Shown here: piece by piece, positions 1-64,000 of the stretch
Position numbering within the stretch: the first letter of the stretch is position 1
How the letters are laid out: the number at the start of each line of letters is the position of its first letter
Source of the DNA: a virus
IMG/VR virus record: IMGVR_UViG_3300042923_000281
Coordinates: 186,001-250,000 of that record
Reading direction: 5' to 3' (one strand)
DNA: 64,000 nt
Position numbers and translations under genes: made by a program
The notes under the pieces: model-generated
Databases searched by the model: none
What the model was told of the DNA's origin: nothing
Seen by the model: only the letters and a program-made list of their open reading frames with translations

Positions 1-817
1 GCACGTCAGCAATCACATCGCCGATAGCATCGGAACGGGTGATGGCGTCTTTGTACAGGTTCTCGTTGGCGAACTTCATCAGGTCAGACGCTTCTTTGAT
101 CGCGGCCGACATGGTGGTTTGTTCGAACGGCACGAAGGCCCCGTCACGGTACATAGCGAACAACGCTTTCGGGTTGTAACGCATTTGCTTGACCGGGATG
201 CCGTAGTCTTCGCCAATGGACGACATGCGCTTCTGAACGGCTTCAGCACGCTCGAGCAACGACTGACGGTTCACGGACACACGACGCTGGTTGATCGCCA
301 TGTTCTGGAACTTCTCGACGATCCACTTCTTGATCGACAGCAGGGCTTTCTTCACCCAGTCAACCAGACCTTCCATCGAGGCAGTGGTGATCACGTTGTC
401 AGCAGACACCAATACCGGCGCTTCTTCACCAATCCCGTACTGGGAGTTGATGTTGCCGATGGCAGTGTTCGCTGCTACCAGAGCGGTGTCGTCAATGCTT
501 TCCATCGAAGCGATGGTAGCCAGCATTTCCATGGACGCCATGGTACCGCCGACCATTTCCTTGATGTCGTTGATCGAGCCACGCAGTTCAGCGTGTTCCA
601 TCTCGTTCTGCTCAAGGAAGTCACGGCAGGATTCAGACAGGAAGTCCGCGTCCTTGTAACGTTCGTCTTTCATGTGCTCAGTCACGTCAGCAGCGATCTG
701 CTCGGAGGTGATGAGGGACAGGCCTTCGACAGGACCTTGGTCATCGGTGTTGGTGGCGACTGGTTGAGTCACACCCGACAACGAATTGGCGAGCAGGGAT
801 TCCAAACTGGCTTTCAT
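1..817 (-). CDS. Inner-body/head protein candidate, partial (3' end outside window)
   Basis: The first 272 codons are present and the gene runs off the left edge. The start at 817 has an AAGGA ribosome site that overlaps the stop of the preceding gene (827), so the two are an operon. The N-terminal third is acidic and rich in S-M-E triplets; the site TTASMEGL is followed at once by an amphipathic helix with lysines and tryptophans (VDWVKKALLSIKKW). In phiKZ, head and inner-body proteins are cut by the prohead protease after S/A/G-x-E, and this layout of propeptide, cut site and helix recurs in three neighbours. A virion inner-body protein is therefore the best guess; no enzymatic motif is visible. 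Confidence 0.7.
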   Translation of the reverse strand, partial: MKASLESLLANSLSGVTQPVATNTDDQGPVEGLSLITSEQIAADVTEHMKDERYKDADFLSESCRDFLEQNEMEHAELRGSINDIKEMVGGTMASMEMLATIASMESIDDTALVAANTAIGNINSQYGIGEEAPVLVSADNVITTASMEGLVDWVKKALLSIKKWIVEKFQNMAINQRRVSVNRQSLLERAEAVQKRMSSIGEDYGIPVKQMRYNPKALFAMYRDGAFVPFEQTTMSAAIKEASDLMKFANENLYKDAITRSDAIGDVIADV

Positions 818-826
818 GTCAGTTCC

Positions 827-2089
827 TTATTGAGCAGCGAGAGACTTGCGACCGTAGGTCAGCAGGTTGCGGGAAACAGTCAACAGGTTGGTGGTCATCT
901 GATCCACCGGGCCAATGGCCCACCCTGCGTAGTTGCGTACAAAACGAAGCACGCTTTCATCAGCCCCAGTGCCGTCCGAAGAGGCCGTGGCTTGGAAGCG
1001 TTCACCGGCACGCAAGACATTCTTGATCTGAGCTTCGACTTTGTTGAAACCAATCGAGCGCTCTTGAGCATCAATCACGTCCAGGATCTCGACCACGCGC
1101 TTGGCAATGATCTCGACCTGCATCCCACTGGCTGCTTTCACAGACCCGGAGATGATGCTGGCGGAGTTGACACTGGTCAGGGCAAACTTCACCCCAGTGG
1201 TTCGCACAGCTTGTGCAAAGCCCAGAGGGTTAGCGGCAGCAAGGCCGCGTTGCTCAGGTTCCAGCGTCAGGAAGAACAGCGACCACCCACCGATGATCGG
1301 AGGAGCAGTCAGGGTCAGGCGACGACCAAAGCGAGGGTCACGGTACACCATGGCCTTCATCTTCGACGCAATCTGATCCACAGGCATGGTGGAGAACAGG
1401 TTGGACACCTCGTTCAACTTGGAGGTACCTGCGTTACCATCAGTGAGCATGCGTTCAAACTGCTTACCGATTTCCAACATGCCAGGACCGTACGCGTCAG
1501 TGAAGATCTTGTACTGGTCCAGCGCTGCACTGACCGACCGGATGATGGCATCTGGATCAGACAATACGTTGCTACCGGCGATCAAGGACTTGATCTCAAG
1601 ACCTAGGTCGATGTTCGGTTTACGCACGGTGCCGTAACGGCGCACAGCAGCTTGTTTGGCGAGGTGTTGAGCCGAGATGCGCAGACGGCCACGGTACGTG
1701 GAGATCTTGCCCCAGAAGCCTTTGAGGGACTTCAGGAGAGACAGGATCGCACCAACCAACCGCTTCCACAGTTCCTTGAGGCGATCCTTCAAAGATTCCG
1801 TGGAGACAGTACCGTTCTCGTGACCTTCCAGCTCAGGGATGATGTCAGCGACTGTCAGTCCGATGTTACCGATGAGGTTTTCGAAGCTGACAGTAATGGA
1901 GGCCTTGTGGCCCGGAGTAACAACTTCATGGCTGCCCAGATGGTTGATCAGGGCTTCCAGTGAGTCGGTGGCATTGAGCAGTGATTCGAGTTGGGCTTTC
2001 CCTTGGAAGAGACTACGCTCCGCTTCAAGGACGTCTACGAACCCCTCACTCTCGTTGCCCGCAATTGCTGGCAGTTCTTCATCAGACAT
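827..2089 (-). CDS. Inner-body/head protein candidate with S-T-E maturation site
   Basis: 420 residues. The acidic N-terminal part (1-98) ends in S96-T-E98, an S-x-E prohead-protease type site, followed by a basic amphipathic stretch with repeated tryptophans and leucines (KDRLKELWKRLVGAI). The remaining ~320 residues have no recognisable domain. It lies 9 nt upstream of the partial gene at 817 and downstream of a similar protein at 2202-3506, so a run of related virion proteins is transcribed leftwards. The ribosome site before the ATG is weak; a C-TATG sequence lies upstream on the same strand and resembles the short phiKZ late-promoter element, which is too short to trust alone. Confidence 0.65.
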   Translation of the reverse strand: MSDEELPAIAGNESEGFVDVLEAERSLFQGKAQLESLLNATDSLEALINHLGSHEVVTPGHKASITVSFENLIGNIGLTVADIIPELEGHENGTVSTESLKDRLKELWKRLVGAILSLLKSLKGFWGKISTYRGRLRISAQHLAKQAAVRRYGTVRKPNIDLGLEIKSLIAGSNVLSDPDAIIRSVSAALDQYKIFTDAYGPGMLEIGKQFERMLTDGNAGTSKLNEVSNLFSTMPVDQIASKMKAMVYRDPRFGRRLTLTAPPIIGGWSLFFLTLEPEQRGLAAANPLGFAQAVRTTGVKFALTSVNSASIISGSVKAASGMQVEIIAKRVVEILDVIDAQERSIGFNKVEAQIKNVLRAGERFQATASSDGTGADESVLRFVRNYAGWAIGPVDQMTTNLLTVSRNLLTYGRKSLAAQ

Positions 2090-2152
2090 GACAAATGCTC
2101 GTTAAGGATGGAGGAGGACAATTCACCATAGAATTCGTTCAAACGGAATAAA

Positions 2153-2186
2153 AGATGTCCACCCAGCCGTAGCCAGGTGGACATCT
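2153..2186 (-). terminator. Rho-independent terminator after 2202-3506
   Basis: An 11-bp perfect stem (agatgtccacc/ggtggacatct) with a 12-nt loop, followed on the minus strand by TTTTATT. Confidence 0.75.
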
Positions 2187-2201
2187 CTAGCCGAGAGCTA
2201 C

Positions 2202-3506
2202 TTAGGCTGCCGGAGCAGCGGCCGCAGCAGCGTCAGCTTTCTTGGCCGCTTTGCCGTACTGGGACAGTACTTTGGCGCCGAAGGAAGCGGAGGCTTTGGC
2301 AGCACTGCCCATGAAGGACAGATACTGGTGCGAGCAACCGGTGGTCAGGCGAGCAGCTTTGTTCAGCTTGGCCAGAACGGCTTTGGCGGAACCAGCTTCG
2401 GTCTTGTCCAGGGTATCGCCTTTGGCAACCAGGCTGTTACCGGCCTTGACTGCGTCGTTGATGCCCTTTTCAGCAGCGCCAGCAACCGACTTCGAGGAGA
2501 TGATCAGTTTGCCCATGTTGATGATCTGATCAGCCAGTTTGCTGATTTCGTCAACGGAAGGCAGATCGAACTCGGCGGCGGTGACTTTGGCAGTCTTGTC
2601 TTGCGACAGTTTCAGGCTGGCTTCGGCCAAGCCGTCCAGACCTTCTTTGTTGCCGACGGTCAGGTCGAAGAAGTAGCCGCCAGGCAGCTTGCCCTTCATG
2701 TCTTCGGTCAGGCAGGCTTCGACGTTGATCGAGCCAGCGACTGCTTTCAGACGGTCAGGATGAACTTCACCTTTCTGGATTGCCTGGTACAGCGGGTTCA
2801 GCGCGGCCAGGATCTTGTTGGTGTAGTTCTTCACGCCTACGTCGTAGCCGTGGTTGATCGCAGCCAGGGCTTGAGCAGGAGCGCACTTGCCGCCAACGAC
2901 GACGAAGTTCAGCGCCATGCCCAGGTTGATCTTGGCAGCGGCAGGGTTCTGGCCTTTGGCAGCGGCAGCGCGTTGCTTCAGCGACTGACCAGCAGCAACG
3001 ACGGCAGGACCGGATTTGCCCATGGTGGCGAAGAAGTTCTTCACGGCAGCCCAAGCGCCTTGAACGGCGTTCTTGATGGCTTCCCAGATTTTGCTCAGCA
3101 GGGCTTTCGCGCCTTCCAGAGCTTCCATCGAGGCTTGCAGCTTGTCGCCGGTACCGCCGAAGGATTCGGTGGAGACGGTGTATTCCGAAGCATCGAGTGG
3201 CAGGCGGCGAGTGGCGATTGCCAGCGCACGGCCGTGAACGTCAGCAGCTTGAGGGCTCATGCCGCCGTCGGCAATGGCGCTTTCCAGGGAAGCGATCAGG
3301 CTTTCCATGCTGTCGGCAGCTTGCGACAGTTCTTCAACAGCTTCGTCGTGCTCTTCGACGATAGCGGAATCACCGCGGGCTTCTTCCAGAACCTCGTCAA
3401 CAGCGACGATGGTTTCTTCGGTTACCGGGTTGATTTCTTGGCTGGCATTTGGATCAATGCCTTCCATGGAGACGTTCAGAGCACTGTGCAGAATCGAGTT
3501 ACGCAT
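2202..3506 (-). CDS. Inner-body/head protein candidate, alanine-rich
   Basis: 434 residues from the ATG at 3506; an in-frame TTG at 3530 exists, but the ATG gives an N-terminus (NVSMEGID) like that of the peptidase gene at 13697. Three S-x-E sites are visible: residues 13-15, 112-114 (VSTES) and 126-128 (ASMEAL). The last is followed by a helix with the KIWEAIKNAV pattern also seen in the protein at 10706-11899. The C-terminus is alanine-rich (KKADAAAAAAPAA). This is the arrangement known for phiKZ inner-body proteins, whose propeptide is removed during head maturation. No catalytic motif is visible. Confidence 0.7.
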   Translation of the reverse strand: MRNSILHSALNVSMEGIDPNASQEINPVTEETIVAVDEVLEEARGDSAIVEEHDEAVEELSQAADSMESLIASLESAIADGGMSPQAADVHGRALAIATRRLPLDASEYTVSTESFGGTGDKLQASMEALEGAKALLSKIWEAIKNAVQGAWAAVKNFFATMGKSGPAVVAAGQSLKQRAAAAKGQNPAAAKINLGMALNFVVVGGKCAPAQALAAINHGYDVGVKNYTNKILAALNPLYQAIQKGEVHPDRLKAVAGSINVEACLTEDMKGKLPGGYFFDLTVGNKEGLDGLAEASLKLSQDKTAKVTAAEFDLPSVDEISKLADQIINMGKLIISSKSVAGAAEKGINDAVKAGNSLVAKGDTLDKTEAGSAKAVLAKLNKAARLTTGCSHQYLSFMGSAAKASASFGAKVLSQYGKAAKKADAAAAAAPAA

Positions 3507-3604
3507 GAGTATAAAACCCCGTGTTTGCAAACAGAAGGAATGAGACGCAGACGGAGCCTAGGACAGTTCCGCATCTCTGCACACAATAGGTGCTTTTTGA
3601 CAAC

Positions 3605-3624
3605 GATGCGGCTCACACCGCATC
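3605..3624 (-). terminator. Stem-loop downstream of 3670-4200
   Basis: A 7-bp perfect stem (gatgcgg/ccgcatc) with a 6-nt loop lies 46 nt after the stop at 3670. There is no T-run on the minus strand, so its role as a terminator is uncertain. Confidence 0.4.
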
Positions 3625-3669
3625 ATCGTGGTATTGCCAGCAGTTAACTGGACTTGATTCGAGTGACAC

Positions 3670-4200
3670 TCAGCTCGGTGGACGAGCCTCAGTCTGGTGG
3701 TACCAGCCCGGAGGCAGGCTCCCGCCGATCAGGTTCAAAGACATGACCAGGTCGGTGAGCCCATCTTCCATTGCCAGCCACTTGGAGAGGATCGTGCTCG
3801 CGTCTGCATCAAACACCCAGCCGAAGTTCTGTTCACGGATGACTGCTTTCGAGTCAACCCTGACAATGTCGGAAGGGTGGAAGATCAACAGGTCGCGATA
3901 GTTCTCCAGAGAGAGCTTACGAGCCTCACCACCGATGAATGCCATGGTGCTGACCGTGAAATTGAAGACCCAATGCGAGCACGGGGTATTCAACTGCTTG
4001 GCCAGAATGAACCGGCCATTGCGGTCGAACAACATTTGCTTGGCGGCAGCCAGCACATCCTTCACATAACCGAAGTCTTCTGCGAAGTTGTTATTGGTCT
4101 CCATATGATGATACAGACGATCGATCACAGGGAGGTCAACGTAGCCGCTGTCGCCATTGAGGTCCAGGGTAAAACCCCGGTGGGTCTTCAAGTGGCTCAT
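3670..4200 (-). CDS. Unknown protein, coupled to 4197-5084
   Basis: 176 residues, no domain recognised. The start codon overlaps the stop of the upstream gene as ATGA (4197-4200), so the two are translationally coupled. It sits within the head-protein cluster and may be a virion component or morphogenesis factor, by context only. Confidence 0.7.
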   Translation of the reverse strand: MSHLKTHRGFTLDLNGDSGYVDLPVIDRLYHHMETNNNFAEDFGYVKDVLAAAKQMLFDRNGRFILAKQLNTPCSHWVFNFTVSTMAFIGGEARKLSLENYRDLLIFHPSDIVRVDSKAVIREQNFGWVFDADASTILSKWLAMEDGLTDLVMSLNLIGGSLPPGWYHQTEARPPS

Positions 4201-5084
4201 GCGTATCGAGCCTCCATCTTCATGATCTTCTCGGACGTCTGGTTGAGGTAACCTTCGTACTTGGAGATCGTGCGCTCCAGTTGAGCATCGTTCTTGCCCT
4301 CGTTCTGAAGGCGAAGTTGCTCAAGGCGCAGTTGAATGGAACGGGCGTCTTCTTTCAAGCGCTCGTAGCGAGCCACCTGAAGCGTCGAGTACCAGATCCC
4401 GATGGACAGGGCAACACTGGAGATGCCCGGGATGAAGTTGTTCTTCAGCGGGTCCAGCTTCAGGATGCCCACCTGAGGCGCGATGATCTTGTCATCGTCT
4501 TCGCCGATCACGATGTCCGGGATCGACTCGATCAACGACGCAATCTCACGGCTCGGTTTCGAGAACGTGGTCAGCAACGTGAAGAACGCCAGTTGGTTGG
4601 TGCGCAGCCACGCCAGTTCAGGACGAGGACGCTCAGCGCCATCCGGGTGTTCTTTCGAGGTCACGGACGCTTCGGCCACCAGCAGGTAATGAAGCAACTG
4701 CATCGAGTAGGAGACAACGAAGTCCATGTACCCGATGGTGCGCAGCAGCTCAGCCCGGCGATACGTGATGCCTTCCACGACGATGTCCTTGCCGTAGCTC
4801 TTCTCAGCGATGGCAGAGAGGAGTTCCAGCGTCACCGACATGTTCGTCAGGACTTGACGGATGTAGGCGATGGGAGTCATGCGTGGGGGCAGGCGAACGC
4901 TCTTGCCCAAGTCCAGTTCAAACTGCTTACCGGCTTTGGACTTGAAGACACTCAGGGTGCCCTCAGCGTTCATGAAGGTCTCGAGAGACTTTTGCAAAGC
5001 TTGAGAAAGGATTCTCAGCTTCTCTTTCAGTTCATCCTTCGTGAAGGACGACACCATACGGCGCAGGAAATCAAGGATACGCAT
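4197..5084 (-). CDS. Unknown protein, probable virion or morphogenesis gene
   Basis: 295 residues starting MRILDFLRRMV with an AAAGGA ribosome site. The first 60 residues form a lysine-rich amphipathic helix region; the C-terminal ~50 residues (QLRLEQLRLQNEGKND onwards) look like a coiled coil. No S-x-E site followed by the tryptophan helix is present, unlike its neighbours. Coupled by ATGA to the downstream gene and 28 nt from the gene at 5113. Confidence 0.7.
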   Translation of the reverse strand: MRILDFLRRMVSSFTKDELKEKLRILSQALQKSLETFMNAEGTLSVFKSKAGKQFELDLGKSVRLPPRMTPIAYIRQVLTNMSVTLELLSAIAEKSYGKDIVVEGITYRRAELLRTIGYMDFVVSYSMQLLHYLLVAEASVTSKEHPDGAERPRPELAWLRTNQLAFFTLLTTFSKPSREIASLIESIPDIVIGEDDDKIIAPQVGILKLDPLKNNFIPGISSVALSIGIWYSTLQVARYERLKEDARSIQLRLEQLRLQNEGKNDAQLERTISKYEGYLNQTSEKIMKMEARYA

Positions 5085-5112
5085 TGCTATCTTCCTTTAA
5101 CGGACTTGGGGA

Positions 5113-6525
5113 TCAGATACGGCCTGGTGCTTTGCCGAGCTGGTACGACTTCAGAATGTCCATCAGTTCTTTGCTGTCGGACTTGCCAGCTGTCTTGATG
5201 TCGTTCTTGGTCAGCTTGGAAGGCATTTCGATACCGCGGGTGTAGATGGTGACCGATTCCCAGTCCGGGTCTACTACGATCATCAGCATCGAGTAGGTGT
5301 GACCGAAGATACCTTGGCGGGTCTTGAAGTTGCTCAACTGACCGCCGATACGGCGTTCGAGTTCGGTCGCGGTCTTGACGTCCAGCACCAGAATGGCAGA
5401 CGCAGTGCCCAGAGAAGGACCACCGGCCAGAGCTTGGGCAGCGGAGTTCTTGGCAGCACGAGCATAAACGGTTTTGTAGTAACCCGTTTCGTCTTTCATC
5501 ATGGCAGCGCGGTGAGCGTCGACACGGTCCATTTGCAGTACGAAGTCAGACCAGAAGCCCACTTCACCAGCACGCCAGGCTCTCCAGCGGCTACGGAAGG
5601 TGACATCGGTACCGCCGACAGCCAGGGTCTGGGTCATGACGTCAGAAGGCATGGCAGCCACACGCAGACGGATGGTCACTGGAACCACAGCGTCTTTGCC
5701 GTCTTCACTGATGGTCACGTCAATCACGTTACCGACAGCCAGGTTGTTCACCTTCTCGACGTACTTGGCGGCGTTCTGTACGCCAGTGCCAGTCTTGGCC
5801 AGACGTTTACGCTTGGCTTCTTCTTCAGCGTCGTCTGCTTTCTTCTGAGCGCGCTTAGCGGCTTCAGAGTCGGCAGCTTCAGCTTTCTTCTGAGCATAAG
5901 CAGAAGCGTTGGCACCAGCTTTGACGTCGTCACCGTCGTCCAGCAGGTCAGCAGTCACGTTAGCCGCAACCATGTCACCGTTGCTGATGGCTTCCATTGC
6001 TACTTGATGTTGTTCGGCCAGGATCTCGTCGATGAACGGCAGACCGAAGTCAGCCATCGAAGCGGCGAAGGCTTCCATCGAAGGACTGCCTTCCGACATC
6101 ATGATCAGGGTGGCGTCAGCCAGATCACGGTCAGTGGCGAACTTGTCCAGGCGACGACCCACCGATACACCGTTGATTTTGGTGTCGAGGGAAACGGCCA
6201 GCAACCAGTAGCCAGTGAACATGTTGTACGCGGTGTGGACCACGTCTTGGATGAACGGGATGTTCACCGCACGCTTGTCCATCAGCAAGATGGGCTCAAC
6301 ACGCGCAGATTGTGTGAAGCGAATCAGATCGCCTTCCTTGCTGCCAGCCAGCACACTCTTCGCAGTGTCGATGACTTTACCAGCAGCCTTCTCGCTGATT
6401 TTGCTGGAGATGGCGGCCACGACCTGAGGGGTGTACTTGGCCAGAAGGCCGATGCCCGTAGTAACCAATAGAGCAGTACCAGCGAACTCTTGCGAGACTT
6501 GGTACTGCGTGAGTTTTTTGTCCAT
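5113..6525 (-). CDS. Virion structural protein candidate with maturation-like sites
   Basis: 470 residues. The second ATG (6525, MDKKLTQ) is chosen because AAAGGG lies 8 nt before it, whereas it would be only 2 nt from the first ATG at 6531. The N-terminus has a hydrophobic stretch (LLVTTGIGLLAKY). S-M-E at PSMEAF and A-M-E at VAMEAI are possible prohead-protease sites. A lysine/alanine/glutamate-rich coiled coil (about residues 215-245) separates an N-terminal half from a beta-rich C-terminal half. It is divergent from the structural gene at 6554, sharing a 28-nt intergenic region. Confidence 0.65.
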   Translation of the reverse strand: MDKKLTQYQVSQEFAGTALLVTTGIGLLAKYTPQVVAAISSKISEKAAGKVIDTAKSVLAGSKEGDLIRFTQSARVEPILLMDKRAVNIPFIQDVVHTAYNMFTGYWLLAVSLDTKINGVSVGRRLDKFATDRDLADATLIMMSEGSPSMEAFAASMADFGLPFIDEILAEQHQVAMEAISNGDMVAANVTADLLDDGDDVKAGANASAYAQKKAEAADSEAAKRAQKKADDAEEEAKRKRLAKTGTGVQNAAKYVEKVNNLAVGNVIDVTISEDGKDAVVPVTIRLRVAAMPSDVMTQTLAVGGTDVTFRSRWRAWRAGEVGFWSDFVLQMDRVDAHRAAMMKDETGYYKTVYARAAKNSAAQALAGGPSLGTASAILVLDVKTATELERRIGGQLSNFKTRQGIFGHTYSMLMIVVDPDWESVTIYTRGIEMPSKLTKNDIKTAGKSDSKELMDILKSYQLGKAPGRI

Positions 6526-6553
6526 GAACATTTCCCTTTAAGGCGTGCCAGAA

Positions 6554-7726
6554 ATGAGCGATTATAAGGTGATGAAACAGGTGCTGGACGTAATTGCCCA
6601 GCACGGTGGTTTCGACAGCGATGACGCCTTGATGCGCCGTTTGACTCGTGAGCAAGGTACCGGTGCCATTGGCAGTCGATTCCATGATTTGCTCGGCGGG
6701 TACAACCGTACGCAGCAGGGATCTGCGGTGCCAGCTAACACTGACATGCAGGGCTTGACGTTTTTCACACGTCCGAATTTGAACCTGTCATACGATAACA
6801 TCATGGCGTACCGGCAATTGTCGGTTTTGGCCAGTGACAATCCTCGTAGTTACAGCCGGATCATCCGAAGGATGCTTTGGCCGGACAGTATTGAATCTGA
6901 CATTAAGAAAGACAACACCATCTTTGACAACCGTCAGGCTTTTTTGCCGCTGCTAAGCAACGCCCTGACAAACATGTCCGGGTGGCCTGACTTGACCCTC
7001 CACGCTTACAGCACTTCGGAGGGGATGGCAAAAGAATCCTGGATGATGAACGACACCATTGCAGAGATCAATGGACGTTACTCCCTGGATTGCACATTCG
7101 AAAATACCTTAGGCGATCCTATATCATTGACGCTGTTTGCGTGGCTTTTGTACATCGGGGGTGTCTACATCGGCACCAAGATTCTGCCGGCTGGTTACAG
7201 CATCGTGCAGAACGAGATGGACTACAACACCCGCATCTATCGTTTCGTGACGGATTGGTCTGGTCGGTACATCCAGAAGTGGGCTGCCTGTGGTGCTGCC
7301 TTCCCTGCGGGTCTCTCGATGGGCAGTGCGTTCAACTACTCGCGTGACAACCCGTACAACGAAAGTCAGAAGTCCATTCAGACCACCTTTGAATGCACCG
7401 TGGCTGAGTACAACGACCCGATCACGCTGTGGGAATTCAACAAGCTGGTAATCATGTTCAACCCTGAGATGGGTGACGGCACTCGTGAGAAGCAGATGGT
7501 GAAGATCTCTGCTGAAGAACGCAAGCTGCTCAACTATAAAGGCTTCCCGTACATCAACCTGGCTGCGAACAATGAGCTGGAGTGGTGGATGGATCGTTCT
7601 GAGTACGACACGGTCACCAAAGGTAACTTCAATGGGGTAGTGCCGGCATTGACTGCTGACATGGCCGATCCCGATTCGTTGATCTTTGCCGGTCAGTCCT
7701 CAGCCAACGTCACAACGACTGTTTAA
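6554..7726 (+). CDS. Virion structural protein candidate (phiKZ-like, tail or baseplate side)
   Basis: 390 residues from the ATG at 6554, with AAGG 10 nt upstream; a GTG at 6545 is also in frame. The protein is rich in aromatic residues and asparagine, with no enzyme motif and one hydrophobic stretch (LFAWLLYIGGVYIG, about residues 200-213). It is followed after 11 nt by a 973-residue structural-type gene, so the two form a plus-strand operon between two minus-strand head clusters. The call rests on composition and context. Confidence 0.6.
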   Translation: MSDYKVMKQVLDVIAQHGGFDSDDALMRRLTREQGTGAIGSRFHDLLGGYNRTQQGSAVPANTDMQGLTFFTRPNLNLSYDNIMAYRQLSVLASDNPRSYSRIIRRMLWPDSIESDIKKDNTIFDNRQAFLPLLSNALTNMSGWPDLTLHAYSTSEGMAKESWMMNDTIAEINGRYSLDCTFENTLGDPISLTLFAWLLYIGGVYIGTKILPAGYSIVQNEMDYNTRIYRFVTDWSGRYIQKWAACGAAFPAGLSMGSAFNYSRDNPYNESQKSIQTTFECTVAEYNDPITLWEFNKLVIMFNPEMGDGTREKQMVKISAEERKLLNYKGFPYINLAANNELEWWMDRSEYDTVTKGNFNGVVPALTADMADPDSLIFAGQSSANVTTTV

Positions 7727-7737
7727 TGGAGTAACCC

Positions 7738-10659
7738 ATGTCCAGGTCCGACCTGAATACCATGATTGAGTTGGCCAAGCTCAATCCCATGGCAGTACAG
7801 CGTGCAGGTATCGAATACCTTGAACGTGTACGCAACGGCGAGATTGAAATCGTCGACGCCAGCAACGCCATGGTCTACTTGATGGAGTTCGCTTCGACAC
7901 TGTTTGCCAACGGTGCTCGTAAGGACGAATTCCTCAACCGCGTGCTTTACCCTGAGCTGGCAATGACCCGTTCAGACCTGTACCGTCACATGAGCGACGT
8001 GGATTACATCAACGTCTTCTCGGGACCGTCCAGCACCAACCTCCTGATGGTCTATCATAAAGACGAGATCTTGGAGAAGGCGGTAGCGACTGGCGAAGCA
8101 GGCATGCGTAAGCTCGTCATTCCGCGTCACACGAAGGTCATGGCCGGAGACGTACCCTTCACGCTCCAGTACCCGATCGAGCTGCGTGTGCTGCCTCACG
8201 GCGGTCTACAGATCGTTTACGACAACAGCCGACCATCGCCGTTGATGACCCTGGAGTCGAACAAGGTCAAAGCTCAGATTGACAACTACAATCTGGGTCA
8301 TGAAGACTACATCGAACTGGAAGTCCCGGTCCAACAGATCGAGATCAAGAGCTATTCAGCTCCGATGACGGCGTCTCGGGTCTTCAACAAGACCTACAAG
8401 TACACCGACCAGTTCTACTTCTGCCGGGTGTACGCCAGCGATGGCAAAGGCGGATGGGAAGAGATCAAGACCACGCACAGTGATCAAGTCTTCAACCCAC
8501 TGACACCGACCGCCGTCCTGAAGATCCTCGACAACAACCAGTTGAACGTGAGCATCCCACAGATCTACTTCAGCACGGGTCTGATGAACCGTACCTTGCG
8601 GATCGATGTGTACACCACTCGGGGTGCATTGGAGCTGGCGGTACAGGGTTATAGCTCTGACATGTTCAAAGCGACCTACAACGACTACGACAACGATGAC
8701 AACGGCAAGTACACCTCGCCGATCTCGCGTCTGGTCAGTGGTTACTTCATGGCGTCGACTCCTGCGACAGGCGGTTCCAACGCCCTGACGTTCGAGAAGC
8801 TCAAAGAGCGTGCCATCAACAACGCCTTGGGTCGTATTGATGTTCCGATCACCAACGTGCAGATCCAGTCTCAACTGGACTTGCTGACCGATGCTGGTTT
8901 CAGTTGCGTGACCGACATTGATAACGTGACCAACCGTCTGTACGCAGCCAGTCGTGAATTGCCAGCCCCTGACATCAAGGAAGTGTCGACCGGCATGGGT
9001 TCCAACGTCGTGACCCTGAGCAAAACCATCGACCAGATCTTGGCTTCGGCGGATGTTAAGGATAACGGCCAGCGGATCACCATCCTGCCGACCACCTTGT
9101 ACAAGGATGAAGGCGGGTTCCTGTCGATTGTGGACAATGAAGACCGTGATGCACTGAAGGCTCTACCAGCCGACGTGTTGGTCGAACGTGTCACAGGCGG
9201 GGATTACTTCTACACGCCGTTCCATTACGTCTACGACGTCTCTGACAACGTCTTGACGGTACGTCCGTACTACTTCGGCAACCCAAAGCTGACCCGACGC
9301 TTCTTTGTGGAAGATAACGGCACGATGGGTGTGGGTGTGAACTCCAACACGCACAACTTCATCCGCACTGAGACAGGTTGGAAGTTGCAGGTCATGACCA
9401 GCAGCACCGACTCGTTGAAAGAGCTGGACGAAGAAGCCCTCGTGGCACAGTTGGCCTTCATTCCACCGGGTGAAGTGACTCGCGTCTACCTGAACGGTAC
9501 GTCGTTGGGCCGTGACCCTAAAACCAAGGAATGGATCTTCGAGTTTGAGTTCACCTCGAACTGGGACGTGGATGAGGAGCACAACGTTTACCTGAATGGG
9601 TTTGAAGCTGACGGCATTGCGCCTCACGCTTACCCTGCCACGATGAACACCGTGTTCGACATCTTCTTTGCAGTGCAGGAAGGGCTGGTTGAAGCCGGTG
9701 AGTACACCGACATCGACAACTTCATGGGCAAGTTCAAGTACGACTTCCGGGTCATGGGTCTCTACCATGAACAGGTCACGGTCGTGTTGGGCGATGCACT
9801 GGATGGTCTGTGGGCTCGGGCTCGTTCTACTGTGGGTGAAGAGCAATACCTGCGGTACGAAGAGGACGTGGTTGAACTGTGGACCACCGACGTTCCTGAG
9901 AAGACGGCTACCGGTGCGGTCAAGGTGGCTTACGATGGCAATGGCAAACCGTACGTGGTGTACAAACACCGTGTGGGTGACGTCAAGATCAACGAAGAGA
10001 CCGGCAAGCCTGAGATCCTTCATGCAGCCAACTCGATCATTTACCAGAACGGTGAACCGATCGTGTCCAGTCCTCGTGCCATCTTGCGGCAGGTTGAGCT
10101 GTGCCTGTTTGATGGCGTGTACTACTTCGTCACCAACACCACGGATGTGAACTACCGTGACACGGTCCCTAACCAGATCGTAGAATGGGTCAACATCACC
10201 CTGGCTCCAACCCGCAAGAAGTTGCTGGAAAAGACCAAGTTGTGGTTCCACCCGAAATCCACCGTGGGTCTGGTGGGTGCAATTGTCGACGACAGTCTGG
10301 CAGTCAACATCCAAGCGGCTCAACACCTGTACATCGAGTTCTTCGTCTCCGATACGGTGTACAAGGACTTGGCGCTTCAGGACGAGATCCGTAAGGCGGC
10401 ACGCCGTGTCCTCACCGCAGCCTTCAAAGAGATTCAAGTGACCCGTAACGGCCTTGAGAACCTCCTGAAGACCACGATGGGCGATGACGTGACCACCGTG
10501 AACATCACGGGCTTGGGTGGCTACAAGAACTACAGCGTTATCACCATGAAGGACGAATCCTCTCGCCTGTGCATCGGCAAGAAGATGACGACTCTGCCAA
10601 ACGCTACCTTCGGTGTAGCAGACAGCATTGACATCCAGTTCTTCAAACACTCGGTGTAA
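7738..10659 (+). CDS. Large virion structural protein, possibly baseplate
   Basis: 973 residues with a GGAG ribosome site and ATG at 7738. Long, beta-rich, acidic sequence with many tyrosines and asparagines and no nucleotide-binding or catalytic motif. A segment near residues 285-310 (LRIDVYTTRGALELAVQGY) recalls baseplate wedge proteins in character, but I cannot align it here. Size, isolation in a two-gene plus-strand operon and the neighbouring head genes favour a structural role. It ends in a bidirectional stem-loop shared with the convergent gene at 10706. Confidence 0.65.
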   Translation: MSRSDLNTMIELAKLNPMAVQRAGIEYLERVRNGEIEIVDASNAMVYLMEFASTLFANGARKDEFLNRVLYPELAMTRSDLYRHMSDVDYINVFSGPSSTNLLMVYHKDEILEKAVATGEAGMRKLVIPRHTKVMAGDVPFTLQYPIELRVLPHGGLQIVYDNSRPSPLMTLESNKVKAQIDNYNLGHEDYIELEVPVQQIEIKSYSAPMTASRVFNKTYKYTDQFYFCRVYASDGKGGWEEIKTTHSDQVFNPLTPTAVLKILDNNQLNVSIPQIYFSTGLMNRTLRIDVYTTRGALELAVQGYSSDMFKATYNDYDNDDNGKYTSPISRLVSGYFMASTPATGGSNALTFEKLKERAINNALGRIDVPITNVQIQSQLDLLTDAGFSCVTDIDNVTNRLYAASRELPAPDIKEVSTGMGSNVVTLSKTIDQILASADVKDNGQRITILPTTLYKDEGGFLSIVDNEDRDALKALPADVLVERVTGGDYFYTPFHYVYDVSDNVLTVRPYYFGNPKLTRRFFVEDNGTMGVGVNSNTHNFIRTETGWKLQVMTSSTDSLKELDEEALVAQLAFIPPGEVTRVYLNGTSLGRDPKTKEWIFEFEFTSNWDVDEEHNVYLNGFEADGIAPHAYPATMNTVFDIFFAVQEGLVEAGEYTDIDNFMGKFKYDFRVMGLYHEQVTVVLGDALDGLWARARSTVGEEQYLRYEEDVVELWTTDVPEKTATGAVKVAYDGNGKPYVVYKHRVGDVKINEETGKPEILHAANSIIYQNGEPIVSSPRAILRQVELCLFDGVYYFVTNTTDVNYRDTVPNQIVEWVNITLAPTRKKLLEKTKLWFHPKSTVGLVGAIVDDSLAVNIQAAQHLYIEFFVSDTVYKDLALQDEIRKAARRVLTAAFKEIQVTRNGLENLLKTTMGDDVTTVNITGLGGYKNYSVITMKDESSRLCIGKKMTTLPNATFGVADSIDIQFFKHSV

Positions 10660-10668
10660 CGGCATAAA

Positions 10669-10692
10669 GGCCAGGGGCAATTGCCCCTGGCC
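10669..10692. terminator. Bidirectional terminator between convergent genes
   Basis: A perfect 12-bp palindrome (ggccaggggcaa/ttgcccctggcc) in the 46-nt gap between the stops at 10659 and 10706. Confidence 0.7.
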
Positions 10693-10705
10693 CTATGTTC
10701 GCGTG

Positions 10706-11899
10706 TTACGCAGCCAGCAGTTGGTCCACCTTGGTGTCCACGCCGTCGATCATGCGAGCCATGTCCAGCTTGACGCCAGCCATGAGGTTACGCACGGTGT
10801 CGAAGTTGGCCAGTGCATGCGAGATGCCGTAGCGACCGCTGATGAAATCCAGCAGACGGTTGGCTTGCTCTTCTTGCCCGCCTTCTTCGGCTTCACGGTA
10901 CTGACGGTTGTACTCGCGTTGTTCTTCGTTGAACTTCGCCCAGACCTTCTTCCACAGAGCAAAGATTCGCAGCACGCCATGCTTACGCACTTGCTGAGTC
11001 GCCGTGTCGATGTCACGCAGTACCAACGGCATGTCGTAGACGGTGTACTTCTTCGGCTGAGCCTTCAGGGCGTTGAAGTGACGCAGGATGTCGAGCATCT
11101 GCCGGTTGGCGATGTTCCACTGGTCCCAATGCGGTTCAACCGGACCGAACTCAATGCTGTACATGGCAGCGACTTTGGTATTGGCCTCGTACAACGCAGC
11201 CAGACCGCCATCGATGTTTTGCAGCACGGTGTTCAGGAACGATTCGTACGCATAGACGACACTCACCAGACGGTTGTCTTTGATCGCCATGTCGAAGAAC
11301 ATCGACATCTCTTTCCAGGTCTCGGTTTCAACCTGTGGCAGAGCGGTGACCTTTTCAACCTTCTTGAAGTCGACCTTGATGACACGCTTGGTCAGCTCTT
11401 CTTCAACCTTCTTCTCCATCGCAGCACTGCGAGTGGCGGTGATGGCAGAACCTGCGAAGTAGCTCTTGATCTTGGCAGCGAGTGCTTTGATCGCTTCCCA
11501 GATCTTGCGCAGGATGGAACTGAGCATCCCTTCCATTGCTGGACTGTAGTTGACCTTGGAGGGCAACTCAGTGAAGCTGTTGGTCGGCATGGTCACGAAC
11601 GGATCGTTGAAGCCTTCCAACGACGCGGTCATGTTCATCAGGACTTGGGCATCAGCCCGAGAGATGTGACCGGAATCACGCACGCTGTGGTAAACGTTAC
11701 GCAGGCTTTCAAGGGCTGGGGTCAGGATGGTGACATCCTCATCGCTCAGCTCTTCTACCACGGCCAGCTTCTCGACTTCATCGAACAACTGCTCGAGTGA
11801 CAAGCTGTTGATCTCTTCCGTTACTTCAGGAGTCAACTCCAGTGTAGCGGCAAGTTCGTTGATGTCCATCACCGCACCGGAATCGGAAATCATTGACAT
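10706..11899 (-). CDS. Inner-body/head protein candidate
   Basis: 397 residues; start at 11899 with AGGG 7 nt upstream. The N-terminal ~120 residues are strongly acidic, then SPAMEGMLSSILRKIWEAIK gives an A-M-E maturation-type site followed by the same amphipathic KIWEAIK helix found in the protein at 2202-3506. That shared module between otherwise different proteins is the main evidence for membership of the inner-body family. No catalytic residues are apparent in the 250-residue C-terminal part. Confidence 0.7.
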   Translation of the reverse strand: MSMISDSGAVMDINELAATLELTPEVTEEINSLSLEQLFDEVEKLAVVEELSDEDVTILTPALESLRNVYHSVRDSGHISRADAQVLMNMTASLEGFNDPFVTMPTNSFTELPSKVNYSPAMEGMLSSILRKIWEAIKALAAKIKSYFAGSAITATRSAAMEKKVEEELTKRVIKVDFKKVEKVTALPQVETETWKEMSMFFDMAIKDNRLVSVVYAYESFLNTVLQNIDGGLAALYEANTKVAAMYSIEFGPVEPHWDQWNIANRQMLDILRHFNALKAQPKKYTVYDMPLVLRDIDTATQQVRKHGVLRIFALWKKVWAKFNEEQREYNRQYREAEEGGQEEQANRLLDFISGRYGISHALANFDTVRNLMAGVKLDMARMIDGVDTKVDQLLAA

Positions 11900-11917
11900 T
11901 GAGTTACCCTCATAGGG

Positions 11918-11941
11918 CGAGAGGAGCCTAGGCTCCTCTCG
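11918..11941 (-). terminator. Stem-loop after 11947-12381
   Basis: An 11-bp perfect stem (cgagaggagcc/ggctcctctcg) begins 5 nt after the stop. No T-run follows, and the ribosome site of the next gene lies just beyond, so it may only attenuate. Confidence 0.5.
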
Positions 11942-11946
11942 AGTGG

Positions 11947-12381
11947 TCAGGCTACGATGAAGCGACGGATGTAATCGCTCAGGTCGCTACGCATCAAGCC
12001 GCCAACGCTGTTGTTCAGCACGTCAGCGTGGACTGCGTCAACCGAGGCTTCGAAAGCCGGACGGCGCAGTTGGACGCAGATGTCTTGCACGCTGAGCAGT
12101 TGAGGCTCATGGCACAGGACGTAGCGGTTCTTGTAGATGTCCACGACCATGTTGTAGGTCACGTTCAGGGAGAACGGGTACATCTCGTTGACGTTGCCGA
12201 GCACCTTCTTGACCACGTCGGCATGGAACTGCTCGAAGTGAACCACGATGGAGTCGACCTTGCTGCCTGGCAGAGGGAAGGTGTAGCCCAGCTCAACGGC
12301 CAGTGCGGTTTCCAGGAAGGGTTTGCGTTCCGCTGGGTTCGCAACGCCCTCGAGCAGTTGAAGGAGGCGAGTGATGTTCAT
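11947..12381 (-). CDS. Unknown protein downstream of the M48-like peptidase
   Basis: 144 residues, AAGGTG ribosome site, 2 nt after the peptidase stop (12384), so almost certainly co-translated with it. No domain recognised. A partner or inhibitor of the peptidase is possible from the spacing alone; nothing in the sequence proves it. Confidence 0.7.
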   Translation of the reverse strand: MNITRLLQLLEGVANPAERKPFLETALAVELGYTFPLPGSKVDSIVVHFEQFHADVVKKVLGNVNEMYPFSLNVTYNMVVDIYKNRYVLCHEPQLLSVQDICVQLRRPAFEASVDAVHADVLNNSVGGLMRSDLSDYIRRFIVA

Positions 12382-12383
12382 GC

Positions 12384-13697
12384 TTACACCTTGGCTTGGA
12401 GTTGGTTGGAAAGTTCGAACAGGCGGTTGTTCACGAGGTTCTCGAGCATACGCTGGAACTTCTGCTCAGCCGGTTTGCCGCTGAACACGCCTTTGATGTA
12501 TTCGCCGATCACGTCAGGGCCGAAGTAGCCTTTGACGCCATTGCGGATCGGAGCGAGGATGTCGTCGATCGCTTGGATCTGATCGAGGATCTCTTGACGC
12601 TGACGCACAGTGAGGTACGCGTCTTTGGCCGAGGCGATCAGTTCACGACGCATGGCTTCGTAGCGCTGAGGGATCGGGTCGTAGATACCGTCATCGCCTT
12701 TGCCGAACAACGGCATGAGCACAGCCAGCAGACCCAGCATGATGCCGATTGGCAACGTTGCTACCACACCACCGACGACCAGCAGACCACCCATCAGGAT
12801 GGTACCGTAGCCCATCAGAGACGACATGATGTTGGCACTGCGACCACGGTACTCTTTGAAGTACGCCGGGTAGCTCTTGTACATGTAGTCCAGAGCTTCA
12901 ACGATGTACTGAGCACCGCCGTGACGGGCCACGAATTGGTCCGAGGAGAACTCGAATGCACGCAGGTCGTAGAACTTGGTGCCCAGCTCCGAACGGATGC
13001 TCTCAACCATGCCCGCCATGACCACTTGTTGCAGCAACAGGGGATCGGTGGAACCGTTGATCTCGCCCAGGTCACGCAGACGCCAGCCGGTCTTCTGTTC
13101 AGCGACCTTGACGACTTCTTGCAGGACCTTGTCATCAGCACCTTCGTGTTGACGGCGGGTGATCTCGGCCACAACCACGTTGGACAGGACCATGCGGCCC
13201 AAGTAACGCAGGTAGGTGAAACCATGGCCCATTTCATGGCAGGCAATAGCTGCGACGTGCATGCCAGTGATGCCGACCATGTTACGGTCCGTAAAGAACT
13301 CGGTGGCGATGAAGATGTCGATCGGGATTTCGCAGTAGATGCCCGAAACCTGACCGGTCTTCACATCAACCGTGCCCTTGAACAGTTCTTGCTCGGAGAC
13401 AGGGCGACCAAAGCGTTTGACCTTGGTGGCGATCTCATCAGGACGCATCGGACTGGCGATGTCAGCTTGTGGCGGAATAACGAAAGCGTTGGGCCCACCC
13501 AGGCGTGCGAAGTTGAAACGGAAGTTCATTTTAGTGACTTTCTTCGCGATCTCGTGAAGAGCAGCACTGACTTTGTTGAAGGTGTCTTTGGACGGATCAC
13601 GGAGACAGGCTTCGAACTGAAGTCCCATTTCCTTGAGCAGTGTAGAGTCGCGTTGGAAGTCAATCGCTTCCATCGAGGCAATGAGGGCTGGATTCAT
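12384..13697 (-). CDS. M48-like zinc metallopeptidase, probably virion-packaged
   Basis: 437 residues from the ATG at 13697, preceded by AAGAGA; the longer frame would need a TTG. H154-E-M-G-H158 is a zincin HExxH motif, and FEFSSDQFVARHG (E249, D253) resembles the E-x-x-A-D element that carries the third zinc ligand in M48 peptidases. A ~40-residue hydrophobic stretch (about 293-332) suggests one or two membrane segments, also usual in that family. The extreme N-terminus contains IASMEAID, an S-x-E site like those of the nearby inner-body proteins. I infer that it is matured and carried in the head; the substrate is unknown. Confidence 0.7.
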   Translation of the reverse strand: MNPALIASMEAIDFQRDSTLLKEMGLQFEACLRDPSKDTFNKVSAALHEIAKKVTKMNFRFNFARLGGPNAFVIPPQADIASPMRPDEIATKVKRFGRPVSEQELFKGTVDVKTGQVSGIYCEIPIDIFIATEFFTDRNMVGITGMHVAAIACHEMGHGFTYLRYLGRMVLSNVVVAEITRRQHEGADDKVLQEVVKVAEQKTGWRLRDLGEINGSTDPLLLQQVVMAGMVESIRSELGTKFYDLRAFEFSSDQFVARHGGAQYIVEALDYMYKSYPAYFKEYRGRSANIMSSLMGYGTILMGGLLVVGGVVATLPIGIMLGLLAVLMPLFGKGDDGIYDPIPQRYEAMRRELIASAKDAYLTVRQRQEILDQIQAIDDILAPIRNGVKGYFGPDVIGEYIKGVFSGKPAEQKFQRMLENLVNNRLFELSNQLQAKV

Positions 13698-13815
13698 GAC
13701 AGAGTCTCTTGAAGGTGGCTTGGTGTAGGTACCCAATCATAGAGATTGGCGTTATTTCTTACAAAGCTCTGGTATTGATTTGTATATACCCACCCAACAG
13801 TTTTCAGGATAGCTC

Positions 13816-15540
13816 ATGACAGCCGTTAAGAAAGCTCCTCTCTTCAACAAAGAGGATGTGTTAGGTCTTGAGTGCAAACACGCGATCTATACCGAACATC
13901 AGCTCAATGACACCGATGACCTCCTGACCGTGAAGGAGTTGGTGTGGCTGAAGGATGGTACTCGTGTGCCGCGACTTCGGTTCTACCCTAACCGCATGCG
14001 CCCCTTTGGCATCACAAAAGAAAAATACCGTAACCACAAGGACAAAAAAGAAGTAGAGGACCTCGATAAGCTGATCCTCTGTGAGACCACCCAGCGTGAC
14101 CTCAACAACCAGATCGTACGACGCATGGGCTATGGCAACCCACGTCAGCAGTTACGCACCTTATGCCGTAACCAGTACATCTACGGGGCAGACATTGCTC
14201 CAGCCACTCTGCTGAAACGCCAGTACCAAGAGAAGTGGCCCGGTCTGTTCCATGCCAACCAAGTCGCCGTACTCGATACCGAGACCGACATGTGGAACGG
14301 TGACGGTAAGGACATCATCATCTCGACGGTGACGTTCAAGAACAAAGCGATCGTGACTATCCTCGACACTTGGATCGAGGGGATACCGGACGCAGTCAAC
14401 CAGATCCGTGATGCACTGAACACGTACTTGGGTCACTTGGTCAAACCACGGGGCATTGAGTTCGAGATCAAGATCATGAAGTCCGCCGGGGCCATGGTCA
14501 AAGAGTGTGTCGACAAGTGCCATGAGTGGATGCCGGATTTCGTGTCCTTCTGGAACATGGACTTCGACATGACGGTAATGATCCGTGCTCTGGAGAACGA
14601 GGGTTACAACCTCGCTGAAGTCTTCAGTGCTCCGGAAGTGCCGAAAGAGTACAAGTACTTCAAGTACAAGCGTGGTCCTGATCAGAAGGTCAAGGCTGAC
14701 GGCAAGTCGGAGAACTTGGCATGGTACGACCGCTGGCACACCGTCACCACTCCGTCCAGTCACTTCTGGATCGACAGTGCGGCTGTGTACCGGAACATCC
14801 GTCGGGCGAAGGGTAAGGAGCCGAGTTACGCTCTCGACAAGATCTTGAAGAAGAACTTGGGTGAGGACTTCGGTAAGCTGTACTTCCCAACTGGTGATTC
14901 CTCTGCTCACCCTGGTAGTGTCGAATGGCACATGCAGATGCAGAAGAGCTTCAAGATCCCGTACGTCGTGTATAACGTGTATGACTGCTTGGGCGTAGAG
15001 CTGCTGGATGAGAAGGTGACTGACCTGAACACCCAGATCGGTATCTTGTCTGGGTCGTCGGAATACAGCATCTTCAACTCCAACCCGAAACGTAACGTCA
15101 ACGACTTCTACTTTGACATGCTCAAAGAAGGGATGATGACGGGCACGTTGTCGGACCGCATGGAAGACGAACTGGATCGTCTGCTGCTCGGTAAGGAAGA
15201 TTGGATCGTCACGCTGCCAACGAGTCTGGTGGAAGCGAACGGCGTGTACATGATCAAGGACTTGCCAACCGTGCGTTCATTCGTACGTCGGTACACGTCT
15301 GACGCCGACATCGGGTCTACGTATCCGAACGGCGAGATCATCATGAACCTGTCGAAGATGACGACGATGTACGAGGTCTGTCGGATTGCAGGGGTGACAG
15401 CCAGCAAGCAACGACTGGTGGGGATCAACCTTACAGGCGGCCCAGTGAACTCAATCGAGATCATGACCGATGTGATGAAGGCTCCCGATCCATTCGAATT
15501 GCTGGAAGCGTTCGAAGAAGAACTCAAGCAAGCTGCGTAA
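13816..15540 (+). CDS. Family B DNA polymerase, N-terminal half: 3'-5' exonuclease plus motif A
   Basis: 574 residues, AGGATAG ribosome site. Exo I is D154-T-E156, Exo II is WNMDFDMTVM (N247, D251) and Exo III is YNVYD (Y386, D390), the three acidic motifs of DnaQ-type proofreading domains. Near the C-terminus D498-I-G-S-T-Y-P504 matches polymerase motif A (DxxSLYP). The protein ends soon after, without motifs B and C; these are in the gene at 61258-63549 on the other strand. I infer that the two chains assemble into one replicative polymerase. An alternative, an independent nuclease, is unlikely because motif A is intact. Confidence 0.85.
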   Translation: MTAVKKAPLFNKEDVLGLECKHAIYTEHQLNDTDDLLTVKELVWLKDGTRVPRLRFYPNRMRPFGITKEKYRNHKDKKEVEDLDKLILCETTQRDLNNQIVRRMGYGNPRQQLRTLCRNQYIYGADIAPATLLKRQYQEKWPGLFHANQVAVLDTETDMWNGDGKDIIISTVTFKNKAIVTILDTWIEGIPDAVNQIRDALNTYLGHLVKPRGIEFEIKIMKSAGAMVKECVDKCHEWMPDFVSFWNMDFDMTVMIRALENEGYNLAEVFSAPEVPKEYKYFKYKRGPDQKVKADGKSENLAWYDRWHTVTTPSSHFWIDSAAVYRNIRRAKGKEPSYALDKILKKNLGEDFGKLYFPTGDSSAHPGSVEWHMQMQKSFKIPYVVYNVYDCLGVELLDEKVTDLNTQIGILSGSSEYSIFNSNPKRNVNDFYFDMLKEGMMTGTLSDRMEDELDRLLLGKEDWIVTLPTSLVEANGVYMIKDLPTVRSFVRRYTSDADIGSTYPNGEIIMNLSKMTTMYEVCRIAGVTASKQRLVGINLTGGPVNSIEIMTDVMKAPDPFELLEAFEEELKQAA

Positions 15541-15558
15541 ACAAAGAAAAAAATAAAG

Positions 15559-15579
15559 CCCGGGCCTTCTTGGCCTGGG
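15559..15579 (+). terminator. Terminator of the polymerase exonuclease gene
   Basis: An 8-bp stem (cccgggcc/ggcctggg, one G-U pair) with a TTCTT loop, followed by TTCTATTT and preceded by the A-rich box acaaagaaaa seen before other plus-strand terminators here. Confidence 0.7.
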
Positions 15580-15600
15580 TTCTATTTCGTGTGCCCGTAA

Positions 15601-15867
15601 TCAGGGCTTTGGTTCCTCCTTCTTGATGATGTTGATTTCGACATGCTGGTGGATCTCTTTACCCTCATGTACGGCGTAGGCTGTTACTCCTGAATGAACC
15701 ACCCATGCAAACGCTAGTGCAATCATTCCGTATCCAAACCACTTCATTTCACCAACCTCTACGTTGATTAGTTTAAGGTCTTTGAACTTGAACCACTTAT
15801 CTAATCTATTTGTTACCCAGTTTAACGCTTTCTTCATACTGCCTCTCTTATTGTTGTTTACATTCAT
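15601..15867 (-). CDS. Small single-pass membrane protein, unknown
   Basis: 88 residues; GGAGG ribosome site before the ATG at 15867. A basic amphipathic N-terminus is followed by one membrane helix (about 43-64, WFGYGMIALAFAWVVHSG) and a charged tail ending KKEEPKP. It has its own promoter-like box 26 nt upstream. Function unknown; small early membrane proteins of phages often modify the host envelope or block superinfection, which is only a possibility here. Confidence 0.7.
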   Translation of the reverse strand: MNVNNNKRGSMKKALNWVTNRLDKWFKFKDLKLINVEVGEMKWFGYGMIALAFAWVVHSGVTAYAVHEGKEIHQHVEINIIKKEEPKP

Positions 15868-15892
15868 TTGGTCCTCCGTGTGGCCCTTATTA

Positions 15893-15900
15893 ATAGTGTA
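15893..15900 (-). promoter_or_regulatory. Promoter-like box (TACACTAT variant)
   Basis: Minus-strand TACACTAT, 6-7 of 8 matches to the recurrent TACATTAT box, 26 nt upstream of the gene starting at 15867. Confidence 0.4.
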
Positions 15901-15949
15901 ACATATCCCCGTTACATGTCAATGACCGTTCGTCGGCTTTGACGGGGTG

Positions 15950-15974
15950 ACTGGGGAGAACCGCTCTCCCCAGT
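15950..15974 (-). terminator. Stem-loop after 15987-16256
   Basis: A 9-bp perfect stem (actggggag/ctccccagt) 13 nt beyond the stop; no strong T-run. Confidence 0.5.
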
Positions 15975-15986
15975 GCACAGGTTTAC

Positions 15987-16256
15987 TTATGGATACAACG
16001 CAACGCAGAACGGTCCGGGATAGAACAGGCAACGACCTGCTGCAACCAGCATGATCAATCCAACGAACATCATGCCCAGACAGAACAGCTCAAGGCGATG
16101 AAACCATTTGGATGCATGTTTCCCGGTGCGTCTGCCCCAGTCGTCCTTCTCGATGGACTTGATGAACAACTCAGTCTTGATGCCGACGGCACCCAGACCA
16201 ATGATGAACAGCAAAGACAGTCCAATGAACCACATCCCGAATGCTGAGACACTCAC
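15987..16256 (-). CDS. Small two-pass membrane protein, unknown
   Basis: 89 residues starting with GTG at 16256, 5 nt after GGAGGAG. Two membrane segments (about 8-26 and 56-75) flank a basic loop (KSIEKDDWGRRTGKHASKWF). It follows a second two-pass protein of the same size, and both have a tryptophan- and arginine-rich loop, so they may be distant paralogues. Confidence 0.7.
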   Translation of the reverse strand: MSVSAFGMWFIGLSLLFIIGLGAVGIKTELFIKSIEKDDWGRRTGKHASKWFHRLELFCLGMMFVGLIMLVAAGRCLFYPGPFCVALYP

Positions 16257-16268
16257 TACTTCTCCTCC

Positions 16269-16541
16269 TTACTCAATGAAAAGACTATAACAGATCTGGT
16301 CAGGCCAGAAGATGCACTTGAATATATAAAGCGTCAGGAAGAACCCCACGAGCAACGTCTTCGTGAAGAACTTCTGTCGCTTATACATCCACTTGGGTGC
16401 GTATCTACGATTGTAGCCACTACCCCATGCACGCCACCAGATGCACAGGTTGAGCCAAAAGAGTATCACAGCACTCCCGAGGAACAAGCCTAATGCAATA
16501 CCGGCATACCAGAAACCCTGAGTGGATATGACCAGAGTCAT
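16269..16541 (-). CDS. Small two-pass membrane protein, unknown
   Basis: 90 residues; start overlaps the preceding stop as ATGA (16538-16541) with GGAG just upstream. Two hydrophobic segments (about 10-33 and 62-80) enclose a basic loop (RRYAPKWMYKRQKFF). Same size and topology as the next gene, suggesting a duplicated pair acting in the host inner membrane. Confidence 0.7.
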   Translation of the reverse strand: MTLVISTQGFWYAGIALGLFLGSAVILFWLNLCIWWRAWGSGYNRRYAPKWMYKRQKFFTKTLLVGFFLTLYIFKCIFWPDQICYSLFIE

Positions 16542-16858
16542 TTGAACTCCCGGCGTTGCCTCTTTTCATGGCGCAGACGTTCCACATTGGGACGCCGTGC
16601 ATTCTTGAGAGACCGTTTGAGCTTGCGCACCTTGTTCTTCGCAGCGAGCGACATGCTGTTGAACTTGCGACGCAGGCGAATATCGCGTGGCAGTTGAGGC
16701 TTCGGCATCTCGAAGGACGGGGTGTCACCATCGTAGTCTGCCTGAGGAGACCGGAGAGGCCTCTGGAAGATGTCCGATTCAATATCCCGAGGGAATGGTT
16801 TACCCGATTCTTCTTTCAGCCGCATGGCCCCGACGAGTAGATCGTTGTCCTTGCTCAT
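16538..16858 (-). CDS. Small basic protein, unknown
   Basis: 106 residues. The N-terminal half is acidic to neutral, while the C-terminal ~45 residues are very basic (NKVRKLKRSLKNARRPNVER), which suggests nucleic-acid binding. The start overlaps the upstream stop as ATGA (16855-16858) and its own stop overlaps the next start, so four genes in a row are translationally linked. Confidence 0.7.
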   Translation of the reverse strand: MSKDNDLLVGAMRLKEESGKPFPRDIESDIFQRPLRSPQADYDGDTPSFEMPKPQLPRDIRLRRKFNSMSLAAKNKVRKLKRSLKNARRPNVERLRHEKRQRREFK

Positions 16859-18063
16859 TCCTTGTCTTCCTTCTTGTCTTCGTCACCAATGAACTTCTCA
16901 ATGGTGTCGTTGACTTCCCTGGGCAGTTCTGGATCAAGGAAGACGGTGTGGACAGGTTCGCCACGACCCATCCCTGGACGGTACATGCGAGCAACAGCAA
17001 TGGAGTCGACCGAGTGATCTTCCATTGTTGCCAGATGAGTACGGCGCGACAACCAACGGCCATCATTGTCCTTAGTCACCGTGCACTGTGCCGTCAGAGA
17101 CTCTTTACCGAGTGCCCGAGCCCACGCAGCCAGCCGACGTTTGTAGGCCACCTTGACCCGCAACGAAGCATTGTTGTACTGGCGGCGATTGTGTACCGGA
17201 TCGGTGGTCAACTTCATCTGGTCTTCAGAACACGCCACCAATCGTCCCCGGTATTCGGACGTGAGGAATGGGGTGCTGCGAAGTCGATGCAGTTGGGACA
17301 TGCCTTGAAGTGAGTCTTTCAGAGCGGTCGGGTTCTGCAACAGAGCCTTGCTTGCCGAACGAGACTCCAGTCCATCCGCAATGAACTTGTCCAGCACGCT
17401 GGTATCGCCGAGGAAGTGCAGGGCATACAGCTCAGCATCGCTTTCATCACCCTTTATTGGGGGAGAGACGATGATACCCCGAGAGGCAAACGGCTGAGCG
17501 TGTTCCAACTTGCGACGAGCGATCATCGGCGTGGAACCTGTCACAATGACAGGCACAGTCGGGCTGTCCATCCCTATATCCAGTGCCTTCTGAACGGCTT
17601 CTGGAGAGATGTCGATAAGACCACCGCTTTCAGTCATCCCATCTTTCAAGGCCGCTGCCATCGCACGGATAACGTTACCTTGCTGGGAAGGTTTACGCAT
17701 GTAGTCCTCGATGCTCGGTACAGGACGTTCCAGCATCGGATCGTCTTGGAACGGGTTGGTCGAACCTACATACTGGCAAGGAATGTCATCGACCATGACC
17801 AGATGTTCCTCGTCATAGCAGAGGTAGACCTTCAGCCAACTGGTGCCAATCCAGGACCCTTCAATGCGGGTCTCGATTTCACCGTAGGTCATGCGTGCCC
17901 AGTTGTAACCAACACGATCCATGGCCACGTACAGGTACTCACAGTGCAGGTCCTTCGAAGACTCCAGTACGGCAGCCGATTGTGCGATCACCGAGAACTT
18001 GACCCCTCGTGGCAGGATCAAGCGGAAGTTAGTGATGTGTTTCTTCAGTTCTTCGCGATTCAT
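16855..18063 (-). CDS. Unknown protein, first gene of a coupled operon
   Basis: 402 residues from the ATG at 18063 (MNREELKK), with GGGA 8 nt upstream; an ATG at 18072 is also possible, while the longer frame would run through the terminator at 18093-18112 and is rejected. No domain recognised. The C-terminus is acidic and lysine-rich (GDEDKKEDKE). It is the first of four genes joined by ATGA overlaps. Confidence 0.7.
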   Translation of the reverse strand: MNREELKKHITNFRLILPRGVKFSVIAQSAAVLESSKDLHCEYLYVAMDRVGYNWARMTYGEIETRIEGSWIGTSWLKVYLCYDEEHLVMVDDIPCQYVGSTNPFQDDPMLERPVPSIEDYMRKPSQQGNVIRAMAAALKDGMTESGGLIDISPEAVQKALDIGMDSPTVPVIVTGSTPMIARRKLEHAQPFASRGIIVSPPIKGDESDAELYALHFLGDTSVLDKFIADGLESRSASKALLQNPTALKDSLQGMSQLHRLRSTPFLTSEYRGRLVACSEDQMKLTTDPVHNRRQYNNASLRVKVAYKRRLAAWARALGKESLTAQCTVTKDNDGRWLSRRTHLATMEDHSVDSIAVARMYRPGMGRGEPVHTVFLDPELPREVNDTIEKFIGDEDKKEDKE

Positions 18064-18092
18064 GATGTACATCCCATGGTGAGAAAATAAAA

Positions 18093-18112
18093 GAGAGGGC
18101 CGAAGCCCTCTC
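18093..18112 (-). terminator. UUCG-loop terminator after 18126-18491
   Basis: Minus strand GAGAGGGC-TTCG-GCCCTCTC followed by TTTTATTTTC. Confidence 0.85.
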
Positions 18113-18125
18113 CTATTTACGTGTG

Positions 18126-18491
18126 TTAGAAATTCAGGCCAATAGCACCTGCGCCCTTGGTGGTGAACCAACGCTGCTTGACACCGTAGATGTCCAACAT
18201 GGTCGGGCCAACATTCAGCACGTCACAGGTGGCTTCGATAAGATCCATCACGTGGATCTCAGGATCGAGGATCTCGATCTTGCCAAAGCCAGTATCCGTT
18301 TGCTTCGCCCGGCAGACCACACGGCCATACTGATCGAAACGCACTTCCCCGTCTTCCTTCGAATACTCGATATGGAAGTACTGCCCCATCGTGTCGCAGC
18401 CAGTATCATCAATGATGTTAGCAGCAGCGAGTTGTTCCAGACGTTCGATGAACTTCTGGTTCAGTTGACGAGCGGAGAGTTGTTGAGTCAT
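18126..18491 (-). CDS. Unknown small protein
   Basis: 121 residues with an AAAGGA ribosome site 8 nt before the ATG. No domain recognised. It lies 61 nt after the stop of the gene at 18553 and ends in a strong UUCG-loop terminator. Confidence 0.7.
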   Translation of the reverse strand: MTQQLSARQLNQKFIERLEQLAAANIIDDTGCDTMGQYFHIEYSKEDGEVRFDQYGRVVCRAKQTDTGFGKIEILDPEIHVMDLIEATCDVLNVGPTMLDIYGVKQRWFTTKGAGAIGLNF

Positions 18492-18552
18492 TGTTGCATT
18501 CCTTTACTTGGTTAGTGTTGTTTCTTATAGTTGGGGAAGAGGTCCCCATACC

Positions 18553-19341
18553 TTATTCGCCTTCCAGTTCTTTCCGAACGCCTTCCAGAGTCAAGCCTGG
18601 CATGCATTCCCCTTCAGCAAACTCTTCAGGGCCCGTTTCATCGTTACGCTCAACCTTGCCCACTTGCCCCAGGTTGATGAGATCCCGGTATTGATCTTCT
18701 TCGAAGTGAACATCAAAACCGAGGAAGTCGATCTCACATCCACCGCTGCCGACGTAGCCAGTAGCGACCTGATGATCGAACGCGTTGGTCCAGTAGATCT
18801 CACGATCACCGAACGCATGGTCACGCAGCTCATCACGAGTAGCCGTGGAGAGCAGATTGACCGCATCATCGTAGGTGAACTCAGCGCGAGGCCAAGTGGT
18901 CGCTTCGATGTCAGCCGGATCGACGTCGAGGTAGAAGTGATCGAGGCCGTGAGACTTCTCCTTCTGCTCGCTGCGATCGTAGACTGCCAAGATACGGGAC
19001 TTGGCTTCCACTGTCACTACGTCACCTGTCTGAGTCGTCAACAGACGGCACAGGCGATCCACGTCCGCATTGTTCGTAGGCCAGATGCGGAACTTGCTTT
19101 CAACAGTGTCGCCCACGATGATCAACAGATCGAAGTTGGCTTCACCATCGAACTTGCCCATGGCCAACGACTCGAGACGGAAGGTCTCGATGACGTCACC
19201 GTAGTTGGTGATGTCGGTCACGAACTTGAAACCGGACTCAGTTTCAATGGTACGGATGCGACCGTAGTCCACTTCCAGATCGTCAGTGGTGACGATCACG
19301 CAGTCACGGCCATTCTCGTAGAACTCGTGTTGGGTATTCAT
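18553..19341 (-). CDS. Unknown acidic protein
   Basis: 262 residues, strongly acidic (many D and E), AAGGAG ribosome site. No motif recognised. A TACATGAT promoter-like box lies 58 nt upstream, and the gene is the first of a short operon with 18126-18491. Confidence 0.7.
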   Translation of the reverse strand: MNTQHEFYENGRDCVIVTTDDLEVDYGRIRTIETESGFKFVTDITNYGDVIETFRLESLAMGKFDGEANFDLLIIVGDTVESKFRIWPTNNADVDRLCRLLTTQTGDVVTVEAKSRILAVYDRSEQKEKSHGLDHFYLDVDPADIEATTWPRAEFTYDDAVNLLSTATRDELRDHAFGDREIYWTNAFDHQVATGYVGSGGCEIDFLGFDVHFEEDQYRDLINLGQVGKVERNDETGPEEFAEGECMPGLTLEGVRKELEGE

Positions 19342-19398
19342 GCTGACTCCTTAAATCTTGGTTAGTTGCTAGGTCGACTGTTCTCCCTAGTCACCGCT

Positions 19399-19406
19399 AT
19401 CATGTA
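19399..19406 (-). promoter_or_regulatory. Promoter-like box (TACATGAT)
   Basis: Minus-strand TACATGAT in the context ACAATACATGATAG, 58 nt upstream of the start at 19341; one mismatch to the recurrent TACATTAT box. Confidence 0.5.
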
Positions 19407-19439
19407 TTGTTTCAAATCTTTCGAATCAACAAAAGAAAA

Positions 19440-19457
19440 GGAGGGGTGCACCCCTCC
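19440..19457 (-). terminator. Terminator after 19463-19939
   Basis: Self-complementary ggaggggtgcacccctcc followed on the minus strand by TTTTCTTTTG, 5 nt beyond the stop. Confidence 0.8.
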
Positions 19458-19462
19458 TCCAT

Positions 19463-19939
19463 TCACTCTACCCGCAGTAGGACGTTGTCTTCGAACGTGT
19501 GCCACAGATGAAGGCTCTTATGTTCCATCATGGCAGCATGCATCGCAGGGATGTCCAGAGCGTCGTACGTCGAGGCATACGTGGCTAAGGCATGCACGAC
19601 ACTGTTTGATCCACCAATCGACTCCATGCGGTCCTGAGAGGCTTGTGAGATCTCTTTGAAGTCCAAGTAGTCACCCACGACATTGATAGTCTGCGGGATT
19701 TCGTTGTTGACATACTTGCTTGTCAGATGACGCAGGGCGATCGCCGCCAGCATGAGACGCTGCCGCCCGACAAACATACCGGACTGCCGCCCGATCTTCT
19801 CCAATGCTCGCGTAGGGACGTGCTGAAGGCCACCGTGCTGTTGACACAGCTCCATGTACTTCATCGCTGCTCGCTTACCACTGAAGTAGCCGTTGAAGTA
19901 GCCCTTCACGTAGCCGAAGTAATAACCGATTGATTTCAT
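19463..19939 (-). CDS. Unknown protein with a glycine/aromatic N-terminus
   Basis: 158 residues. The N-terminus has a repetitive Y-F-G pattern (IGYYFGYVKGYFNGYFSGK), which may be an amphipathic or interfacial element. The rest is helical with no known motif. It starts 1 nt after the stop of the gene at 19941, so the two are co-translated. Confidence 0.7.
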   Translation of the reverse strand: MKSIGYYFGYVKGYFNGYFSGKRAAMKYMELCQQHGGLQHVPTRALEKIGRQSGMFVGRQRLMLAAIALRHLTSKYVNNEIPQTINVVGDYLDFKEISQASQDRMESIGGSNSVVHALATYASTYDALDIPAMHAAMMEHKSLHLWHTFEDNVLLRVE

Positions 19940-19940
19940 G

Positions 19941-20420
19941 TCATTGTCCGTAGTAGTAATGGAAGGCGTCTGGGATGTCCGACGTGAAGATGTCTGGCGG
20001 AGCCGCAGTCAACTTGAACGTCATGAGGACTTCGCCCTCGGCGTAGGTGGTCGTCTCGTTAATACGAGTCTCACGTTTGAAGACACACTTGTCACCGTTG
20101 AAGCGGACATAACCGAAGTACGAGTTCTGCCCGTACAGTTGCTTGTTCTGCAACGTGCTACGCTTCGACCCCAATGGTGCCTCACCTGACACGACAATCA
20201 CGGTGACATCGCGACGTGCACCGATCTTGACGATGTAGTAGCAACGACCGAGCTGCTTGAGCATGGCCGGATGGATCTTCAGCTGGGTGTTGAGCTTACG
20301 GTTGACTGCATTGAGTATCTGAGAGCGTTTGGTGGTCGCTTCTTTTCGAGTGACCTTAGGTTTGGGCAGTAGTTTGCGCAAACGGGCAGCGTCGATGTCG
20401 TTTCTCAATTCAGGATGCAT
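19941..20420 (-). CDS. Unknown basic protein
   Basis: 159 residues; GGAAG ribosome site before the ATG at 20420. A lysine/arginine-rich N-terminal ~45 residues precede a beta-rich region (KRETRINETTTYAEGEVLMT). No family recognised. A weak box (ACCATTAT on the minus strand) lies about 24-31 nt upstream, preceded by a UUCG-loop terminator. Confidence 0.7.
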   Translation of the reverse strand: MHPELRNDIDAARLRKLLPKPKVTRKEATTKRSQILNAVNRKLNTQLKIHPAMLKQLGRCYYIVKIGARRDVTVIVVSGEAPLGSKRSTLQNKQLYGQNSYFGYVRFNGDKCVFKRETRINETTTYAEGEVLMTFKLTAAPPDIFTSDIPDAFHYYYGQ

Positions 20421-20464
20421 GGTGTACTTCCAATGGTCAGGTTATAATGGTGGACGGCATAAAT

Positions 20465-20480
20465 GGAGGCCGAAGCCTCC
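20465..20480 (-). terminator. UUCG-loop terminator after 20484-20867
   Basis: Minus strand GGAGGC-TTCG-GCCTCC then ATTTATG, 4 nt beyond the stop. Confidence 0.7.
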
Positions 20481-20483
20481 TAG

Positions 20484-20867
20484 TTATGCACGAAACTCTG
20501 TGGCAGACATTGTTGGTGCATCCACAATCTGTTCGATGACATCGTATCGTCCTCGGTGGAGGAGTAACGCGATCATCGACAGCTTGCCCTTATCGCCCGG
20601 CGTTTGTGCCTGTAGCGAAGAACCGAATCGACTGATGACTCTTTCCATGAGAGAAGCGTACTTCTTCTCAATGATGGTCACCTTCATCGACTCGATCAGG
20701 GCAAGTAGTGGGATCTGTGCTTCGTCCGCCTCTAATGTGCGGATCTTCTCTGTACCCAACTCCATCGCGTGGCTGAATGACTTCCCAATGCCCATGAACT
20801 GAGCCGTTAGGTCAGCATTGTCATCGAAAGCCCCACGGAATGAAGGATGAAACAGGTAGTAATGCAT
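20484..20867 (-). CDS. Unknown small protein
   Basis: 127 residues, AGGAG ribosome site. Mostly helical with no recognised motif. It lies between the RNA array side gene at 21105 and a terminator, and belongs to the run of short accessory-type genes. Confidence 0.65.
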   Translation of the reverse strand: MHYYLFHPSFRGAFDDNADLTAQFMGIGKSFSHAMELGTEKIRTLEADEAQIPLLALIESMKVTIIEKKYASLMERVISRFGSSLQAQTPGDKGKLSMIALLLHRGRYDVIEQIVDAPTMSATEFRA

Positions 20868-21104
20868 GTAGCGCTCCTAGTGTGTGCTGCTTCCCCAAGC
20901 AACGTGGTGCGGCATAACTGCCCGCCTGCCTTGAAAGACAAACGGGCAGCTAGAGGCTTTGTCGGTCACTGTTCGACCGAGTCACATGTCGCGGCTGGCA
21001 TGAGCCAGATCGTACAACAGTCCATCCGGGTAACACTCAGGCATCTACTCAGACGGACCTCGAGTAGAGACTGCTCACTGGGTGTGCACCCCCATGAGAT
21101 GTGT
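20868..21104. other. 237-nt gap with stem-loops
   Basis: No convincing gene. Two stems are visible: ctgcccg/cgggcag (20918-20924 and 20943-20949) and tcggtc/gaccga nearby. They may terminate the gene at 21105 or continue the RNA array to the right. Confidence 0.4.
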
Positions 21105-21350
21105 TCAGTTGCAGTTCATCGGAATGGGCGGGTTGAACACTTCAGTGGCCACGTATCGGCTACTGACGTTACCCAGTCCATCTTCCCGAAGAACTACGAT
21201 ACCTTTGGAGCGGAGCAAATACGGCAGCGGTCCCATGTACAAATCCTCCAGTGGAGGACAGTACCCTTCCATCTCACCGTGAAACTCCATGAGAGGAGGG
21301 GGTGGGCCTGCTTCTAAGCGCCGTCTACGGGCGCCTTTTCGATTGCACAT
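21105..21350 (-). CDS. Small basic/proline-rich protein, unknown
   Basis: 81 residues from the ATG at 21350, with GGAG 7 nt upstream; a TTG 6 nt earlier is less likely. The N-terminus is arginine-rich (CNRKGARRRRLEAGPPPP), then several proline/tyrosine turns. It lies directly downstream of the RNA array and may be transcribed with it. Confidence 0.55.
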   Translation of the reverse strand: MCNRKGARRRRLEAGPPPPLMEFHGEMEGYCPPLEDLYMGPLPYLLRSKGIVVLREDGLGNVSSRYVATEVFNPPIPMNCN

Positions 21351-21372
21351 GCTCAAACTCCTGTATAAAAGA

Positions 21373-21486
21373 CAGTGAAGCCGTTCTCCTCTCGTGTCCG
21401 GGACTTTTCCCTCATCCTGAGGACTATGCTCCCTGTTCGCCTTACGAGGGTTACTTAGAGCTCGGCTAACGAGTACAGCTTCACTG
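21373..21486 (-). ncRNA. Structured RNA candidate E (114 nt)
   Basis: Closed by a 9-bp perfect stem, cagtgaagc/gcttcactg. Inside, minus-strand hairpins CTCG-TTAGC-CGAG and GGGA-AAAG-TCCC within GTCC/GGAC are visible. No ORF of note and no tRNA T-arm. It abuts element F. Strand is inferred from the tRNAs. Confidence 0.45.
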
Positions 21487-21537
21487 GCGCGCTTTGAATC
21501 AACCAGCGGGACGGCGTCCGCCTACACCCTACGCGCC
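21486..21537 (-). ncRNA. Mini tRNA-like element F (52 nt)
   Basis: A 7-bp acceptor-like stem GGCGCGT/GCGCGCC with a following A, and a T-arm-like hairpin CGCT-GGTTGATTCAA-AGCG. There is no D-arm or anticodon arm. It could be a decayed tRNA or a minimal structured RNA. Confidence 0.35.
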
Positions 21538-21562
21538 GCGCAGGAATGCCACTGATTGAAAA

Positions 21563-21677
21563 GGGTCGTCCTGGGGAGACTCAAACTCCCGACCGCTGCC
21601 ACGTTGTTAGGCCCAAGTCCCTCGGAAGGGAGTATGGGCCTGAAAAGGCAGTGCTCTATCAACTGAGCTACAGGACC
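21563..21677 (-). tRNA. tRNA-Glu(TTC)-like gene with ~39-nt insertion in the anticodon loop
   Basis: Acceptor GGTCCTG/CAGGACG (6 of 7 pairs, G1-G72 mismatch), D-arm GCTC-AGTTGATA-GAGC, anticodon stem CTGCC/GGCAG, variable loop CGGTC and T-arm GGGAG-TTTGAGT-CTCCC are all in place. The anticodon loop is 46 nt instead of 7: TTTTCA, then a hairpin (GGCCCA/TGGGCC enclosing TCCC/GGGA), then AACAACGT. If the insertion follows position 37 the anticodon is TTC. The 3' end reads ACCC rather than CCA. It may be a decayed tRNA, an intron-bearing tRNA or a tRNA mimic. Confidence 0.6.
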
Positions 21678-21681
21678 GAAA

Positions 21682-21757
21682 TGGCTCCACGACCTGGACT
21701 CGAACCAGGGACACTACGGTTAACAGCCGTATGCTCTACCAACTGAGCTATCGCGGA
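21682..21757 (-). tRNA. tRNA-Asn(GTT)
   Basis: 76 nt with encoded CCA. Acceptor TCCGCGA/TCGTGGA, D-arm GCTC/GAGC, anticodon loop CTGTTAA between TACGG/CCGTA, T-arm CCTGG-TTCGAGT-CCAGG. Fully canonical. Confidence 0.95.
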
Positions 21758-21761
21758 ATGT

Positions 21762-21858
21762 GCTCACTGCTGGGCTATACCCAGATCCCCTGCGCTGCCA
21801 ATCCCATTCGCTTCGCCTTGAAGGGGCTTGCGGGATCGGCTGCCAATGGGCAGTGAGC
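21762..21858 (-). ncRNA. Structured RNA candidate A (97 nt)
   Basis: Closed by a 9-bp perfect stem gctcactgc/gcagtgagc. On the minus strand, CCGATCCC/GGGATTGG (8 bp with one G-U) and TGGG-TATAG-CCCA form further arms, and ATTGGCAGC occurs twice. It lies 4 nt from tRNA-Asn and 9 nt from element B, so it occupies a position in the array as a tRNA would. No T-arm or anticodon arm can be drawn. Confidence 0.5.
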
Positions 21859-21867
21859 GGTTTATCA

Positions 21868-21982
21868 ACATCTTCAAGTAGATTTCACCGTACCGTCGGC
21901 TGTGATGTTACTTTCTACTTGCCTACCTTTCGGCTGATTCCCTGCATCCAGGCTCACGCTTTAACTGGATACTTGAAGATGT
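21868..21982 (-). ncRNA. Structured RNA candidate B (115 nt)
   Basis: Closed by a 13-bp perfect stem acatcttcaagta/tacttgaagatgt. Internal arms on the minus strand include TCCAG/CTGGA and GCC/GGC. It lies 7 nt from tRNA-Gln. No tRNA arms and no ORF. A 13-bp perfect match across 89 nt is very unlikely by chance. Confidence 0.55.
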
Positions 21983-21989
21983 CGACAAC

Positions 21990-22068
21990 TGGAAGGGGCA
22001 TCTGGATTCGAACCAGAGAATGACAGGATCAAAACCTGTTGCCTTAGGCCAGACTTGGCTACACCCCT
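21990..22068 (-). tRNA. tRNA-Gln(TTG)
   Basis: 79 nt with encoded CCA. Acceptor AGGGGTG/TGCCCCT, extended D-arm, anticodon loop TTTTGAT between ACAGG/CCTGT, T-arm TCTGG-TTCGAAT-CCAGA. Confidence 0.93.
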
Positions 22069-22108
22069 AAATGCTTGGGACGTCACTCCCGTGTTGCAAT
22101 GTAGCGTT

Positions 22109-22297
22109 GAACGCTTCCCCTTATGTTCCGTTCTCTCTGAGGCGGGACTCGAACCCGCAACGGACATGAGCTCTGATGCCCTAGGGCCGCACTCATTCCA
22201 CACCAACGGACAGGCAGCCACAATGGACTTAGGGTTGTTGGACCGAAGCCCTCACCCTCGGGTATACCAATTCCCCCACTCGTGAGAGGAAGCGTTC
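22109..22297 (-). ncRNA. tRNA-Leu(GAG)-like RNA D inside a long closing stem (189 nt)
   Basis: Closed by a 10-bp perfect stem (ggaagcgttc/gaacgcttcc). Within it (22132-22288) a class II tRNA can be traced: D-arm GGGGAATTGGTATACC, anticodon stem CGAGG/CTTCG around GTGAGGG (anticodon GAG, Leu) and T-arm GCGGG-TTCGAGT-CCCGC. The variable region is ~85 nt instead of ~15 and holds its own hairpins (CCAACAA/TTGTGG, ATGAG/CTCAT); the acceptor is irregular (CTCTC/GAGAG and GAG/CTC with a bulge). No CCA is encoded. Confidence 0.5.
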
Positions 22298-22302
22298 GAA
22301 CA

Positions 22303-22379
22303 TGGCGGCTCCAAGGGGACTTGAACCCCTGACCCCCGGCGTGACAGGCCGGTGCTCTAACCAGCTGAGCTATGGAACC
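22303..22379 (-). tRNA. tRNA-Asp(GTC)
   Basis: 77 nt with encoded CCA. Acceptor GGTTCCA/TGGAGCC, D-arm GCTC/GAGC, anticodon loop CTGTCAC between CCGGC/GCCGG, T-arm AGGGG-TTCAAGT-CCCCT. Confidence 0.95.
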
Positions 22380-22386
22380 TAGAAGA

Positions 22387-22474
22387 TGGTGGAGAGAGAA
22401 GGATTCGAACCTTCGAAGTGCGGTCGCACGTCAGATTTACAGTCTGATCCCTTTGACCACTCGGGAACCTCTCC
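22387..22474 (-). tRNA. tRNA-Tyr(GTA)
   Basis: 88 nt, class II, CCA encoded. Acceptor GGAGAGG with its 3' strand, anticodon loop CTGTAAA between CAGA/TCTG, long variable arm, T-arm GAAGG-TTCGAAT-CCTTC. Confidence 0.95.
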
Positions 22475-22483
22475 TAATAGGGT

Positions 22484-22580
22484 GGAAAGGCCGTCGCCAT
22501 TAGCCGCGATGGCGATAACGCCGATCCGTTCGCTGCTCAAAGGCTGCATGGATCACGGCGGCGGAGGCGACGGCCTTTCC
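22484..22580 (-). ncRNA. Structured RNA candidate C (97 nt)
   Basis: Closed by a 15-bp perfect stem ggaaaggccgtcgcc/ggcgacggcctttcc, extendable by one T-A pair. Internal arms on the minus strand: GATCC/GGATC extended by CGCC/GGCG, and GGCG-TTAT-CGCC. It lies 9 nt upstream of tRNA-Tyr and is the first long element of the array. Same length as element A but unrelated sequence. Confidence 0.55.
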
Positions 22581-22681
22581 AAACGCTCGAAGCCTAGGAC
22601 GTTTTTCGCCTACAACCGTTTAAGGGGTAAGGGACAAAGGCTCTTCACATAGACTACGTCCCTCGTGTAATTTTTTACACG
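22581..22681 (-). other. Upstream part of the RNA array: three short hairpins
   Basis: Three stems in a row: aaacg/cgttt (22581-22621) enclosing TAGG/CCTA, gggac/gtccc (22631-22662) and the AT-rich cgtgtaa-tttt-ttacacg (22664-22681). No gene and no TACATTAT box. The last could be an operator or part of a promoter for the array. Confidence 0.35.
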
Positions 22682-22714
22682 ATTACAAGGACTTACTTGG
22701 AAAGCAGGCATAAA

Positions 22715-22735
22715 CGCCGTGCATCACACACGGCG
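22715..22735 (-). terminator. Terminator after 22750-23592
   Basis: Stem cgccgtg/cacggcg with a 7-nt loop, then TTTATG on the minus strand, 15 nt beyond the stop. If it is efficient, the RNA array needs its own promoter. Confidence 0.65.
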
Positions 22736-22749
22736 CTATGCGGGGAACG

Positions 22750-23592
22750 TTACACGAGACGACGGTTGCCGTCAGCCAGGTGCACTTCGATTTCGATCTG
22801 GAAGTCTTCGCTGAACGAGGAGGTCACGTGAGTGATACCACGCTGTGCATCGAGGCCGATGTCGAACAACAGCTCATCACCGATGTCGCCCGAGATGCCG
22901 AAGCCACGAACCATCTTCTCAACACGCACGGTAGCGTCGTCGATTGGATCGCCGTTCTGATTGAACACGCTGATCGCGCCGACCGGGATGTTGTAGATGG
23001 TGCCGGTGTAGCAGCAGGCGTCGATCTGACCTTCCAGCGCCTTGAAGATGCGCGGCATGATGTCGAAGCGAGTGCCGTTGGCTACCGAGAAACGGATCTT
23101 GGCTTTGTGTTCCACGCGAGCTTCTGGCAGCAGCAGTTCCAGACGCTGAGTCAGGACGGTGTCCAGCTCGTGCATCAGTTGCAGTTGCTTTTGTTGTAGG
23201 GCCAACTGGTGAATGTCCAGCGTTGGGAACTTGTCCAGGAACGCTTGACGCTCGGGAGCACGGTCGTCAACTTCAGCCGCCTTCTCGTCCTGGATGTCCA
23301 GGAAGGTACGCAGCTTGTTGACGCGGTCGTAGTTCTCAGCACGCTCGCCCTTGAGGCGCTGAATGAATGGGGGCAGATCAGAAGCATCACCGATAGCGAT
23401 GTACGCTTTCTCGAACGTTTCCACTGGCGAGAGGCTTACGTAGCCGTCTTCGTATTCGACGACGTAGACTTCCTCTTCCATGTTGGGATGGTTGCCGCCG
23501 ACTGCACGGGTTTCAGCAGCGAGGCTGCGGGTCATCTTGGCAGCGCGAACGATCTTGGTGCCAGTGTAGTGTTGGTAGGTTGGAAGCGACAT
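22750..23592 (-). CDS. Unknown protein, possible virion or early gene
   Basis: 280 residues; AAGGAT ribosome site before the ATG at 23592. A charged helical region (about 80-165) precedes a beta-rich C-terminal part (VNP-type turns, FNQNGDPIDDATVRVEK). No family recognised. Separated from the phosphatase gene by a 170-nt gap with a short coding leader. Confidence 0.65.
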   Translation of the reverse strand: MSLPTYQHYTGTKIVRAAKMTRSLAAETRAVGGNHPNMEEEVYVVEYEDGYVSLSPVETFEKAYIAIGDASDLPPFIQRLKGERAENYDRVNKLRTFLDIQDEKAAEVDDRAPERQAFLDKFPTLDIHQLALQQKQLQLMHELDTVLTQRLELLLPEARVEHKAKIRFSVANGTRFDIMPRIFKALEGQIDACCYTGTIYNIPVGAISVFNQNGDPIDDATVRVEKMVRGFGISGDIGDELLFDIGLDAQRGITHVTSSFSEDFQIEIEVHLADGNRRLV

Positions 23593-23690
23593 CGGTATAT
23601 CCTTACCGGTTGTTGGAAATAGGCGGGGGCTTGTAGCCGTTCCATGTTGCGGACGGGTGCGCTAGGTTCGAAACGAGGTAGATGGCCTCT

Positions 23691-23738
23691 CTACAAACCC
23701 CCTAAAGCAACCAGCGTGATGGCACACTGGTCTTTCAT
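23691..23738 (-). CDS. Possible 15-residue leader peptide
   Basis: ATG at 23738 with AGGAAG 6 nt upstream, reading MKDQCAITLVALGGL then TAG. It overlaps the stem at 23711-23730, so translation would open that hairpin. It may be a chance ORF. Confidence 0.25.
   Translation of the reverse strand: MKDQCAITLVALGGL
23711..23730 (-). terminator. Terminator-like stem after the phosphatase gene
   Basis: Minus strand CCAGTGTG-CCAT-CACGCTGG (8 bp, one G-U) followed by TTGCTTT. Confidence 0.5.
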
Positions 23739-23762
23739 AGACTACTTCCTAACCGGACTTTT

Positions 23763-24191
23763 TTACTCGTCGCGAAGACGCTTGTCCAACTCATCGCCCA
23801 GGATGTTGTACGTGTAACGGTCGAGGGTGCCGGACTTGATGCAGCTGTTCGCATGGTCGTGCTCGAAGCCTTCCAGCTGCGCGAGGGTGGCGCAGATCGT
23901 GTACGAGCGAATACGGCCTTCACCGCACTGCACGTAGATCACTTCAGCACCGGCATCGCGTTGTTCTTCAGCGAACTTGAAGATCTCCGCTGCACGCTCT
24001 GGAGTCATGCAGCCTTCCGGGTCGAGTTCCGGGGCATGGTCACGAGGGAAGAACATCACCTGCAAGAGCGGACGTTGGTCTTTGCCGGGGATGGCTACGC
24101 CGTTGCTGTAACGGTCGGTGATCGAGATCACAGGGGCTTTGGGATCGACTTGTTGCAAACGGCCCTTGCTGATATTCACGAGACGGGTCAT
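23763..24191 (-). CDS. Cysteine-dependent phosphatase-like protein (CX5R)
   Basis: 142 residues. YVQCGEGRIRSYTIC carries the C-x5-R phosphate loop of the protein-tyrosine/dual-specificity phosphatase superfamily, with S/T after the arginine as usual; the preceding histidine is replaced by glutamine. A general-acid aspartate may lie in FFPRDHAPELDPEG. The length suits a minimal phosphatase domain. The substrate may be a host or phage phosphoprotein, or another phosphate ester. It follows the gene at 24206 by 14 nt in an operon that also encodes a macrodomain. Confidence 0.7.
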   Translation of the reverse strand: MTRLVNISKGRLQQVDPKAPVISITDRYSNGVAIPGKDQRPLLQVMFFPRDHAPELDPEGCMTPERAAEIFKFAEEQRDAGAEVIYVQCGEGRIRSYTICATLAQLEGFEHDHANSCIKSGTLDRYTYNILGDELDKRLRDE

Positions 24192-24205
24192 GCGATGCTC
24201 CTAGG

Positions 24206-25090
24206 TTACTTCAGTTGGTAGTCTTTGACGATCTTACCGCCGACACCGGCGTTAACGACCATGGGGTTGATCCAGATGGTTTTACCGGATCGTTTATAAG
24301 TACGGTCATGGCCCCGGCGATCATGCTCGCGGCTCTGACGACGTTCACCACACGGACCAGTCTCAGTCCGGCCAGCGCTGACGATGCGTTCTGACTTGTT
24401 GACTACCAACACACGGTAGCTGTCATACGGCAAGGCTTTCTTGCGCTGTTCGGTGAAGGTCAACTTCTTGGCAGGAATCTCCTGCTCAGAGATGTTGCTG
24501 AAAGCAAAGGCTTCGCACAGCTCACACAGGGCCTTGATTGGACCTCGCATGGTTGCACCCGCCAGCTTCTCAAACCACTCCTTGCTCAGGCCAACGTCGT
24601 TGGTCAGGGTGCAAGGCAGTATGCCGCTTTCAAGCGCCTCGAACATCGGGCCCTTCTCTGCGGGCATCTTGCAGATGAACGGGGCACTGATCCATGAGCT
24701 TTGATCGGGTACGTGACTGACCACCGTGATCTCAATCGGACCCGAGCCTTCCTGAGTGGCGATCACAATGACCTTGTCCCGGTAACAGTGACCTGAGGTC
24801 ATTAGCTTCAGCACAGGGTCGTCGATGTGGTGCAAGGCGGCTTCAGCAGCCATGTCGGCCAGATAGTCTTCCTTGTGAAAATACTCAATCACCACACACG
24901 GGTAAGGCAACCGGATCTTCTCCGGCAAGCAACGCAGGTTGTTGTCCAGTACGCGTCCACCTTCCGGCAGGGCGAACTTGGGGGCTTTCATAGCGGCTTG
25001 AAGTGTCACCGCCAACTCTTTGTTTCCGGCAATCCGCTTCGAGCGTTTGAAGAACTCCATCGCTGTACGGAAATAGTTAGGACCTTCCAT
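24206..25090 (-). CDS. Unknown phage protein with C-terminal Arg/His motif
   Basis: 294 residues; GGAG ribosome site, start overlaps the macrodomain stop by 14 nt. The C-terminus REHDRRGHDRTYKRSGKTIW resembles an Arg/His-rich segment I recall from other phage proteins (R-x-H-x-R-R-G-H, then G-K-x-x-W), where its role is not known to me. An earlier CELCEAF stretch might bind metal, but only two cysteines are close together. Confidence 0.65.
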   Translation of the reverse strand: MEGPNYFRTAMEFFKRSKRIAGNKELAVTLQAAMKAPKFALPEGGRVLDNNLRCLPEKIRLPYPCVVIEYFHKEDYLADMAAEAALHHIDDPVLKLMTSGHCYRDKVIVIATQEGSGPIEITVVSHVPDQSSWISAPFICKMPAEKGPMFEALESGILPCTLTNDVGLSKEWFEKLAGATMRGPIKALCELCEAFAFSNISEQEIPAKKLTFTEQRKKALPYDSYRVLVVNKSERIVSAGRTETGPCGERRQSREHDRRGHDRTYKRSGKTIWINPMVVNAGVGGKIVKDYQLK

Positions 25091-25538
25091 TCTTTCTCCT
25101 GCTGTCGCCTAAGGCAACTGTGATGTCTGCCTCGATGAACGGATAGATGGCGCGGTAGACGTACTGAATGTCTTCCTCCCAATCCAATCCGCCGTGGCCA
25201 CAACCCATGGGTGGTAAGACGATGCGTCCAAGTCTGTGCCGGCTGGCCAAGACTGCTATCTTGTTGATGTGATGAACGACCAAGCTACGCGGAGAGGCAT
25301 CTCGCCAGTCCAGTTTGGTCGGCACCAACAGGTAACGCATGTCTTCGTGTTTATACGAGATGATGTTGCCCGGTTCGATGGTTGGATACATCTTGCGGTA
25401 GTGCTTGTGAAGCCCTGGGACCGTGTTACGGGCGGTTCGAGCCACACCGGCTCCCATTGCCCCGACCAGATTGATCGTGATCACACGTGTATCAGCAGGG
25501 ACGTCAAATAGATCCTGCTCCACGATCTTTAATGACAT
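25077..25538 (-). CDS. Macrodomain protein (ALC1/TARG1/DarG-like)
   Basis: 153 residues from the ATG at 25538; a TTG start 6 nt earlier is less likely. INLVGAMGAGVARTAR corresponds to the N-x-x-G-x-M-G-x-G-I-A loop and LPPMGCGHGGLDWEED to the G-x-G-x-x-G-L-x-W loop of ADP-ribose-binding macrodomains of the TARG1/DarG branch. Such proteins remove ADP-ribose from glutamate or from thymidine in DNA. In a phage this could reverse host DarT-type DNA ADP-ribosylation or regulate the phage's own modification; both are inference. It overlaps both neighbours, so it is part of a tight operon. Confidence 0.8.
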   Translation of the reverse strand: MSLKIVEQDLFDVPADTRVITINLVGAMGAGVARTARNTVPGLHKHYRKMYPTIEPGNIISYKHEDMRYLLVPTKLDWRDASPRSLVVHHINKIAVLASRHRLGRIVLPPMGCGHGGLDWEEDIQYVYRAIYPFIEADITVALGDSRRKNGRS

Positions 25539-25998
25539 GTTCAACCGCCTCGGTAAAGCAGCTTGCTAAGAAGGCTGCGGTGATGGGGGTATGAGACGGG
25601 ACAGTGATGGTCCAGACATGGCCCACGTGCTGGAACTCCCGTGCTACCAATCGTAGCCGATGTTTAAGGTGGATCTGACTGACCAATGAATCGATGTGAG
25701 GGTTACCGGACACGAATCCAGTGAACGTCATCACGAGATCCGCTAAGAAGTCTAACCCCTCCTCAGTCACGAAGAATGCACAGTAGAACTGCTTCTTCGT
25801 TTTGCCTTCCTCATGATGCGACGCACAGCAGTCTGTGGTCATCACACCGGGTTGTTCGTTCAGCAATGCCACTGCCTGTTTCAGTTCAGGGTCAACGAGG
25901 CTGTAGGGTGCCGAAGGATCGTTGAGGAGCTGTACCTTACGGTAATCATCCAATGCTTCTTGAACATTGGTGAGCTTGCCAGCAGCAGATAATTTCAT
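25504..25998 (-). CDS. Unknown protein, first gene of the macrodomain operon
   Basis: 164 residues; AGGA ribosome site. TDCCASHHEEG is a cysteine/histidine-rich patch that might bind metal. The stop lies 35 nt inside the macrodomain gene, indicating coupling. A perfect TACATTAT box lies 29 nt upstream of the start, so it heads the operon 25998 to 23763. Confidence 0.7.
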   Translation of the reverse strand: MKLSAAGKLTNVQEALDDYRKVQLLNDPSAPYSLVDPELKQAVALLNEQPGVMTTDCCASHHEEGKTKKQFYCAFFVTEEGLDFLADLVMTFTGFVSGNPHIDSLVSQIHLKHRLRLVAREFQHVGHVWTITVPSHTPITAAFLASCFTEAVEHVIKDRGAGSI

Positions 25999-26026
25999 GA
26001 GTTAGTTCCTAAGAATATACATGCTG

Positions 26027-26034
26027 ATAATGTA
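26027..26034 (-). promoter_or_regulatory. Promoter-like box TACATTAT
   Basis: Context AGACAATACATTATCAG on the minus strand, 29 nt upstream of the start at 25998 and just downstream of a terminator. Confidence 0.65.
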
Positions 26035-26057
26035 TTGTCTCGGCGAGATGGAATAGA

Positions 26058-26077
26058 GGGAGGGCCGAAGCCCTCCC
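26058..26077 (-). terminator. UUCG-loop terminator after 26079-26489
   Basis: Minus strand GGGAGGGC-TTCG-GCCCTCCC then TCTATTCC, directly after the stop. Confidence 0.8.
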
Positions 26078-26078
26078 C

Positions 26079-26489
26079 TTACTTTTTCTTTCCGTTGCCT
26101 TGACCCGCGACACCACCCATCAACTTGTTGACCTCGGTATCCTCTTTCGTGGAGACCGTGTCACAACGCTTGAGAACTGCTTCTGCACGATCGCGAGGCA
26201 TCTTCATAAACGTGTCAAGTGACATGCCGGTGTATTTGAGTACGTTGGCAACCAAGTATCGCTCAAGGTACACATCGAACGGATCAACCAATGCCAGATC
26301 TTCGGATTCGTGCATCGCAATCGAAGCGTAAGGACTCATGCCCTGTGAGCTTTGATCGTGAACACCGAAGTAATCGTCGTAACACTCCGTGATGATGATC
26401 TGAGCTGGAATGCTGTCAAGAGTCCCTTCGAACTTTGACAGCACTTCATCAAGAGCAGTGATGCTCTCTTTGTCTTCCAGCTTATCCAT
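26079..26489 (-). CDS. Unknown protein downstream of a virion-type gene
   Basis: 136 residues ending in a glycine/lysine tail (GVAGQGNGKKK). No family recognised. It follows the 532-residue gene by 41 nt and is probably expressed with it. The ribosome site is poor (GGTTCGGG). Confidence 0.65.
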   Translation of the reverse strand: MDKLEDKESITALDEVLSKFEGTLDSIPAQIIITECYDDYFGVHDQSSQGMSPYASIAMHESEDLALVDPFDVYLERYLVANVLKYTGMSLDTFMKMPRDRAEAVLKRCDTVSTKEDTEVNKLMGGVAGQGNGKKK

Positions 26490-26530
26490 CCCGAACCGAC
26501 GATCACCAGCATGGTAGCCTAACGGAAGGG

Positions 26531-28129
26531 TTAGACTGCCGCGCCTTCTACTTGGCTGATCTTCAGTGCGGCTAGGGTGAAAAAAACGTAACCGATGTCG
26601 ATTGGGATCAAGTACGGATGCGTTTGATCTTCAGGCTCCTTCTGGCACGCCGGGCACTTGACTTTCGGCAGGCCGATGTAGGAGACCGTCGACTTCTTGA
26701 TCCACTCGAGGATCTCGTTGGTGAACTTGTCGCCCACCTCAGGATCTTCAGACAGCATCTCGAGGATGCGGTCCTTGTTGACCAGGTCATCGTAGATGAT
26801 CGGCGCTGCATCAGGATCGAGCGCATGCTCGAAATGATCGACCCAATGGCCGTACTGACGCAGGTTCGTCAACGCACCACTGCGCATGATGTGTCGCATG
26901 CGGTCCATCTCAGAGAGACGGGCGCCGAACGCATCGTTGGTCGCTTTGGAGATACCGTCGACCCACACGTGGCCGCCATCGATCTGGGCTGCCAGCGAAG
27001 TCACCTTCAGCACAGCAGTCAGGCCCTTGCCCAGCGGAACACGTTTCTCGTAGAACGGGAACTCCGCTTGGTATTCAGCCAGCCACTTCGCATCACGCTT
27101 GGCGCTACGAGAGGCCATCTTCAGCGCTTGGCTTGGGGTGATCTTGGCGCGGTCAACAAAGCCCATACGAGCAAAGTTGATCAGCACTTCGTCGACGTGC
27201 TTGCACTTGTCTGGATCGGCCACGCATGGCTGACGCAGTGGGTAGCCGTCCGGGTACATCGCACAGGCCAGACCCCACATCACTTGCTGGTAGTCACGGC
27301 TGCGGATCACTTCCATCAGCTCGTCAACGGTATCGCCGGTTTCGAAGGCGTAGTTGACGGAGACGATGTGCTCCAGCGCGAATCGCATGTAGGTTTCAAC
27401 GGTGTAGACTTCCACCGAGGAGAACACCATGCCGTTCGAGGAACGACCGAGGTTCATCTTCTCCATGCGGGTCTTCTGTTCGAAGTCCAGCAGCGCTTGG
27501 ATGGTCGGGGCACGGAATGTCACCCACAGACCAGTGTTCCACAGCGGCACCTGCACCATCGAGCCTTGGCCGAAGGTTGCACGGATTGCCATGACCGGGT
27601 CTTTCATGTTGGCAGGCTTGACCTTACCAGCACCCAGACGGGTCTCGTTGTGCAGCACGGTGTTGTGCCAATCGCCTTCACCGTCGATGCCGTCGAAGTA
27701 CATGTCCTGCCACACGGCAGAAAGCGTACGGGACAGGTTCACCAGACGACGATCTTCCGGGGAGAGGGACTCAGCCTTTTCTTTACTGAGTTCGTTCAGA
27801 CCACGGTGATCCATGATCATTGCCATCTCGTCCATGCCCACTTTCAAAGCCACGAGGCCAGGACGTGCAGGGTCGAGTGACTGACGCTTGAACATTGGTT
27901 CGGTCAGGGTGACGTGAGGGTTCGGTTTATCGAACTGATCCCACAACCCTTCGATTTCCATGGTGACTTCAGGTGTTTGTTCTGCTGGAGGCTTAGCAGT
28001 GGCCGCTGCTGTGGTGGCTTGGGCAAACGCATCAGCGCTCTGAGAGCTGTCAACGTTTGGCACCAAGTTGGACGTATCCAACTCCACCTCATCCATTCCT
28101 TCATTCTGGGGTTTCTGGTCGTCGCTCAT
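26531..28129 (-). CDS. Probable virion assembly protein with C-terminal zinc-binding motif
   Basis: 532 residues, start preceded by AAGGCAGGATC. The first ~70 residues are disordered and acidic with an alanine/proline run. The bulk is helical, with a conserved-looking WQDMYFDGIDGEGDWHN region. Near the C-terminus KCPACQ (C-x-x-C), and a more distant pair CVADPDKC, may bind zinc. The C-terminal hydrophobic segment (IGYVFFTLAALKI) is unusual. Large helical zinc-binding proteins of this kind occur among baseplate or hub assembly factors of big myophages, but I cannot assign it firmly. Confidence 0.55.
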   Translation of the reverse strand: MSDDQKPQNEGMDEVELDTSNLVPNVDSSQSADAFAQATTAAATAKPPAEQTPEVTMEIEGLWDQFDKPNPHVTLTEPMFKRQSLDPARPGLVALKVGMDEMAMIMDHRGLNELSKEKAESLSPEDRRLVNLSRTLSAVWQDMYFDGIDGEGDWHNTVLHNETRLGAGKVKPANMKDPVMAIRATFGQGSMVQVPLWNTGLWVTFRAPTIQALLDFEQKTRMEKMNLGRSSNGMVFSSVEVYTVETYMRFALEHIVSVNYAFETGDTVDELMEVIRSRDYQQVMWGLACAMYPDGYPLRQPCVADPDKCKHVDEVLINFARMGFVDRAKITPSQALKMASRSAKRDAKWLAEYQAEFPFYEKRVPLGKGLTAVLKVTSLAAQIDGGHVWVDGISKATNDAFGARLSEMDRMRHIMRSGALTNLRQYGHWVDHFEHALDPDAAPIIYDDLVNKDRILEMLSEDPEVGDKFTNEILEWIKKSTVSYIGLPKVKCPACQKEPEDQTHPYLIPIDIGYVFFTLAALKISQVEGAAV

Positions 28130-28141
28130 GATCCTGCCTTA

Positions 28142-28525
28142 TTACGCAGTTTTCTTTTCGGAACGAACAAGATCACTGATCAAATCCATCAGCTCACCGG
28201 AGTGAGGGGAGACGGTTGCAGTGGTCTGTTCAATGAAATCATAATAATCACCACCGGCCTTGAGCAGCACAGGGTGATTAGGATTATTCAACACGGCTGA
28301 CGTGATGTCGGCGCTGTGTTTGGCTTTGATCCCGTCGAGACGTTTCTTCATCTCTTCCAGATCACGTTTGATGATGCGGGTCAACTCAGCGACACGCTTG
28401 CCGTTCGGAGATTTACTCCAATCGTAGCGAGCTGCGTCTTGAGTGGTTGTAGCGAAACTGTGCAGTAGTCTCAAGGACTGTTGGTGAAGGGACTGCAACC
28501 CCTGACTCCGTGTAAGCTTGGACAT
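28142..28525 (-). CDS. Unknown helical protein
   Basis: 127 residues, largely helical with a charged central helix (RIIKRDLEEMKKRLDGIKAK). It lies 12 nt upstream of the virion-type gene and is divergent from the plus-strand polymerase operon at 28623. A small assembly factor is plausible from context. Confidence 0.65.
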   Translation of the reverse strand: MSKLTRSQGLQSLHQQSLRLLHSFATTTQDAARYDWSKSPNGKRVAELTRIIKRDLEEMKKRLDGIKAKHSADITSAVLNNPNHPVLLKAGGDYYDFIEQTTATVSPHSGELMDLISDLVRSEKKTA

Positions 28526-28622
28526 GATCTTTTAAACCCCAGTAATATGGAAAATGGACTGGCCAATTATTTGTACTTTACTCATAGTAGGTCGGCTAAA
28601 CTTTTTTTATTAGGAAAACACA

Positions 28623-29459
28623 ATGTTCCAAGAACTCTCTGACATTCTTCTGGACAATGTGCACCCTGCCATCTACAGTGGAATGGTGACACTTACTCGG
28701 GCACTGGAAAAGCATCAAGCTGTCCAGTACAAGGAGCGCATCATTCAATTGCGGATGGATGCGAATAACCGTGAACCACTCACCTTGACCGATGAGGCGA
28801 TCTCGATCGTCTACGACCAGGTGCGTGCCCTGACCCAACAGATGAAAATCCAGTTGGAGTTGGACACCTTGAGCATGGACAAGCTTTCCATGATCCTGGA
28901 GTGTCTGACCTTTACACCTAGCGATAATGATTCAGAGTATCTGGCAGCTTTGGATGCTGGAGAGGACTCTGAGGACACGCTGCACGACATTCTGGCCATC
29001 TACATGCAGTGTGAGCCCATCGAATTGATGGAGTACGTCACAGGTGTGGACGGTGCGGTCATCGTGGCCATTCGTGAGACCGTGGAACGTAACCTCAGCT
29101 ACCTCGAGAAGGCAGAAGAGGGTGTGCAAGATGCGGTCGTGCTGCTGAACAAGTTCCAGACCCTCGTTGGGGACAAACTGACGGTGGGCATGGAGTCGTT
29201 GCAGGCAGGTACTGAGGTAGGTGCGTCGGCTGAAGAGCTGGTGAACCAATCTCGCAGTCGTCTGGCTGACTTGCCGGCTGAAGACTTGGCAGATCAGTTG
29301 CTCTCCATTGCGATTATCGCCAAGACCCCACGCGATGCCCTGCAAGACGAAGTCATGTTCTTCGCAGAGAACATCATCCATGACCCGTTCATGGTTCAGA
29401 AGGCTTACAAGCGCGTTACCAAGCGCCTGAGTGAGTTGCCACCGGAGAATACGCCGTGA
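28623..29459 (+). CDS. Unknown protein coupled to a virion RNA polymerase subunit
   Basis: 278 residues, AGGA ribosome site. Entirely helical and acidic; VGMESLQAG contains an M-E-S stretch but no clear maturation site. Its TGA overlaps the GTG start of the polymerase subunit gene (29456-29459), so the two are made together. It may be an accessory or packaging partner of that polymerase. Confidence 0.7.
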   Translation: MFQELSDILLDNVHPAIYSGMVTLTRALEKHQAVQYKERIIQLRMDANNREPLTLTDEAISIVYDQVRALTQQMKIQLELDTLSMDKLSMILECLTFTPSDNDSEYLAALDAGEDSEDTLHDILAIYMQCEPIELMEYVTGVDGAVIVAIRETVERNLSYLEKAEEGVQDAVVLLNKFQTLVGDKLTVGMESLQAGTEVGASAEELVNQSRSRLADLPAEDLADQLLSIAIIAKTPRDALQDEVMFFAENIIHDPFMVQKAYKRVTKRLSELPPENTP

Positions 29460-30802
29460 AGAAGCTTGACTTTTACATTGATGCCCTCCAGGCAGGTGCG
29501 TACCGTCGTAAGGACTGGGTCATCAGTGCTTTTTCGGTGGTGCGTGAACAGGCCTCGTTTCATGGACCGGTTCCTGAGACGCAAATGGGGGTGGGTGACC
29601 TTGCAGGGACCGAATTGTACTCGATCCGCTACGGTCGTGAGAGCACTGAGGTCTACGTGCCGACGTTGGCAGGTAATGAGTGGGTCTCCATTCAAGACAC
29701 CGTGCCAATGACCCCGCTGTTCTACCCGGCTGATGAGTTGAACGTCACTCCGGCCATGATTCCGAACTGCAAAGCGGCCGTGGAGTCCACGTTTGGCGAT
29801 ATGCTGTTCAATTGGATCGCGTTGGTCGAGCCTTTCCATGATCGCATTGACTATCAAGTCGGTCCGGTGAAGATTGGCGCCATCGAACGGATCATTGCCA
29901 AGAAATTGGTGGACGATCCTGAGATCTCGGGTATCGAACCACGCCCTGACCAGATCCCGGTCAAGATGTACATGCGCTTTGGTCGTTGTGTCGGGGCCTT
30001 GGCGGGCTTTACACAGATCTTCGTGCCTACCTTGACGCCTAAGTCACTCCAGACCGACCCTCAAGTGCGGGTACGTCGGGGTGAACTGCTCGAAGAGAAC
30101 GCTGATCGTCTCCATGACCCGGTTGTCGTGGCCAAGATCCAGAACGAACTCATCGACATGGACAAAGCGTGGCTTAAAGACGACCCGTCTGAAGGTTTCC
30201 TCCTGTCGAACAAGACTTGGGGTACGGCGCGTAAGCGGATGTTCCTCATCCACGGTCCTGAAGCAGGCTTTAACGAGGGCGGTAACGCTGAACTCGTGGT
30301 CAACTCGCTGGAAGAAGGCTGGGACACCGACAAACTGGTGGCCATGTTCAACTCCACACGGGCGGGTTCCTTCTATCGGGGTGCTCTGACAGCCCTCGGC
30401 GGGGAAGCGGTGAAGTTCTTCATGCGGGTGTTCCAGAACGTTGCCATTTCTGAAGAAGATTGTGGCTCCCGACTGGGTATTGAACGCACCATCGAGAAAG
30501 GTCAGGGTGAATACTACGCTGGTCTGTGGGAAATCACCTCGACAGGTATTGCTCTGCTGACCGAAGAACGTGCGAAGAGTCTGGAAGGCAAGACCATCCG
30601 TACTCGTTCCCCTCAATTCTGCAAAACGGGCGGTACTGACTTCTGTGCGCGGTGTGTGGGTGATGCTCTGGCAGCCATTCCATTCGCTATCGGTGCGGAA
30701 AGTACCTCCGTGGCTTCCAAGTTCATGGACATCATGATGGCCTCGGCTCACGCCAAGGAACTGAAGACGGCCAAACTGAACGTGCTGGAAGCATTTACCT
30801 AA
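29456..30802 (+). CDS. Virion RNA polymerase beta-prime C-terminal subunit (phiKZ gp80-like)
   Basis: 448 residues, GTG start coupled to the previous gene. NSTRAGSFYRGALTALGG matches the bridge-helix region of beta-prime, CARCVGDALA the C-x-x-C-x-G element before the trigger loop, and IGAESTSVASKFMDIMMA the conserved G-E-P-x-T-Q-L trigger-loop region in altered form. In phiKZ the virion polymerase is injected with DNA and transcribes early genes; it is split over several genes. Assignment to the virion rather than the non-virion enzyme rests on the presence of a second beta-prime C-terminal gene at 39560 and on gene order. Confidence 0.85.
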   Translation: MKKLDFYIDALQAGAYRRKDWVISAFSVVREQASFHGPVPETQMGVGDLAGTELYSIRYGRESTEVYVPTLAGNEWVSIQDTVPMTPLFYPADELNVTPAMIPNCKAAVESTFGDMLFNWIALVEPFHDRIDYQVGPVKIGAIERIIAKKLVDDPEISGIEPRPDQIPVKMYMRFGRCVGALAGFTQIFVPTLTPKSLQTDPQVRVRRGELLEENADRLHDPVVVAKIQNELIDMDKAWLKDDPSEGFLLSNKTWGTARKRMFLIHGPEAGFNEGGNAELVVNSLEEGWDTDKLVAMFNSTRAGSFYRGALTALGGEAVKFFMRVFQNVAISEEDCGSRLGIERTIEKGQGEYYAGLWEITSTGIALLTEERAKSLEGKTIRTRSPQFCKTGGTDFCARCVGDALAAIPFAIGAESTSVASKFMDIMMASAHAKELKTAKLNVLEAFT

Positions 30803-30811
30803 GGGTGCCTC

Positions 30812-33727
30812 ATGAGCGACAAATACAACGGCAAATATCCCAAGGCGTGGACTCCGCAGGAGGTCGCAGCCTACAAAGAAACCGGGAACGAGCCTCCCAA
30901 GTCCAAGAACGGCTTGTGGGTAACTGATGGTGAACGCGAAGCCAAGGAGTTGAAGGACTGGACCTTGGCTGAACTGTTCGCACTGGCCAACGGTGAGCTG
31001 TATTCCTTCCACACCACCGGCAGTGACGACTTCTACGCTGCTGTCCGTGGCAAAGCGGTGCTGGATGATCGTGATGCTGTCAAGTGGGGTGAAGAAGACC
31101 TCTACAACTGGCTGGTGTTTGAACGTCCTCCGGCTAAAAGCCCGAACGGTTACTACATCAATGACCCGGAACGTTGGGTCAAAGATGCCAGCAAGTGGAA
31201 CGACACTGAACTGTCGGATCTGGGGGCGGGTTACTTCGGGGAACCGGAGAAGAGCCAGCTCTACATCCTCGATGAGGCCTGTGAGCGCTTTGACTTGCCG
31301 CTCGGGATCACATGGGAAGACTTCTGTGCGTACATCACGACCAAAGCCAAACCTGCCCTGACTCACAACGACATCCTGGTCAATGACCGTAACCGTGTGG
31401 GTAAGGCGATTGCGGATTGGTCGGAAGCTGAGGTCGAAGCCTGGCTGCTGGATGAGATCGTTGTTGAAGATGAGCAACGTTTGGCTCAGTTGCTGGCCCG
31501 GTGTGTGAAGTTGTTCGGTACAGGTCGTTACTGGACCAAGGACATGATCAAGGACTACGTCATTCGTGGTGCCGGTCCTGATGATCCCTTGGGTAACTGG
31601 CCCGACATTGACTACAGTCAGTACACTGACGAGCAGTTGACCATCCTGGCTGAAGAAGACAACGACACCGAAGCCCAGCATGAACTGCTGAGCCGCCACC
31701 CTGCGTTTGACCCACCACCGGAGCCTGAAGATGAACCAGCCCCAGTACCCCCTGTTGCCGAAGAACCTGACGACAGCGGAGCAGAGGAAGAAACTGGACT
31801 TGATCCAGAAGACGGAGGCCCTACTGGAGAGCCTGAGGAACCTGAACCTGAGCCGGATGCACCTAGCGATGACGATAGTGGCCCGGAGGAAGCGGAACCG
31901 GATGTTGAGGAACCGCCTACGGTGCTCTGGACGGATCTGGTGCCGGAAGGTACGCCACTCCATGAAGCGCTTGTCACTGGGACACCTGATGTCGTAATCG
32001 CCGACACCGATCGTCGACGTTTGCTCAGTGCCTCCAAGTGGACCCTCACTGAACTCATCGGTTGGGCACGGGGTGAAATCTCCAACAGCCTGAACACCAC
32101 TGACGACACTCTCATTACGGCTCTGCGAGTCGCTCTGGGGTCGTTTGTTACCAACTGGTCAAACGGTGCGGTAAAGACCTTTGTCGTCTCTCAGGAGCTT
32201 CCTGCGGGCTTTGAGACAGGGGTTCTGGTTGAGGACTGCATCCGTGATCGCATGCACCCAGGTGACTGGCGTGAAGAGGAAGTCAAGGCATGGGCGGCGG
32301 GTAAAGTCATCACGACTGTTGCTGCTGACCGTATCCTCTTAGCGGCTCGGAATCGGTTCAGTATCCCAGACCGACTGAACGACGAAGAAGTCAAGGAGTA
32401 CATCGTGACAGGTATCATGCCTGATGACACGATTCCTCCGATCGAAGCGTGCAAGCCTGTGTCCAAGCGTCAACTGGATGCGTGGCTCAAAGGTGAACTC
32501 CCGGCTGACAAGGCTGAGGAAGAGCGCCTGTTCGTGCAGGCTCGACAAGCGTACGGCATTGACATCCATTGGACCAATGCTCACCTCCTTGCGTACATCC
32601 GTAACGGCTCCTCGCCCAAGCGTTTGCCCGATGGGACGCTGGTCGAAGATCGGATGCGGTGCAACGATGCATGCACCAACTGGTCGTGGAAAGAACTGCG
32701 TGCCTTGGCAGCAGGCGAGCTCACTGCTCAGTTCACCATCACCGATGCCATGGACCGTATTCGTCGTTTGATCGACGTGCAGTTCGGGGTGAGTCCTGCT
32801 CACTGGTCGGACGACGATGTGCTGAACTACCTGCTCACCAACGAGAAGCCGAAGTCACTGGAAAGCGGGGTCTACATCAACGACCCTACCCGTCCAATGA
32901 AACAGGCCATCGAATGGCGTGACGCTGAACTCAAGGCATGGTTGCGGGGTGAGATCACCGAAACCGTCAAGGCTCCAGAGGACGTATTGTGGGACGAGAT
33001 CTACGTTCGTTTCCGCGTTCCGTTGTTCTGGTACCGTGAGGATGCCAAATCGTATGTGCTGACCGGCAAGCAAGTACCTGCTACTCCATCAGGCATCTGG
33101 ATACGTGACCGTAACCGTGATGCTCGTCCGGTGAAGCATTGGACACGTCGGGAAATCAAGGCCTGGTGCCGTGGGCAGATCATGCCTTCGATCTCTGCCA
33201 GTCCTGAGACCATGATCAAGCGTGCTGCTGATCTCTTTGGGGTAACTACCCTGCTCGATGCTGATTCGATCAAGAAACGGATCAGCTCTATCACTGAGGA
33301 ATCCATGACCATGACCGTCAAATTTGTTGACAACGACCTGAAGTCGTACGAAGAAGGCCGTAAAGCCGCAGGCGACAACGCTGCTGCTGCCGCGCCTTAC
33401 CAGACGCTGCTGGACCGTTGCATCAGCCGTGTACTGCGCCTGGAAGGTGAAGACTTCGTGCAGGGTTGGACCGAACTGCTGAACTTCTTCCACAAGAACA
33501 GCAACGGCATCATGTCGCCGAAGAAGGTCTACACTGGCGTTGGCCAGATGTCGATCACTCCAAAAGGCCTGCGTCTGTTCAACAACATGACGTCGGTTCT
33601 GATGCAGACTGCTGATCCTGCGACCCGTGACCGCGCTGTCAAAGTCATCGAGTGGAACGCTTCCTTGAAAGAAGTGACCAACGAGAAGACGCGTCAATCG
33701 CTGCTGGCGTACTACGGCCTCAGCTAA
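30812..33727 (+). CDS. Large repeat protein with acidic linker, probable virion protein
   Basis: 971 residues, AAGGG ribosome site, 9 nt after the polymerase gene. A module of about 75 residues recurs some nine times, each with W-x-x-x-E-L-x-A-W-x-x-G-E-I (for example near 50, 130, 203, 410, 486, 624, 702, 777) and, in most, G-V-x-I-x-D-x-x-R just before it. A proline/glutamate/aspartate-rich linker (about 301-370) divides the repeats. The last ~140 residues form a separate domain. An internal ATG at 33305 with GAGGAATCC before it could start that domain alone. The modules recall small helix-extended-helix folds; ligand unknown. Confidence 0.75.
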   Translation: MSDKYNGKYPKAWTPQEVAAYKETGNEPPKSKNGLWVTDGEREAKELKDWTLAELFALANGELYSFHTTGSDDFYAAVRGKAVLDDRDAVKWGEEDLYNWLVFERPPAKSPNGYYINDPERWVKDASKWNDTELSDLGAGYFGEPEKSQLYILDEACERFDLPLGITWEDFCAYITTKAKPALTHNDILVNDRNRVGKAIADWSEAEVEAWLLDEIVVEDEQRLAQLLARCVKLFGTGRYWTKDMIKDYVIRGAGPDDPLGNWPDIDYSQYTDEQLTILAEEDNDTEAQHELLSRHPAFDPPPEPEDEPAPVPPVAEEPDDSGAEEETGLDPEDGGPTGEPEEPEPEPDAPSDDDSGPEEAEPDVEEPPTVLWTDLVPEGTPLHEALVTGTPDVVIADTDRRRLLSASKWTLTELIGWARGEISNSLNTTDDTLITALRVALGSFVTNWSNGAVKTFVVSQELPAGFETGVLVEDCIRDRMHPGDWREEEVKAWAAGKVITTVAADRILLAARNRFSIPDRLNDEEVKEYIVTGIMPDDTIPPIEACKPVSKRQLDAWLKGELPADKAEEERLFVQARQAYGIDIHWTNAHLLAYIRNGSSPKRLPDGTLVEDRMRCNDACTNWSWKELRALAAGELTAQFTITDAMDRIRRLIDVQFGVSPAHWSDDDVLNYLLTNEKPKSLESGVYINDPTRPMKQAIEWRDAELKAWLRGEITETVKAPEDVLWDEIYVRFRVPLFWYREDAKSYVLTGKQVPATPSGIWIRDRNRDARPVKHWTRREIKAWCRGQIMPSISASPETMIKRAADLFGVTTLLDADSIKKRISSITEESMTMTVKFVDNDLKSYEEGRKAAGDNAAAAAPYQTLLDRCISRVLRLEGEDFVQGWTELLNFFHKNSNGIMSPKKVYTGVGQMSITPKGLRLFNNMTSVLMQTADPATRDRAVKVIEWNASLKEVTNEKTRQSLLAYYGLS

Positions 33728-33743
33728 CAAAGAAAAAAGAAAG

Positions 33744-33771
33744 GAGACAGGAGCCCTAGGGCTCCTGTCTC
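33744..33771. terminator. Bidirectional terminator
   Basis: A perfect 28-nt palindrome from gagacaggagccct to its complement between the stops at 33727 and 33779; the minus side is followed by CTTTCTTTTTTC. Confidence 0.8.
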
Positions 33772-33778
33772 TATTCCG

Positions 33779-34117
33779 TCAGATCGAGATTTCGATGATG
33801 TTCTGCCAGTTGTTCAACTGCTCGTGGTTGTAGCTGTACAACATGGTGAAGTGCATGCTCACGTAGCCTTGCTCGTAGTGCTTGCGTTGAATTACGCTCA
33901 GCACTTTGTAGAGATCCTTCTTGTGCTCTGTCTCTTGTTCCCAGCCAACCTTACTATCCAGCGGAAACACCGTCAGATAGGTCCCGCCATTGGGAGCGCA
34001 GGTGTGAAGCCCGCTATGGGCTAAGCCAAGTTCGTCACACTTGGCCATCACTTGCTCCATCCCGTTGCGATCGGACGTTGACATCACGTGCAACGTCCTG
34101 AATCCGTACTCACTCAT
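33779..34117 (-). CDS. Unknown small protein
   Basis: 112 residues, GAAGG ribosome site. Short alternating beta/alpha pattern (RTLHVMSTSDRNGMEQVMAK) suggests a compact alpha/beta fold. It follows the HD-domain gene by 11 nt and should be co-transcribed with it. Confidence 0.65.
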   Translation of the reverse strand: MSEYGFRTLHVMSTSDRNGMEQVMAKCDELGLAHSGLHTCAPNGGTYLTVFPLDSKVGWEQETEHKKDLYKVLSVIQRKHYEQGYVSMHFTMLYSYNHEQLNNWQNIIEISI

Positions 34118-34128
34118 TACCTTCTCCC

Positions 34129-34725
34129 TTACAACAATGCGATTTCATCACGCTGCTTTTGCAGCTCTTCACCAAAGCACGTCAGGTACATTTCAGGATA
34201 GCGTGCATAACCGCTCATCCCAAACTTCTCCTTTAGATGCTTGACCGATTCTTCATACCGCTGATCTTCCGACTGTTCCGGATGATGCGCCACGCGATAC
34301 AGAATGGCTCGTTCCAGCATATCCGAGACATTCCCCGGCATCATTCGATCAGCTGCGTTAATCAGCTCACAGAACTGACTGTGGAACGATCCTTTGAACG
34401 ATGCCCGATGCTGATGACACCCCCATGCGACCATCTTTGTTTCCAATGGATCAAGGTTATCAAGGATCACCGGATGATCCGTGCTCATCATCCAATGAAA
34501 ACTCAATTCATGATGATTCACCCGACTCCACGCAAACATATCGTGAAAGTACGCTGCAAACAGAATCAGCTTTGGATCATACCCAAAGTCCATTCGGTTA
34601 CTGATTGCAGTACCACATTGAAACACCGCTTCAAAGTGATTCTCTCGATGCGCTTTATCATTCAGCTCCCACACATGTGAGAATCCCTTAATGATCTCTT
34701 GACGCCATTCGGGAATATTCTTCAC
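34129..34725 (-). CDS. HD-domain phosphohydrolase
   Basis: 198 residues, GTG start with GGAG 6 nt upstream. H30, AAYFHDMFAW (H61-D62), HH at 71-72 and a later INAADRM aspartate fit the H...HD...H...D metal-binding set of the HD superfamily, which hydrolyses nucleotides or phosphate esters. It might alter nucleotide pools or second messengers, but the substrate cannot be told. A TACATTGT box lies 34 nt upstream. The base composition of this gene looks more AT-rich than its neighbours, hinting at separate acquisition. Confidence 0.75.
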   Translation of the reverse strand: MKNIPEWRQEIIKGFSHVWELNDKAHRENHFEAVFQCGTAISNRMDFGYDPKLILFAAYFHDMFAWSRVNHHELSFHWMMSTDHPVILDNLDPLETKMVAWGCHQHRASFKGSFHSQFCELINAADRMMPGNVSDMLERAILYRVAHHPEQSEDQRYEESVKHLKEKFGMSGYARYPEMYLTCFGEELQKQRDEIALL

Positions 34726-34758
34726 TGCTCACTCCTTGGTGATGGTTATCTCACTCTT

Positions 34759-34766
34759 ACAATGTA
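34759..34766 (-). promoter_or_regulatory. Promoter-like box (TACATTGT)
   Basis: Context AGCACTACATTGTAAG on the minus strand, 34 nt upstream of the GTG start at 34725. Confidence 0.55.
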
Positions 34767-34797
34767 GTGCTACAGATTCTTGGAATCAAAAAAGAAA

Positions 34798-34818
34798 GGG
34801 AGGGCCGAAGCCCTCTCC
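34798..34818 (-). terminator. UUCG-loop terminator after 34821-35201
   Basis: Minus strand GAGGGC-TTCG-GCCCTC core then CTTTCTTTTTTG, directly after the stop. Confidence 0.85.
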
Positions 34819-34820
34819 TT

Positions 34821-35201
34821 TTATTCGTAAGCGAACCGGATGTAGATCTGGAGTTGCTCCGTCAGGTACTTGACCTTGGCGGTGGAGAACAGCAATTGGT
34901 CCAGAGCACCGTACATGTACGACGGGTCTTCAGGACTGATCTGGTGACGGTCTTGCCAGTAGCGCTGCAAGTGTTCCAGCTTCAGTTTCGTGGTCGGGTA
35001 GGAAGGCATCTCAGGCTTCCAGCCTTCCTGTTCGATCAAGTGATGAGCAGCCTGAACGCCACCGAACAATGCGTAACGGCACTGGTCAATGATCTCAGGA
35101 TCGACGGAGACCTTGTTGGCAGTGAGGACAGCTTCCAGCTCTGCCAAGGCAGTGACGTGCAAATGCCAGTGGACCTGACGTGCACCGATTGAATTGTTCA
35201 T
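34821..35201 (-). CDS. Unknown small protein
   Basis: 126 residues, helical. It starts 5 nt after the stop of the gene at 35207 and ends in a strong terminator, so it is the last gene of the operon 39416 or 37679 leftwards. No family recognised. Confidence 0.65.
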   Translation of the reverse strand: MNNSIGARQVHWHLHVTALAELEAVLTANKVSVDPEIIDQCRYALFGGVQAAHHLIEQEGWKPEMPSYPTTKLKLEHLQRYWQDRHQISPEDPSYMYGALDQLLFSTAKVKYLTEQLQIYIRFAYE

Positions 35202-35206
35202 GCTGC

Positions 35207-36217
35207 TTAGACCTCTTTCATTGATAGTTCGTGTCTGGTCAGAAGGTCATCAGCGATGCCATCCATGTCGTTCAGCAGGTCGTTAACCAGCAATGGGTTA
35301 CGGTACCAGTCATTGATGTAGACGATGCCATCACGAGCGTTTACATCGTCTATGCCGACTGAACTGATGTAGACGATGTCACTGATGCCACCGCGAGCAC
35401 TGTAGTCCCAGTCACGCTTGGATGATAACTTCACGCGGTAACCACGCCATTCAAACCAGGTATGGTTGACCTCATACTTGGTATACATCTCGCCGGCCAA
35501 CAGTATCCGTAACTGATTGAAAGCACTTTCACCAGCGCCTTCTTCAGGGTTAGCCTGAGTGCCCCAGTAATGATCCATCAAGAGCCATTCGAGCTTCTCT
35601 GGAGGTTCACGATGCTCAGTACCCACCATGTATTCGTACAGGGGAGTGTAGAGCATCTTGTCCAGGTAAGCTGCCTCGACGGTAACCCCGTATGGCTTCT
35701 CGAACAACGGGCAGGTCAACAGTCCCTTGTTCTGGTGGAATTCCGGAAGCGTCAGTTGCATCTCGTTATTGTCCCAACAGAAGACCGTTTCACCTGTCCT
35801 CATGTCGACCGTTACCTGATCATGCTCAGGGTCGTAGGTGTTGAACACGAATTCATCGTCCCCGTCACGCTCTTCCGGACGGTTGACCATCCAGTAGTCC
35901 ATGATCGCTCTCAGCGGACGACTTGGGGATCGGTTCCAATGCTCAGCAGCTAGGTTTTCGATGATCGGTTCTTTACGAGGCACCCCGATCTTCTTGCCAG
36001 TCTGCATTGTGTACAGTTTGGCCCACGGACTTTCGCCGAAGAACAGTTCAGAGCGCATTCCGCCCATCATCTGATTGAACACGTTACGCAGGTCCATACC
36101 CATCATCTGGAGCACTGGCACCAACTGAGGATACGACGATGATAGCGAGTTGCCCATCAGGTTACGGGCGAGATTCTCGGCCATGTTCATGACCATTTCT
36201 TCGTTATCAGGAAGCAT
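35207..36217 (-). CDS. Unknown protein
   Basis: 336 residues. The N-terminal 50 are methionine-rich and helical; the rest is mixed with many tryptophans and acidic residues. GGGGTAATGTAG precedes the ATG. It starts 5 nt after the stop of the zinc-finger-like gene at 36223. No motif recognised. Confidence 0.65.
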   Translation of the reverse strand: MLPDNEEMVMNMAENLARNLMGNSLSSSYPQLVPVLQMMGMDLRNVFNQMMGGMRSELFFGESPWAKLYTMQTGKKIGVPRKEPIIENLAAEHWNRSPSRPLRAIMDYWMVNRPEERDGDDEFVFNTYDPEHDQVTVDMRTGETVFCWDNNEMQLTLPEFHQNKGLLTCPLFEKPYGVTVEAAYLDKMLYTPLYEYMVGTEHREPPEKLEWLLMDHYWGTQANPEEGAGESAFNQLRILLAGEMYTKYEVNHTWFEWRGYRVKLSSKRDWDYSARGGISDIVYISSVGIDDVNARDGIVYINDWYRNPLLVNDLLNDMDGIADDLLTRHELSMKEV

Positions 36218-36222
36218 CTACA

Positions 36223-36708
36223 TTACCCCAGGTTGAATTTCTTTGGTTCATCGACAGTGATGCCCAGTCGAGCCATCGCAGACTGAGCGAAGAAGTCTTT
36301 TCGAATATCCGCTAGATTGTGCTCCCAGACACGCTTTGCATATTGCTCGAACACGTCGGGGTTCCGCTTGGGCATGTCCTTTATCAGGAGACGTCTCGCC
36401 TTGGCTTGTTCGTTGAGCAGTAGCTGGAACTGTTCTTGCCAGTCGATCTCATCCATGGCGTCCTTGCAGACACAGGAGAAGCCGTGCGGATCGGCACCAA
36501 CGCAGGACTGGATTGGGAACGCCCGGTTACCGCAGAAGACGCAGAAGCGGGTGTGGGTGTGGACACCCATCGTCGAAGTGGGTTTCGCCTCACTAATCGG
36601 GTCCCAGCTTGTCTTGTAGCCTGTGTTGCCGTCACCATGACTGGTGCCCACGAAACCCCTGCTGAAATGCTTGTGGGATCTCGGGTCAGCGTATTCTGGA
36701 ATAGCCAT
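36223..36708 (-). CDS. Unknown protein with possible zinc-binding cysteines
   Basis: 161 residues, AGGAG ribosome site. CVFCGNRAFPIQSC followed by a CVCKD element gives four to five cysteines spaced like a zinc ribbon. Such proteins often bind nucleic acids or other proteins; the function here is unknown. Operon with 35207 and 34821. Confidence 0.65.
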   Translation of the reverse strand: MAIPEYADPRSHKHFSRGFVGTSHGDGNTGYKTSWDPISEAKPTSTMGVHTHTRFCVFCGNRAFPIQSCVGADPHGFSCVCKDAMDEIDWQEQFQLLLNEQAKARRLLIKDMPKRNPDVFEQYAKRVWEHNLADIRKDFFAQSAMARLGITVDEPKKFNLG

Positions 36709-36731
36709 TACTTGCTCCTAACCGAATAGAT

Positions 36732-36751
36732 GGGAGGACCGAAGTCCTCCC
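36732..36751 (-). terminator. UUCG-loop terminator after 36759-37679
   Basis: Minus strand GGGAGGAC-TTCG-GTCCTCCC then ATCTATTC. Confidence 0.75.
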
Positions 36752-36758
36752 ACTTGAA

Positions 36759-37679
36759 TCACTTCTTGGGGGTCTGTGCGTCGAAGAACGCGTCAGTGAC
36801 AGCCTTCACGGTACCTGACGGATCAGGGTCACGTGGATCGGTCGTGATCTTCAACGTCTTGCCAGAGAGCGCCATGGACAAGTCATCGGCCCACTCTTCA
36901 ATGCAGCCCTTCATCATGGACTCATTGGTGGCGATGCGTACGTCAGCGTCCCAGCCCACAGCGGCCATGTGCTTGACCATGTCGTGTTCCAGACGTGGCG
37001 GGACATCGTTCTCACGAGGGTTCAGCCAGAAGCCTACGTCGATGTCCTTGGTGTTGCTGTGGATGATCAAGGCGTAATGGTTCAACGTACCAATCTGGAT
37101 GACCAGCTTTGGCTCACGGCTGAAGACCGGATACTGCGAACGTTTGATACGACGGATGACCACACCTGTTGGCGTCCGCATGCTGAAGCGACCAGTCACG
37201 AAGTTGTATTCGAACCAGAACACCGGGCAGACAAAGTTCAGAGTCTGGTTCAGTCGATCCAGATCTGGTTTGCCGAGGGGGTTGCCTCGCACCTTGAACA
37301 TCACAGGGGCAATGACGCGGTACAGGTTGCGGATGGTGTCGTCGTATTCAGCCCACTCGTACAGTCTGGCAGGAGCCACCAAGAAGTACGTGTAGCTGTT
37401 TGGGTTCCCCAGCGTCAAGCGCAGGTTAGGGACTTGGTCGATGCTCTTGACCGAACCACGTTTGTGGCGCATCTCGGTGATGGTCAGCACATGGCTGAAG
37501 TCCAGCGGTTCAGTCTCACACACCTTTTCGATGAGGATGGTGAGAGTCTCAGACGACAAGCGCATGCCGTCATAGATCCGAAGTGAATCGCACAGCTGTG
37601 CACCTAGGACTTCACGCAGGAAGCCGCCTTTGAATTGACGGTTCAACATGGAGTCGAGGTTGCTTCGTGTATCGCTCAT
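36759..37679 (-). CDS. Unknown protein
   Basis: 306 residues with a GGAG ribosome site. Mixed alpha/beta sequence with no known motif. It stands as a single transcription unit between two terminators (37840 and 36732). By position between the helicase and the virion polymerase it should correspond to one of the uncharacterised phiKZ genes following gp75. Confidence 0.65.
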   Translation of the reverse strand: MSDTRSNLDSMLNRQFKGGFLREVLGAQLCDSLRIYDGMRLSSETLTILIEKVCETEPLDFSHVLTITEMRHKRGSVKSIDQVPNLRLTLGNPNSYTYFLVAPARLYEWAEYDDTIRNLYRVIAPVMFKVRGNPLGKPDLDRLNQTLNFVCPVFWFEYNFVTGRFSMRTPTGVVIRRIKRSQYPVFSREPKLVIQIGTLNHYALIIHSNTKDIDVGFWLNPRENDVPPRLEHDMVKHMAAVGWDADVRIATNESMMKGCIEEWADDLSMALSGKTLKITTDPRDPDPSGTVKAVTDAFFDAQTPKK

Positions 37680-37839
37680 GGGTGTATCTCCAAAAACTGA
37701 CTGGCCTCACTTGAGGGCTTATTCTGTCAGTGAATTGATACAGGAACGGAATGTCCCTGCAATCTGCCCAAGCCGGGCAAATACGGTGTGTTGCTTGTAC
37801 GATTGGTTGAGTTTGTTTTCTTTGACATTCGGAATAAAA

Positions 37840-37857
37840 GGAGGGCCGAAGCCCTCC
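37840..37857 (-). terminator. UUCG-loop terminator after the helicase
   Basis: Minus strand GGAGGGC-TTCG-GCCCTCC then TTTTATTCC, 3 nt beyond the stop. Confidence 0.85.
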
Positions 37858-37859
37858 CG

Positions 37860-39416
37860 TTATCCGTTGGTGGTCAGGACGTACCGCGACATGACTTCCA
37901 TGTGCGAGACTACCTTGCCTTTGAAGAACTCCAGCTTGTTCCTGTGGTACTTACAATGTTGCTCAATCTCCAAGCAGCCAAAGTAAATGAACTCAGGGGT
38001 CACATCTGGCCAACCGATCAGAGGACGCGTGCGCCCCAAGACCTGTTCGTTAGACTGACGCGAGTCAATTGCAGTCGACATGAACGAGCAACGCAGGTTC
38101 TTGATGTCGATGGCGGTACCGCCCGAGCCGATGGTGGTGACACCAATGTCAGCTTCCAGCAATTCCTCGTAGGAGTCCCCCTCAGAGCCGACGTAACGCA
38201 CGACGTTCAACTCTGGGTACATCTTCCTCAGACGCTCCACAAACAGCGTACAGAGGTCTACACGGGCAAAGAACACCAGTGCCTTCTGTCCTTCCTCACG
38301 CACCGACACGAAGCGGTTGTAGATCGCATGGTCGATGATCTTGAGGTAGGACTTCAGAAGCCCCTTATGCCGCATGACGGATTCTTCGAACGTGGTGTGC
38401 GAGTAACCCTGAGCCCCCATGAACTTGATCCGAACTTCCGGGTCCATGTGGTACAAGATCGCAGTCACACCAATGTAGACGTTGTAACCCCCGCCGTCAT
38501 GGCGCTGTTGCGTTGGGTAACCGACGTCGTACATTCTGTTCTTGAACGCATCCGAGCTGACCATGGTAGCGGACAGGCCCAGTGTCTTGTACGTGTGCGT
38601 GTACAAGTCAATGCGGTAGTTGTTGTGGAACTCTTGGTGCAGCTCATCCGTCACCCGGAAGCCAATACCGGTCTTCGGGTAGAAGTCGATAGGCTTGATC
38701 GGATAGAGCTTGCTGTTACCGTTGGACTCCTCGTAGTTCTTGAGGTATTCACGCATGGTACCAGCCGTGATGATCACGACTTGCAGTTTGTCCAGATCAC
38801 CGTCCAGCGCCATTTGCTGAAGGGCGATCATGTCCTTACCACCACGCACGATCAGGAACTCACCACGCTTGAACTTGAAGGTCTCCTCCAAGTCATCCTT
38901 CCACCGGGAGACGTAACCGCCTTTGAAGTGGATGGCGGTGCGCAGTTCCAGTTTGTTCATGCAGTACTGGGCGACGTAGGTTTTACCGCCCCCGGTCTGC
39001 AACGTGACCATCTTGATGATCGGGTCCCACTTGGGGTTCTGATCGTCAAGCACGTATTCGATGATCCCGACTTGTCGCTCACGCGGTGGGAACATCTTAC
39101 GGACGTCGAACTGGACCTTCGGAAGGATATCCTTGGACACGACGTGGTGAGTGATGGGGACCAGATGCTGAGCGTAGCCCAGGTTCCCGAATAGGTGGCG
39201 CTTCAGGGCATCGAGTTGGTTCCTGTGAAAGCTGAACTCTTTTCGATTCCGTGTAGCCGCAGCAAATGTACGAAGGCCTTTTGGAACGAATCGCCTGCCC
39301 TGTTTCTCATATCCCATCTCGATCAAGGGCCTGCAAAACGCCAACATCGCCTGGAGGTCACGATCAGTAGTTACATCGGTAACCCTTAACCCGTGACTGT
39401 AGACATCGATTTTCAT
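37860..39416 (-). CDS. Superfamily 2 DNA helicase
   Basis: 518 residues, AGGGATG ribosome site. Walker A is Q-T-G-G-G-K-T (141-146), motif II is DELH (257-260), motif III GLSATM and motif VI QVLGRTRP near 478, the order expected for an SF2 helicase of the UvsW/RecG-like DEAD/H group. It probably acts in replication restart or recombination inside the phage nucleus. It lies just downstream of the polymerase beta-prime gene, as the helicase gp75 does relative to gp74 in phiKZ. Confidence 0.85.
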   Translation of the reverse strand: MKIDVYSHGLRVTDVTTDRDLQAMLAFCRPLIEMGYEKQGRRFVPKGLRTFAAATRNRKEFSFHRNQLDALKRHLFGNLGYAQHLVPITHHVVSKDILPKVQFDVRKMFPPRERQVGIIEYVLDDQNPKWDPIIKMVTLQTGGGKTYVAQYCMNKLELRTAIHFKGGYVSRWKDDLEETFKFKRGEFLIVRGGKDMIALQQMALDGDLDKLQVVIITAGTMREYLKNYEESNGNSKLYPIKPIDFYPKTGIGFRVTDELHQEFHNNYRIDLYTHTYKTLGLSATMVSSDAFKNRMYDVGYPTQQRHDGGGYNVYIGVTAILYHMDPEVRIKFMGAQGYSHTTFEESVMRHKGLLKSYLKIIDHAIYNRFVSVREEGQKALVFFARVDLCTLFVERLRKMYPELNVVRYVGSEGDSYEELLEADIGVTTIGSGGTAIDIKNLRCSFMSTAIDSRQSNEQVLGRTRPLIGWPDVTPEFIYFGCLEIEQHCKYHRNKLEFFKGKVVSHMEVMSRYVLTTNG

Positions 39417-39532
39417 GGGACATCCCTAACTGGCGGCATACGACTGTTACATAACAAACCTCATTTAGATGATAAAAAACTGTCCACCGACGTCCATAGA
39501 CGTCCACGGAGATCCATGAAACAAAATAGAAA

Positions 39533-39552
39533 GAGGAGCCCGAAGGCTCCTC
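39533..39552 (-). terminator. UUCG-loop terminator after 39560-41662
   Basis: Minus strand GAGGAGCC-TTCG-GGCTCCTC then TTTCTATTTTG. Confidence 0.85.
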
Positions 39553-39559
39553 TCACTGG

Positions 39560-41662
39560 TCAGATCACTTCTGGGAACACGAACGGATCGAGGAGTCCAG
39601 CAGGCCGCTTGGTGATCAAGTAGCTGTCTGGATCTTCGATCATGTCCGGTTGACGCTCGTACGCCAGTTGCTGACCGCCAGAGCGGTACTGCATCAAGGT
39701 CCGGTGTTCCTCGAACTTCGTAGGCCGGCCAAACTCTGGCAGGCAATAGTCGTCCGGGTCATCGGCTGGGCGCATGAGCGACAGCAGGATCACTTCAAGG
39801 TGACTGATGGACACTTTCAACTGAGAGTTCACCAAGTCACTGAAGTCCAACAAGGCTGCCACGGGGTCCGTGTAGCTGGTCAACATCTTGCCCGAGAACC
39901 CATTCCGTTCCGACTTCTTCGCCGGAGATCGGATAAAGGCCTCAACTGCTGCCATGAAGTCCAGCGTACTGGCGTGGCGGCGTGGCAAGGAGAACGCTGG
40001 TGCACCGAAGTCCCATTGACTCAGGTCGATGCAGAAGTCCCCGTTCTCGTTGATCGTGTACCCGTGTTCCTGGATGTAGTACAGCATGAGGCGCGACAGC
40101 GACCCCAGACGTGCACCTTGGCAAACCGGTACCCATGCGTCATAGACTTCATCACGCAGGTTGGTGGTACGGATCTGCACTTCCCGGAAGGCAGTGAAGC
40201 GGTGGATATTCAGACGTTCGATGACGGTATCTTTGTTGATACCTGCCAGCTCGGTCCCGTTGTCGGTGTTCTTGTCCGCAGAAGCCTGAAGGATCAGAAT
40301 CGGATTCATCTTCTTCAAGCGTGGGTTGAACTTCAGCAACGACGATTCACGGGCAGTCTCAGGAATTGCTTCGCCGAGTGCTTCTTCCGTAACGTTCGAC
40401 ATCACTTCCACGTCTGCGTTGTCGTTCATGGCCGGGTCACTGGCACAGACATCGATGTACGGCAAGTGCTCCTCCGCAATCACGATCTCCTCTACCACCG
40501 ACGAGCCGTCCAAGTGTTTCACGGACAGCGTTCGCTGGGAGCCTTCCCGGCACAGCTCGGTGGCACACACGTGGCCCAAGCTGGTTTCCCGTGGGATCGA
40601 CCATGCCAGCTCACCGAAGCAAACGTGGCAGACTTCACCCGCACCGCGGTACTTGCAGAACATGCTGGACCGCATCTTGATGGTCTGACCTTTCAGCGCC
40701 TTCATCTGTGCCGTGTTATCGGCATGGATGGGGGTGAGCTTGTTGGTCTTCTCGTTCAAGAAGAACTTGCCGTCCAGGTGCGACCAGAGGCTGGAGTCCA
40801 CCACGAGTTCGGCGTACTGATCCGAACCGCAGTCGTTCCAGATGAGCTTGTCCACAACCGTAGTGGAGAGCTGCATTTTCCGGTTAAAGTACTCAACGAT
40901 CCGCAGGGGCTTCTTGGTGAACAGCAAAGCCTTCTTCGCGGAGCACGACTCGATCATGATGTCGTGCATCTTGGTCAGGCCTTCGAAGAAGCCTACCGTG
41001 ATCGGTTTACGGAAGATCACCTGATCGAGGTCAGTCCGGTAGCCCAGGCAGAGGATGATCTGCATGAACTGGCCCATCTTGATCTGCTTGGAGCGCAGAC
41101 CACGCACGATCGGGTTGTGCAGGATAGCTGGGTCCTTCATCAGGACTTCAGCGGTTCTGTCCATCGCATTACTGATAGACAGCTGGTTCTCCTGCAACGT
41201 CCCACGAATCTCCACCAACGGCGGATAGTCGTACAGCTCCAGCAAGTGGAAGCCGTTGATGTGTACGTGCCACTCTTCCAGGTTGATCGACAACACGTTG
41301 TAGATGTCGTTACCCACATCTTTGACCACACGCCACACGTCCTCCCGGTCGTAGCACTGGTCATGGTTAGCCATTTCCTGGCCAGGGGTGAAGTAGGTGT
41401 AGTGCAGGGACCGCACGATGTTGGAGAGCGTCTTGGGCACCATGTCGGCACTTGGGAACGCATTACCGATGTGGTGGTTCATGTTGAGCGGCGTGCGTGG
41501 GAAATTCCGGTGCAGCTCCCAGCAGAACCAGCTCAACGCTGTCCGGCGAGTGGTGGTCTCAAGGATACCGTCGTCGAACTCGATCTCCAGTACTTCATCG
41601 GGCAGTGGCCATTCCGCAACGATGTCGCGGTTCATGAACTCCCGTGCCTTAATTCTGCGCAT
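39560..41662 (-). CDS. Non-virion RNA polymerase beta-prime C-terminal subunit (phiKZ gp74-like)
   Basis: 700 residues; GGAGGGC ribosome site before the ATG at 41662. EGLTKMHDIMIESCSAKKAL aligns with the bridge-helix segment, CKYRGAGEVCHVCFGEL with the C-x-x-C-x-G zinc element, and LGHVCATELCREGSQRTLSV with the trigger-loop G-E-P-x-T-Q-L-T region. It complements the beta-prime N-terminal gene at 55427, which has the catalytic aspartates. In phiKZ the non-virion enzyme transcribes middle and late genes within the nucleus. The gene overlaps the preceding small gene by 14 nt. Confidence 0.88.
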   Translation of the reverse strand: MRRIKAREFMNRDIVAEWPLPDEVLEIEFDDGILETTTRRTALSWFCWELHRNFPRTPLNMNHHIGNAFPSADMVPKTLSNIVRSLHYTYFTPGQEMANHDQCYDREDVWRVVKDVGNDIYNVLSINLEEWHVHINGFHLLELYDYPPLVEIRGTLQENQLSISNAMDRTAEVLMKDPAILHNPIVRGLRSKQIKMGQFMQIILCLGYRTDLDQVIFRKPITVGFFEGLTKMHDIMIESCSAKKALLFTKKPLRIVEYFNRKMQLSTTVVDKLIWNDCGSDQYAELVVDSSLWSHLDGKFFLNEKTNKLTPIHADNTAQMKALKGQTIKMRSSMFCKYRGAGEVCHVCFGELAWSIPRETSLGHVCATELCREGSQRTLSVKHLDGSSVVEEIVIAEEHLPYIDVCASDPAMNDNADVEVMSNVTEEALGEAIPETARESSLLKFNPRLKKMNPILILQASADKNTDNGTELAGINKDTVIERLNIHRFTAFREVQIRTTNLRDEVYDAWVPVCQGARLGSLSRLMLYYIQEHGYTINENGDFCIDLSQWDFGAPAFSLPRRHASTLDFMAAVEAFIRSPAKKSERNGFSGKMLTSYTDPVAALLDFSDLVNSQLKVSISHLEVILLSLMRPADDPDDYCLPEFGRPTKFEEHRTLMQYRSGGQQLAYERQPDMIEDPDSYLITKRPAGLLDPFVFPEVI

Positions 41663-41894
41663 TGGAGCCCTCCTCGGTATTGGCTACCTTGAGGCGGGTC
41701 TTCACCACCTCGTACAGCTCGACTGTCTTGGTAATGCCCGAGGACTTCGCCTGACCAGTAGCGATCCTTTCGAACGCTTCTTCAGCCTGCACTTTGTCAG
41801 TGCCGCTGTGAAGTACGACTTTGACGTCGTACTCCCCGTGTGCAGCTACCTCGTACCGGGTTTCCGGCTTGAAGGCTTGTTCGCTGTAGCCCAT
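41649..41894 (-). CDS. Small unknown protein between RNA polymerase subunits
   Basis: 81 residues from the ATG at 41894, with GGAG 8 nt upstream. No motif. It lies 5 nt after the beta subunit stop and overlaps the beta-prime start, so all three are translationally linked. A small accessory factor of the polymerase is possible. Confidence 0.6.
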   Translation of the reverse strand: MGYSEQAFKPETRYEVAAHGEYDVKVVLHSGTDKVQAEEAFERIATGQAKSSGITKTVELYEVVKTRLKVANTEEGSNAQN

Positions 41895-41899
41895 GATGC

Positions 41900-44134
41900 T
41901 TACTCCGTATATTCGTTGGTGAGCTGCTTGCCAGAACATTCGAACATGTTGCGCATGTAGGCCAACGGACGATGTCCACCAACAGGCACCACGGCACGAT
42001 CGAGGACTTCTTCGACGTTCGTAGGCGTAGGGTGGGTCAGCAACCGTCGGAGCACGAACTTGTGCGCGATTGGGTTGTTGGACGCATCCTTCTGATCCGC
42101 GATCGCTTCACCACCGCACACGGCAGCTTCGGACCGGAACTCAGACTCACCGACACGGATAGACGACTGACGACCGGGAGAGTCGTACTTGTCGTTGTTA
42201 CTCAGACGCGCTGTTGTACCGAAGACGTTGCACTTCGCAGACGATGCCGCCATCCACGAGTCTTCTGCGGTCTTTTCAAGGTTGATGTAGTAGGACGGGG
42301 CAATCAACATCGGTTCACGAGAAACCTTCATGTTGCCATCACGACCACGGAAACGCACCGGCGTAATAAACGGCGGCCAGCGCTCCTTAATGGTACGGAT
42401 CACGTCCGGCATGTGGATCGGGTTGTTGGTCGGCATCTCCAGGTCGATACCGTACATGTGGTCGAACATCACAGAGGCTACCTGTGTGTACATGTACTCT
42501 GGGTTGAACTTCCGATACTCCGGATCGGTCAGGTCTTGCCATTGGAACGGCACCACGACCTTGTAGAACTCCAGCATCTCATTGAACGCTGCTTCCACCA
42601 AGTCACGGTTCTCTGGAGCGAACACGGCATCGTTGGCTTCTTCTTCGGTGATCTGCGTATTCAGCGGAAAGCCAAAGGAAGCTTGGATGCGTTTACCCAA
42701 GTCACGGGCGGCACCAGCAATGATCATTTCGATCGGAGAGGCTGGGGTTACCCGGTTCCAGCGAGAGTTCGGGTCGACCACGATGTCAGCGACGATGCCG
42801 TTCTCATCGACTGGCATGTCTTCGTCTTCAACCACCTCAACGACGACCGACTTGTTCCCGTTGATGTCGGTGATCTTATAGCCCTTGTTGGGAACCGACA
42901 GGTACTTGAACGTAATCTCTACGCGCCAAGCATCCAGTTTGAGCCCACGGTAGACTTTGTCGACCTTGCCGTTGTCATCGTACTTCTTGTTGAACCCACC
43001 GTCAGGACGGATGTAGTCCGGCGTCACGCGGCCAATGGCCTCGTACACCAGATGGCTCAACGCAGGTTCCATCGGCAGCTCGCTGTAACCACGACGGCGA
43101 GCGTCCTTACGCTTATCCACCCAGAAGTCAACGATCTTCTTGTAGAACTCGGTGTCAGCGTTGTAGTACTTGAGCAGTTGCTCGTCCATGCCCACAGGCA
43201 GCGGCGGGATCGGGATCGAGGTGTTACGCTCAACCTTGATGTCCACCACCTCAGCATCAATGTGCTGCACGAAGCGCTTGCGGTCGAAGATGTAGTCCGG
43301 CTGCATCAACGCATCGACAGTCATGTTTGCCACAGCGCTGATTGGATCGTAGCGGCGCAGGGCCACCAACAGACCGGTACTACTGACCTTCTCACCCAGA
43401 TCGGGCATGATCTTGTAGACGCCCGGTATCGGTGATTGGTTGGTAGGGAAGAACTCTCGCCCGAATTCGAACACCCGGGTCTCAAATCCTGTGGGGGCCA
43501 ACGACTCCAGATAACCACGGCGTGCCTTAACACCGTCTTCAGTCCCTGCCACGTCGGACGCCATGAGCACGTTCGTCTCACGACCGTACATGTAGTTCTT
43601 GTGTTCATCGATCAACGGGCTGTGTGCCAGTCGAGTGCCTTTCTTAAACCGCACGCCCTTACGCATTTTGTCGAGCGCATCGCGGTTACGCTTGAACTCC
43701 GTGCCAAAGTGTTGGTGAGTGACGTGGTAGTCCGTCAACATCGTGACGCCAAGTTCCTTCGTGCGAAGGTTCTCGTACAACACGGCTGTCTGTGGTGAAT
43801 GACGGATACGGTTTGCGCCTGCCGTGTGGCCAAAGCGGGGAATGATCTCGAGTACTTCGACATCATCGTCGAACTCGATCGAGAACGTTGCTTCGCCAAA
43901 AGGGCGCTCCATCCCAGAACGGATGCGTTTGCGCATGGGGTTCTTGATAACCACCATCTGCGCCAAGTTACCAGTAAACATCGCCGCCCGGCTGGCGGAG
44001 ATGTGCCGGATAAACGGGTTGAGTCCGTACAGCGACATCAGCTCCGGATGAAGTTCAACCGGGTTGTGCCATGACTGCTGCGCATAGAGCTTAGCCAACT
44101 GCTCTTGCACGGACGGGGTACTGTCGTTGAACAT
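41900..44134 (-). CDS. Non-virion RNA polymerase beta C-terminal subunit (phiKZ gp71-73-like)
   Basis: 744 residues, GGGAG ribosome site. The C-terminal third has MLIAPSYYINLEKTAEDSW and later GRQSSIRVGESEFRSEAAVC, which correspond to the M-K-L-x-H-x-V-D-K-x-x-A and G-G-x-R-F-G-E-M-E segments of bacterial beta subunits, in the usual order. The beta N-terminal partner is not in the window. A perfect TACATTAT box lies 47 nt upstream, so this gene heads the operon beta C, small protein, beta-prime C. Confidence 0.85.
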   Translation of the reverse strand: MFNDSTPSVQEQLAKLYAQQSWHNPVELHPELMSLYGLNPFIRHISASRAAMFTGNLAQMVVIKNPMRKRIRSGMERPFGEATFSIEFDDDVEVLEIIPRFGHTAGANRIRHSPQTAVLYENLRTKELGVTMLTDYHVTHQHFGTEFKRNRDALDKMRKGVRFKKGTRLAHSPLIDEHKNYMYGRETNVLMASDVAGTEDGVKARRGYLESLAPTGFETRVFEFGREFFPTNQSPIPGVYKIMPDLGEKVSSTGLLVALRRYDPISAVANMTVDALMQPDYIFDRKRFVQHIDAEVVDIKVERNTSIPIPPLPVGMDEQLLKYYNADTEFYKKIVDFWVDKRKDARRRGYSELPMEPALSHLVYEAIGRVTPDYIRPDGGFNKKYDDNGKVDKVYRGLKLDAWRVEITFKYLSVPNKGYKITDINGNKSVVVEVVEDEDMPVDENGIVADIVVDPNSRWNRVTPASPIEMIIAGAARDLGKRIQASFGFPLNTQITEEEANDAVFAPENRDLVEAAFNEMLEFYKVVVPFQWQDLTDPEYRKFNPEYMYTQVASVMFDHMYGIDLEMPTNNPIHMPDVIRTIKERWPPFITPVRFRGRDGNMKVSREPMLIAPSYYINLEKTAEDSWMAASSAKCNVFGTTARLSNNDKYDSPGRQSSIRVGESEFRSEAAVCGGEAIADQKDASNNPIAHKFVLRRLLTHPTPTNVEEVLDRAVVPVGGHRPLAYMRNMFECSGKQLTNEYTE

Positions 44135-44180
44135 CGGTTACTCCCATTACACTACAGGTTAGCGTTCGCTTACCAATTAG

Positions 44181-44188
44181 ATAATGTA
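44181..44188 (-). promoter_or_regulatory. Promoter-like box TACATTAT
   Basis: Context AGAGATACATTATCTA, 47 nt upstream of the RNA polymerase beta gene. Confidence 0.65.
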
Positions 44189-44221
44189 TCTCTGAAGAAA
44201 ATTCAAACGAGGAACACGGGC

Positions 44222-44560
44222 ATGAGCCAGTTGCTTAACAACCTGATGCAAGTCGAAGGCGCTACGACCTTCCACACACCAGAATTCCTAAGTTACATCC
44301 ACACCCATGAAGCATACCTCAAGGCGAACTCGATCAAGACTCCCTTGGACCCGGGACTCGTTCACAAGTTCGAGTACAACTTCATGTCGCTCCTCGTAGA
44401 ACTGAAGCTACCGATCGAGAATTTGCTGATCTTCATGGTGGTTAACGACCTCGATTGCCCTACACAGATGACCAGAGACTTCAAGGAAATGAGGCTCCCG
44501 GACTTGGGAGTGGTCGACAACCTCAAGAACCTTTACCTACAGACACCAGGCCGTATCTAA
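44222..44560 (+). CDS. Unknown small protein
   Basis: 112 residues from the ATG at 44222, preceded by GAGG 9 nt upstream; the longer frame would overlap the divergent polymerase gene and is rejected. All-helical, no motif. It is one of the few plus-strand genes in this block, placed between divergent and convergent neighbours, with a possible TACACTAC box at 44147-44154. Confidence 0.65.
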   Translation: MSQLLNNLMQVEGATTFHTPEFLSYIHTHEAYLKANSIKTPLDPGLVHKFEYNFMSLLVELKLPIENLLIFMVVNDLDCPTQMTRDFKEMRLPDLGVVDNLKNLYLQTPGRI

Positions 44561-44568
44561 CAAAGAAA

Positions 44569-44598
44569 AGAGGAGGGGGCGTAATTGCCCCTTCCTCT
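44569..44598. terminator. Bidirectional terminator
   Basis: A 12-bp stem (agaggagggggc region, one G-U) with loop gtaatt, between the stops at 44560 and 44609; minus side followed by CTTTTCTTTG. Confidence 0.8.
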
Positions 44599-44608
44599 AT
44601 GCCGTCAG

Positions 44609-46042
44609 TCAGAAGCGACTGCGGCTTTGCGTCTGCTGTGCACCGCTACCGAATGGACGACGACCGGAGGTGCTGCGCTCTTCCCGACGGAAGTCTTGAC
44701 GACTCCAGCTGGTTTCACGCTCTGGCTCACGGTCACGGTCCAGGCCGAGATCAAAGCGGCGACCGCCACGTTCATCACGGGTGTCACGGCTATCACGACC
44801 ATCGCGGTTGTTCCAGCGGCCACCGCGGTCATCACGACCACGATCTTCACGGCTCCAGCGAGTGTCGCGGTCACGGTCACCGCCACGGCGATCATCGTCA
44901 CGACGGGTATCGCGCCCGCCATTCAGGTAATCGTCCAGCGACTTGCCACCGGTACGGCGAGCAGGTGGTTCGTCACGACGTGCTTTGGTGCCTTGGTTCG
45001 AATCGTCGTCCACATCGAACGGCAGGTCGAGTTCATCAGCACGGCCACCGCTGCGGCTTTCATTGCTGGCACGGGTAGGTGGGGCAATGCGGGTGGACAG
45101 CTTCTCAGCCGTCTTCGCCACGTCTTTGGCTTCGGCCACGATGATGCAGCCTTCGTTACCTTCTTGCGGAGGCACGATGCGGCGCATGTCAGCCAGGTCG
45201 TCCATGCCGTCAACCCAACTGGTGTCGATCAGCAGGTCGTCGGACAGCCAGCGGCCGGTTTCCTTGCCGTCAGCATCGATGGCATGGCCCAGCAACTTCT
45301 TGTGCGTCTTGATGACGCCGTTGAGGTGCGTGGCAAATGCATTGAAGCCCATCATCAGTGCGTGGAAGTACGGCGCAGCCATGTTCTTGCTGCCGTAATC
45401 GTAGCCAGCACGAGTGTCCTCGTCACCCAGCACGATCTCGAACAACGCGATCAGGTTCTGACGCGCCTTCTTGGACGGGTACTTCACGCCGAGCAGTTCT
45501 TGCTCGTCGGTCAGCAACTGATCCAAGACTGGGAACTTGAACTTGGCAGCACGCAGCACGCCGTCCTTGTTACCCTTGCGCAGGCTGATGGACACCAGAC
45601 GCTTCTCAGGCTCCGGCCCGATACGCAGGATGACCTTCTTCAGGAACTCGTAGGACCGTGCGTCCATGCCCGAGACCTGCTTCAGGTATTTGCTGGCATC
45701 TTTGCCGAGACGGGAGTGCTCACTGTCAGTGGCAGCCACACGGCCCAGCTCAGAGATCAACTGCACCGCGATCACGGTCAGCTTGAACATGATCTGATCG
45801 CGCATCGACTTGATCATGTCCGACTCACCACGGGTGATGTTCTCCGACAGCGGGTGATAGATCACCACACCACTGTCATCACCGCGCAGATGCTCGGCAG
45901 TTGGCAGCACCACGCGCTTCTCGCCGATCATGAACGGCACAGTACGGTCTTCGCCCAGCACACGGCTCAGGTGACCTTTACCTGTCTCGTCGACGATCCC
46001 GATGGCATTGAGCACACGGGGGTTGAAATCATGGAGATCCAT
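44609..46042 (-). CDS. Candidate ChmC: nucleus-associated RNA-binding protein (phiKZ gp70-like)
   Basis: 477 residues, AAGGGAG ribosome site. An ordered N-terminal ~330 residues are followed by a long disordered tail rich in R, D and G (RRDDDRRGGDRDRDTRWSRE and more), typical of RNA-binding proteins that condense. ChmC of nucleus-forming phages binds phage mRNA, and its gene lies between PicA and the polymerase beta gene. Gene order and the tail support the call; I cannot align the ordered part here. Confidence 0.55.
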   Translation of the reverse strand: MDLHDFNPRVLNAIGIVDETGKGHLSRVLGEDRTVPFMIGEKRVVLPTAEHLRGDDSGVVIYHPLSENITRGESDMIKSMRDQIMFKLTVIAVQLISELGRVAATDSEHSRLGKDASKYLKQVSGMDARSYEFLKKVILRIGPEPEKRLVSISLRKGNKDGVLRAAKFKFPVLDQLLTDEQELLGVKYPSKKARQNLIALFEIVLGDEDTRAGYDYGSKNMAAPYFHALMMGFNAFATHLNGVIKTHKKLLGHAIDADGKETGRWLSDDLLIDTSWVDGMDDLADMRRIVPPQEGNEGCIIVAEAKDVAKTAEKLSTRIAPPTRASNESRSGGRADELDLPFDVDDDSNQGTKARRDEPPARRTGGKSLDDYLNGGRDTRRDDDRRGGDRDRDTRWSREDRGRDDRGGRWNNRDGRDSRDTRDERGGRRFDLGLDRDREPERETSWSRQDFRREERSTSGRRPFGSGAQQTQSRSRF

Positions 46043-46053
46043 GTGTTACTCCC

Positions 46054-47550
46054 TTAGAAATTGAAATTGCCAGTGTTGCTGAGAAGTGGGGACTCTTCGT
46101 AGTCATCGTTGTCGTTTGGACGACGGCCCGACCCGAGTTTGTCCACGATGTCAGTGAGCGAGGAGCTCATGGCACCGATGGTGTCCTGATCGTCCACGAT
46201 GACCGGCGCCACCAAGGAGTCACAGAAGACCGGGAACACGTCTTCGAACGGATCTTCGCCTTCCAGCTTGAGCCAGATTTCGATGTCGTTGGACAGTCCC
46301 GCTTTAACGCTGATGTCGAACATGCAGTCAGGCCACGGCAGCATGTCATGGAACATCTCGGTGATGCAGCGCTCTTCGAACGCCATCAACGACCGATCCG
46401 TGATCTGCTTGCCAATGATCGGCAGGCACTGCGGGATGATCATGACTGCGTCACCCATGGCCGACATGTTGTCCGCCGTGAACTCGACGTACGCGATGTG
46501 GTGGAACGCCATGAACGCTGGCAACGCACGCGCCACTTGGATCGCAGCGATGGTGCTGTTGTCACGACCGGACCAGCCAGAACGGTTCTGGTAGTTACGG
46601 ACTGTTTCAGGGCGTTCGAAGAACACCTTGACGTCGTCCCACATGTAGTCCGGGTTCATGGCGATCAGCTCGCCGTAGGTGATGAAGCCTTGCTCGAGGA
46701 TGTTGGTCTCACGAGCAATGTCAGCCAGCACAGGAATGCTGCTCACGGTCTTCTCACGGACCTGAGAGCGTGCGTCTTTCAGGATCGACCCAGTGTCGCG
46801 GTCGAACTGATTGCCTTGGCCGAACATCTCGCCTTCATTCGCAGTTGCCAGCGCCTTGATCGAGCGGTGCAAGTAACGAGTGGAGGAGTCATTGAGGCGG
46901 TGAGACATCCGCAGGCCTTTACCGGTGAACCCATGACGCATGTCAAGGTAGTTCTCTTTCTCGGCACGGCGGTTGAACGCGTTGGACACGACGTTCTTCG
47001 GGTTGTTGTGGAACACGTCTTCTGGACGCATCACCAACGTACCCGCTGACATCCGATCACGGCTGAAGTCCGGCAAGACTTGCGGCGCAATCAAATGGTT
47101 GGAACTGGCAATCTGGGTCTGCCAACCACGGCGGGTCGGGGTATCCATGTAGCTCTGGTTCAGCTCGGTCACGGAGTTGAAGTACAACGCCATGCTCTCG
47201 TCAAGCTTGATACCGCGAATGCCTTGGGAAGCACCCACGTGGTCGGTGTAACCGGAGATCTCCAGGGTCCGGATGTCGGTACGGCTTTTGCGAACCAACA
47301 CGGTCATCATGAACATGAAACGCTTCTCGCCCCAGCCACCGGCAATCAGGGCGGACCCTTGGTGCTTGGCAGCAGGACGGATGATTCGACCCGCCACGCG
47401 GCTCAGGGCCGCTGGAGTCAGGTCTTCACCGCCGCGAGTGTCACGGTCCAGGATGCCGATCAATTCATCAGTGGCATCAGCGTAATAAGGACGGAGCTGC
47501 ATGTCCTTGTAGCCCGAGCGCTCACGGAATACGAGATCAATTAGTTGCAT
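46054..47550 (-). CDS. Candidate protein-import factor PicA/Imp1 (phiKZ gp69-like)
   Basis: 498 residues from the ATG at 47550 (MQLIDLVF), with GGGAG 9 nt upstream; the earlier ATG at 47580 has no ribosome site. It overlaps the upstream gene by 14 nt. No catalytic motif; mixed sequence with several hydrophobic strands. PicA/Imp1 of nucleus-forming phages sits at the shell and selects proteins for import, and in phiKZ its gene lies between gp68 and gp70. The call rests on that order and on size. Confidence 0.5.
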   Translation of the reverse strand: MQLIDLVFRERSGYKDMQLRPYYADATDELIGILDRDTRGGEDLTPAALSRVAGRIIRPAAKHQGSALIAGGWGEKRFMFMMTVLVRKSRTDIRTLEISGYTDHVGASQGIRGIKLDESMALYFNSVTELNQSYMDTPTRRGWQTQIASSNHLIAPQVLPDFSRDRMSAGTLVMRPEDVFHNNPKNVVSNAFNRRAEKENYLDMRHGFTGKGLRMSHRLNDSSTRYLHRSIKALATANEGEMFGQGNQFDRDTGSILKDARSQVREKTVSSIPVLADIARETNILEQGFITYGELIAMNPDYMWDDVKVFFERPETVRNYQNRSGWSGRDNSTIAAIQVARALPAFMAFHHIAYVEFTADNMSAMGDAVMIIPQCLPIIGKQITDRSLMAFEERCITEMFHDMLPWPDCMFDISVKAGLSNDIEIWLKLEGEDPFEDVFPVFCDSLVAPVIVDDQDTIGAMSSSLTDIVDKLGSGRRPNDNDDYEESPLLSNTGNFNF

Positions 47551-49102
47551 GGGTACGGCTCCCGATGGTGTTGTTGACATGAATGATCATGTCTGCTAGT
47601 TGTCGTCTGATGTCGCCCGAGATGTACATGTAGCCAGTCTGGGTCAACATCGGTACACGGTTGATAATGTCGCGAGGTGCATGTGGTTTCCAAGCCCGGC
47701 CGCTCATCCAGTCCACCACCATGTCAATGGCGGTCACTGCGACGTTGCCACGCTTGCCCGGTTCCTGACGTTTGGTTTCCTGACGCCAGTGCGGGTATTG
47801 CTTGTCCAAGATCTCGGCCTGGATCTTGGTGATCTTGTTGCGGGTTTCCGTCGGGATGTACGTTTCACCGTCATCGCTGATGTACTCTTCCGCCGAGACC
47901 AGCAGTGCCAGCTCATGGAAGCCCCAGTGATCGAGGATGGCCTGAGCCACACCCATCAGACGGAACTCCGTACGCTTGAGCAACAGCTCACGGGCTTCAG
48001 GCGAGATCGTCCGGATGACCCAGAAGATGATCGCCTTCTGGAAGTCTTCCACCTTGCGCTCTTCGTGACGAGAGCAGATGGCGACACACTGCTGCACACG
48101 AGCAATGTCCAGAGTCGGGTCAGCACGTACCACGATGACTTGGGTGTTCTCACTGAACACTTCCAGCAACTGACGGTCGCCTTCGGTGATCTCGGTGGTT
48201 TGACCGTAGTCATCCCAGACCGACGAGTTATCCTCATCGCCTTTGTCCAGACTGCGCGAACGTTTGGCCTGTACCACGCCGGTGACGCTTTGGAAGCGAC
48301 CATCCATGCGCAGGTGCGTGCCTGTCACGTAGTTGAACAGGATACGAGCCAGGCTGTCCCGATCCACCGGAGTGGACAGCGGCCCGATGGAGATCTTGCG
48401 GACTAATGCCATAGCCATCAAGTGACGCGGTACTTCTTCACTCGATAGACCGGCCATGACCATGGTCATGCTGATCTCTTTGTCCACCGATGCCTCGATG
48501 TACTCCATCATGCGGATATAAGGAGGCCATTGGTTCACACCGGCCAGCTCAATCAGCTTGACAGCTTCGGATTCCTTGTAACCGTTGCCGTGGGTAGACG
48601 CCACGTTTTGGATGTACATGCCCCAGATAGGCACGACCATCCGCAAGCCCAACGCCAGCGCTTGCAAGTCAATGTAGTCCGCCTTGATGTACGTACGACT
48701 GCGGTAGTTGCGACCGCGCTCGTTGAACTCTTCGAACTTTTCACTGACATCGCTTGGGATGTCCAAGCGAGCCTGCTCTACCCAGCCACGAACCACTGGC
48801 CATGTGATGATCTTGTACAGGTCTTTGACGACCGTCTCGATCTCGGCACGGATAAAGAAGGACGACCGAATCTCTTCGGACGACAGGTACTCGTTGACTT
48901 TGAGGTACAGTTCCCAAAGCTGGTATTGCGCCTCGGGGCTTAGACTCGCGAGGAAGTCATTGGTCTCCTTGAACAGTGTGTCACGGTTGATGATCGCAGC
49001 CGAATGGTAGCTGCCAGCCGACAGCTTCATTGAGTTGCCGCGGTGTTCCAGATTCAGGGATGTGATTCCCTTACTTGACAGTTCATTAAGCTGAATCTGC
49101 AC
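47537..49102 (-). CDS. Candidate fifth subunit of the non-virion RNA polymerase (phiKZ gp68-like)
   Basis: 521 residues using the GTG at 49102, which has GAGG 9 nt upstream; the TTG at 49111 directly abuts GAGG and cannot be used. The length is about that of phiKZ gp68, the subunit without a bacterial counterpart that is needed for promoter recognition. No motif of its own is visible. A perfect TACATTAT box is 36 nt upstream. Assignment is by order and length. Confidence 0.55.
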   Translation of the reverse strand: MQIQLNELSSKGITSLNLEHRGNSMKLSAGSYHSAAIINRDTLFKETNDFLASLSPEAQYQLWELYLKVNEYLSSEEIRSSFFIRAEIETVVKDLYKIITWPVVRGWVEQARLDIPSDVSEKFEEFNERGRNYRSRTYIKADYIDLQALALGLRMVVPIWGMYIQNVASTHGNGYKESEAVKLIELAGVNQWPPYIRMMEYIEASVDKEISMTMVMAGLSSEEVPRHLMAMALVRKISIGPLSTPVDRDSLARILFNYVTGTHLRMDGRFQSVTGVVQAKRSRSLDKGDEDNSSVWDDYGQTTEITEGDRQLLEVFSENTQVIVVRADPTLDIARVQQCVAICSRHEERKVEDFQKAIIFWVIRTISPEARELLLKRTEFRLMGVAQAILDHWGFHELALLVSAEEYISDDGETYIPTETRNKITKIQAEILDKQYPHWRQETKRQEPGKRGNVAVTAIDMVVDWMSGRAWKPHAPRDIINRVPMLTQTGYMYISGDIRRQLADMIIHVNNTIGSRTHATN

Positions 49103-49137
49103 GTGGTACAACCTCGATGGTTACTGGTTACAATGAG

Positions 49138-49145
49138 ATAATGTA
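49138..49145 (-). promoter_or_regulatory. Promoter-like box TACATTAT
   Basis: Context GCGATACATTATCTC, 36 nt upstream of the GTG at 49102. Confidence 0.65.
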
Positions 49146-49160
49146 TCGCGCCAGAAGTCT

Positions 49161-49784
49161 TTAAACGAATTTCCACTGGGCGAACTTGGGTGATGTCGCA
49201 TCAAGCCGTGCTCTGGCAGTTCCTAACGGAATACCGAGAGCTATTGCTGCATCGCGCACCCCAGCGTATCTCACACCGTCGATGAGGACGGGTCGCTTGA
49301 GGTGGTCTTTAGCAGAGCTCATTCGATCAAGCGTTTCTGGACTACGTTTCAACCCAGTGTTTGCTTGTCGAACAGCTTCACGGGCCTCGTCAGACACAAC
49401 GTGGCCTTTGGCGTATTGGTTACCGATGGAACGTTGACGGTTCTTCTCGATGATGTGCTCTGGAACATTACCTGGAGTCCAGCCTGGAATTGCATTGACG
49501 GCTACATTACAGCAATCTGGATCGTGCCAGTATTTATCCAGCAAAGTCTGCTCGCCACGGCGAGCCTCCTCTACAGAACTAGCGACTGCGATCTCAATGG
49601 AGATGTCATCGAGCGATGTGAACACCTCCTGCAACTTGGCGTTGTAGTGGGTGCCGTTGACTAGACTGTTACGATGAACGTGAAAGCGTTCTTGCAAGTT
49701 CTGAGTAGAACCTACGTAGAATCGACCGGTCGGATTGTGAATAATGGCGTACGCACCAGGTGCTTTAGCAAGTGGAGATCCCAT
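49161..49784 (-). CDS. GIY-YIG homing endonuclease
   Basis: 207 residues, GAGGA ribosome site. GAYAIIHNPTGRFYVGST is the GIY-x-YVG nuclease signature, with the catalytic R in QNLQERFHVHR and E in RRGEQTLLDKYW. The C-terminal half has NUMOD-like DNA-binding repeats (VSDEAREAVRQANTG) and a helix-turn-helix region (GVRDAAIALGIPLGTAR). Free-standing seg-type enzymes cut related genomes lacking the gene, usually in an adjacent locus, here probably the polymerase or SSB-like gene. It has its own TACATTAT box. Confidence 0.9.
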   Translation of the reverse strand: MGSPLAKAPGAYAIIHNPTGRFYVGSTQNLQERFHVHRNSLVNGTHYNAKLQEVFTSLDDISIEIAVASSVEEARRGEQTLLDKYWHDPDCCNVAVNAIPGWTPGNVPEHIIEKNRQRSIGNQYAKGHVVSDEAREAVRQANTGLKRSPETLDRMSSAKDHLKRPVLIDGVRYAGVRDAAIALGIPLGTARARLDATSPKFAQWKFV

Positions 49785-49817
49785 GACAGATCCTCGTTAA
49801 TGGTTTACTCACTTAGT

Positions 49818-49825
49818 ATAATGTA
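49818..49825 (-). promoter_or_regulatory. Promoter-like box TACATTAT
   Basis: Context GGCGATACATTATACTA, 34 nt upstream of the homing endonuclease start. Confidence 0.65.
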
Positions 49826-49869
49826 TCGCCATATCGAGGTCGAGCAGAACGCCGTCAGGGTATAAGAGT

Positions 49870-49899
49870 CGACACAGGACCAAGACTGGTCCTGTGTCG
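49870..49899 (-). terminator. Terminator after the SSB-like gene
   Basis: A 13-bp perfect stem (cgacacaggacca/tggtcctgtgtcg) with a 4-nt loop, 23 nt beyond the stop; TCTTATA follows. Confidence 0.65.
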
Positions 49900-49922
49900 A
49901 TGCTGGCTATGTCGGGCTCGTT

Positions 49923-50708
49923 TTAAAGAGGCACGTCGTCACTGAAGTCAAAGCCAGTGCCGCCAGATACCTGCGCAGGCGCTTGAGACTGACCACCACC
50001 GTTGCCACCCCAACCACCACCGCCGGAATTACCGCCGCCGTTGTTGTTGCCGCCCCAGTTATTACCCCCGCCACCTTGACGGTTACCGCCACCACCATTA
50101 CCGCCCCACTGGCCACCGCCACCGTTGTTCTGCTCACGGCGCTGCATCCAGGCTGGCTTGGCGTAGTTCTTCTCGATCACGACTGGCAGGTATTCACGAA
50201 CGACGTCGATCCAACCCAGGCAGTACAGTTTCGAGGCCACGTCTACCGGCATGCTGCCTTGGCCATCACGGAACTGATGGTAGGTGCAGTCGAGGAACGG
50301 GAATTCGATCAGCGGACGGTTTTTACCGGCACTGATGCAGATGGAGATCACGCCTTCGTTCGTCTTCTCGAGCTTGATCATGCTCATGATGGACGGGTTC
50401 GGATCACGCTTCTTATCAACGAAGCGGTGGCCTTTGTTGTCCAGGAAGACAATGGTCGGGCCGTTCGAGTTGGCCACGAGTTCCAGAGCGCGAAGGACCG
50501 AGAAGAACGCACGGTTAGACAACGCCGCTTCGATCTTGCCATGGTTCTTGTCGTTCGGTACACGGGTCTTCACGACCAGACGCGGGTTGTTTTCGTAGTA
50601 AGCCGGACGCAGAGTAGGCTCGCCTTCCATGCCGTCTTGCTTCTTCGCTTTGAGGGCCAGGGAAGGGTCGTCCAGGATTGTTTCCGGACGCGCGTTCTGT
50701 TCGCTCAT
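49923..50708 (-). CDS. Single-stranded DNA-binding protein, SSB-like
   Basis: 261 residues, GGAG ribosome site. An N-terminal ~190-residue beta-rich domain is followed by a glycine/asparagine-rich linker (about 193-245) and an acidic tip FDFSDDVPL, which mimics the DDDIPF tail that SSB proteins use to recruit partners. The fold of the first domain cannot be confirmed as OB from sequence alone. It would coat DNA during replication in the nucleus. It shares a block with the helicase and SbcD-like nuclease. Confidence 0.75.
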   Translation of the reverse strand: MSEQNARPETILDDPSLALKAKKQDGMEGEPTLRPAYYENNPRLVVKTRVPNDKNHGKIEAALSNRAFFSVLRALELVANSNGPTIVFLDNKGHRFVDKKRDPNPSIMSMIKLEKTNEGVISICISAGKNRPLIEFPFLDCTYHQFRDGQGSMPVDVASKLYCLGWIDVVREYLPVVIEKNYAKPAWMQRREQNNGGGGQWGGNGGGGNRQGGGGNNWGGNNNGGGNSGGGGWGGNGGGQSQAPAQVSGGTGFDFSDDVPL

Positions 50709-50792
50709 CTAGTGTTACTCCAAACCAAAAATTGTGATCGGCTTCTATTCAAAAGATAGGACCTAGGCGTTTCTTTTTACCCGCCGGTTCCC

Positions 50793-51662
50793 CTAGCCTT
50801 TCGAGTAAAGATTGATCACCAGTCTTTCAAGCTCGGGCTCGTAAGCCTTCTTGACCGATTGGATGATGTAGTCTTTTGTCGTCATGGCATGCCAGCGGTT
50901 TTTCTGAGCGATGTCGAGCATGATCCTCCGGAACTTGATCGGGAAGCCTGTGAACAGGTTACCGTTGTCTCCGAAGAACTGAAGCGTCATCCGATCAAAC
51001 GGAATGTGCGACAACTCTTTACCATTGGTAAGCTTGGTGTACCACATTGCTGGAGGCTTAGTGGCGCCGGTATGCGATTCAAGCAGGGTGATGGCTGCGA
51101 ACTTGTAACGCTGCAAGAGATCCACGGCGTAGTTCGACAGCAACAGCACCTTACGGGCGTCCGGTGGCAACTCCATATCGGTCTCGATAGGGCGAATGTG
51201 CGGATGCTCGTGCAGGAGTCGACGAAACTCAATGACTGTGTTCTCTTCACGTAGCGCTGCGTAGCGCTGACGATCGGTGTTCGCGTTCTTGAGGATGCCG
51301 TACTGGAACTTGCGAGGCAGGTCCCGGTAGTTACATAGATAAGGCTGGACTTTCACCCGACCTTTGGAGACCAGTGCCACCGCTTGCTCAATGGTGGTCA
51401 ACTCATTCACCAGGCTGAAGGCCAAGTCTTCTGGAAAGACCGCGCTGAGCTGCTCAGCGTCAATGGCCCCGACCATGTTCCGGATCAGGGTCCGGATGTT
51501 GACGTACAGGACGTCCACGTTGTGAATGATGGGCTTCGGGTTGTGGTTATCCTCAAGGATGCCAAAGGCACCCTCGAGGGCCAGACTGGTACCGATAGAG
51601 ACGGGGATCTGCCCCAGCTCACGGCCTGACAGCGCCGCTTGGGCACTAGGATCACTGATCAT
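50793..51662 (-). CDS. Unknown protein coupled to the SbcD-like nuclease
   Basis: 289 residues, AAGGAGG ribosome site. No Walker motif, so it is not an SbcC-type ATPase. Mixed alpha/beta sequence. Its start overlaps the nuclease stop as ATGA (51659-51662), which suggests equimolar production and possibly a complex. Confidence 0.7.
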   Translation of the reverse strand: MISDPSAQAALSGRELGQIPVSIGTSLALEGAFGILEDNHNPKPIIHNVDVLYVNIRTLIRNMVGAIDAEQLSAVFPEDLAFSLVNELTTIEQAVALVSKGRVKVQPYLCNYRDLPRKFQYGILKNANTDRQRYAALREENTVIEFRRLLHEHPHIRPIETDMELPPDARKVLLLSNYAVDLLQRYKFAAITLLESHTGATKPPAMWYTKLTNGKELSHIPFDRMTLQFFGDNGNLFTGFPIKFRRIMLDIAQKNRWHAMTTKDYIIQSVKKAYEPELERLVINLYSKG

Positions 51663-52786
51663 GCCGCCTCCTTAAATTTGTCCAGGACAGCAAGGACCTT
51701 CTGTGCTCGAGCATCGGACACGTCAACACCTTGACGCGCCATCCGTTCAGACACGAGGTGGCCAATGTTGGTTGGGGTGATACTGATCGGTTTAACCACC
51801 GGAGCCTGCTGTTGAGTCAGGACTACTTCTTCCTGAGTCTTCAGATCATCCTGCTGTGTGGTCAAGCGGAACTGAGGGAACCGCTTACGCAGATCCTTCA
51901 ACCCGTACTGCACCGTACCGCCCCGCTGAATCAGCAGTCGGAAGTTCGACTGGTCTGGTTCATTCTCATATTGCGCCAAGAGGTTGATAGTCTCATCAAT
52001 GTCTTGGTTACGGCAGTCCAGCGTCTTATAGATGCGGGCACCGACGTTTTCAACGAACCAATGGTAATTACCGGCAGGCGAGATGCACGCCCTGTAATGT
52101 CCCTTCGGCGCTTCCTCACCGTGTGACAACCGATCAAAGGACCCTTGGGCCAAGATGACCGAGGAGTACGCTGAGAGGGCACGCTCAGTGCGGATGTGCA
52201 CATGGCCAATGCCAATGAAATGACGGACCAGTGCAAGGTACGCTTGGCTGTTGTGGTTCTTGCTCGACTCAATCGGCAACTGGTAATCGAAGGCACCGTG
52301 CATACAGCCCACGTCTACCTTGTCCAGCCCATGGATCGAGAGGAGTTCTTGGACCTGAGTCCATGTAACACTGGCGTCAGCGTTCCACTCATCCGGCACG
52401 TACAGCACGCTCAGGTTGTCCAGCTCTGCAATCACCTCAATACTCAATGTATCGACGTAGCGCAGGTTAGCAGGATTGTCCAGCGTGTTGTTGACGTTGA
52501 CGAACTGTTTCGACTGGCGCCAGTCATGGCTTGGAGTGCCTTCGAGGACCCGTACGATGATGTCGCGTTTCGCACAGATACGAAGAAGATCACCGATCCA
52601 CTCTTGGATGGCGTCCACCTCATCCTGAGGTAGGCTCATCAGGCGGTCAAAGACATCGCCTGCAAAGAAGATGACATCGAGCTTGCCCGTCTGCTCATCA
52701 TCCGGAAACGCCTTGCGGAGGTTCTCGATGATGTGGTACGTGTTGGTACGTGGGTGGGCTAAGTGGATATCGGAGATGAACGCCAT
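51659..52786 (-). CDS. SbcD/Mre11-like nuclease
   Basis: 375 residues from the ATG at 52786, 7 nt after the upstream stop; the longer frame overlaps that gene and is rejected. FISDIHL (D6, H8), AGDVFD (D44, D47), EGTPSHD (H87, D88), a C-M-H-G element and IGHVHIR give all five metallophosphoesterase motifs in order, with N replaced by S in the usual GNHD. This family trims DNA ends in recombination and repair. T4 gp47 is the functional parallel; a gp46/SbcC partner is not in the window. Confidence 0.85.
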   Translation of the reverse strand: MAFISDIHLAHPRTNTYHIIENLRKAFPDDEQTGKLDVIFFAGDVFDRLMSLPQDEVDAIQEWIGDLLRICAKRDIIVRVLEGTPSHDWRQSKQFVNVNNTLDNPANLRYVDTLSIEVIAELDNLSVLYVPDEWNADASVTWTQVQELLSIHGLDKVDVGCMHGAFDYQLPIESSKNHNSQAYLALVRHFIGIGHVHIRTERALSAYSSVILAQGSFDRLSHGEEAPKGHYRACISPAGNYHWFVENVGARIYKTLDCRNQDIDETINLLAQYENEPDQSNFRLLIQRGGTVQYGLKDLRKRFPQFRLTTQQDDLKTQEEVVLTQQQAPVVKPISITPTNIGHLVSERMARQGVDVSDARAQKVLAVLDKFKEAA

Positions 52787-52793
52787 GAGTCTT

Positions 52794-53390
52794 TCAGAGC
52801 GGTTCGATGTCGTCGTCTTCAATCTCATCGAGGGTTTTCCTGACCGGAGTGGAATCAGTCTCGGCTTCGCCGCTGATCTGGCCGAGTTGACGGGCCACTT
52901 CAGGAGCATCTTCACCGAACATGCGTTCCAGCGGGATGTTGTAACGGCGGTAGATCTTGGCCCACATCAGGCTGTAGACCGCGGAGATCGCGTCAGCCGG
53001 ACTGTAGTTCAACGCCATGAGGCGGTTGACGAAACCGTCGATCACCATGCCTGGGGCGTTGGTGGATACCTGAGCATCGTACTCAGCGCTGAGTTCACCA
53101 ATGTCCGTTTCCGGCCGCGCATGAATCGAGCGGATGGTCATCGGAGTCGGGGAGATCAACGGTGGAACGGTGAACAGGATCTTGGCAGGGTTGCCGTTTT
53201 CGAACACGTCGATCATGCGGTTGGCATGACCTGCGGCAGCGACATAGATGTCAACGCGCACGTTTTCGTTAGTGCCATTCGGCACAAGGTGAGGCAGTAG
53301 ACGCTGGATGAAGTCACGCTCGTTCATCTTAGCGTTGGCTTCTTTGTCCATCTGATCCAGACGTTTGAAATCGTCGTCGGTAAGCTGCAT
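52794..53390 (-). CDS. Unknown protein
   Basis: 198 residues, GGAGAG ribosome site. Helical with an acidic C-terminus (TLDEIEDDDIEPL) similar in character to a protein-interaction tail. It lies directly upstream of the nuclease and may be its operon partner. No motif. Confidence 0.65.
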   Translation of the reverse strand: MQLTDDDFKRLDQMDKEANAKMNERDFIQRLLPHLVPNGTNENVRVDIYVAAAGHANRMIDVFENGNPAKILFTVPPLISPTPMTIRSIHARPETDIGELSAEYDAQVSTNAPGMVIDGFVNRLMALNYSPADAISAVYSLMWAKIYRRYNIPLERMFGEDAPEVARQLGQISGEAETDSTPVRKTLDEIEDDDIEPL

Positions 53391-53410
53391 GACAGTCTCT
53401 CCGTAAAAGA

Positions 53411-53428
53411 GGGAGGCCGAAGCCTCCC
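53411..53428 (-). terminator. UUCG-loop terminator after 53441-54268
   Basis: Minus strand GGGAGGC-TTCG-GCCTCCC then TCTTTTACGG. Confidence 0.8.
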
Positions 53429-53440
53429 CCAGTGCAGGAC

Positions 53441-54268
53441 TTAGTGAACGATCGGAGCTTCCGACGCCGACTGTGCAGGATCAGCAGCAGGCGCTTCGAC
53501 CACCGGAGCAGCTGCACCAGCAACTTGTTCCAGGGCTTGCTTGGCGCCGGCCTGAGCGTCTTTGCGGAAGGTCTCGAGATGCACGTCTTCTACGACGTAG
53601 TACGGACGACCGATGCTTGCGCCGAAACCGGCCAGCAGGTTACCGAACACTTCAGGGATCATTTCGCCCTGCATGCTTTCGGACATCTTCTCGCCAGTCA
53701 CCCACTCACCGGTGTCAGTGAGTTGCTCTTCAACCAGCACGCCGCCTTCTTCCAGCAGAGTCACGCGGATTGCGCCTGGGATTGGCTGCTCGATAACAAC
53801 CAGCTCAGGGGTGCGGTGCTGCGAAGCACGGGCCTTGAAGGCGATGGCGTTGGCACCGGCGATCAGGATACGCTGGCAGATGCTGTCGATCATGACCGGA
53901 TCGCTGAACAGACGGTCGATGTGGGCCGCAGTCATGTCGACGATGTTGCGCTGGATGTTCAGCAGAGCGTTGTTGGCGCTTTCCAGAGCGTGCTCGACGG
54001 TTTCCAGGCGGGAGCCTTGGTCAGCCAGCAGGTCTTCCAGTTTGGCGATACGGGCTTCTTGCAGGAACTCACGCGCTTCGCCGGCTTCAGCAACCAATAC
54101 TTCGGTCACGGTTTCGCGCAGCTGAGCACCACCACGAGTCACGGTGTAGCTGTCACCGACAACCAGTTCGTCTGCACGAACATCGGTGCCGTCATCGCGC
54201 TGGAAGACTTGACTGGCCAGCATGAGGATCGGGCCGTTTTGGGTGTTCAGCTTAACAACTTGGGACAT
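53441..54268 (-). CDS. Unknown coiled-coil protein
   Basis: 275 residues, AGGAG ribosome site. A beta-rich N-terminal ~65 residues, a coiled coil (about 68-115, LEDLLADQGSRLETVEHALE), a central beta domain and a disordered alanine/proline tail. Probably oligomeric. Function unknown; located between chimallin/polymerase and the nuclease genes, so likely an early or middle protein. Confidence 0.65.
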   Translation of the reverse strand: MSQVVKLNTQNGPILMLASQVFQRDDGTDVRADELVVGDSYTVTRGGAQLRETVTEVLVAEAGEAREFLQEARIAKLEDLLADQGSRLETVEHALESANNALLNIQRNIVDMTAAHIDRLFSDPVMIDSICQRILIAGANAIAFKARASQHRTPELVVIEQPIPGAIRVTLLEEGGVLVEEQLTDTGEWVTGEKMSESMQGEMIPEVFGNLLAGFGASIGRPYYVVEDVHLETFRKDAQAGAKQALEQVAGAAAPVVEAPAADPAQSASEAPIVH

Positions 54269-54277
54269 GGATCACTC

Positions 54278-54703
54278 CTAGGTAGTAAGAAGGTCAGCCA
54301 GAATGAATGGCTTACCGTCATTTTGCAGATCGATGATGCTGCGAATTTTGGAATCGGATGACGTCACTACGTGTTGAATGTCAATCGACTTGTCACCGTC
54401 TCGTAGGATAGCACCGATTTGTAAATCAATACTGGGTCCTTTGACTACGGTGTTGACATCGAGGGTCACTTCATCGAACAGACGCTCGAAGTAGCTCTCG
54501 AGTACGTCCCTGACCTCGTCTTCGAGGCCTGAGGGGTTGTTTCCGAGTCGACTGATGATATCCCCCAGACTGACGATTGCACCCCGATACATGTCGGACT
54601 GCGAGCGCTGAGAGATATAGAAATTGGTCAGGGCTTCATCGGCCTTGATGGTCAAATCGGTAGCAAATCCAACACTACCCAAGACCGGGATGACACGTGC
54701 CAT
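54278..54703 (-). CDS. Unknown small protein
   Basis: 141 residues from the ATG at 54703, with GGAG 6 nt upstream; the longer frame runs into the terminator region. It ends 9 nt before the coiled-coil gene and is co-transcribed with it. No motif recognised. Confidence 0.65.
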   Translation of the reverse strand: MARVIPVLGSVGFATDLTIKADEALTNFYISQRSQSDMYRGAIVSLGDIISRLGNNPSGLEDEVRDVLESYFERLFDEVTLDVNTVVKGPSIDLQIGAILRDGDKSIDIQHVVTSSDSKIRSIIDLQNDGKPFILADLLTT

Positions 54704-54729
54704 AGGACACTCCAGACGAAAAAGAAAAG

Positions 54730-54787
54730 GGGCGAGGCGGTTGCAGAGCACATACCCATAAGGCTGTGCTCCACTTGACCCCGCTCC
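54730..54787 (-). terminator. Compound terminator after 54793-55416
   Basis: An inner stem gagcaca/tgtgctc inside a looser GC-rich outer helix, ending on the minus strand in CCCCTTTTCTTTTTC. Confidence 0.65.
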
Positions 54788-54792
54788 TTTAC

Positions 54793-55416
54793 TTACAGCG
54801 ACCCGTTGTTGGCGTCGCTTGGATCGTCCAGACCTGCATCGAGGAAGCTTTCGAAGTTAGCCCACATGCTGTCCTTCACCAAGGTTTGCTCGGCAAAGCG
54901 CAGCGGACCACGGTTGTCACCGTCACGAATGGTCAGGTACTGCGTACTCACAGCCCCGCCTTCTTCGTTAAAGGTGAACAGGCCGTCCATGACTGCTTGG
55001 TAATCTGGGTTATCCTCGCCGTGTCTACCTTGGAAGTAGTTCACGAACGAGTCACGCCAGCCATTCATCATGTCCTTCTCCAGCAGACGCTGAGCACGGG
55101 GGTTAGCCATGAGCCAGCGTTGCTGTTCCGGTCCTGCTTGCTGGAACTGACCGATCTTGAACATCGGCCGGATTTCGTCCCGGTCAAACAGGTGACTGAC
55201 CTTCCGCTTCAGGGCGTCCATCTTGCGTTCCAGTCGATCGAAGTCAAACGACTCAAACCGCTGTACCGCTCGAGTGAACATTTCACTGCCAGACAGGCCA
55301 TACGACCGTGCAGTGTTTTCCATACGCTGTCGGATAGCCGCACGGTCCTCCGATCGCGGAAGTCCGTAGTGCATGACACCGAACTCCTGATCATCAGCGT
55401 AGATAGCTATCGCCAT
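54793..55416 (-). CDS. Unknown protein downstream of RNA polymerase beta-prime N
   Basis: 207 residues from the ATG at 55416, with GAGGAG 6 nt upstream. Charged, helical, with no known motif. It lies 10 nt after the beta-prime stop and ends in a strong terminator, so it is the last gene of the chimallin-side polymerase unit. Confidence 0.65.
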   Translation of the reverse strand: MAIAIYADDQEFGVMHYGLPRSEDRAAIRQRMENTARSYGLSGSEMFTRAVQRFESFDFDRLERKMDALKRKVSHLFDRDEIRPMFKIGQFQQAGPEQQRWLMANPRAQRLLEKDMMNGWRDSFVNYFQGRHGEDNPDYQAVMDGLFTFNEEGGAVSTQYLTIRDGDNRGPLRFAEQTLVKDSMWANFESFLDAGLDDPSDANNGSL

Positions 55417-55426
55417 GGTGGTCTCC

Positions 55427-56890
55427 TCATCGTGATACTTGGTCGCCCTCGACGATCCAACTGGTAATCGTCGCAATCAACGGCGGCGGAAGCGTCGTGT
55501 TACGGGATACCGTGAAGGGTTTGTCGAGGTCCATGACACCTGTGACTGGATCATGGCGGGACATGACTTTCGCGTTCTTCAGGTCAAGCGGCAGCTCGCC
55601 CCAGAGTGCGTCACCATCAAAGTCAGCGTTCTTGTCGATCAGGTTGAGCGGCGAGATGCTGATGGTGTTGTCAGTTGGGTCCGGCTTGATCGTGTCGATC
55701 TGGTTGTAGCCAATCGAGCCACGGGTCAGCGTCGGGTTACGACCGAAGGTGGTTGGAATGGTGCCGTTCGGAGCTTCGGCTAGTAGCTCCTTGAACAACC
55801 TGTCCAGCTCAGGGTGCCAGCGTAGAGTGTTCTCGTAGATCAGGGCCTGCATCTCATTGGGGATGTACCCCTGAGTCAGCAGCTTGTTCTGCAAGTGAAC
55901 CTTAAACAGCAAGGTACTCGCGGACCACGGCATCTCCATACCGTCCTGCCGGTGAGGCTTCTGACGCGACGTAATCACCGCACGGAACCCGAAGTACGGA
56001 CGTGTACCGTAGATCAGCTTCCGTGCTACCCCAGGCTTCTTGAAGATCACCTCAGACTCGAAGGTCTTATAGTAGTCATTGAAGTGCTGGAGTGCGCTAA
56101 CAACGCGACCCTCTTTTACCGCCTGAGCCAGCTTGGGCTGATTCTCGGCAGTCTCACGGTTGTCGATCCCGATCAGGATGTGCGCGGCGTTAACCGCAGA
56201 CACCATCTTGGGGTCAGCCGTGATACGGTTGTTGGAGTTCTCTTTGATGAACCCGAGACGCGTTGGGAATGGCAGGTAATCCGAGAACGTCCGGTCGAAG
56301 TTCTCCTGCAAGAAGCGCATGATCTTTCTACGCTTACGGGCAGATGCCGAGGGACCAATTAAGCCAGCCTTAAACAGCGCTACCAGGATGGACTCGTAGT
56401 TCTCGACAAAGTGGTTGTAGCCACGGGGGATTTCCAGCTTATCCAACTTGCGCATCTTGTCAGCCGCCAGGGGAGAGGCAGCTGTGTAGCGCGGGTTGCA
56501 GAGGTACTCCAGGATGTTGAAGTTCGAATGCGTCAGGTTCTTCGAGAGAATCCGCCACACTGTCAAGTTAATGAATTTCTTGATGCCTGCCGGACATTTG
56601 ATCCACAGGAGAGTCTCCAGTGGTTTCTCAGTGATCGGCATGACCAAGCTCAGACAGTCATTACAGCGGATGCCGTAATTGTCCATGCCGTGGATGAGTC
56701 CACAGTCACAGCTCGCCGTGTTGTTCAGCGAGTCCCCGTCGAGGCTGGCATAAATCAGGTTGTTCAGCTTGAGACGGTCTGCCTCAAGATCGATGTTGAA
56801 GTCGTTCATCAGGATCGCTGGGTGCGACTGATGCATGAACATGGTGTCGTAACCCACCACGCGTAAGTAAATGCCATTACGCTTTTTCAT
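55427..56890 (-). CDS. Non-virion RNA polymerase beta-prime N-terminal subunit (phiKZ gp55-like)
   Basis: 487 residues, GGGGAGG ribosome site. NADFDGDAL (D423, D425, D427) is the catalytic magnesium-binding motif of all multisubunit RNA polymerases. C61, C63, C76 and C79 form the N-terminal zinc ribbon. The protein stops shortly after the catalytic loop; bridge helix and trigger loop are in the separate gene at 39560. Directly downstream of chimallin, as gp55 is of gp54 in phiKZ. Confidence 0.92.
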   Translation of the reverse strand: MKKRNGIYLRVVGYDTMFMHQSHPAILMNDFNIDLEADRLKLNNLIYASLDGDSLNNTASCDCGLIHGMDNYGIRCNDCLSLVMPITEKPLETLLWIKCPAGIKKFINLTVWRILSKNLTHSNFNILEYLCNPRYTAASPLAADKMRKLDKLEIPRGYNHFVENYESILVALFKAGLIGPSASARKRRKIMRFLQENFDRTFSDYLPFPTRLGFIKENSNNRITADPKMVSAVNAAHILIGIDNRETAENQPKLAQAVKEGRVVSALQHFNDYYKTFESEVIFKKPGVARKLIYGTRPYFGFRAVITSRQKPHRQDGMEMPWSASTLLFKVHLQNKLLTQGYIPNEMQALIYENTLRWHPELDRLFKELLAEAPNGTIPTTFGRNPTLTRGSIGYNQIDTIKPDPTDNTISISPLNLIDKNADFDGDALWGELPLDLKNAKVMSRHDPVTGVMDLDKPFTVSRNTTLPPPLIATITSWIVEGDQVSR

Positions 56891-56932
56891 TGACCTCCCC
56901 TAGTGCCCGGTGAAAATAAAAAGGCATAACAA

Positions 56933-56952
56933 GGGGGAGCACAGGCTCCCCC
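56933..56952 (-). terminator. Terminator after chimallin
   Basis: An 8-bp stem gggggagc/gctccccc with loop acag, followed by TTGTTATGCCTTTTTATTTT on the minus strand; sits between chimallin and the polymerase gene. Confidence 0.8.
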
Positions 56953-56968
56953 AAGCTATGAACGTCAG

Positions 56969-58882
56969 TTAGAAGCTATTGCCGAAGCCAAAGCCGTTAC
57001 CAACGCTACCACGCAGCGAACGTGCGCCATCACCAGTCACGCGGCGGCTCGAGAGCATGCCGTGAGTGAGGTCACCACCGACGAAGTCACGGATGCGAGT
57101 GTTACCACGCAGGCGACGGTTGCCGAAGGTGTAGTGAGCCGAACGCTGGTCGATGTTGATTTTGCAATCAGCAACGGCCATGGCCAGCGCTTCGATGAAC
57201 TGCGGGTTGACGAACGCCAGGTCTACGTAACGAGCGAACTTGACGTTGCTCGCACCGAGAGCGCTGGTCAGTTGGTCGTACTGCTCGCTGACGCGGATTT
57301 CAACGTCCAGGTCAACGCGGTCGATCACGTCCTGATAACGCAGGGCAGACTCGCCTTCGTCATTCGGGTTGGTGGCCATCCAGCGCAGCAGGTCCCATTC
57401 ACGCAGATCGCGCTCGTTGCCCTTCTCGTCGATCCAGGTGCCAGTCAGGTAACGAGCACCGGACATTTGCAGCGGGGTTTCGACGCCCAGTTCACGGGCA
57501 CGGCGGGTGAAGTTGCCGTTGGTCAGACGGTCGGCGTAGTCGTACAGACGGCCGATGGCGTCCTTGTTGGCGCTGTCGTCAGTTGCAGCGTCGGACAGCA
57601 GGGAGGTGATCCAGCTGTTGTCGCCGCCTTCTTCGAGCTCGATAGCCCAGGCCAGGTTGTCGTCAACCAGGCTGAAGAAGTACTGAGCCCACTTGTGGGT
57701 GTCCAGCGACGCACGGTTGTCGAACTCGACCGGAGTCTTGTCCTGATCCGGGCCGAGGATGTTCAGCAGACCAGCGTCACGGTGGTCGATCTCACCACGA
57801 GCAACATCGCCCGGCAGGTAAGTCTGAGCCCACGCTTGGTCTTTGGAGATGACCGACGCACCAGCCAGAGCCAGCAACAGCAGCTCAGGGGTGATGCCGT
57901 TGGCGTTGGTGTCCATGCGGTTGATCACGTACATCGGAGTGAAGTACGGCTGATCACGGCGCTGGGTACGGGACCAACGATCTTGTTCGACCGGCGGGGT
58001 GTACATGATGCTGACGTAACCGCCCAGGTTGGCCAGGCCAACAGGGATGTTCTGGTCGCCTTTGCGCACGATGCCGGCAACGGTAACGGCCAGGTCGGAA
58101 CGACGCGGCAGACCGTCGGCGGTCATGACTTCACGGCCAGACAGGTCGACGTTGATTTCCAGAGTCGACTGCTTGCTCAGCCAGTCCAGCGAGAAGAACA
58201 GGTCAGGCTGGAACAGGTTGCTGTAGATCGCTGCCAGAGCGGCCTGGGCGTAGAACACGACCTGACGCACTTCGGTGTTTTCCGGATCGTTGAAGTCAAC
58301 CTTGTGGCTCACTACACGCCAGCCGGCACGCACGATTTCAACGCTACGGCGCTGGCCTTCGAACGCCTTCTTCGCGATTTCGTCAACCAGAGCCAGGTAG
58401 CTCTCGGTGATGTAGTCGGAAGCGATGATCGGCAGCGGGTAGGTGCGGTGGTTGATCTCGACGTTACGCACGGTGGCGTCGTCGGTCATGCTCGAGGACA
58501 GAGCCAGGGCGGAAACCAGAACCTTGACGGTGCCGTTGTCTTCGACCGGGTATGCCAGGATCACAGAGCTGATGCTCACGTTGTGCTCGGAAGCTTCCAG
58601 ACCCAGAACTTGGATCTTGGAGAGGTCGATCAGGCCGGCGCCTGCAACCTGACGCTCTGGATCGAACCAGTGCTTAACCGACTTAACAGCGTTGACCAGA
58701 ACTTCGCCGCTGATGCGACGGGACATCGGTGCGCCGAGCAGGCGGTTGATGTCCAGCAGACCGGCGGTGGTCGCTTGGGATTCACGAGCCGGGCGCTCAG
58801 CACGCTGCTCTTGGCGCGGAGCTTCGCGGGAGGTACGCTCGTTGCTCGAAGCGGAGTTGTCGATGTCGTCTTGTACAGCCAT
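56969..58882 (-). CDS. chmA: Chimallin, phage nucleus shell protein
   Basis: 637 residues, AAGGAG ribosome site. Length, a charged disordered N-terminal ~35 residues, the long two-domain body and a flexible C-terminus ending GNGFGFGNSF agree with chimallins (phiKZ gp54, 201phi2-1 gp105), whose tails join neighbouring tetramers in the shell. It is followed by the polymerase beta-prime N gene in the same order as in phiKZ. The protein forms the lattice that separates phage DNA from cytoplasmic nucleases. A TACATTAT box with flanking inverted repeat and a 72-nt leader precede it, consistent with strong early expression. Confidence 0.85.
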   Translation of the reverse strand: MAVQDDIDNSASSNERTSREAPRQEQRAERPARESQATTAGLLDINRLLGAPMSRRISGEVLVNAVKSVKHWFDPERQVAGAGLIDLSKIQVLGLEASEHNVSISSVILAYPVEDNGTVKVLVSALALSSSMTDDATVRNVEINHRTYPLPIIASDYITESYLALVDEIAKKAFEGQRRSVEIVRAGWRVVSHKVDFNDPENTEVRQVVFYAQAALAAIYSNLFQPDLFFSLDWLSKQSTLEINVDLSGREVMTADGLPRRSDLAVTVAGIVRKGDQNIPVGLANLGGYVSIMYTPPVEQDRWSRTQRRDQPYFTPMYVINRMDTNANGITPELLLLALAGASVISKDQAWAQTYLPGDVARGEIDHRDAGLLNILGPDQDKTPVEFDNRASLDTHKWAQYFFSLVDDNLAWAIELEEGGDNSWITSLLSDAATDDSANKDAIGRLYDYADRLTNGNFTRRARELGVETPLQMSGARYLTGTWIDEKGNERDLREWDLLRWMATNPNDEGESALRYQDVIDRVDLDVEIRVSEQYDQLTSALGASNVKFARYVDLAFVNPQFIEALAMAVADCKINIDQRSAHYTFGNRRLRGNTRIRDFVGGDLTHGMLSSRRVTGDGARSLRGSVGNGFGFGNSF

Positions 58883-58920
58883 GGTGTGACTCCTTGGTAT
58901 ATAACGTTACTAGGCCTAGT

Positions 58921-58977
58921 GAACTTCGAAGCTTGGCTTCTGTATTCATGTTTATAATGTAGCACCGTACGAAGTTC
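58921..58977. repeat. Inverted repeat flanking the chmA promoter box
   Basis: gaacttcg at 58921-58928 and cgaagttc at 58970-58977, 8 bp perfect, on either side of the box at 58954-58961. It could be an operator or a transcript hairpin. Confidence 0.4.
58954..58961 (-). promoter_or_regulatory. Promoter-like box TACATTAT (chmA)
   Basis: Context GGTGCTACATTATAAACA, 72 nt upstream of the chimallin start. Confidence 0.65.
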
Positions 58978-59209
58978 GAATGGAATCCGCGCAGAGAGCC
59001 TCATTATGATTCGGCCAGGGGGTTTAAATTTACGTGCGATCTTTCCAGGAAAAGGAAATACCCTCCTCTTGTACTGGGCTGTTAACCCAGTCGGAGCAGA
59101 TCTCCTATAGCATATGCACTCTCAGGTTATTTTTTACGATTCCACTCGCACCACCTCGGTAAGAAGATCCGGCTATCCTTTGAGACTTACCCGCCAATGG
59201 ACCATCGCC

Positions 59210-60349
59210 ATGTACCAACTGTTCAACACCGAGTCCAGGATCAAACAGACCAACATCGCTACGTTTGGCCTGGACTACGTTAAGCGCGAACTGATGAACG
59301 TACAGGTGAACCGCTATAAACAGCTTCGGGCTTTGAACCCGGGGTACCTGAAGAGCGACCACCTGCTACAGAAGATCCTGGGCATGATCGACATCCCTTT
59401 CGATGGCGACCTACCCGACTACTATCTCCGTGTCTCCAGCATCGTCGACCGGCTTGCTGGTCAGATGGGCTTTTGCACCGCCGGCCACCACGGGCGGGTC
59501 AGGAACCACAGCCACTTCTACGGCAAAGGGGTGAATGAAGTCATCATCGCGATTGCAGACGATGAAGTCACTCCGGCCCAGATCTGGTTTAACTGGCGGA
59601 ATATGAGCCCTGTGAGGGTACTCTCACATCCTATCATGGGATGTGGTATTATTGAACTGGATGGGACCAACGACATCAAGGGATTGCCTTACGGCGCCAC
59701 CGCGGTGATCGAGATCAACATCCCGTTGCTGGCTTGTCAGTATCACTTGTGGCGGGTGGCTGTACGTGGCTTAGCTCCAGAGGGCTTTGCCTTCCCAGTC
59801 AGTCACTTCCTCACCCAGATCGTCATCCCCAACCTCCTCCCCAGTCACTTGGACGTGGCGGTGGGCAATACCCTGCACTCCTTGATTGGCGGACAAGGTT
59901 ACGTGAAGGTTGAGAGTGACATGCCGTTCTACACGGCTGACTTGTACCCTCGGTTGGAGAAAGGCCTGCAAGAGCTCGCTACACGCTTCTGCAACCAGAC
60001 CCTCTACTACCGTGACATCTTGTCCAACGTGCCTGTCTTTGGCAACGACACGCTGCTCCAGACGGTACGGATGCCCGACATCGCCTACACCAACCAAGCA
60101 ATCTGGGCCTTGACCATGGCCAGGCTCCCGGTGGTAGCGATGCTGCTGAAGTTCGACCAGTTGGCCAAGAACGTCAAGAACGACGCTGACCGGAACCGGA
60201 TTCGTCGTAGCCTCAGTGAAGCAGACAGTGGTAAGTACCTGACGAACCAGATCCCTTCCGATGTTGCAGCAGGGATTGCGAACTTCATTGCTACTAATGT
60301 CACGCCGTTACTGAACAGCTCGCCCCAAGCAGCAGAACAAACCCTGTAA
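59210..60349 (+). CDS. Unknown protein divergent from chimallin
   Basis: 379 residues from the ATG at 59210 (MYQLFNTES). The frame is open to 59114, but the extra 32 residues look unlike the rest and neither start has a good ribosome site, so the start is uncertain. No motif recognised; a central MGFCTAGHHGRVRNHSHF patch is histidine-rich. It ends in a shared palindrome terminator. Its position beside chimallin suggests an early or middle role. Confidence 0.65.
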   Translation: MYQLFNTESRIKQTNIATFGLDYVKRELMNVQVNRYKQLRALNPGYLKSDHLLQKILGMIDIPFDGDLPDYYLRVSSIVDRLAGQMGFCTAGHHGRVRNHSHFYGKGVNEVIIAIADDEVTPAQIWFNWRNMSPVRVLSHPIMGCGIIELDGTNDIKGLPYGATAVIEINIPLLACQYHLWRVAVRGLAPEGFAFPVSHFLTQIVIPNLLPSHLDVAVGNTLHSLIGGQGYVKVESDMPFYTADLYPRLEKGLQELATRFCNQTLYYRDILSNVPVFGNDTLLQTVRMPDIAYTNQAIWALTMARLPVVAMLLKFDQLAKNVKNDADRNRIRRSLSEADSGKYLTNQIPSDVAAGIANFIATNVTPLLNSSPQAAEQTL

Positions 60350-60350
60350 A

Positions 60351-60380
60351 CATAGAGAGGAGCCTAGGCTCCTCTCTATG
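60351..60380. terminator. Bidirectional terminator
   Basis: A perfect 30-nt palindrome (catagagaggagcct and its complement) between the stops at 60349 and 60386. Confidence 0.75.
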
Positions 60381-60385
60381 CCGTG

Positions 60386-60964
60386 TCAGTCAAACAAACG
60401 ATCAATGGAAAGGCTGGTCATGATGGGCAATGAAGCAATGTGCACACTCCGAGGTTGTACGAAAGCCTCAGGCATGGGCAGCAGCCCTGGGATCACCCGA
60501 CGAATCACGGTACCATCAGGCAGAACGCGGGTGAGTGGTTCAGACTCACGTTCCTTGGCCCATTGCTCCGCCTGTAAGCGCGCCTGAGCCTGCCGGACAG
60601 CTTTGTCCACCACACGTTGCGCTTGGGCCTCAGGAGCCATCATACCGGCTTGGAAGAGCGCCTGTAGAGGAGTCTCGTAGACGGTACCGCTGCGGTGGGT
60701 GAAGTCCTGCTTGAACGTTACGTCATCACGGAAGGTCACCATCCCATGAGGCCAGACGATCAACCAATGCCCGCCTTCTGGCTTGAAGAGTGCCATCATC
60801 TCAGGGTCGATCTGATGACGCTCTTTTGGGTTGAAGCCGTACGCCATGTACGACGGTTCATCGCCGAACATCCAATCCGTACGGTCAACCCGCTGGATCT
60901 GGAACGCATGCACCTTAGACCACGGTGTGATTCTAAGGGTTGAGACGGTCTCGTTGGGCTTCAT
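60386..60964 (-). CDS. Unknown protein
   Basis: 192 residues, GAGGAG ribosome site. A long glutamine/alanine-rich helix (AQAQRVVDKAVRQAQARLQA) occupies the middle. It overlaps the upstream gene by 32 nt, so they are co-translated. No motif. Confidence 0.65.
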   Translation of the reverse strand: MKPNETVSTLRITPWSKVHAFQIQRVDRTDWMFGDEPSYMAYGFNPKERHQIDPEMMALFKPEGGHWLIVWPHGMVTFRDDVTFKQDFTHRSGTVYETPLQALFQAGMMAPEAQAQRVVDKAVRQAQARLQAEQWAKERESEPLTRVLPDGTVIRRVIPGLLPMPEAFVQPRSVHIASLPIMTSLSIDRLFD

Positions 60965-61283
60965 CGGCGCTCCTCAAAGCTCTTAGGGTTTCAGTCAGCA
61001 ACTTAGCCACCGGGACACTCAAGCCCGTGTGGCGACGGATCGCTGTCTCTGCCAGTACGTACACCGATACACCGCTGATAACAGACTGCGTGACAGCCAC
61101 ATCCATCAGTTCAGCGAATACTTCAGCCACACACCGAGGTTTGAACGGCTCGGCAATGAGGGCTGAGGTGACGCAGTGTGCGCTGTAGTCGCCGGTGAGA
61201 TCGCCCCAAGTGGTCAACAATTGGGGCTTTCTCTCAGGGAACTTGAGGATCTTGCACTCAGTCGGCAAGCCAGTCCTCTCCAT
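60933..61283 (-). CDS. Unknown small protein overlapping the polymerase gene end
   Basis: 116 residues from the ATG at 61283 (MERTGLPTE), preceded by GAAGAAG; an ATG one codon earlier is equally possible. The longer frame lies inside the polymerase gene and is rejected. It overlaps the polymerase stop by 26 nt. No motif recognised. Confidence 0.6.
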   Translation of the reverse strand: MERTGLPTECKILKFPERKPQLLTTWGDLTGDYSAHCVTSALIAEPFKPRCVAEVFAELMDVAVTQSVISGVSVYVLAETAIRRHTGLSVPVAKLLTETLRALRSADEAQRDRLNP

Positions 61284-63549
61284 CATCTTCTTCGTACTCC
61301 TCATCGTCATCCTCGTCGATCTTGAGGATGATACTGTTTGCGTCTGTTGGGTCAGGTTGCAGGTTGACTTCGCCACGTGGGGTGTAGATGTCGCTGATCA
61401 AGCGGACGTACTTGCTGTCCACTTGGAAGATCCCCAGCGTCTCGAGGATCATGTAGAAGGACTCCAGGATCTCGTAGGTGAGACGACGGACGTCGATCAT
61501 GGCCATGACCTCGTCTGGCATCCCGATGCCCGAGAGGATCGACAGAGGCAGCATGAGCGTGCCCATCTTGTCCTTGCCAGCCCGTTGGCAGTACTCGCGC
61601 AGACGTTCACCCATGTCCTTGTCCGTCTTGTCCACGTGAGCCATCCAGTCCTGCATGTCGGTCTTGTTATTGATCGCCAGCGGAACCTTAATCACGGAGA
61701 AGGGTGGGCTTTCTACATGGCCGTACTTCGGTGCAAAGACGTGCTCCCAGAAGTGATAGTGACGGTAGTTCGTCTTCTCACGGAACGGGTCTTCCTTGTT
61801 CATGTTCGGGTACGATTCCTGAACCTGTGCAGACTTCAGGTAACGGTGTTCCCCGGACTTGATCGAGGTGTAGATGTCTTGCTCCAAACGCCACACCAGC
61901 AGGTACAGCTCTTCCAACGTGAACTGACGGTTCTCATCCGCGCGGGTCATGACTTCCTTCATGAACGCCTTGGCCTGCTTGATGATTGCTACCGGTACAG
62001 TGGAGGAACGCAGGGCTACGCCTTTGATCTCCATCTCGTAGTCACGGTACACACGGCCTTCACGAGCACTCATGAACGCGTAGTAGTGCTTCGCCCGGCT
62101 GGTCAAGGTAAAGACTGGGAAGGCGTACTCGTTCTTCATGGTCAGACGGTGCAGGTCTTCCTGAATCACCCCCATGTTTGCCGAGAGCTTCGCCAGTACG
62201 TGCACGATACATTGGCAAGCCACGTACGTCGTGGTGTACCAGATCCCGTCACCTTCACGGCTACGCACGTCACTGCCGGTGTACCACGTTACCCACTCTT
62301 GGGTGGTGAAGATCGTGGAGTCGGTGTCAGACGCCAGTACCACACGGCGCAAGATGCCCTTGACGTTTGCCACGGTTGGAGCCAACAGCACAGGCGTGAG
62401 GAACACACGGATGAACTGGAAGTAGTCCTGCAAGGTGTTCTGGATGTTCGCTGAGCTCTTGGCAACCAAGGCCAGCTCTGCGGTCATCCCTTTCTCCTTC
62501 ATGGAGTCAAAGTCTTCACCACGGGTGATGTCAGCGTTGAGGTACGTGGCCAACATCTTGGTGTCGTCATCGAACTTCTTGCTGCGCAGCATCTCGAAAC
62601 CGTCTTCCACTTCCATGGAGTCGTTACGAGGCTCGTGCTTGATGATGCGGTCCATGAACCCACGGACAAACCCATCGTTCAGCTGAGCAATGTGGTACAG
62701 GTCGCCCGTGTACATCACAATGGCCCGTTCCAGCGGGGTCAGCTTCTCAAGCAGATCAACGATCTTCTGGAAGTTAGCCTCGTTGCGCCAGTACAGGTCG
62801 GTCGAACGCTTGATGCACGCTGCGGCTTGCTCGGTGGTTGGGTACACGAAGCCGCAGTTGTCCATGGCCTGACGGAACTCCTCGTGCGGTTGGCTCTTCA
62901 CCAGCGCGAGGATATTCGCTATCGTTATCTTGGGGGACCAATAGTGTCTTGATCCCGCCAAGAGCTTCTCGTTACTGGCGTTACCGTAACCGGTGGCCGA
63001 ACGGCACATGGAGGTCAGGCTGGAGTGGCCCGATTTGACGTACAGGATGTTGCCGGTGAAGCCGTGCATGCCAGACAGCGAGTTAATCGCGATCTTCTTG
63101 GCGTTCTGCTCGGCGTCCTTGATCTTCTCAAGGGTCTCGTCCCCTGCTACCTGAGCAAGGAACATCTCGTTCTTGGCTTTCTTACGACCTGCGATACCCG
63201 ATTCAACGAACTTGGCCGAAGGGGACTTCAACACCTTCGGGTTCTCGTAGCACACCATCGATGGACTGATGATGCGGTTGCTCTCGGTCACCGTCTTGAC
63301 GTAGCTGAGCAGGGTCATTTCAGTCTTGACCCGGTTGCCCGGTGATTCTTGTTTCAGGACCAGCATGTTCGGATCACGAAGCGGGTACTTCCCACCTCGG
63401 GAGAGTGTACGCTTCAGGAAAGCCAAGCATTTGTCTTCTGGCTGACCGGTCATCCGATGCAGGTAATGGGTATTCTGTTCGAAGTACCCCTTTAGCAGAT
63501 CGAGGTCACGGACATAGGCTTCCTTCGGAAGTACAAACGGATTTTCCAT
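61258..63549 (-). CDS. Family B DNA polymerase, C-terminal half: fingers, palm motif C, thumb
   Basis: 763 residues from the ATG at 63549, with AAGGG 9 nt upstream; the ATG at 63600 lies inside a terminator stem and is rejected. KKIAINSLSGMHG (K152, N156, S157) is motif B (K-x3-N-S-x-Y-G), LASDTDST (D408, D410) is motif C, and AKHYYAF then KGVALRSSTVP match the K-x-Y and R-S-S-T-P segments of RB69-type thumbs. There is no exonuclease and no motif A, both of which are in the gene at 13816. The tail is very acidic (DEDDDEEYEEDDGED). Confidence 0.87.
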   Translation of the reverse strand: MENPFVLPKEAYVRDLDLLKGYFEQNTHYLHRMTGQPEDKCLAFLKRTLSRGGKYPLRDPNMLVLKQESPGNRVKTEMTLLSYVKTVTESNRIISPSMVCYENPKVLKSPSAKFVESGIAGRKKAKNEMFLAQVAGDETLEKIKDAEQNAKKIAINSLSGMHGFTGNILYVKSGHSSLTSMCRSATGYGNASNEKLLAGSRHYWSPKITIANILALVKSQPHEEFRQAMDNCGFVYPTTEQAAACIKRSTDLYWRNEANFQKIVDLLEKLTPLERAIVMYTGDLYHIAQLNDGFVRGFMDRIIKHEPRNDSMEVEDGFEMLRSKKFDDDTKMLATYLNADITRGEDFDSMKEKGMTAELALVAKSSANIQNTLQDYFQFIRVFLTPVLLAPTVANVKGILRRVVLASDTDSTIFTTQEWVTWYTGSDVRSREGDGIWYTTTYVACQCIVHVLAKLSANMGVIQEDLHRLTMKNEYAFPVFTLTSRAKHYYAFMSAREGRVYRDYEMEIKGVALRSSTVPVAIIKQAKAFMKEVMTRADENRQFTLEELYLLVWRLEQDIYTSIKSGEHRYLKSAQVQESYPNMNKEDPFREKTNYRHYHFWEHVFAPKYGHVESPPFSVIKVPLAINNKTDMQDWMAHVDKTDKDMGERLREYCQRAGKDKMGTLMLPLSILSGIGMPDEVMAMIDVRRLTYEILESFYMILETLGIFQVDSKYVRLISDIYTPRGEVNLQPDPTDANSIILKIDEDDDEEYEEDDGEDWLAD

Positions 63550-63584
63550 CAGTTGGGCCCTTGATACGGCAAAAGAAAAAGAAA

Positions 63585-63616
63585 GGGAGGAGTAGCTCAT
63601 AGTAGAGTACCCCTCC
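63585..63616 (-). terminator. Terminator after the right-edge gene
   Basis: An imperfect stem (ggagggg... with ...ctcctcc) followed on the minus strand by TTTCTTTTTCTTTTG, just beyond the stop at 63621. Confidence 0.65.
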
Positions 63617-63620
63617 GTTT

Positions 63621-64000
63621 TTATTCACTGAAATTCACGAACGTGTAAATGACAGTGTCTTCTTCTCGCATCGGTACAACCTCGGTGAGAATGAAGCCAT
63701 CTTCCTGCGCTTGGATAAGCCGCAACGTGTCAATGCCATGGGGCTTGATGCCGTTGTTGTGGAAGTTGACCACCTCCTCGAGGAAGTCCTGTGCAACAGC
63801 ATCCTCGAACGTGTTGTAGATGTCGTCCATGTGGGACTCTGTCACGTCCGTCTCACCATTCTCCTCACGGATCATGATGTCCACGTGAAGGGCAAGGGAG
63901 CACATGGCGAACATGTTCTCTTTAAGCTCTTCGGACAGGTGGTGCTTGTGGACGACCTTGTCGACCGCGTCGAGGAAGTCGCCGTAGACCGCGAAGAAGT
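63621..64000 (-). CDS. Unknown protein, partial (5' end outside window)
   Basis: The frame is open to the right edge with no obvious start: sequence upstream of the internal ATG at 63914 continues as coding (for example KVVHKHHLSEELKEN). At least 126 residues, acidic and helical. No motif recognised. Confidence 0.6.
   Translation of the reverse strand, partial: FFAVYGDFLDAVDKVVHKHHLSEELKENMFAMCSLALHVDIMIREENGETDVTESHMDDIYNTFEDAVAQDFLEEVVNFHNNGIKPHGIDTLRLIQAQEDGFILTEVVPMREEDTVIYTFVNFSE

Follow-up and report, generated by a model that had tools for sequence, protein, structure and literature searches.

Two genes lying 45.7 kb apart on opposite strands of the window (64,000 nucleotides, positions 186,001 to 250,000 of IMG/VR record IMGVR_UViG_3300042923_000281) very probably encode the two chains of a single replicative DNA polymerase, a family B enzyme of the phiKZ lineage, which would assemble in trans as a heterodimer and descend from one ancestral split. 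Both genes are real, and the sequence-only reading of this DNA, which proposed a polymerase broken within the palm with catalytic aspartates contributed by both chains, is borne out by structure and by the conserved motifs. The pair thus appears to be a real two-chain polymerase rather than a broken gene. The record from which the window is taken is 276,978 bp long and represents a nucleus-forming (phiKZ-like) jumbo phage; the window contains a gene for chimallin, the nuclear shell protein (56969-58882, minus strand; PF25677, E 1.3e-36; PHROG 4795 'nuclear shell protein', E 1.9e-59), and we therefore place the phage among the nucleus-forming kind (Chimalliviridae).

The first protein, the exo half (574 aa; 13816-15540, plus strand), matches PHROG 3011 'DNA polymerase' (E 1.1e-199) and the RB69 gp43 fold, and has homologues in phiKZ gp082, PhiPA3 gp085, EL gp051 and RAY gp285. 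It consists of N-terminal and 3'-5' exonuclease domains followed by the first palm segment bearing motif A, and its structural match extends over RB69 gp43 residues 1-428 (Z 27.7). We take the conserved residues of the two halves to represent Exo I-III and motifs A, B and C. Among 52 aligned exo-half sequences Exo I (D154-x-E156; 14275-14283), Exo III (Y386...D390; 14971-14985) and motif A (D496, catalytic D498, Y503 and P504; 15301-15327), all on the plus strand, are invariant in 52/52 rows, and Exo II D251 is invariant or nearly so. The register of motif A relative to RB69 comes from the structure and from the PBS1 exo-half homologue, which aligns with RB69 gp43 over 106-434, through motif A (E 9.2e-14), and which directly supports the presence of this motif in the exo half. 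Residue 515 of the exo-half model falls on RB69 residue 428 in the structural alignment, and the same offset of 87 places D498 on the RB69 residue that is presumably D411. In the model of the lone exo half most of the conserved stretch around motif A has a pLDDT below 50; this would be expected of a strand that depends on its partner chain, and the shallow alignment (52 rows) could also be the cause.

The second protein, the pol half (763 aa; 61258-63549, minus strand), is a member of Pfam divDNApol PF20286 (E 8e-222) and PHROG 2927 (E 6.8e-223), is homologous to phiKZ gp050, PhiPA3 gp047 and RAY gp220, and contains the fingers, motif B, motif C, the remainder of the palm and the thumb. The PHROG and Pfam E-values place the family assignment of both halves far beyond chance. 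Motif B (K152...N156...G160; 63070-63096, minus strand) and D408 and D410 of motif C (D408-T409-D410; 62320-62328, minus strand) are invariant in all 51 pol-half sequences aligned, as are R122/K126 and K509. Between motifs B and C there is a long insertion (about residues 201-390; 62380-62949, minus strand) that forms helices in the model and agrees with the long helical insert of phiKZ-type polymerases; an insert of this kind ahead of the motif C hairpin has been described as a trait of the group (PMC7824862). The structural match of the pol half, to RB69 gp43 residues 447-892 (Z 13.6, rmsd 5.9), is weaker than that of the exo half, and its best Foldseek E-value is 2.1e-4, which counts against the assignment. 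Direct sequence searches of both halves against the PDB gave only chance-level matches, such as sigma70 on the acidic tail of the pol half, and the polymerase assignment relative to RB69 therefore rests on structure and on the PBS1 homologue.

The RB69 matches of the two halves are complementary and without overlap, and put the break inside the palm, with motif A (D498) on one side and the fingers, motif B and motif C (D408/D410) on the other; the structural alignment shows the residue numbering given earlier to be correct. Taken across the two chains, the exonuclease motifs, motifs A and B, a DTD motif C and the PolB fold of a family B enzyme are all present. With the break fixed to the palm, between RB69 428 and 447, a single active site would therefore draw its residues from two proteins, each expressed independently. 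Across this junction RB69 has about 18 residues only, where the phage described here has a C-terminal exo-half tail of three predicted helices that follows the RB69-like part (residues 516-574; 15361-15537, plus strand) and an N-terminal pol-half extension that is confidently modelled and lies outside the RB69 match (residues 1-83; 63301-63549, minus strand). Either is a possible docking segment in these models, but conservation of at least 90% is confined to 9/59 columns of the tail and 9/83 of the extension, and conservation next to the break does not exceed that of the remaining sequence.

In this favoured reading the exo chain supplies the N-terminal and proofreading domains together with the first palm strand and its motif A aspartate (D498). 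The pol chain supplies the fingers with motif B, the hairpin of motif C (D408/D410), the remaining palm and the thumb. The chains would join non-covalently, bringing the metal-binding aspartates of both into one active site, and the assembled polymerase would work inside the phage nucleus. That both halves are imported, a question raised by the sequence-only reading, is in part supported, by the presence of chimallin in the window and by the finding that RAY gp220, a pol half, locates to the phage nucleus when fused to GFP (PMC10299810); for the exo half we saw no nuclear localisation in print, and RAY gp285 is mentioned nowhere in the main text of that paper. In phiKZ, knockdown of either phiKZ050 or phiKZ082 gives a phenotype (PMC12571901). 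Two points in the same report count against the two-chain reading, namely that the effects on plaques are unequal ('++' for 050 and '+' for 082) and that a role related to Pf4 is suggested there for 082. The portion of the phiKZ co-fractionation data available to us (PMC10449902) names no phage polymerase complex. The pair offers a natural test of subunit co-import and balance in a nucleus-forming phage. It is also conceivable, though improbable, that the split has been kept as a lock. Each chain has additional residues at the junction (exo 516-574 and pol 1-83); neither would have polymerase activity alone, and only on meeting inside the phage nucleus would the two complete the active site, the need for two separate imports preventing polymerase activity in the host cytoplasm.

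Also improbable is a reading of the first protein as a standalone proofreading exonuclease that joins a self-sufficient polymerase only loosely and retains motif A as a structural relic. Iyer et al. describe the polymerase as being without a fused exonuclease domain, the exonuclease being encoded elsewhere (PMC7824862), but a relic is hard to reconcile with a motif A D498 that has remained invariant in 52/52 rows. Nor does the pol half look self-sufficient, since its RB69 match begins only at 447, past motif A, and it thus appears to lack the motif A palm strand and its aspartate. A complete polymerase elsewhere, the observation that the sequence-only reading had set against its own proposal, was sought across the record with family profiles and was not found. 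The pol half is the sole match within the record to each of the PF00136 and PF20286 profiles, and PF00476, PF07733 and PF03104 have no matches there at E<=1. Among relatives, no fused ORF is seen in 72 uninterrupted exo-half ORFs (the 51 non-redundant ones of 548-654 aa) or in 77 pol-half ORFs (the 50 non-redundant ones of 706-781 aa).

The two-chain polymerase is best compared with the divergent PolB of phiKZ (gp082 and gp050; PHROG 3011 and 2927; PF20286), with which it shares the families, the break and the distant location of the genes, a PHROG 3011 exo half here lying 45.7 kb from a pol half of PF20286 and PHROG 2927; sequence divergence is the only difference. The T4-type split offered earlier as the comparison is not the proper one, the phiKZ enzyme having already been termed a "split subunit DNA polymerase" (PMC5105663). 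Like gp43A/43B of the T4-like Aeromonas phages 25 and 44RR, ours would be a two-chain family B polymerase, and the chains of the phage 25 enzyme co-purify and are active (PMC2988022). However, gp43A/43B belong to another polymerase clade and their halves are neighbours with a homing endonuclease gene or intercistronic sequence between them, whereas here they are widely separated and on opposite strands. In group 2.2 jumbo phages, Pol III alpha is likewise a catalytic polymerase subunit split over distantly located genes (PMC7824862); its catalytic fold is unrelated. The PolB of jumbo phage MIJ3 is also encoded in pieces, but these are in neighbouring genes (orfs 153-155) and accompanied by intein blocks (PMC6892783). 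Joining of the halves by a split intein after translation, as proposed for MIJ3, has that published example in its favour but is very unlikely here, as neither protein matches a Pfam intein family at E<=1 and neither of the short ends at the break falls within a domain the size of an intein.

The same split recurs throughout the relatives, in hundreds of records including isolates, as the suggested survey of related phages shows. Of 50,697 phage records, nearly equal numbers contain the exo half (286) and the pol half (289), and in IMG/VR all 68 records of 180 kb or more that were searched for the two together have both. The halves are 86% and 81% identical to those of DT01, and about 30-41% identical to those of other relatives among the matches listed. 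PBS1 and AR9 have the same split, and a single gene break between motif A and the fingers would have preceded the divergence of two branches, one Gram-negative (phiKZ-like) and the other Gram-positive (PBS1/AR9-like). The split is therefore an ordinary trait of the whole phage lineage, already in print, and not a local oddity; the OBP paper is said to have been the first to name it.

The wide separation on opposite strands that had been singled out is true of this phage but is not special to it, being the standard layout of the lineage. Among 79 paired records, many of which are close relatives, the genes are on opposite strands in 69 and 25-60 kb apart in 78, the remaining pair being 123 kb apart, and we reject unusual spacing as a feature of this genome. 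All 35 of the 69 opposite-strand pairs that were checked converge on the shorter arc, and this distant, mostly convergent arrangement is probably inherited genome architecture. An assembly artefact, in which mis-joining disrupted a gene that was intact or whose parts were adjacent, has nothing that we saw in its support and is refuted by the relatives, since the separated genes recur in hundreds of phages that were sequenced independently, and at much the same spacing in nearly all of the paired records.

We looked for a promoter common to both genes, and the elements upstream of them differ. The pol-half ORF is open from 63600, yet the conserved start is at 63549; the ATG at 63600 sits within a conserved TATGAGC element whose spacing from the start varies out of frame among relatives. 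The surrounding CTCTAnTATGA element (63597-63607, minus strand) is conserved in nine aligned upstream regions and is a putative promoter; the TATG within it is the motif reported for phiKZ late promoters (PMC7598289).

In relatives, motif A of the exo half is a recurrent insertion site for group I introns. Annotating such an exo half without its 3' exon hides a catalytic aspartate, as does calling the first protein merely an exonuclease.

The window covers positions 186001-250000 within an IMG/VR virus record of 276,978 bp. The two genes lie at 13816-15540 (plus strand, exonuclease half) and 61258-63549 (minus strand, polymerase half), exactly where the sequence-only reading had put them, and their products are 574 and 763 residues long, respectively. 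The open reading frame of the polymerase half opens with an earlier ATG at 63600, 17 codons ahead of the conserved start at 63549; this earlier ATG sits in a conserved TATGAGC element. The spacing from this element to the start shifts out of frame between relatives, and 63549 is therefore taken as the start. The window also encodes chimallin (56969-58882; PF25677, E 1.3e-36), which places the phage among the nucleus-forming phages, and a cluster of five tRNA genes (21566-22474, minus strand). In the phage collection that was searched, the named phage closest to it is pPa_SNUABM_DT01 of Pseudomonas, with 86% identity in the exonuclease half and 81% in the polymerase half.

In family searches the exonuclease half falls into PHROG 3011 'DNA polymerase' (E 1.1e-199) and matches no Pfam family; the polymerase half falls into Pfam divDNApol (E 8e-222) and PHROG 2927. 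Each protein was folded alone and the model compared with solved chains. The exonuclease half superimposes on residues 1-428 of RB69 gp43 (Z 27.7, rmsd 3.5, 361 residues aligned) and the polymerase half on residues 447-892 (Z 13.6, rmsd 5.9, 380 aligned), such that the two matches are complementary and do not overlap. With the family assignments, this identifies them as two parts of one polymerase, as first suggested, and no further polymerase was detected in a search of the 276,978-bp record. The polymerase-half match is the weaker of the two, and its best Foldseek score is modest (E 2.1e-4). The modest score probably reflects, in part, an insertion of some 190 helical residues that separates motif B from motif C; Iyer et al. 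report this feature for the group (PMC7824862).

The position of the break was examined in alignments of 52 exonuclease-half and 51 polymerase-half sequences from IMG/VR loci (51 of 80 and 50 of 80 loci used, respectively, after removal of those that were intron-bearing, short or more than 90% identical). Motif A (D496, D498, Y503, P504) is in the exonuclease half and is invariant in all 52 sequences; the fingers, motif B and motif C are in the polymerase half, where D408 and D410 of motif C are invariant in all 51. The break thus falls between RB69 residues 428 and 447, within the palm, in agreement with the earlier reading. Motif A is directly supported at the sequence level by the distant exonuclease-half homologue of Bacillus phage PBS1, which aligns to RB69 106-434 across it (E 9.2e-14); the Gram-negative exonuclease-half profile places the motif A stretch in register with RB69 at a non-significant -2.4 bits. 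The corresponding fingers region lies close to the beginning of the AR9 polymerase half, with a match to an archaeal PolB (E 0.0038). Residues 459-472, 492-513 and 515-518 of the exonuclease-half model have pLDDT below 50, and these stretches are at least as conserved as the rest of the protein. This fits a strand that depends on the sheet of the other chain, which is suggestive and not proof. Both chains carry extra residues beside the break (exonuclease half 516-574, polymerase half 1-83) compared with about 18 in RB69; these are candidates for an interface. Of their columns, 9 of 59 and 9 of 83, respectively, are at least 90% conserved, and overall they are no better conserved than other parts of the proteins.

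The same split is seen throughout the lineage. Among 50,697 phage records, tblastn finds the exonuclease half in 286 and the polymerase half in 289 (270 and 272 at coverage of at least 80%). These are two separately counted lists, and they give equal numbers for Pseudomonas (81), Erwinia (62), Salmonella (24), Vibrio (22), Serratia (21), Aeromonas (19) and Klebsiella (16). When 99 IMG/VR records holding one half were searched for the other, 79 contained both. The 68 records that reach 180 kb or more are all among these, and the 20 lacking a partner are all shorter than 170 kb. The wide separation on opposite strands, which had been thought notable, is real here and is not a local peculiarity: 69 of the 79 pairs are on opposite strands (10 on the same). 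Measured along the shorter arc, 78 pairs lie 25.1-59.8 kb apart and the remaining one 123.3 kb. The pairs are not independent events, because some records are near-identical. All 35 of the opposite-strand pairs examined for orientation are convergent. In PA7, a Pseudomonas phage belonging to the phiKZ genus, the two halves share a strand and are separated by about 36 kb. The recurrent spacing and strands mark the layout as inherited; conserved gene blocks have been published for this phage family (PMC10299810). We note that in two IMG/VR records the polymerase-half profile matches a second time, weakly and at its motif B stretch (G055:197254-197361 with locus L071; G056:81437-81550 with L072), in another open frame of 603-682 aa that is possibly a further polymerase gene.

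The feature is real, lineage-wide and already named, and is known in outline. The SPN3US paper relates that the phiKZ 'split subunit DNA polymerase' was recognised ten years after the genome (PMC5105663). Iyer et al. characterise the group's polymerase as having no exonuclease domain fused to it, the exonuclease being encoded at another site (PMC7824862). In an antisense screen (Nature 2025; PMC12571901), phiKZ050 and phiKZ082 both carry the label 'DNA polymerase', and knocking down either gene gives a phenotype (plaque effect '++' and '+', respectively). Knockdown of phiKZ082 also leads to induction of the Pf4 prophage, and the authors of the screen consider this a possible role of 082. In the portions of the open-licence literature consulted, we found no published statement that the palm itself is broken and that motif A belongs to the exonuclease chain.

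The most likely scenario is that the two chains are made from distant genes, imported, and docked to complete one palm, with the exonuclease chain contributing proofreading. Of this, the analysis itself shows that the halves are anatomically complementary, that their catalytic residues are invariant and that they co-occur; the search of the record detected no other polymerase. We infer the complex itself, import of the exonuclease half and matched dosage; the RAY polymerase half, gp220, is reported to be nuclear (PMC10299810), and the parts of a split T4-like polymerase are reported to co-purify and to be active (PMC2988022).

The sequences upstream of the two genes differ, and the genes may thus belong to different transcription classes, which we regard as a lead only. 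The polymerase half is preceded by a CTCTAnTATGA element kept with small changes in all nine aligned upstream regions from near relatives; it contains TATG, reported at phiKZ late promoters. Upstream of the exonuclease half (13720-13765) stands another element, GCGTnnATTnTTAC, preceded by a short inverted repeat (CCAATC...GATTGG), and both are kept in near relatives (eight aligned). GCGTnnATTnTTAC itself has three matches in the window at no more than one mismatch, against 0.42 expected.

In several relatives, group I introns interrupt the exonuclease-half gene at or beside motif A; no such intron is present in the window phage. Interrupted genes occur at 8 of 80 loci, two of them identical (L097, L098). 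Matches exceed the Rfam gathering score in PhiPA3 and in loci L020 (= L107), L115, L116, L122 and L123, the last two with two matches each; those in Goslar (44.7 bits, gathering score 50), L097 (48.8 bits) and L087 (41.0 bits) fall below it. By eye, and with approximate splice sites, the two motif A aspartates are separated by the insertion in Goslar, L087, L107, L115 and L116, whereas in PhiPA3 and L097 it comes just past the second of them. The GenBank coding sequences of Goslar gp068 (L035:2977-4476) and PhiPA3 gp085 (L036:986-2812) end at the intron, so that the segment encoded beyond it is missing from the annotated proteins; in Goslar this segment includes the catalytic aspartate. Separately, about 90-120 extra residues split the exonuclease-half match at residues ~347-351 in L021-L023 and PhiPA3 (L036); the annotated PhiPA3 gene runs through them, and this therefore looks like an in-frame insertion.

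What the first reader, a model, noticed from the sequence alone, without database searches (positions are those of the whole stretch)
21373..22681. tRNA array interleaved with non-tRNA structured RNAs
Between 21373 and 22580 four canonical tRNAs (Asn, Gln, Asp, Tyr) alternate with two interrupted tRNA-like genes and at least four other elements closed by perfect stems of 7 to 16 bp. Spacing between most elements is 4 to 25 nt, as in a processed precursor. The closing stems have unrelated sequences, which suggests that structure, not sequence, is what is maintained. No protein frame explains the region. They could be a new family of phage small RNAs, anticodon-nuclease decoys or decayed tRNAs.
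Basis: partly seen in the sequence, partly recalled or inferred. Interest (0 to 1): 0.75.

Follow-up and report, generated by a model that had tools for sequence, protein, structure and literature searches.

The report
Structured RNAs in phage tRNA array
A giant bacterial virus packs its tRNA genes together with at least six other folded RNAs, whose shapes have been kept in related viruses while their sequences changed; this points to real small RNAs, of unknown job, riding in the tRNA precursor.

Summary
On the minus strand of a 277-kb phage record lie four ordinary tRNAs (Tyr, Asp, Gln, Asn), two tRNA-like genes without a usable anticodon, and five non-tRNA elements closed by stems, mostly 1-8 nt apart. 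Inverted repeats are about 15 times denser here than in the rest of the window. Syntenic arrays occur in four IMG/VR contigs and, more distantly, in Pseudomonas phage DT01. Folds are conserved through compensatory changes: in element E1, nine of eleven outer closing pairs change on both sides yet stay paired in five phages, around a nearly invariant loop. Covariance models built from two sequences recovered held-out E1 and E6 relatives at the syntenic places. No Rfam family beyond tRNA fits; blastn found no counterpart in phage records. Elements come and go between relatives like cassettes. Most likely they are stable small RNAs cut from a common precursor by tRNA processing and acting in trans, the kind known from T4 rnaC/rnaD, whose function is also unknown. 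Decayed tRNAs are rejected for six elements (open for E2). An RNA anti-CRISPR reading of E4 is weak. Related arrays contain odder tRNA-like RNAs, including apparent double tRNAs joined at the anticodon.

The parts
22483..22581 (-). E1: 16-bp closing stem, inner stem, three-way junction with two hairpins; near-invariant loop GCAGCCTTTGAGCA
   Evidence: Found in L007, L008, L018 and DT01 (L002) at the syntenic place; 9 of the 11 outer closing pairs show compensatory change, all Watson-Crick; held-out covariance hits; z -6.7
22387..22474 (-). tRNA-Tyr (GUA), CCA encoded
   Evidence: ARAGORN, Rfam 56 bits
22303..22379 (-). tRNA-Asp (GUC), CCA encoded
   Evidence: ARAGORN, Rfam 69 bits
22109..22297 (-). 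E2: tRNA-like, perfect T-arm, Leu-like D-arm, extended anticodon arm, long variable region, 13-bp outer closing stem, no CCA
   Evidence: inverted repeat I6; fold; found only in the window
22077..22094 (-). small hairpin ACACGGGAGTGACGTCCC upstream of tRNA-Gln, also upstream of Gln in L018
   Evidence: sequences
21990..22068 (-). tRNA-Gln (UUG), CCA encoded
   Evidence: ARAGORN, Rfam 53 bits
21862..21988 (-). E3: 19-bp closing stem, 127 nt
   Evidence: same in L006/L007, absent in L008 and L018; too conserved to show covariation; z -5.1
21762..21858 (-). E4: 9-bp closing stem, long helix plus hairpin; 5' end resembles a type I-F CRISPR repeat in relatives
   Evidence: 4 pairs with compensatory change, 100% of cells paired, 5/500 shuffles reach it; for the CRISPR likeness
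21682..21757 (-). tRNA-Asn (GUU), CCA encoded
   Evidence: ARAGORN, Rfam 67 bits
21564..21677 (-). Lys*: tRNA-like with intact D- and T-arms, anticodon loop replaced by a hairpin, 1-72 mismatch, no CCA
   Evidence: Rfam tRNA 48 bits; conserved in L007 and L008 with 4 compensatory pairs in the insert and 1 in the T-stem
21496..21560 (-). E5: three-way junction, 11-bp closing stem
   Evidence: 3 compensatory pairs, 100% of cells paired
21373..21487 (-). E6: 12-bp closing stem, conserved core, followed by TCTTTTAT
   Evidence: held-out hit in L018 at 2e-17; closing stem re-sequenced with 5 compensatory pairs; 7 in all, 0/500 shuffles

Best explanation
The array is one minus-strand transcription unit in which tRNAs serve as processing signals between unrelated, stem-closed small RNAs. 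Cuts at tRNA 5' ends (RNase P) and 3' ends release E1-E6 and the tRNA-like RNAs as stable 65-190-nt molecules, whose closing stems protect their ends. They then act in trans, with conserved internal loops (such as GCAGCCUUUGAGCA of E1) as the binding surface, most likely for host or phage RNA-binding factors in the phage-host conflict. Shown by sequence: conserved folds, minus strand, modular gain and loss, no decoding capacity of Lys*. Inferred from established tRNA processing: the release. Inferred only: trans action and the conflict role. Likelihoods: conserved structured RNAs 0.95; released as discrete RNAs 0.75; trans-acting rather than cis 0.6; conflict role 0.35.
For: Covariation: E1 in five phages with closing, inner and hairpin stems rewritten but paired; E6 7 pairs; Lys* 5; E4 4; E5 3. 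Held-out covariance-model hits at the syntenic place: L008 1e-9, L018 5e-4, DT01 0.03 for E1; L018 2e-17 for E6, no other significant place in 378 kb apart from E1's own antisense strand. Elements differ between relatives: E3 absent in L008 and L018, E4/E5/Lys* absent in L018, E2 only here, other elements in their place. Spacers of 1-8 nt to tRNAs. Precedents with expression: T4 rnaC and rnaD are annotated as small stable RNAs in the T4 tRNA cluster and seen by Northern blot (PMC9697503); phiKZ has a Northern-confirmed ~100-nt RNA between PHIKZ298 and PHIKZ297 (PMC8545117), inside its tRNA region.
Against: No expression data for these phages. Few and related sequences per element (2-5), so shared ancestry is not separated from the covariation. 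E3 shows no covariation and E2 has no relative. No sigma-70-like promoter was found, though such phages use their own RNA polymerases. L006 has lost most of E1, so E1 is dispensable at least there.
Confidence: 0.6

Rival explanations
1. The elements act in cis: they are structured spacers that help to fold, cut or stabilise the tRNA precursor (for example RNase III sites or roadblocks) and are discarded.
For: They lie between tRNAs; closing stems of 12-19 bp could be RNase III substrates; E6 ends the array before TCTTTTAT; array gaps in unrelated phages are also filled by stem-closed segments.
Against: E5 and E6, loops included, are 94-96% identical to L007 against 85-89% for flanking genes, and the E1 loop is nearly invariant while its stems change, unexpected for discarded spacers; tRNAs in the same arrays also stand directly next to each other without such spacers.
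Confidence: 0.25
2. Decayed tRNAs or neutral spacer.
For: E2 and Lys* have T-arms and lack CCA and a normal anticodon loop.
Against: Covariation and held-out hits; Lys* insert kept paired in three phages; E1, E3-E6 have no tRNA resemblance.
Confidence: 0.05
3. E4 is an RNA anti-CRISPR (Racr), a solitary repeat that binds Cas6f of type I-F systems.
For: E4 of L007 starts GTTCACTGCC-CATT-GGCAGCTTA: 19 of 19 aligned letters equal Rfam CRISPR-DR4, the best such match in 2.2 Mb counted over both strands; the C6-G20 base pair needed by RacrIF1 (PMC10651486) is present.
Against: Score 14 bits against a gathering score of 35, E 3.5; 18-of-23 matches occur by chance elsewhere; the window copy and L008 match less well; the covarying fold uses the same letters differently, and forcing the repeat hairpin costs 7-12 kcal/mol; loop one base short.
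Confidence: 0.05
4. The insert of Lys* is an intron that is spliced out to give a working tRNA.
For: Intact D-, T- and acceptor arms around an insert in the anticodon loop.
Against: No group I intron match in Rfam; removing the hairpin would not give a 7-base loop with one anticodon in all three phages (L007 lacks one T); no CCA; bacteria lack the archaeal-type splicing enzyme (own knowledge).
Confidence: 0.05

Closest known systems
Phage T4 rnaC and rnaD (species 1 and 2 RNAs)
   Same: Non-tRNA small stable RNAs encoded next to tRNAs in one cluster; rnaC has a T-arm and extended arms in its predicted fold, like E2; function unknown (PMC3014915).
   Different: No sequence relation; T4 has two at one end of the cluster, here seven interleaved with four tRNAs.
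GOLLD and ROOL RNAs
   Same: Structured phage RNAs of unknown function near tRNA islands (PMC12286853).
   Different: Hundreds of nucleotides long, single families in Rfam; no match here.
phiKZ ~100-nt RNA between PHIKZ298 and PHIKZ297
   Same: Jumbo Pseudomonas phage, tRNA region, Northern-confirmed.
   Different: Assumed by its finders to be a processed 3' UTR with a terminator; no relation to the elements here was seen.
Type I-F Racr / solitary repeat units
   Same: Partial sequence likeness of E4 5' end to the repeat.
   Different: Below the Rfam gathering score, and the conserved fold is another one.

Membership tests
T4 rnaC/rnaD-type RNAs of phage tRNA clusters (a kind, not a sequence family) | encoded within a phage tRNA cluster, non-tRNA, structured | tested here: met
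T4 rnaC/rnaD-type RNAs of phage tRNA clusters (a kind, not a sequence family) | stable transcript of discrete size | not testable with these tools
   needs Northern blot or small-RNA sequencing
T4 rnaC/rnaD-type RNAs of phage tRNA clusters (a kind, not a sequence family) | sequence homology to rnaC or rnaD | tested here: not met
   only short T-loop matches
tRNA (RF00005), for Lys* | model score over gathering cut-off | tested here: met
   48.2 bits against 29
tRNA (RF00005), for Lys* | 7-base anticodon loop and encoded 3' CCA, as in the other tRNAs of the array | tested here: not met
   41-nt insert, GACC end, 1-72 mismatch
Type I-F Racr, for E4 | repeat sequence and hairpin with C6-G20 pair | tested here: inconclusive
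   19/19 aligned letters in L007 but 14.1 bits against 35; hairpin 7-12 kcal/mol above the best fold
GOLLD / ROOL | Rfam model over gathering score | tested here: not met
MITE-like mobile element | shared terminal inverted repeats between copies | tested here: not met
   closing stems unrelated in sequence; stems covary

The most novel reading that the evidence does not exclude
Phage tRNA arrays are a general landing place for fast-changing, non-decoding structured RNAs, among them tRNA mimics whose anticodon is capped (Lys*) or which consist of two tRNA elbows fused through one continuous anticodon helix (L008, L018, L096); they are released by tRNA processing and act in trans against host RNA-targeting defence or on the translation machinery.
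Probability: 0.25. Interest if true: 0.85.

Novelty: new variant of a known kind. Interest (0 to 1): 0.62.

Why it matters
T4 rnaC and rnaD are still listed as of unknown function (PMC3014915; PMC9697503). These arrays give many further families with covariation, so that the question what such RNAs do can be asked comparatively and by deletion. Stem-closed segments that fill array gaps of phages D6, BcepSaruman and Ra_O-2 suggest that annotation of phage tRNA arrays often misses a layer of structured RNA. If they act in trans, phage tRNA arrays are also an arsenal of RNA effectors.

Tried and rejected
Rfam with gathering and relaxed thresholds: only tRNA, and chance hits. blastn of all non-tRNA elements against 50,697 phage records: nothing but chance; Lys* none. 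Exact core patterns of E1, E4, E5 in IMG/VR: only the same contigs. Anti-CRISPR reading of E4: followed and downgraded. Base pairing of elements to E. coli 16S/23S rRNA: at most 11 bases (Lys*), otherwise 9, about what chance allows. Complement of the E1 loop elsewhere in the phage genome: one site with a mismatch. Precise excision of E1 in L006: it is a deletion between GGC repeats, not removal at the stem ends. MAFFT alignment of E1 over all five is poor, so helices were compared by hand and by covariance model. Literature search for T4 band D RNA by that name gave nothing.

Full report
What is there. The window is 186001-250000 of a 276,978-base virus record. All tRNAs of that record found by the Rfam model lie in this one array. 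Read on the minus strand from 22581 to 21373, the order is E1, tRNA-Tyr, tRNA-Asp, E2, tRNA-Gln, E3, E4, tRNA-Asn, Lys*, E5, E6, between a gene of 280 aa (22750-23592) and a small ORF. Lys* is a fifth match to the tRNA model with an insert in the anticodon loop. Spacers are 1-8 nt, apart from 40 nt between E2 and Gln, where a small hairpin shared with L018 sits.

More than chance. In the 64-kb window there are 21 perfect inverted repeats of at least 9 bp enclosing 40-200 nt; five are in the 1.34 kb of the array, and none of 11 bp or more is elsewhere. Folding energies are below those of dinucleotide shuffles for E1 (z -6.7), E3 (-5.1), E4 (-4.1), Lys* (-3.4), E6 (-3.2) and E5 (-3.0), but hardly for E2 (-1.8).

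Relatives. The 280-aa and 127-aa neighbours led to three IMG/VR contigs, and a profile to a fourth at 51% identity. L007 and L006 share one array, except that L006 lacks about 103 bp covering most of E1, a deletion between GGC repeats. L008 and L018 are more distant. The only relative found among 50,697 annotated phage records is Pseudomonas phage pPa_SNUABM_DT01, which suggests a Pseudomonas host. E1 occurs in all of these, E6 in the window, L007 and L018; E4, E5 and Lys* in the window, L007 and L008; E3 in the window and L007; E2 only in the window. The missing ones are not degraded but absent, with other stem-closed elements in the array.

Covariation. In E1 the closing stem reads GGAAAGGCCGTCGCC here, GAGAAAGGGCCTGGC in L008, GGAAGGCCCGC in L018 and GGAAAAGGCCCGGG in DT01; each is matched by its complement on the other side. 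Of the eleven outer pairs, nine show changes on both sides, and all are Watson-Crick in all five phages. The inner P2 stem reads GATCC, GCCGT or GGCCA with matching partners. The loop GCAGCCTTTGAGCA is nearly invariant. A covariance model built from the window and L007 only found L008 (1e-9), L018 (5e-4) and DT01 (0.03) at the syntenic place in 378 kb, with nothing else but its own antisense; in a whole-record search with a limit of 0.001, L018 and DT01 were not reported, so the DT01 assignment rests on position, fold and loop together. The E6 model found L018 at 2e-17, with five rewritten closing pairs and seven in all, reached by none of 500 shuffles. Lys* has five such pairs, four of them in the anticodon insert, E4 four, E5 three. 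Slid controls are lower throughout. E3 is too similar between its two copies to test. With two to five related sequences these counts do not replace a phylogeny-aware test.

Strand and coding. G-U pairs in E3, E5 and E6 pair only on the minus strand, and the E1 model scores 116 bits there against 34 on the plus strand. The compensatory pattern, not a reading frame, explains the substitutions.

What it most likely does. tRNA 5' and 3' processing would free each element with both ends inside its closing stem, a shape that resists exonucleases. I take release of discrete RNAs as likely and trans action as more likely than a pure role in cis, because E5 and E6 are conserved at tRNA-like level and the E1 loop is kept while its stems change. 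A role in phage-host conflict is suggested only by the fast gain and loss. The tRNA-like Lys* cannot decode: it has no anticodon loop and no CCA. The likeness of E4 to the type I-F CRISPR repeat was followed because RNA anti-CRISPRs exist (PMC10651486); the match is exact over 19 letters in L007 but weak by score, and the conserved fold uses those letters differently.

What is known. T4 carries rnaC and rnaD in its tRNA cluster, annotated as small stable RNAs; a review states that their roles are unknown (PMC3014915), and a 2022 study confirmed them by Northern blot (PMC9697503). In phiKZ a ~100-nt RNA was found by Grad-seq and Northern between PHIKZ298 and PHIKZ297 (PMC8545117), which is inside its tRNA region. 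GOLLD and ROOL also sit near tRNA islands (PMC12286853). So the kind is known; the families here are new, and the density and interleaving are unusual. No paper on structured RNAs interleaved in jumbo-phage tRNA arrays came up in the searches made, which cover open-licence papers only.

Wider pattern. In gaps of 45-330 nt between same-strand tRNAs, long stems beyond all 40 shuffles were also found in phages D6, BcepSaruman and Ra_O-2, one of the latter's filling the gap to the tRNA ends; most other gaps tested showed none, so this is widespread but not universal. Further types of tRNA-like RNA turned up in relatives and are listed as noticed in passing.

Noticed in passing
L018 8388-8540; L008 8033-8186; L096 5117-5270 (minus): Apparent double tRNA: acceptor, D-arm, a helix, T-arm, acceptor-like hairpin, D-arm, second strand of the helix, T-arm, acceptor. 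Two tRNA elbows would share one anticodon helix. Closing stem is rewritten between L008 (GACGAT/ATCGTC) and L018 (GACGTCA/TGACGTC); L096 (Erwinia phage SNUABM_9) has the same order of arms but was not matched by blastn.
   Followed up: partly
L099 1486-1600 (Erwinia phage SNUABM_11): Permuted tRNA elbow (T-arm, acceptor hairpin, D-arm) at the tip of a long helix; inner part 79.5% identical to that of SNUABM_9.
   Followed up: partly
L018 8150-8390; L008 7651-7850: Another structured element with a T-arm-like hairpin and covarying hairpins.
   Followed up: partly
window 20821-21104 (minus): Conserved, strongly structured non-coding stretch downstream of the array, 85% identical in L008 and 77% in DT01 in part; no Rfam match.
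   Followed up: no
window, L007, L018, L002, L003, L004: tRNAs kept in these arrays are mostly those with GUN anticodons (Asn, Asp, Tyr, His), the queuosine set and the target set of colicin E5-type nucleases; the link is from own knowledge.
   Followed up: no
L002 3878-4289 (minus): DT01 has further stem-closed segments (GGAGGCTCCC.., TTCTCAAGCC..) upstream of its E1 relative and tRNAs.
   Followed up: no
L006 6960-7030: Natural variant in which a 103-bp deletion removes most of E1 while the rest of the array equals L007.
   Followed up: partly
L098 5237-5331 and 5727-5956; L097 8117-8283; L004 3672-3816: Gaps between tRNAs holding segments with 13-19-bp closing stems in unrelated phages.
   Followed up: partly
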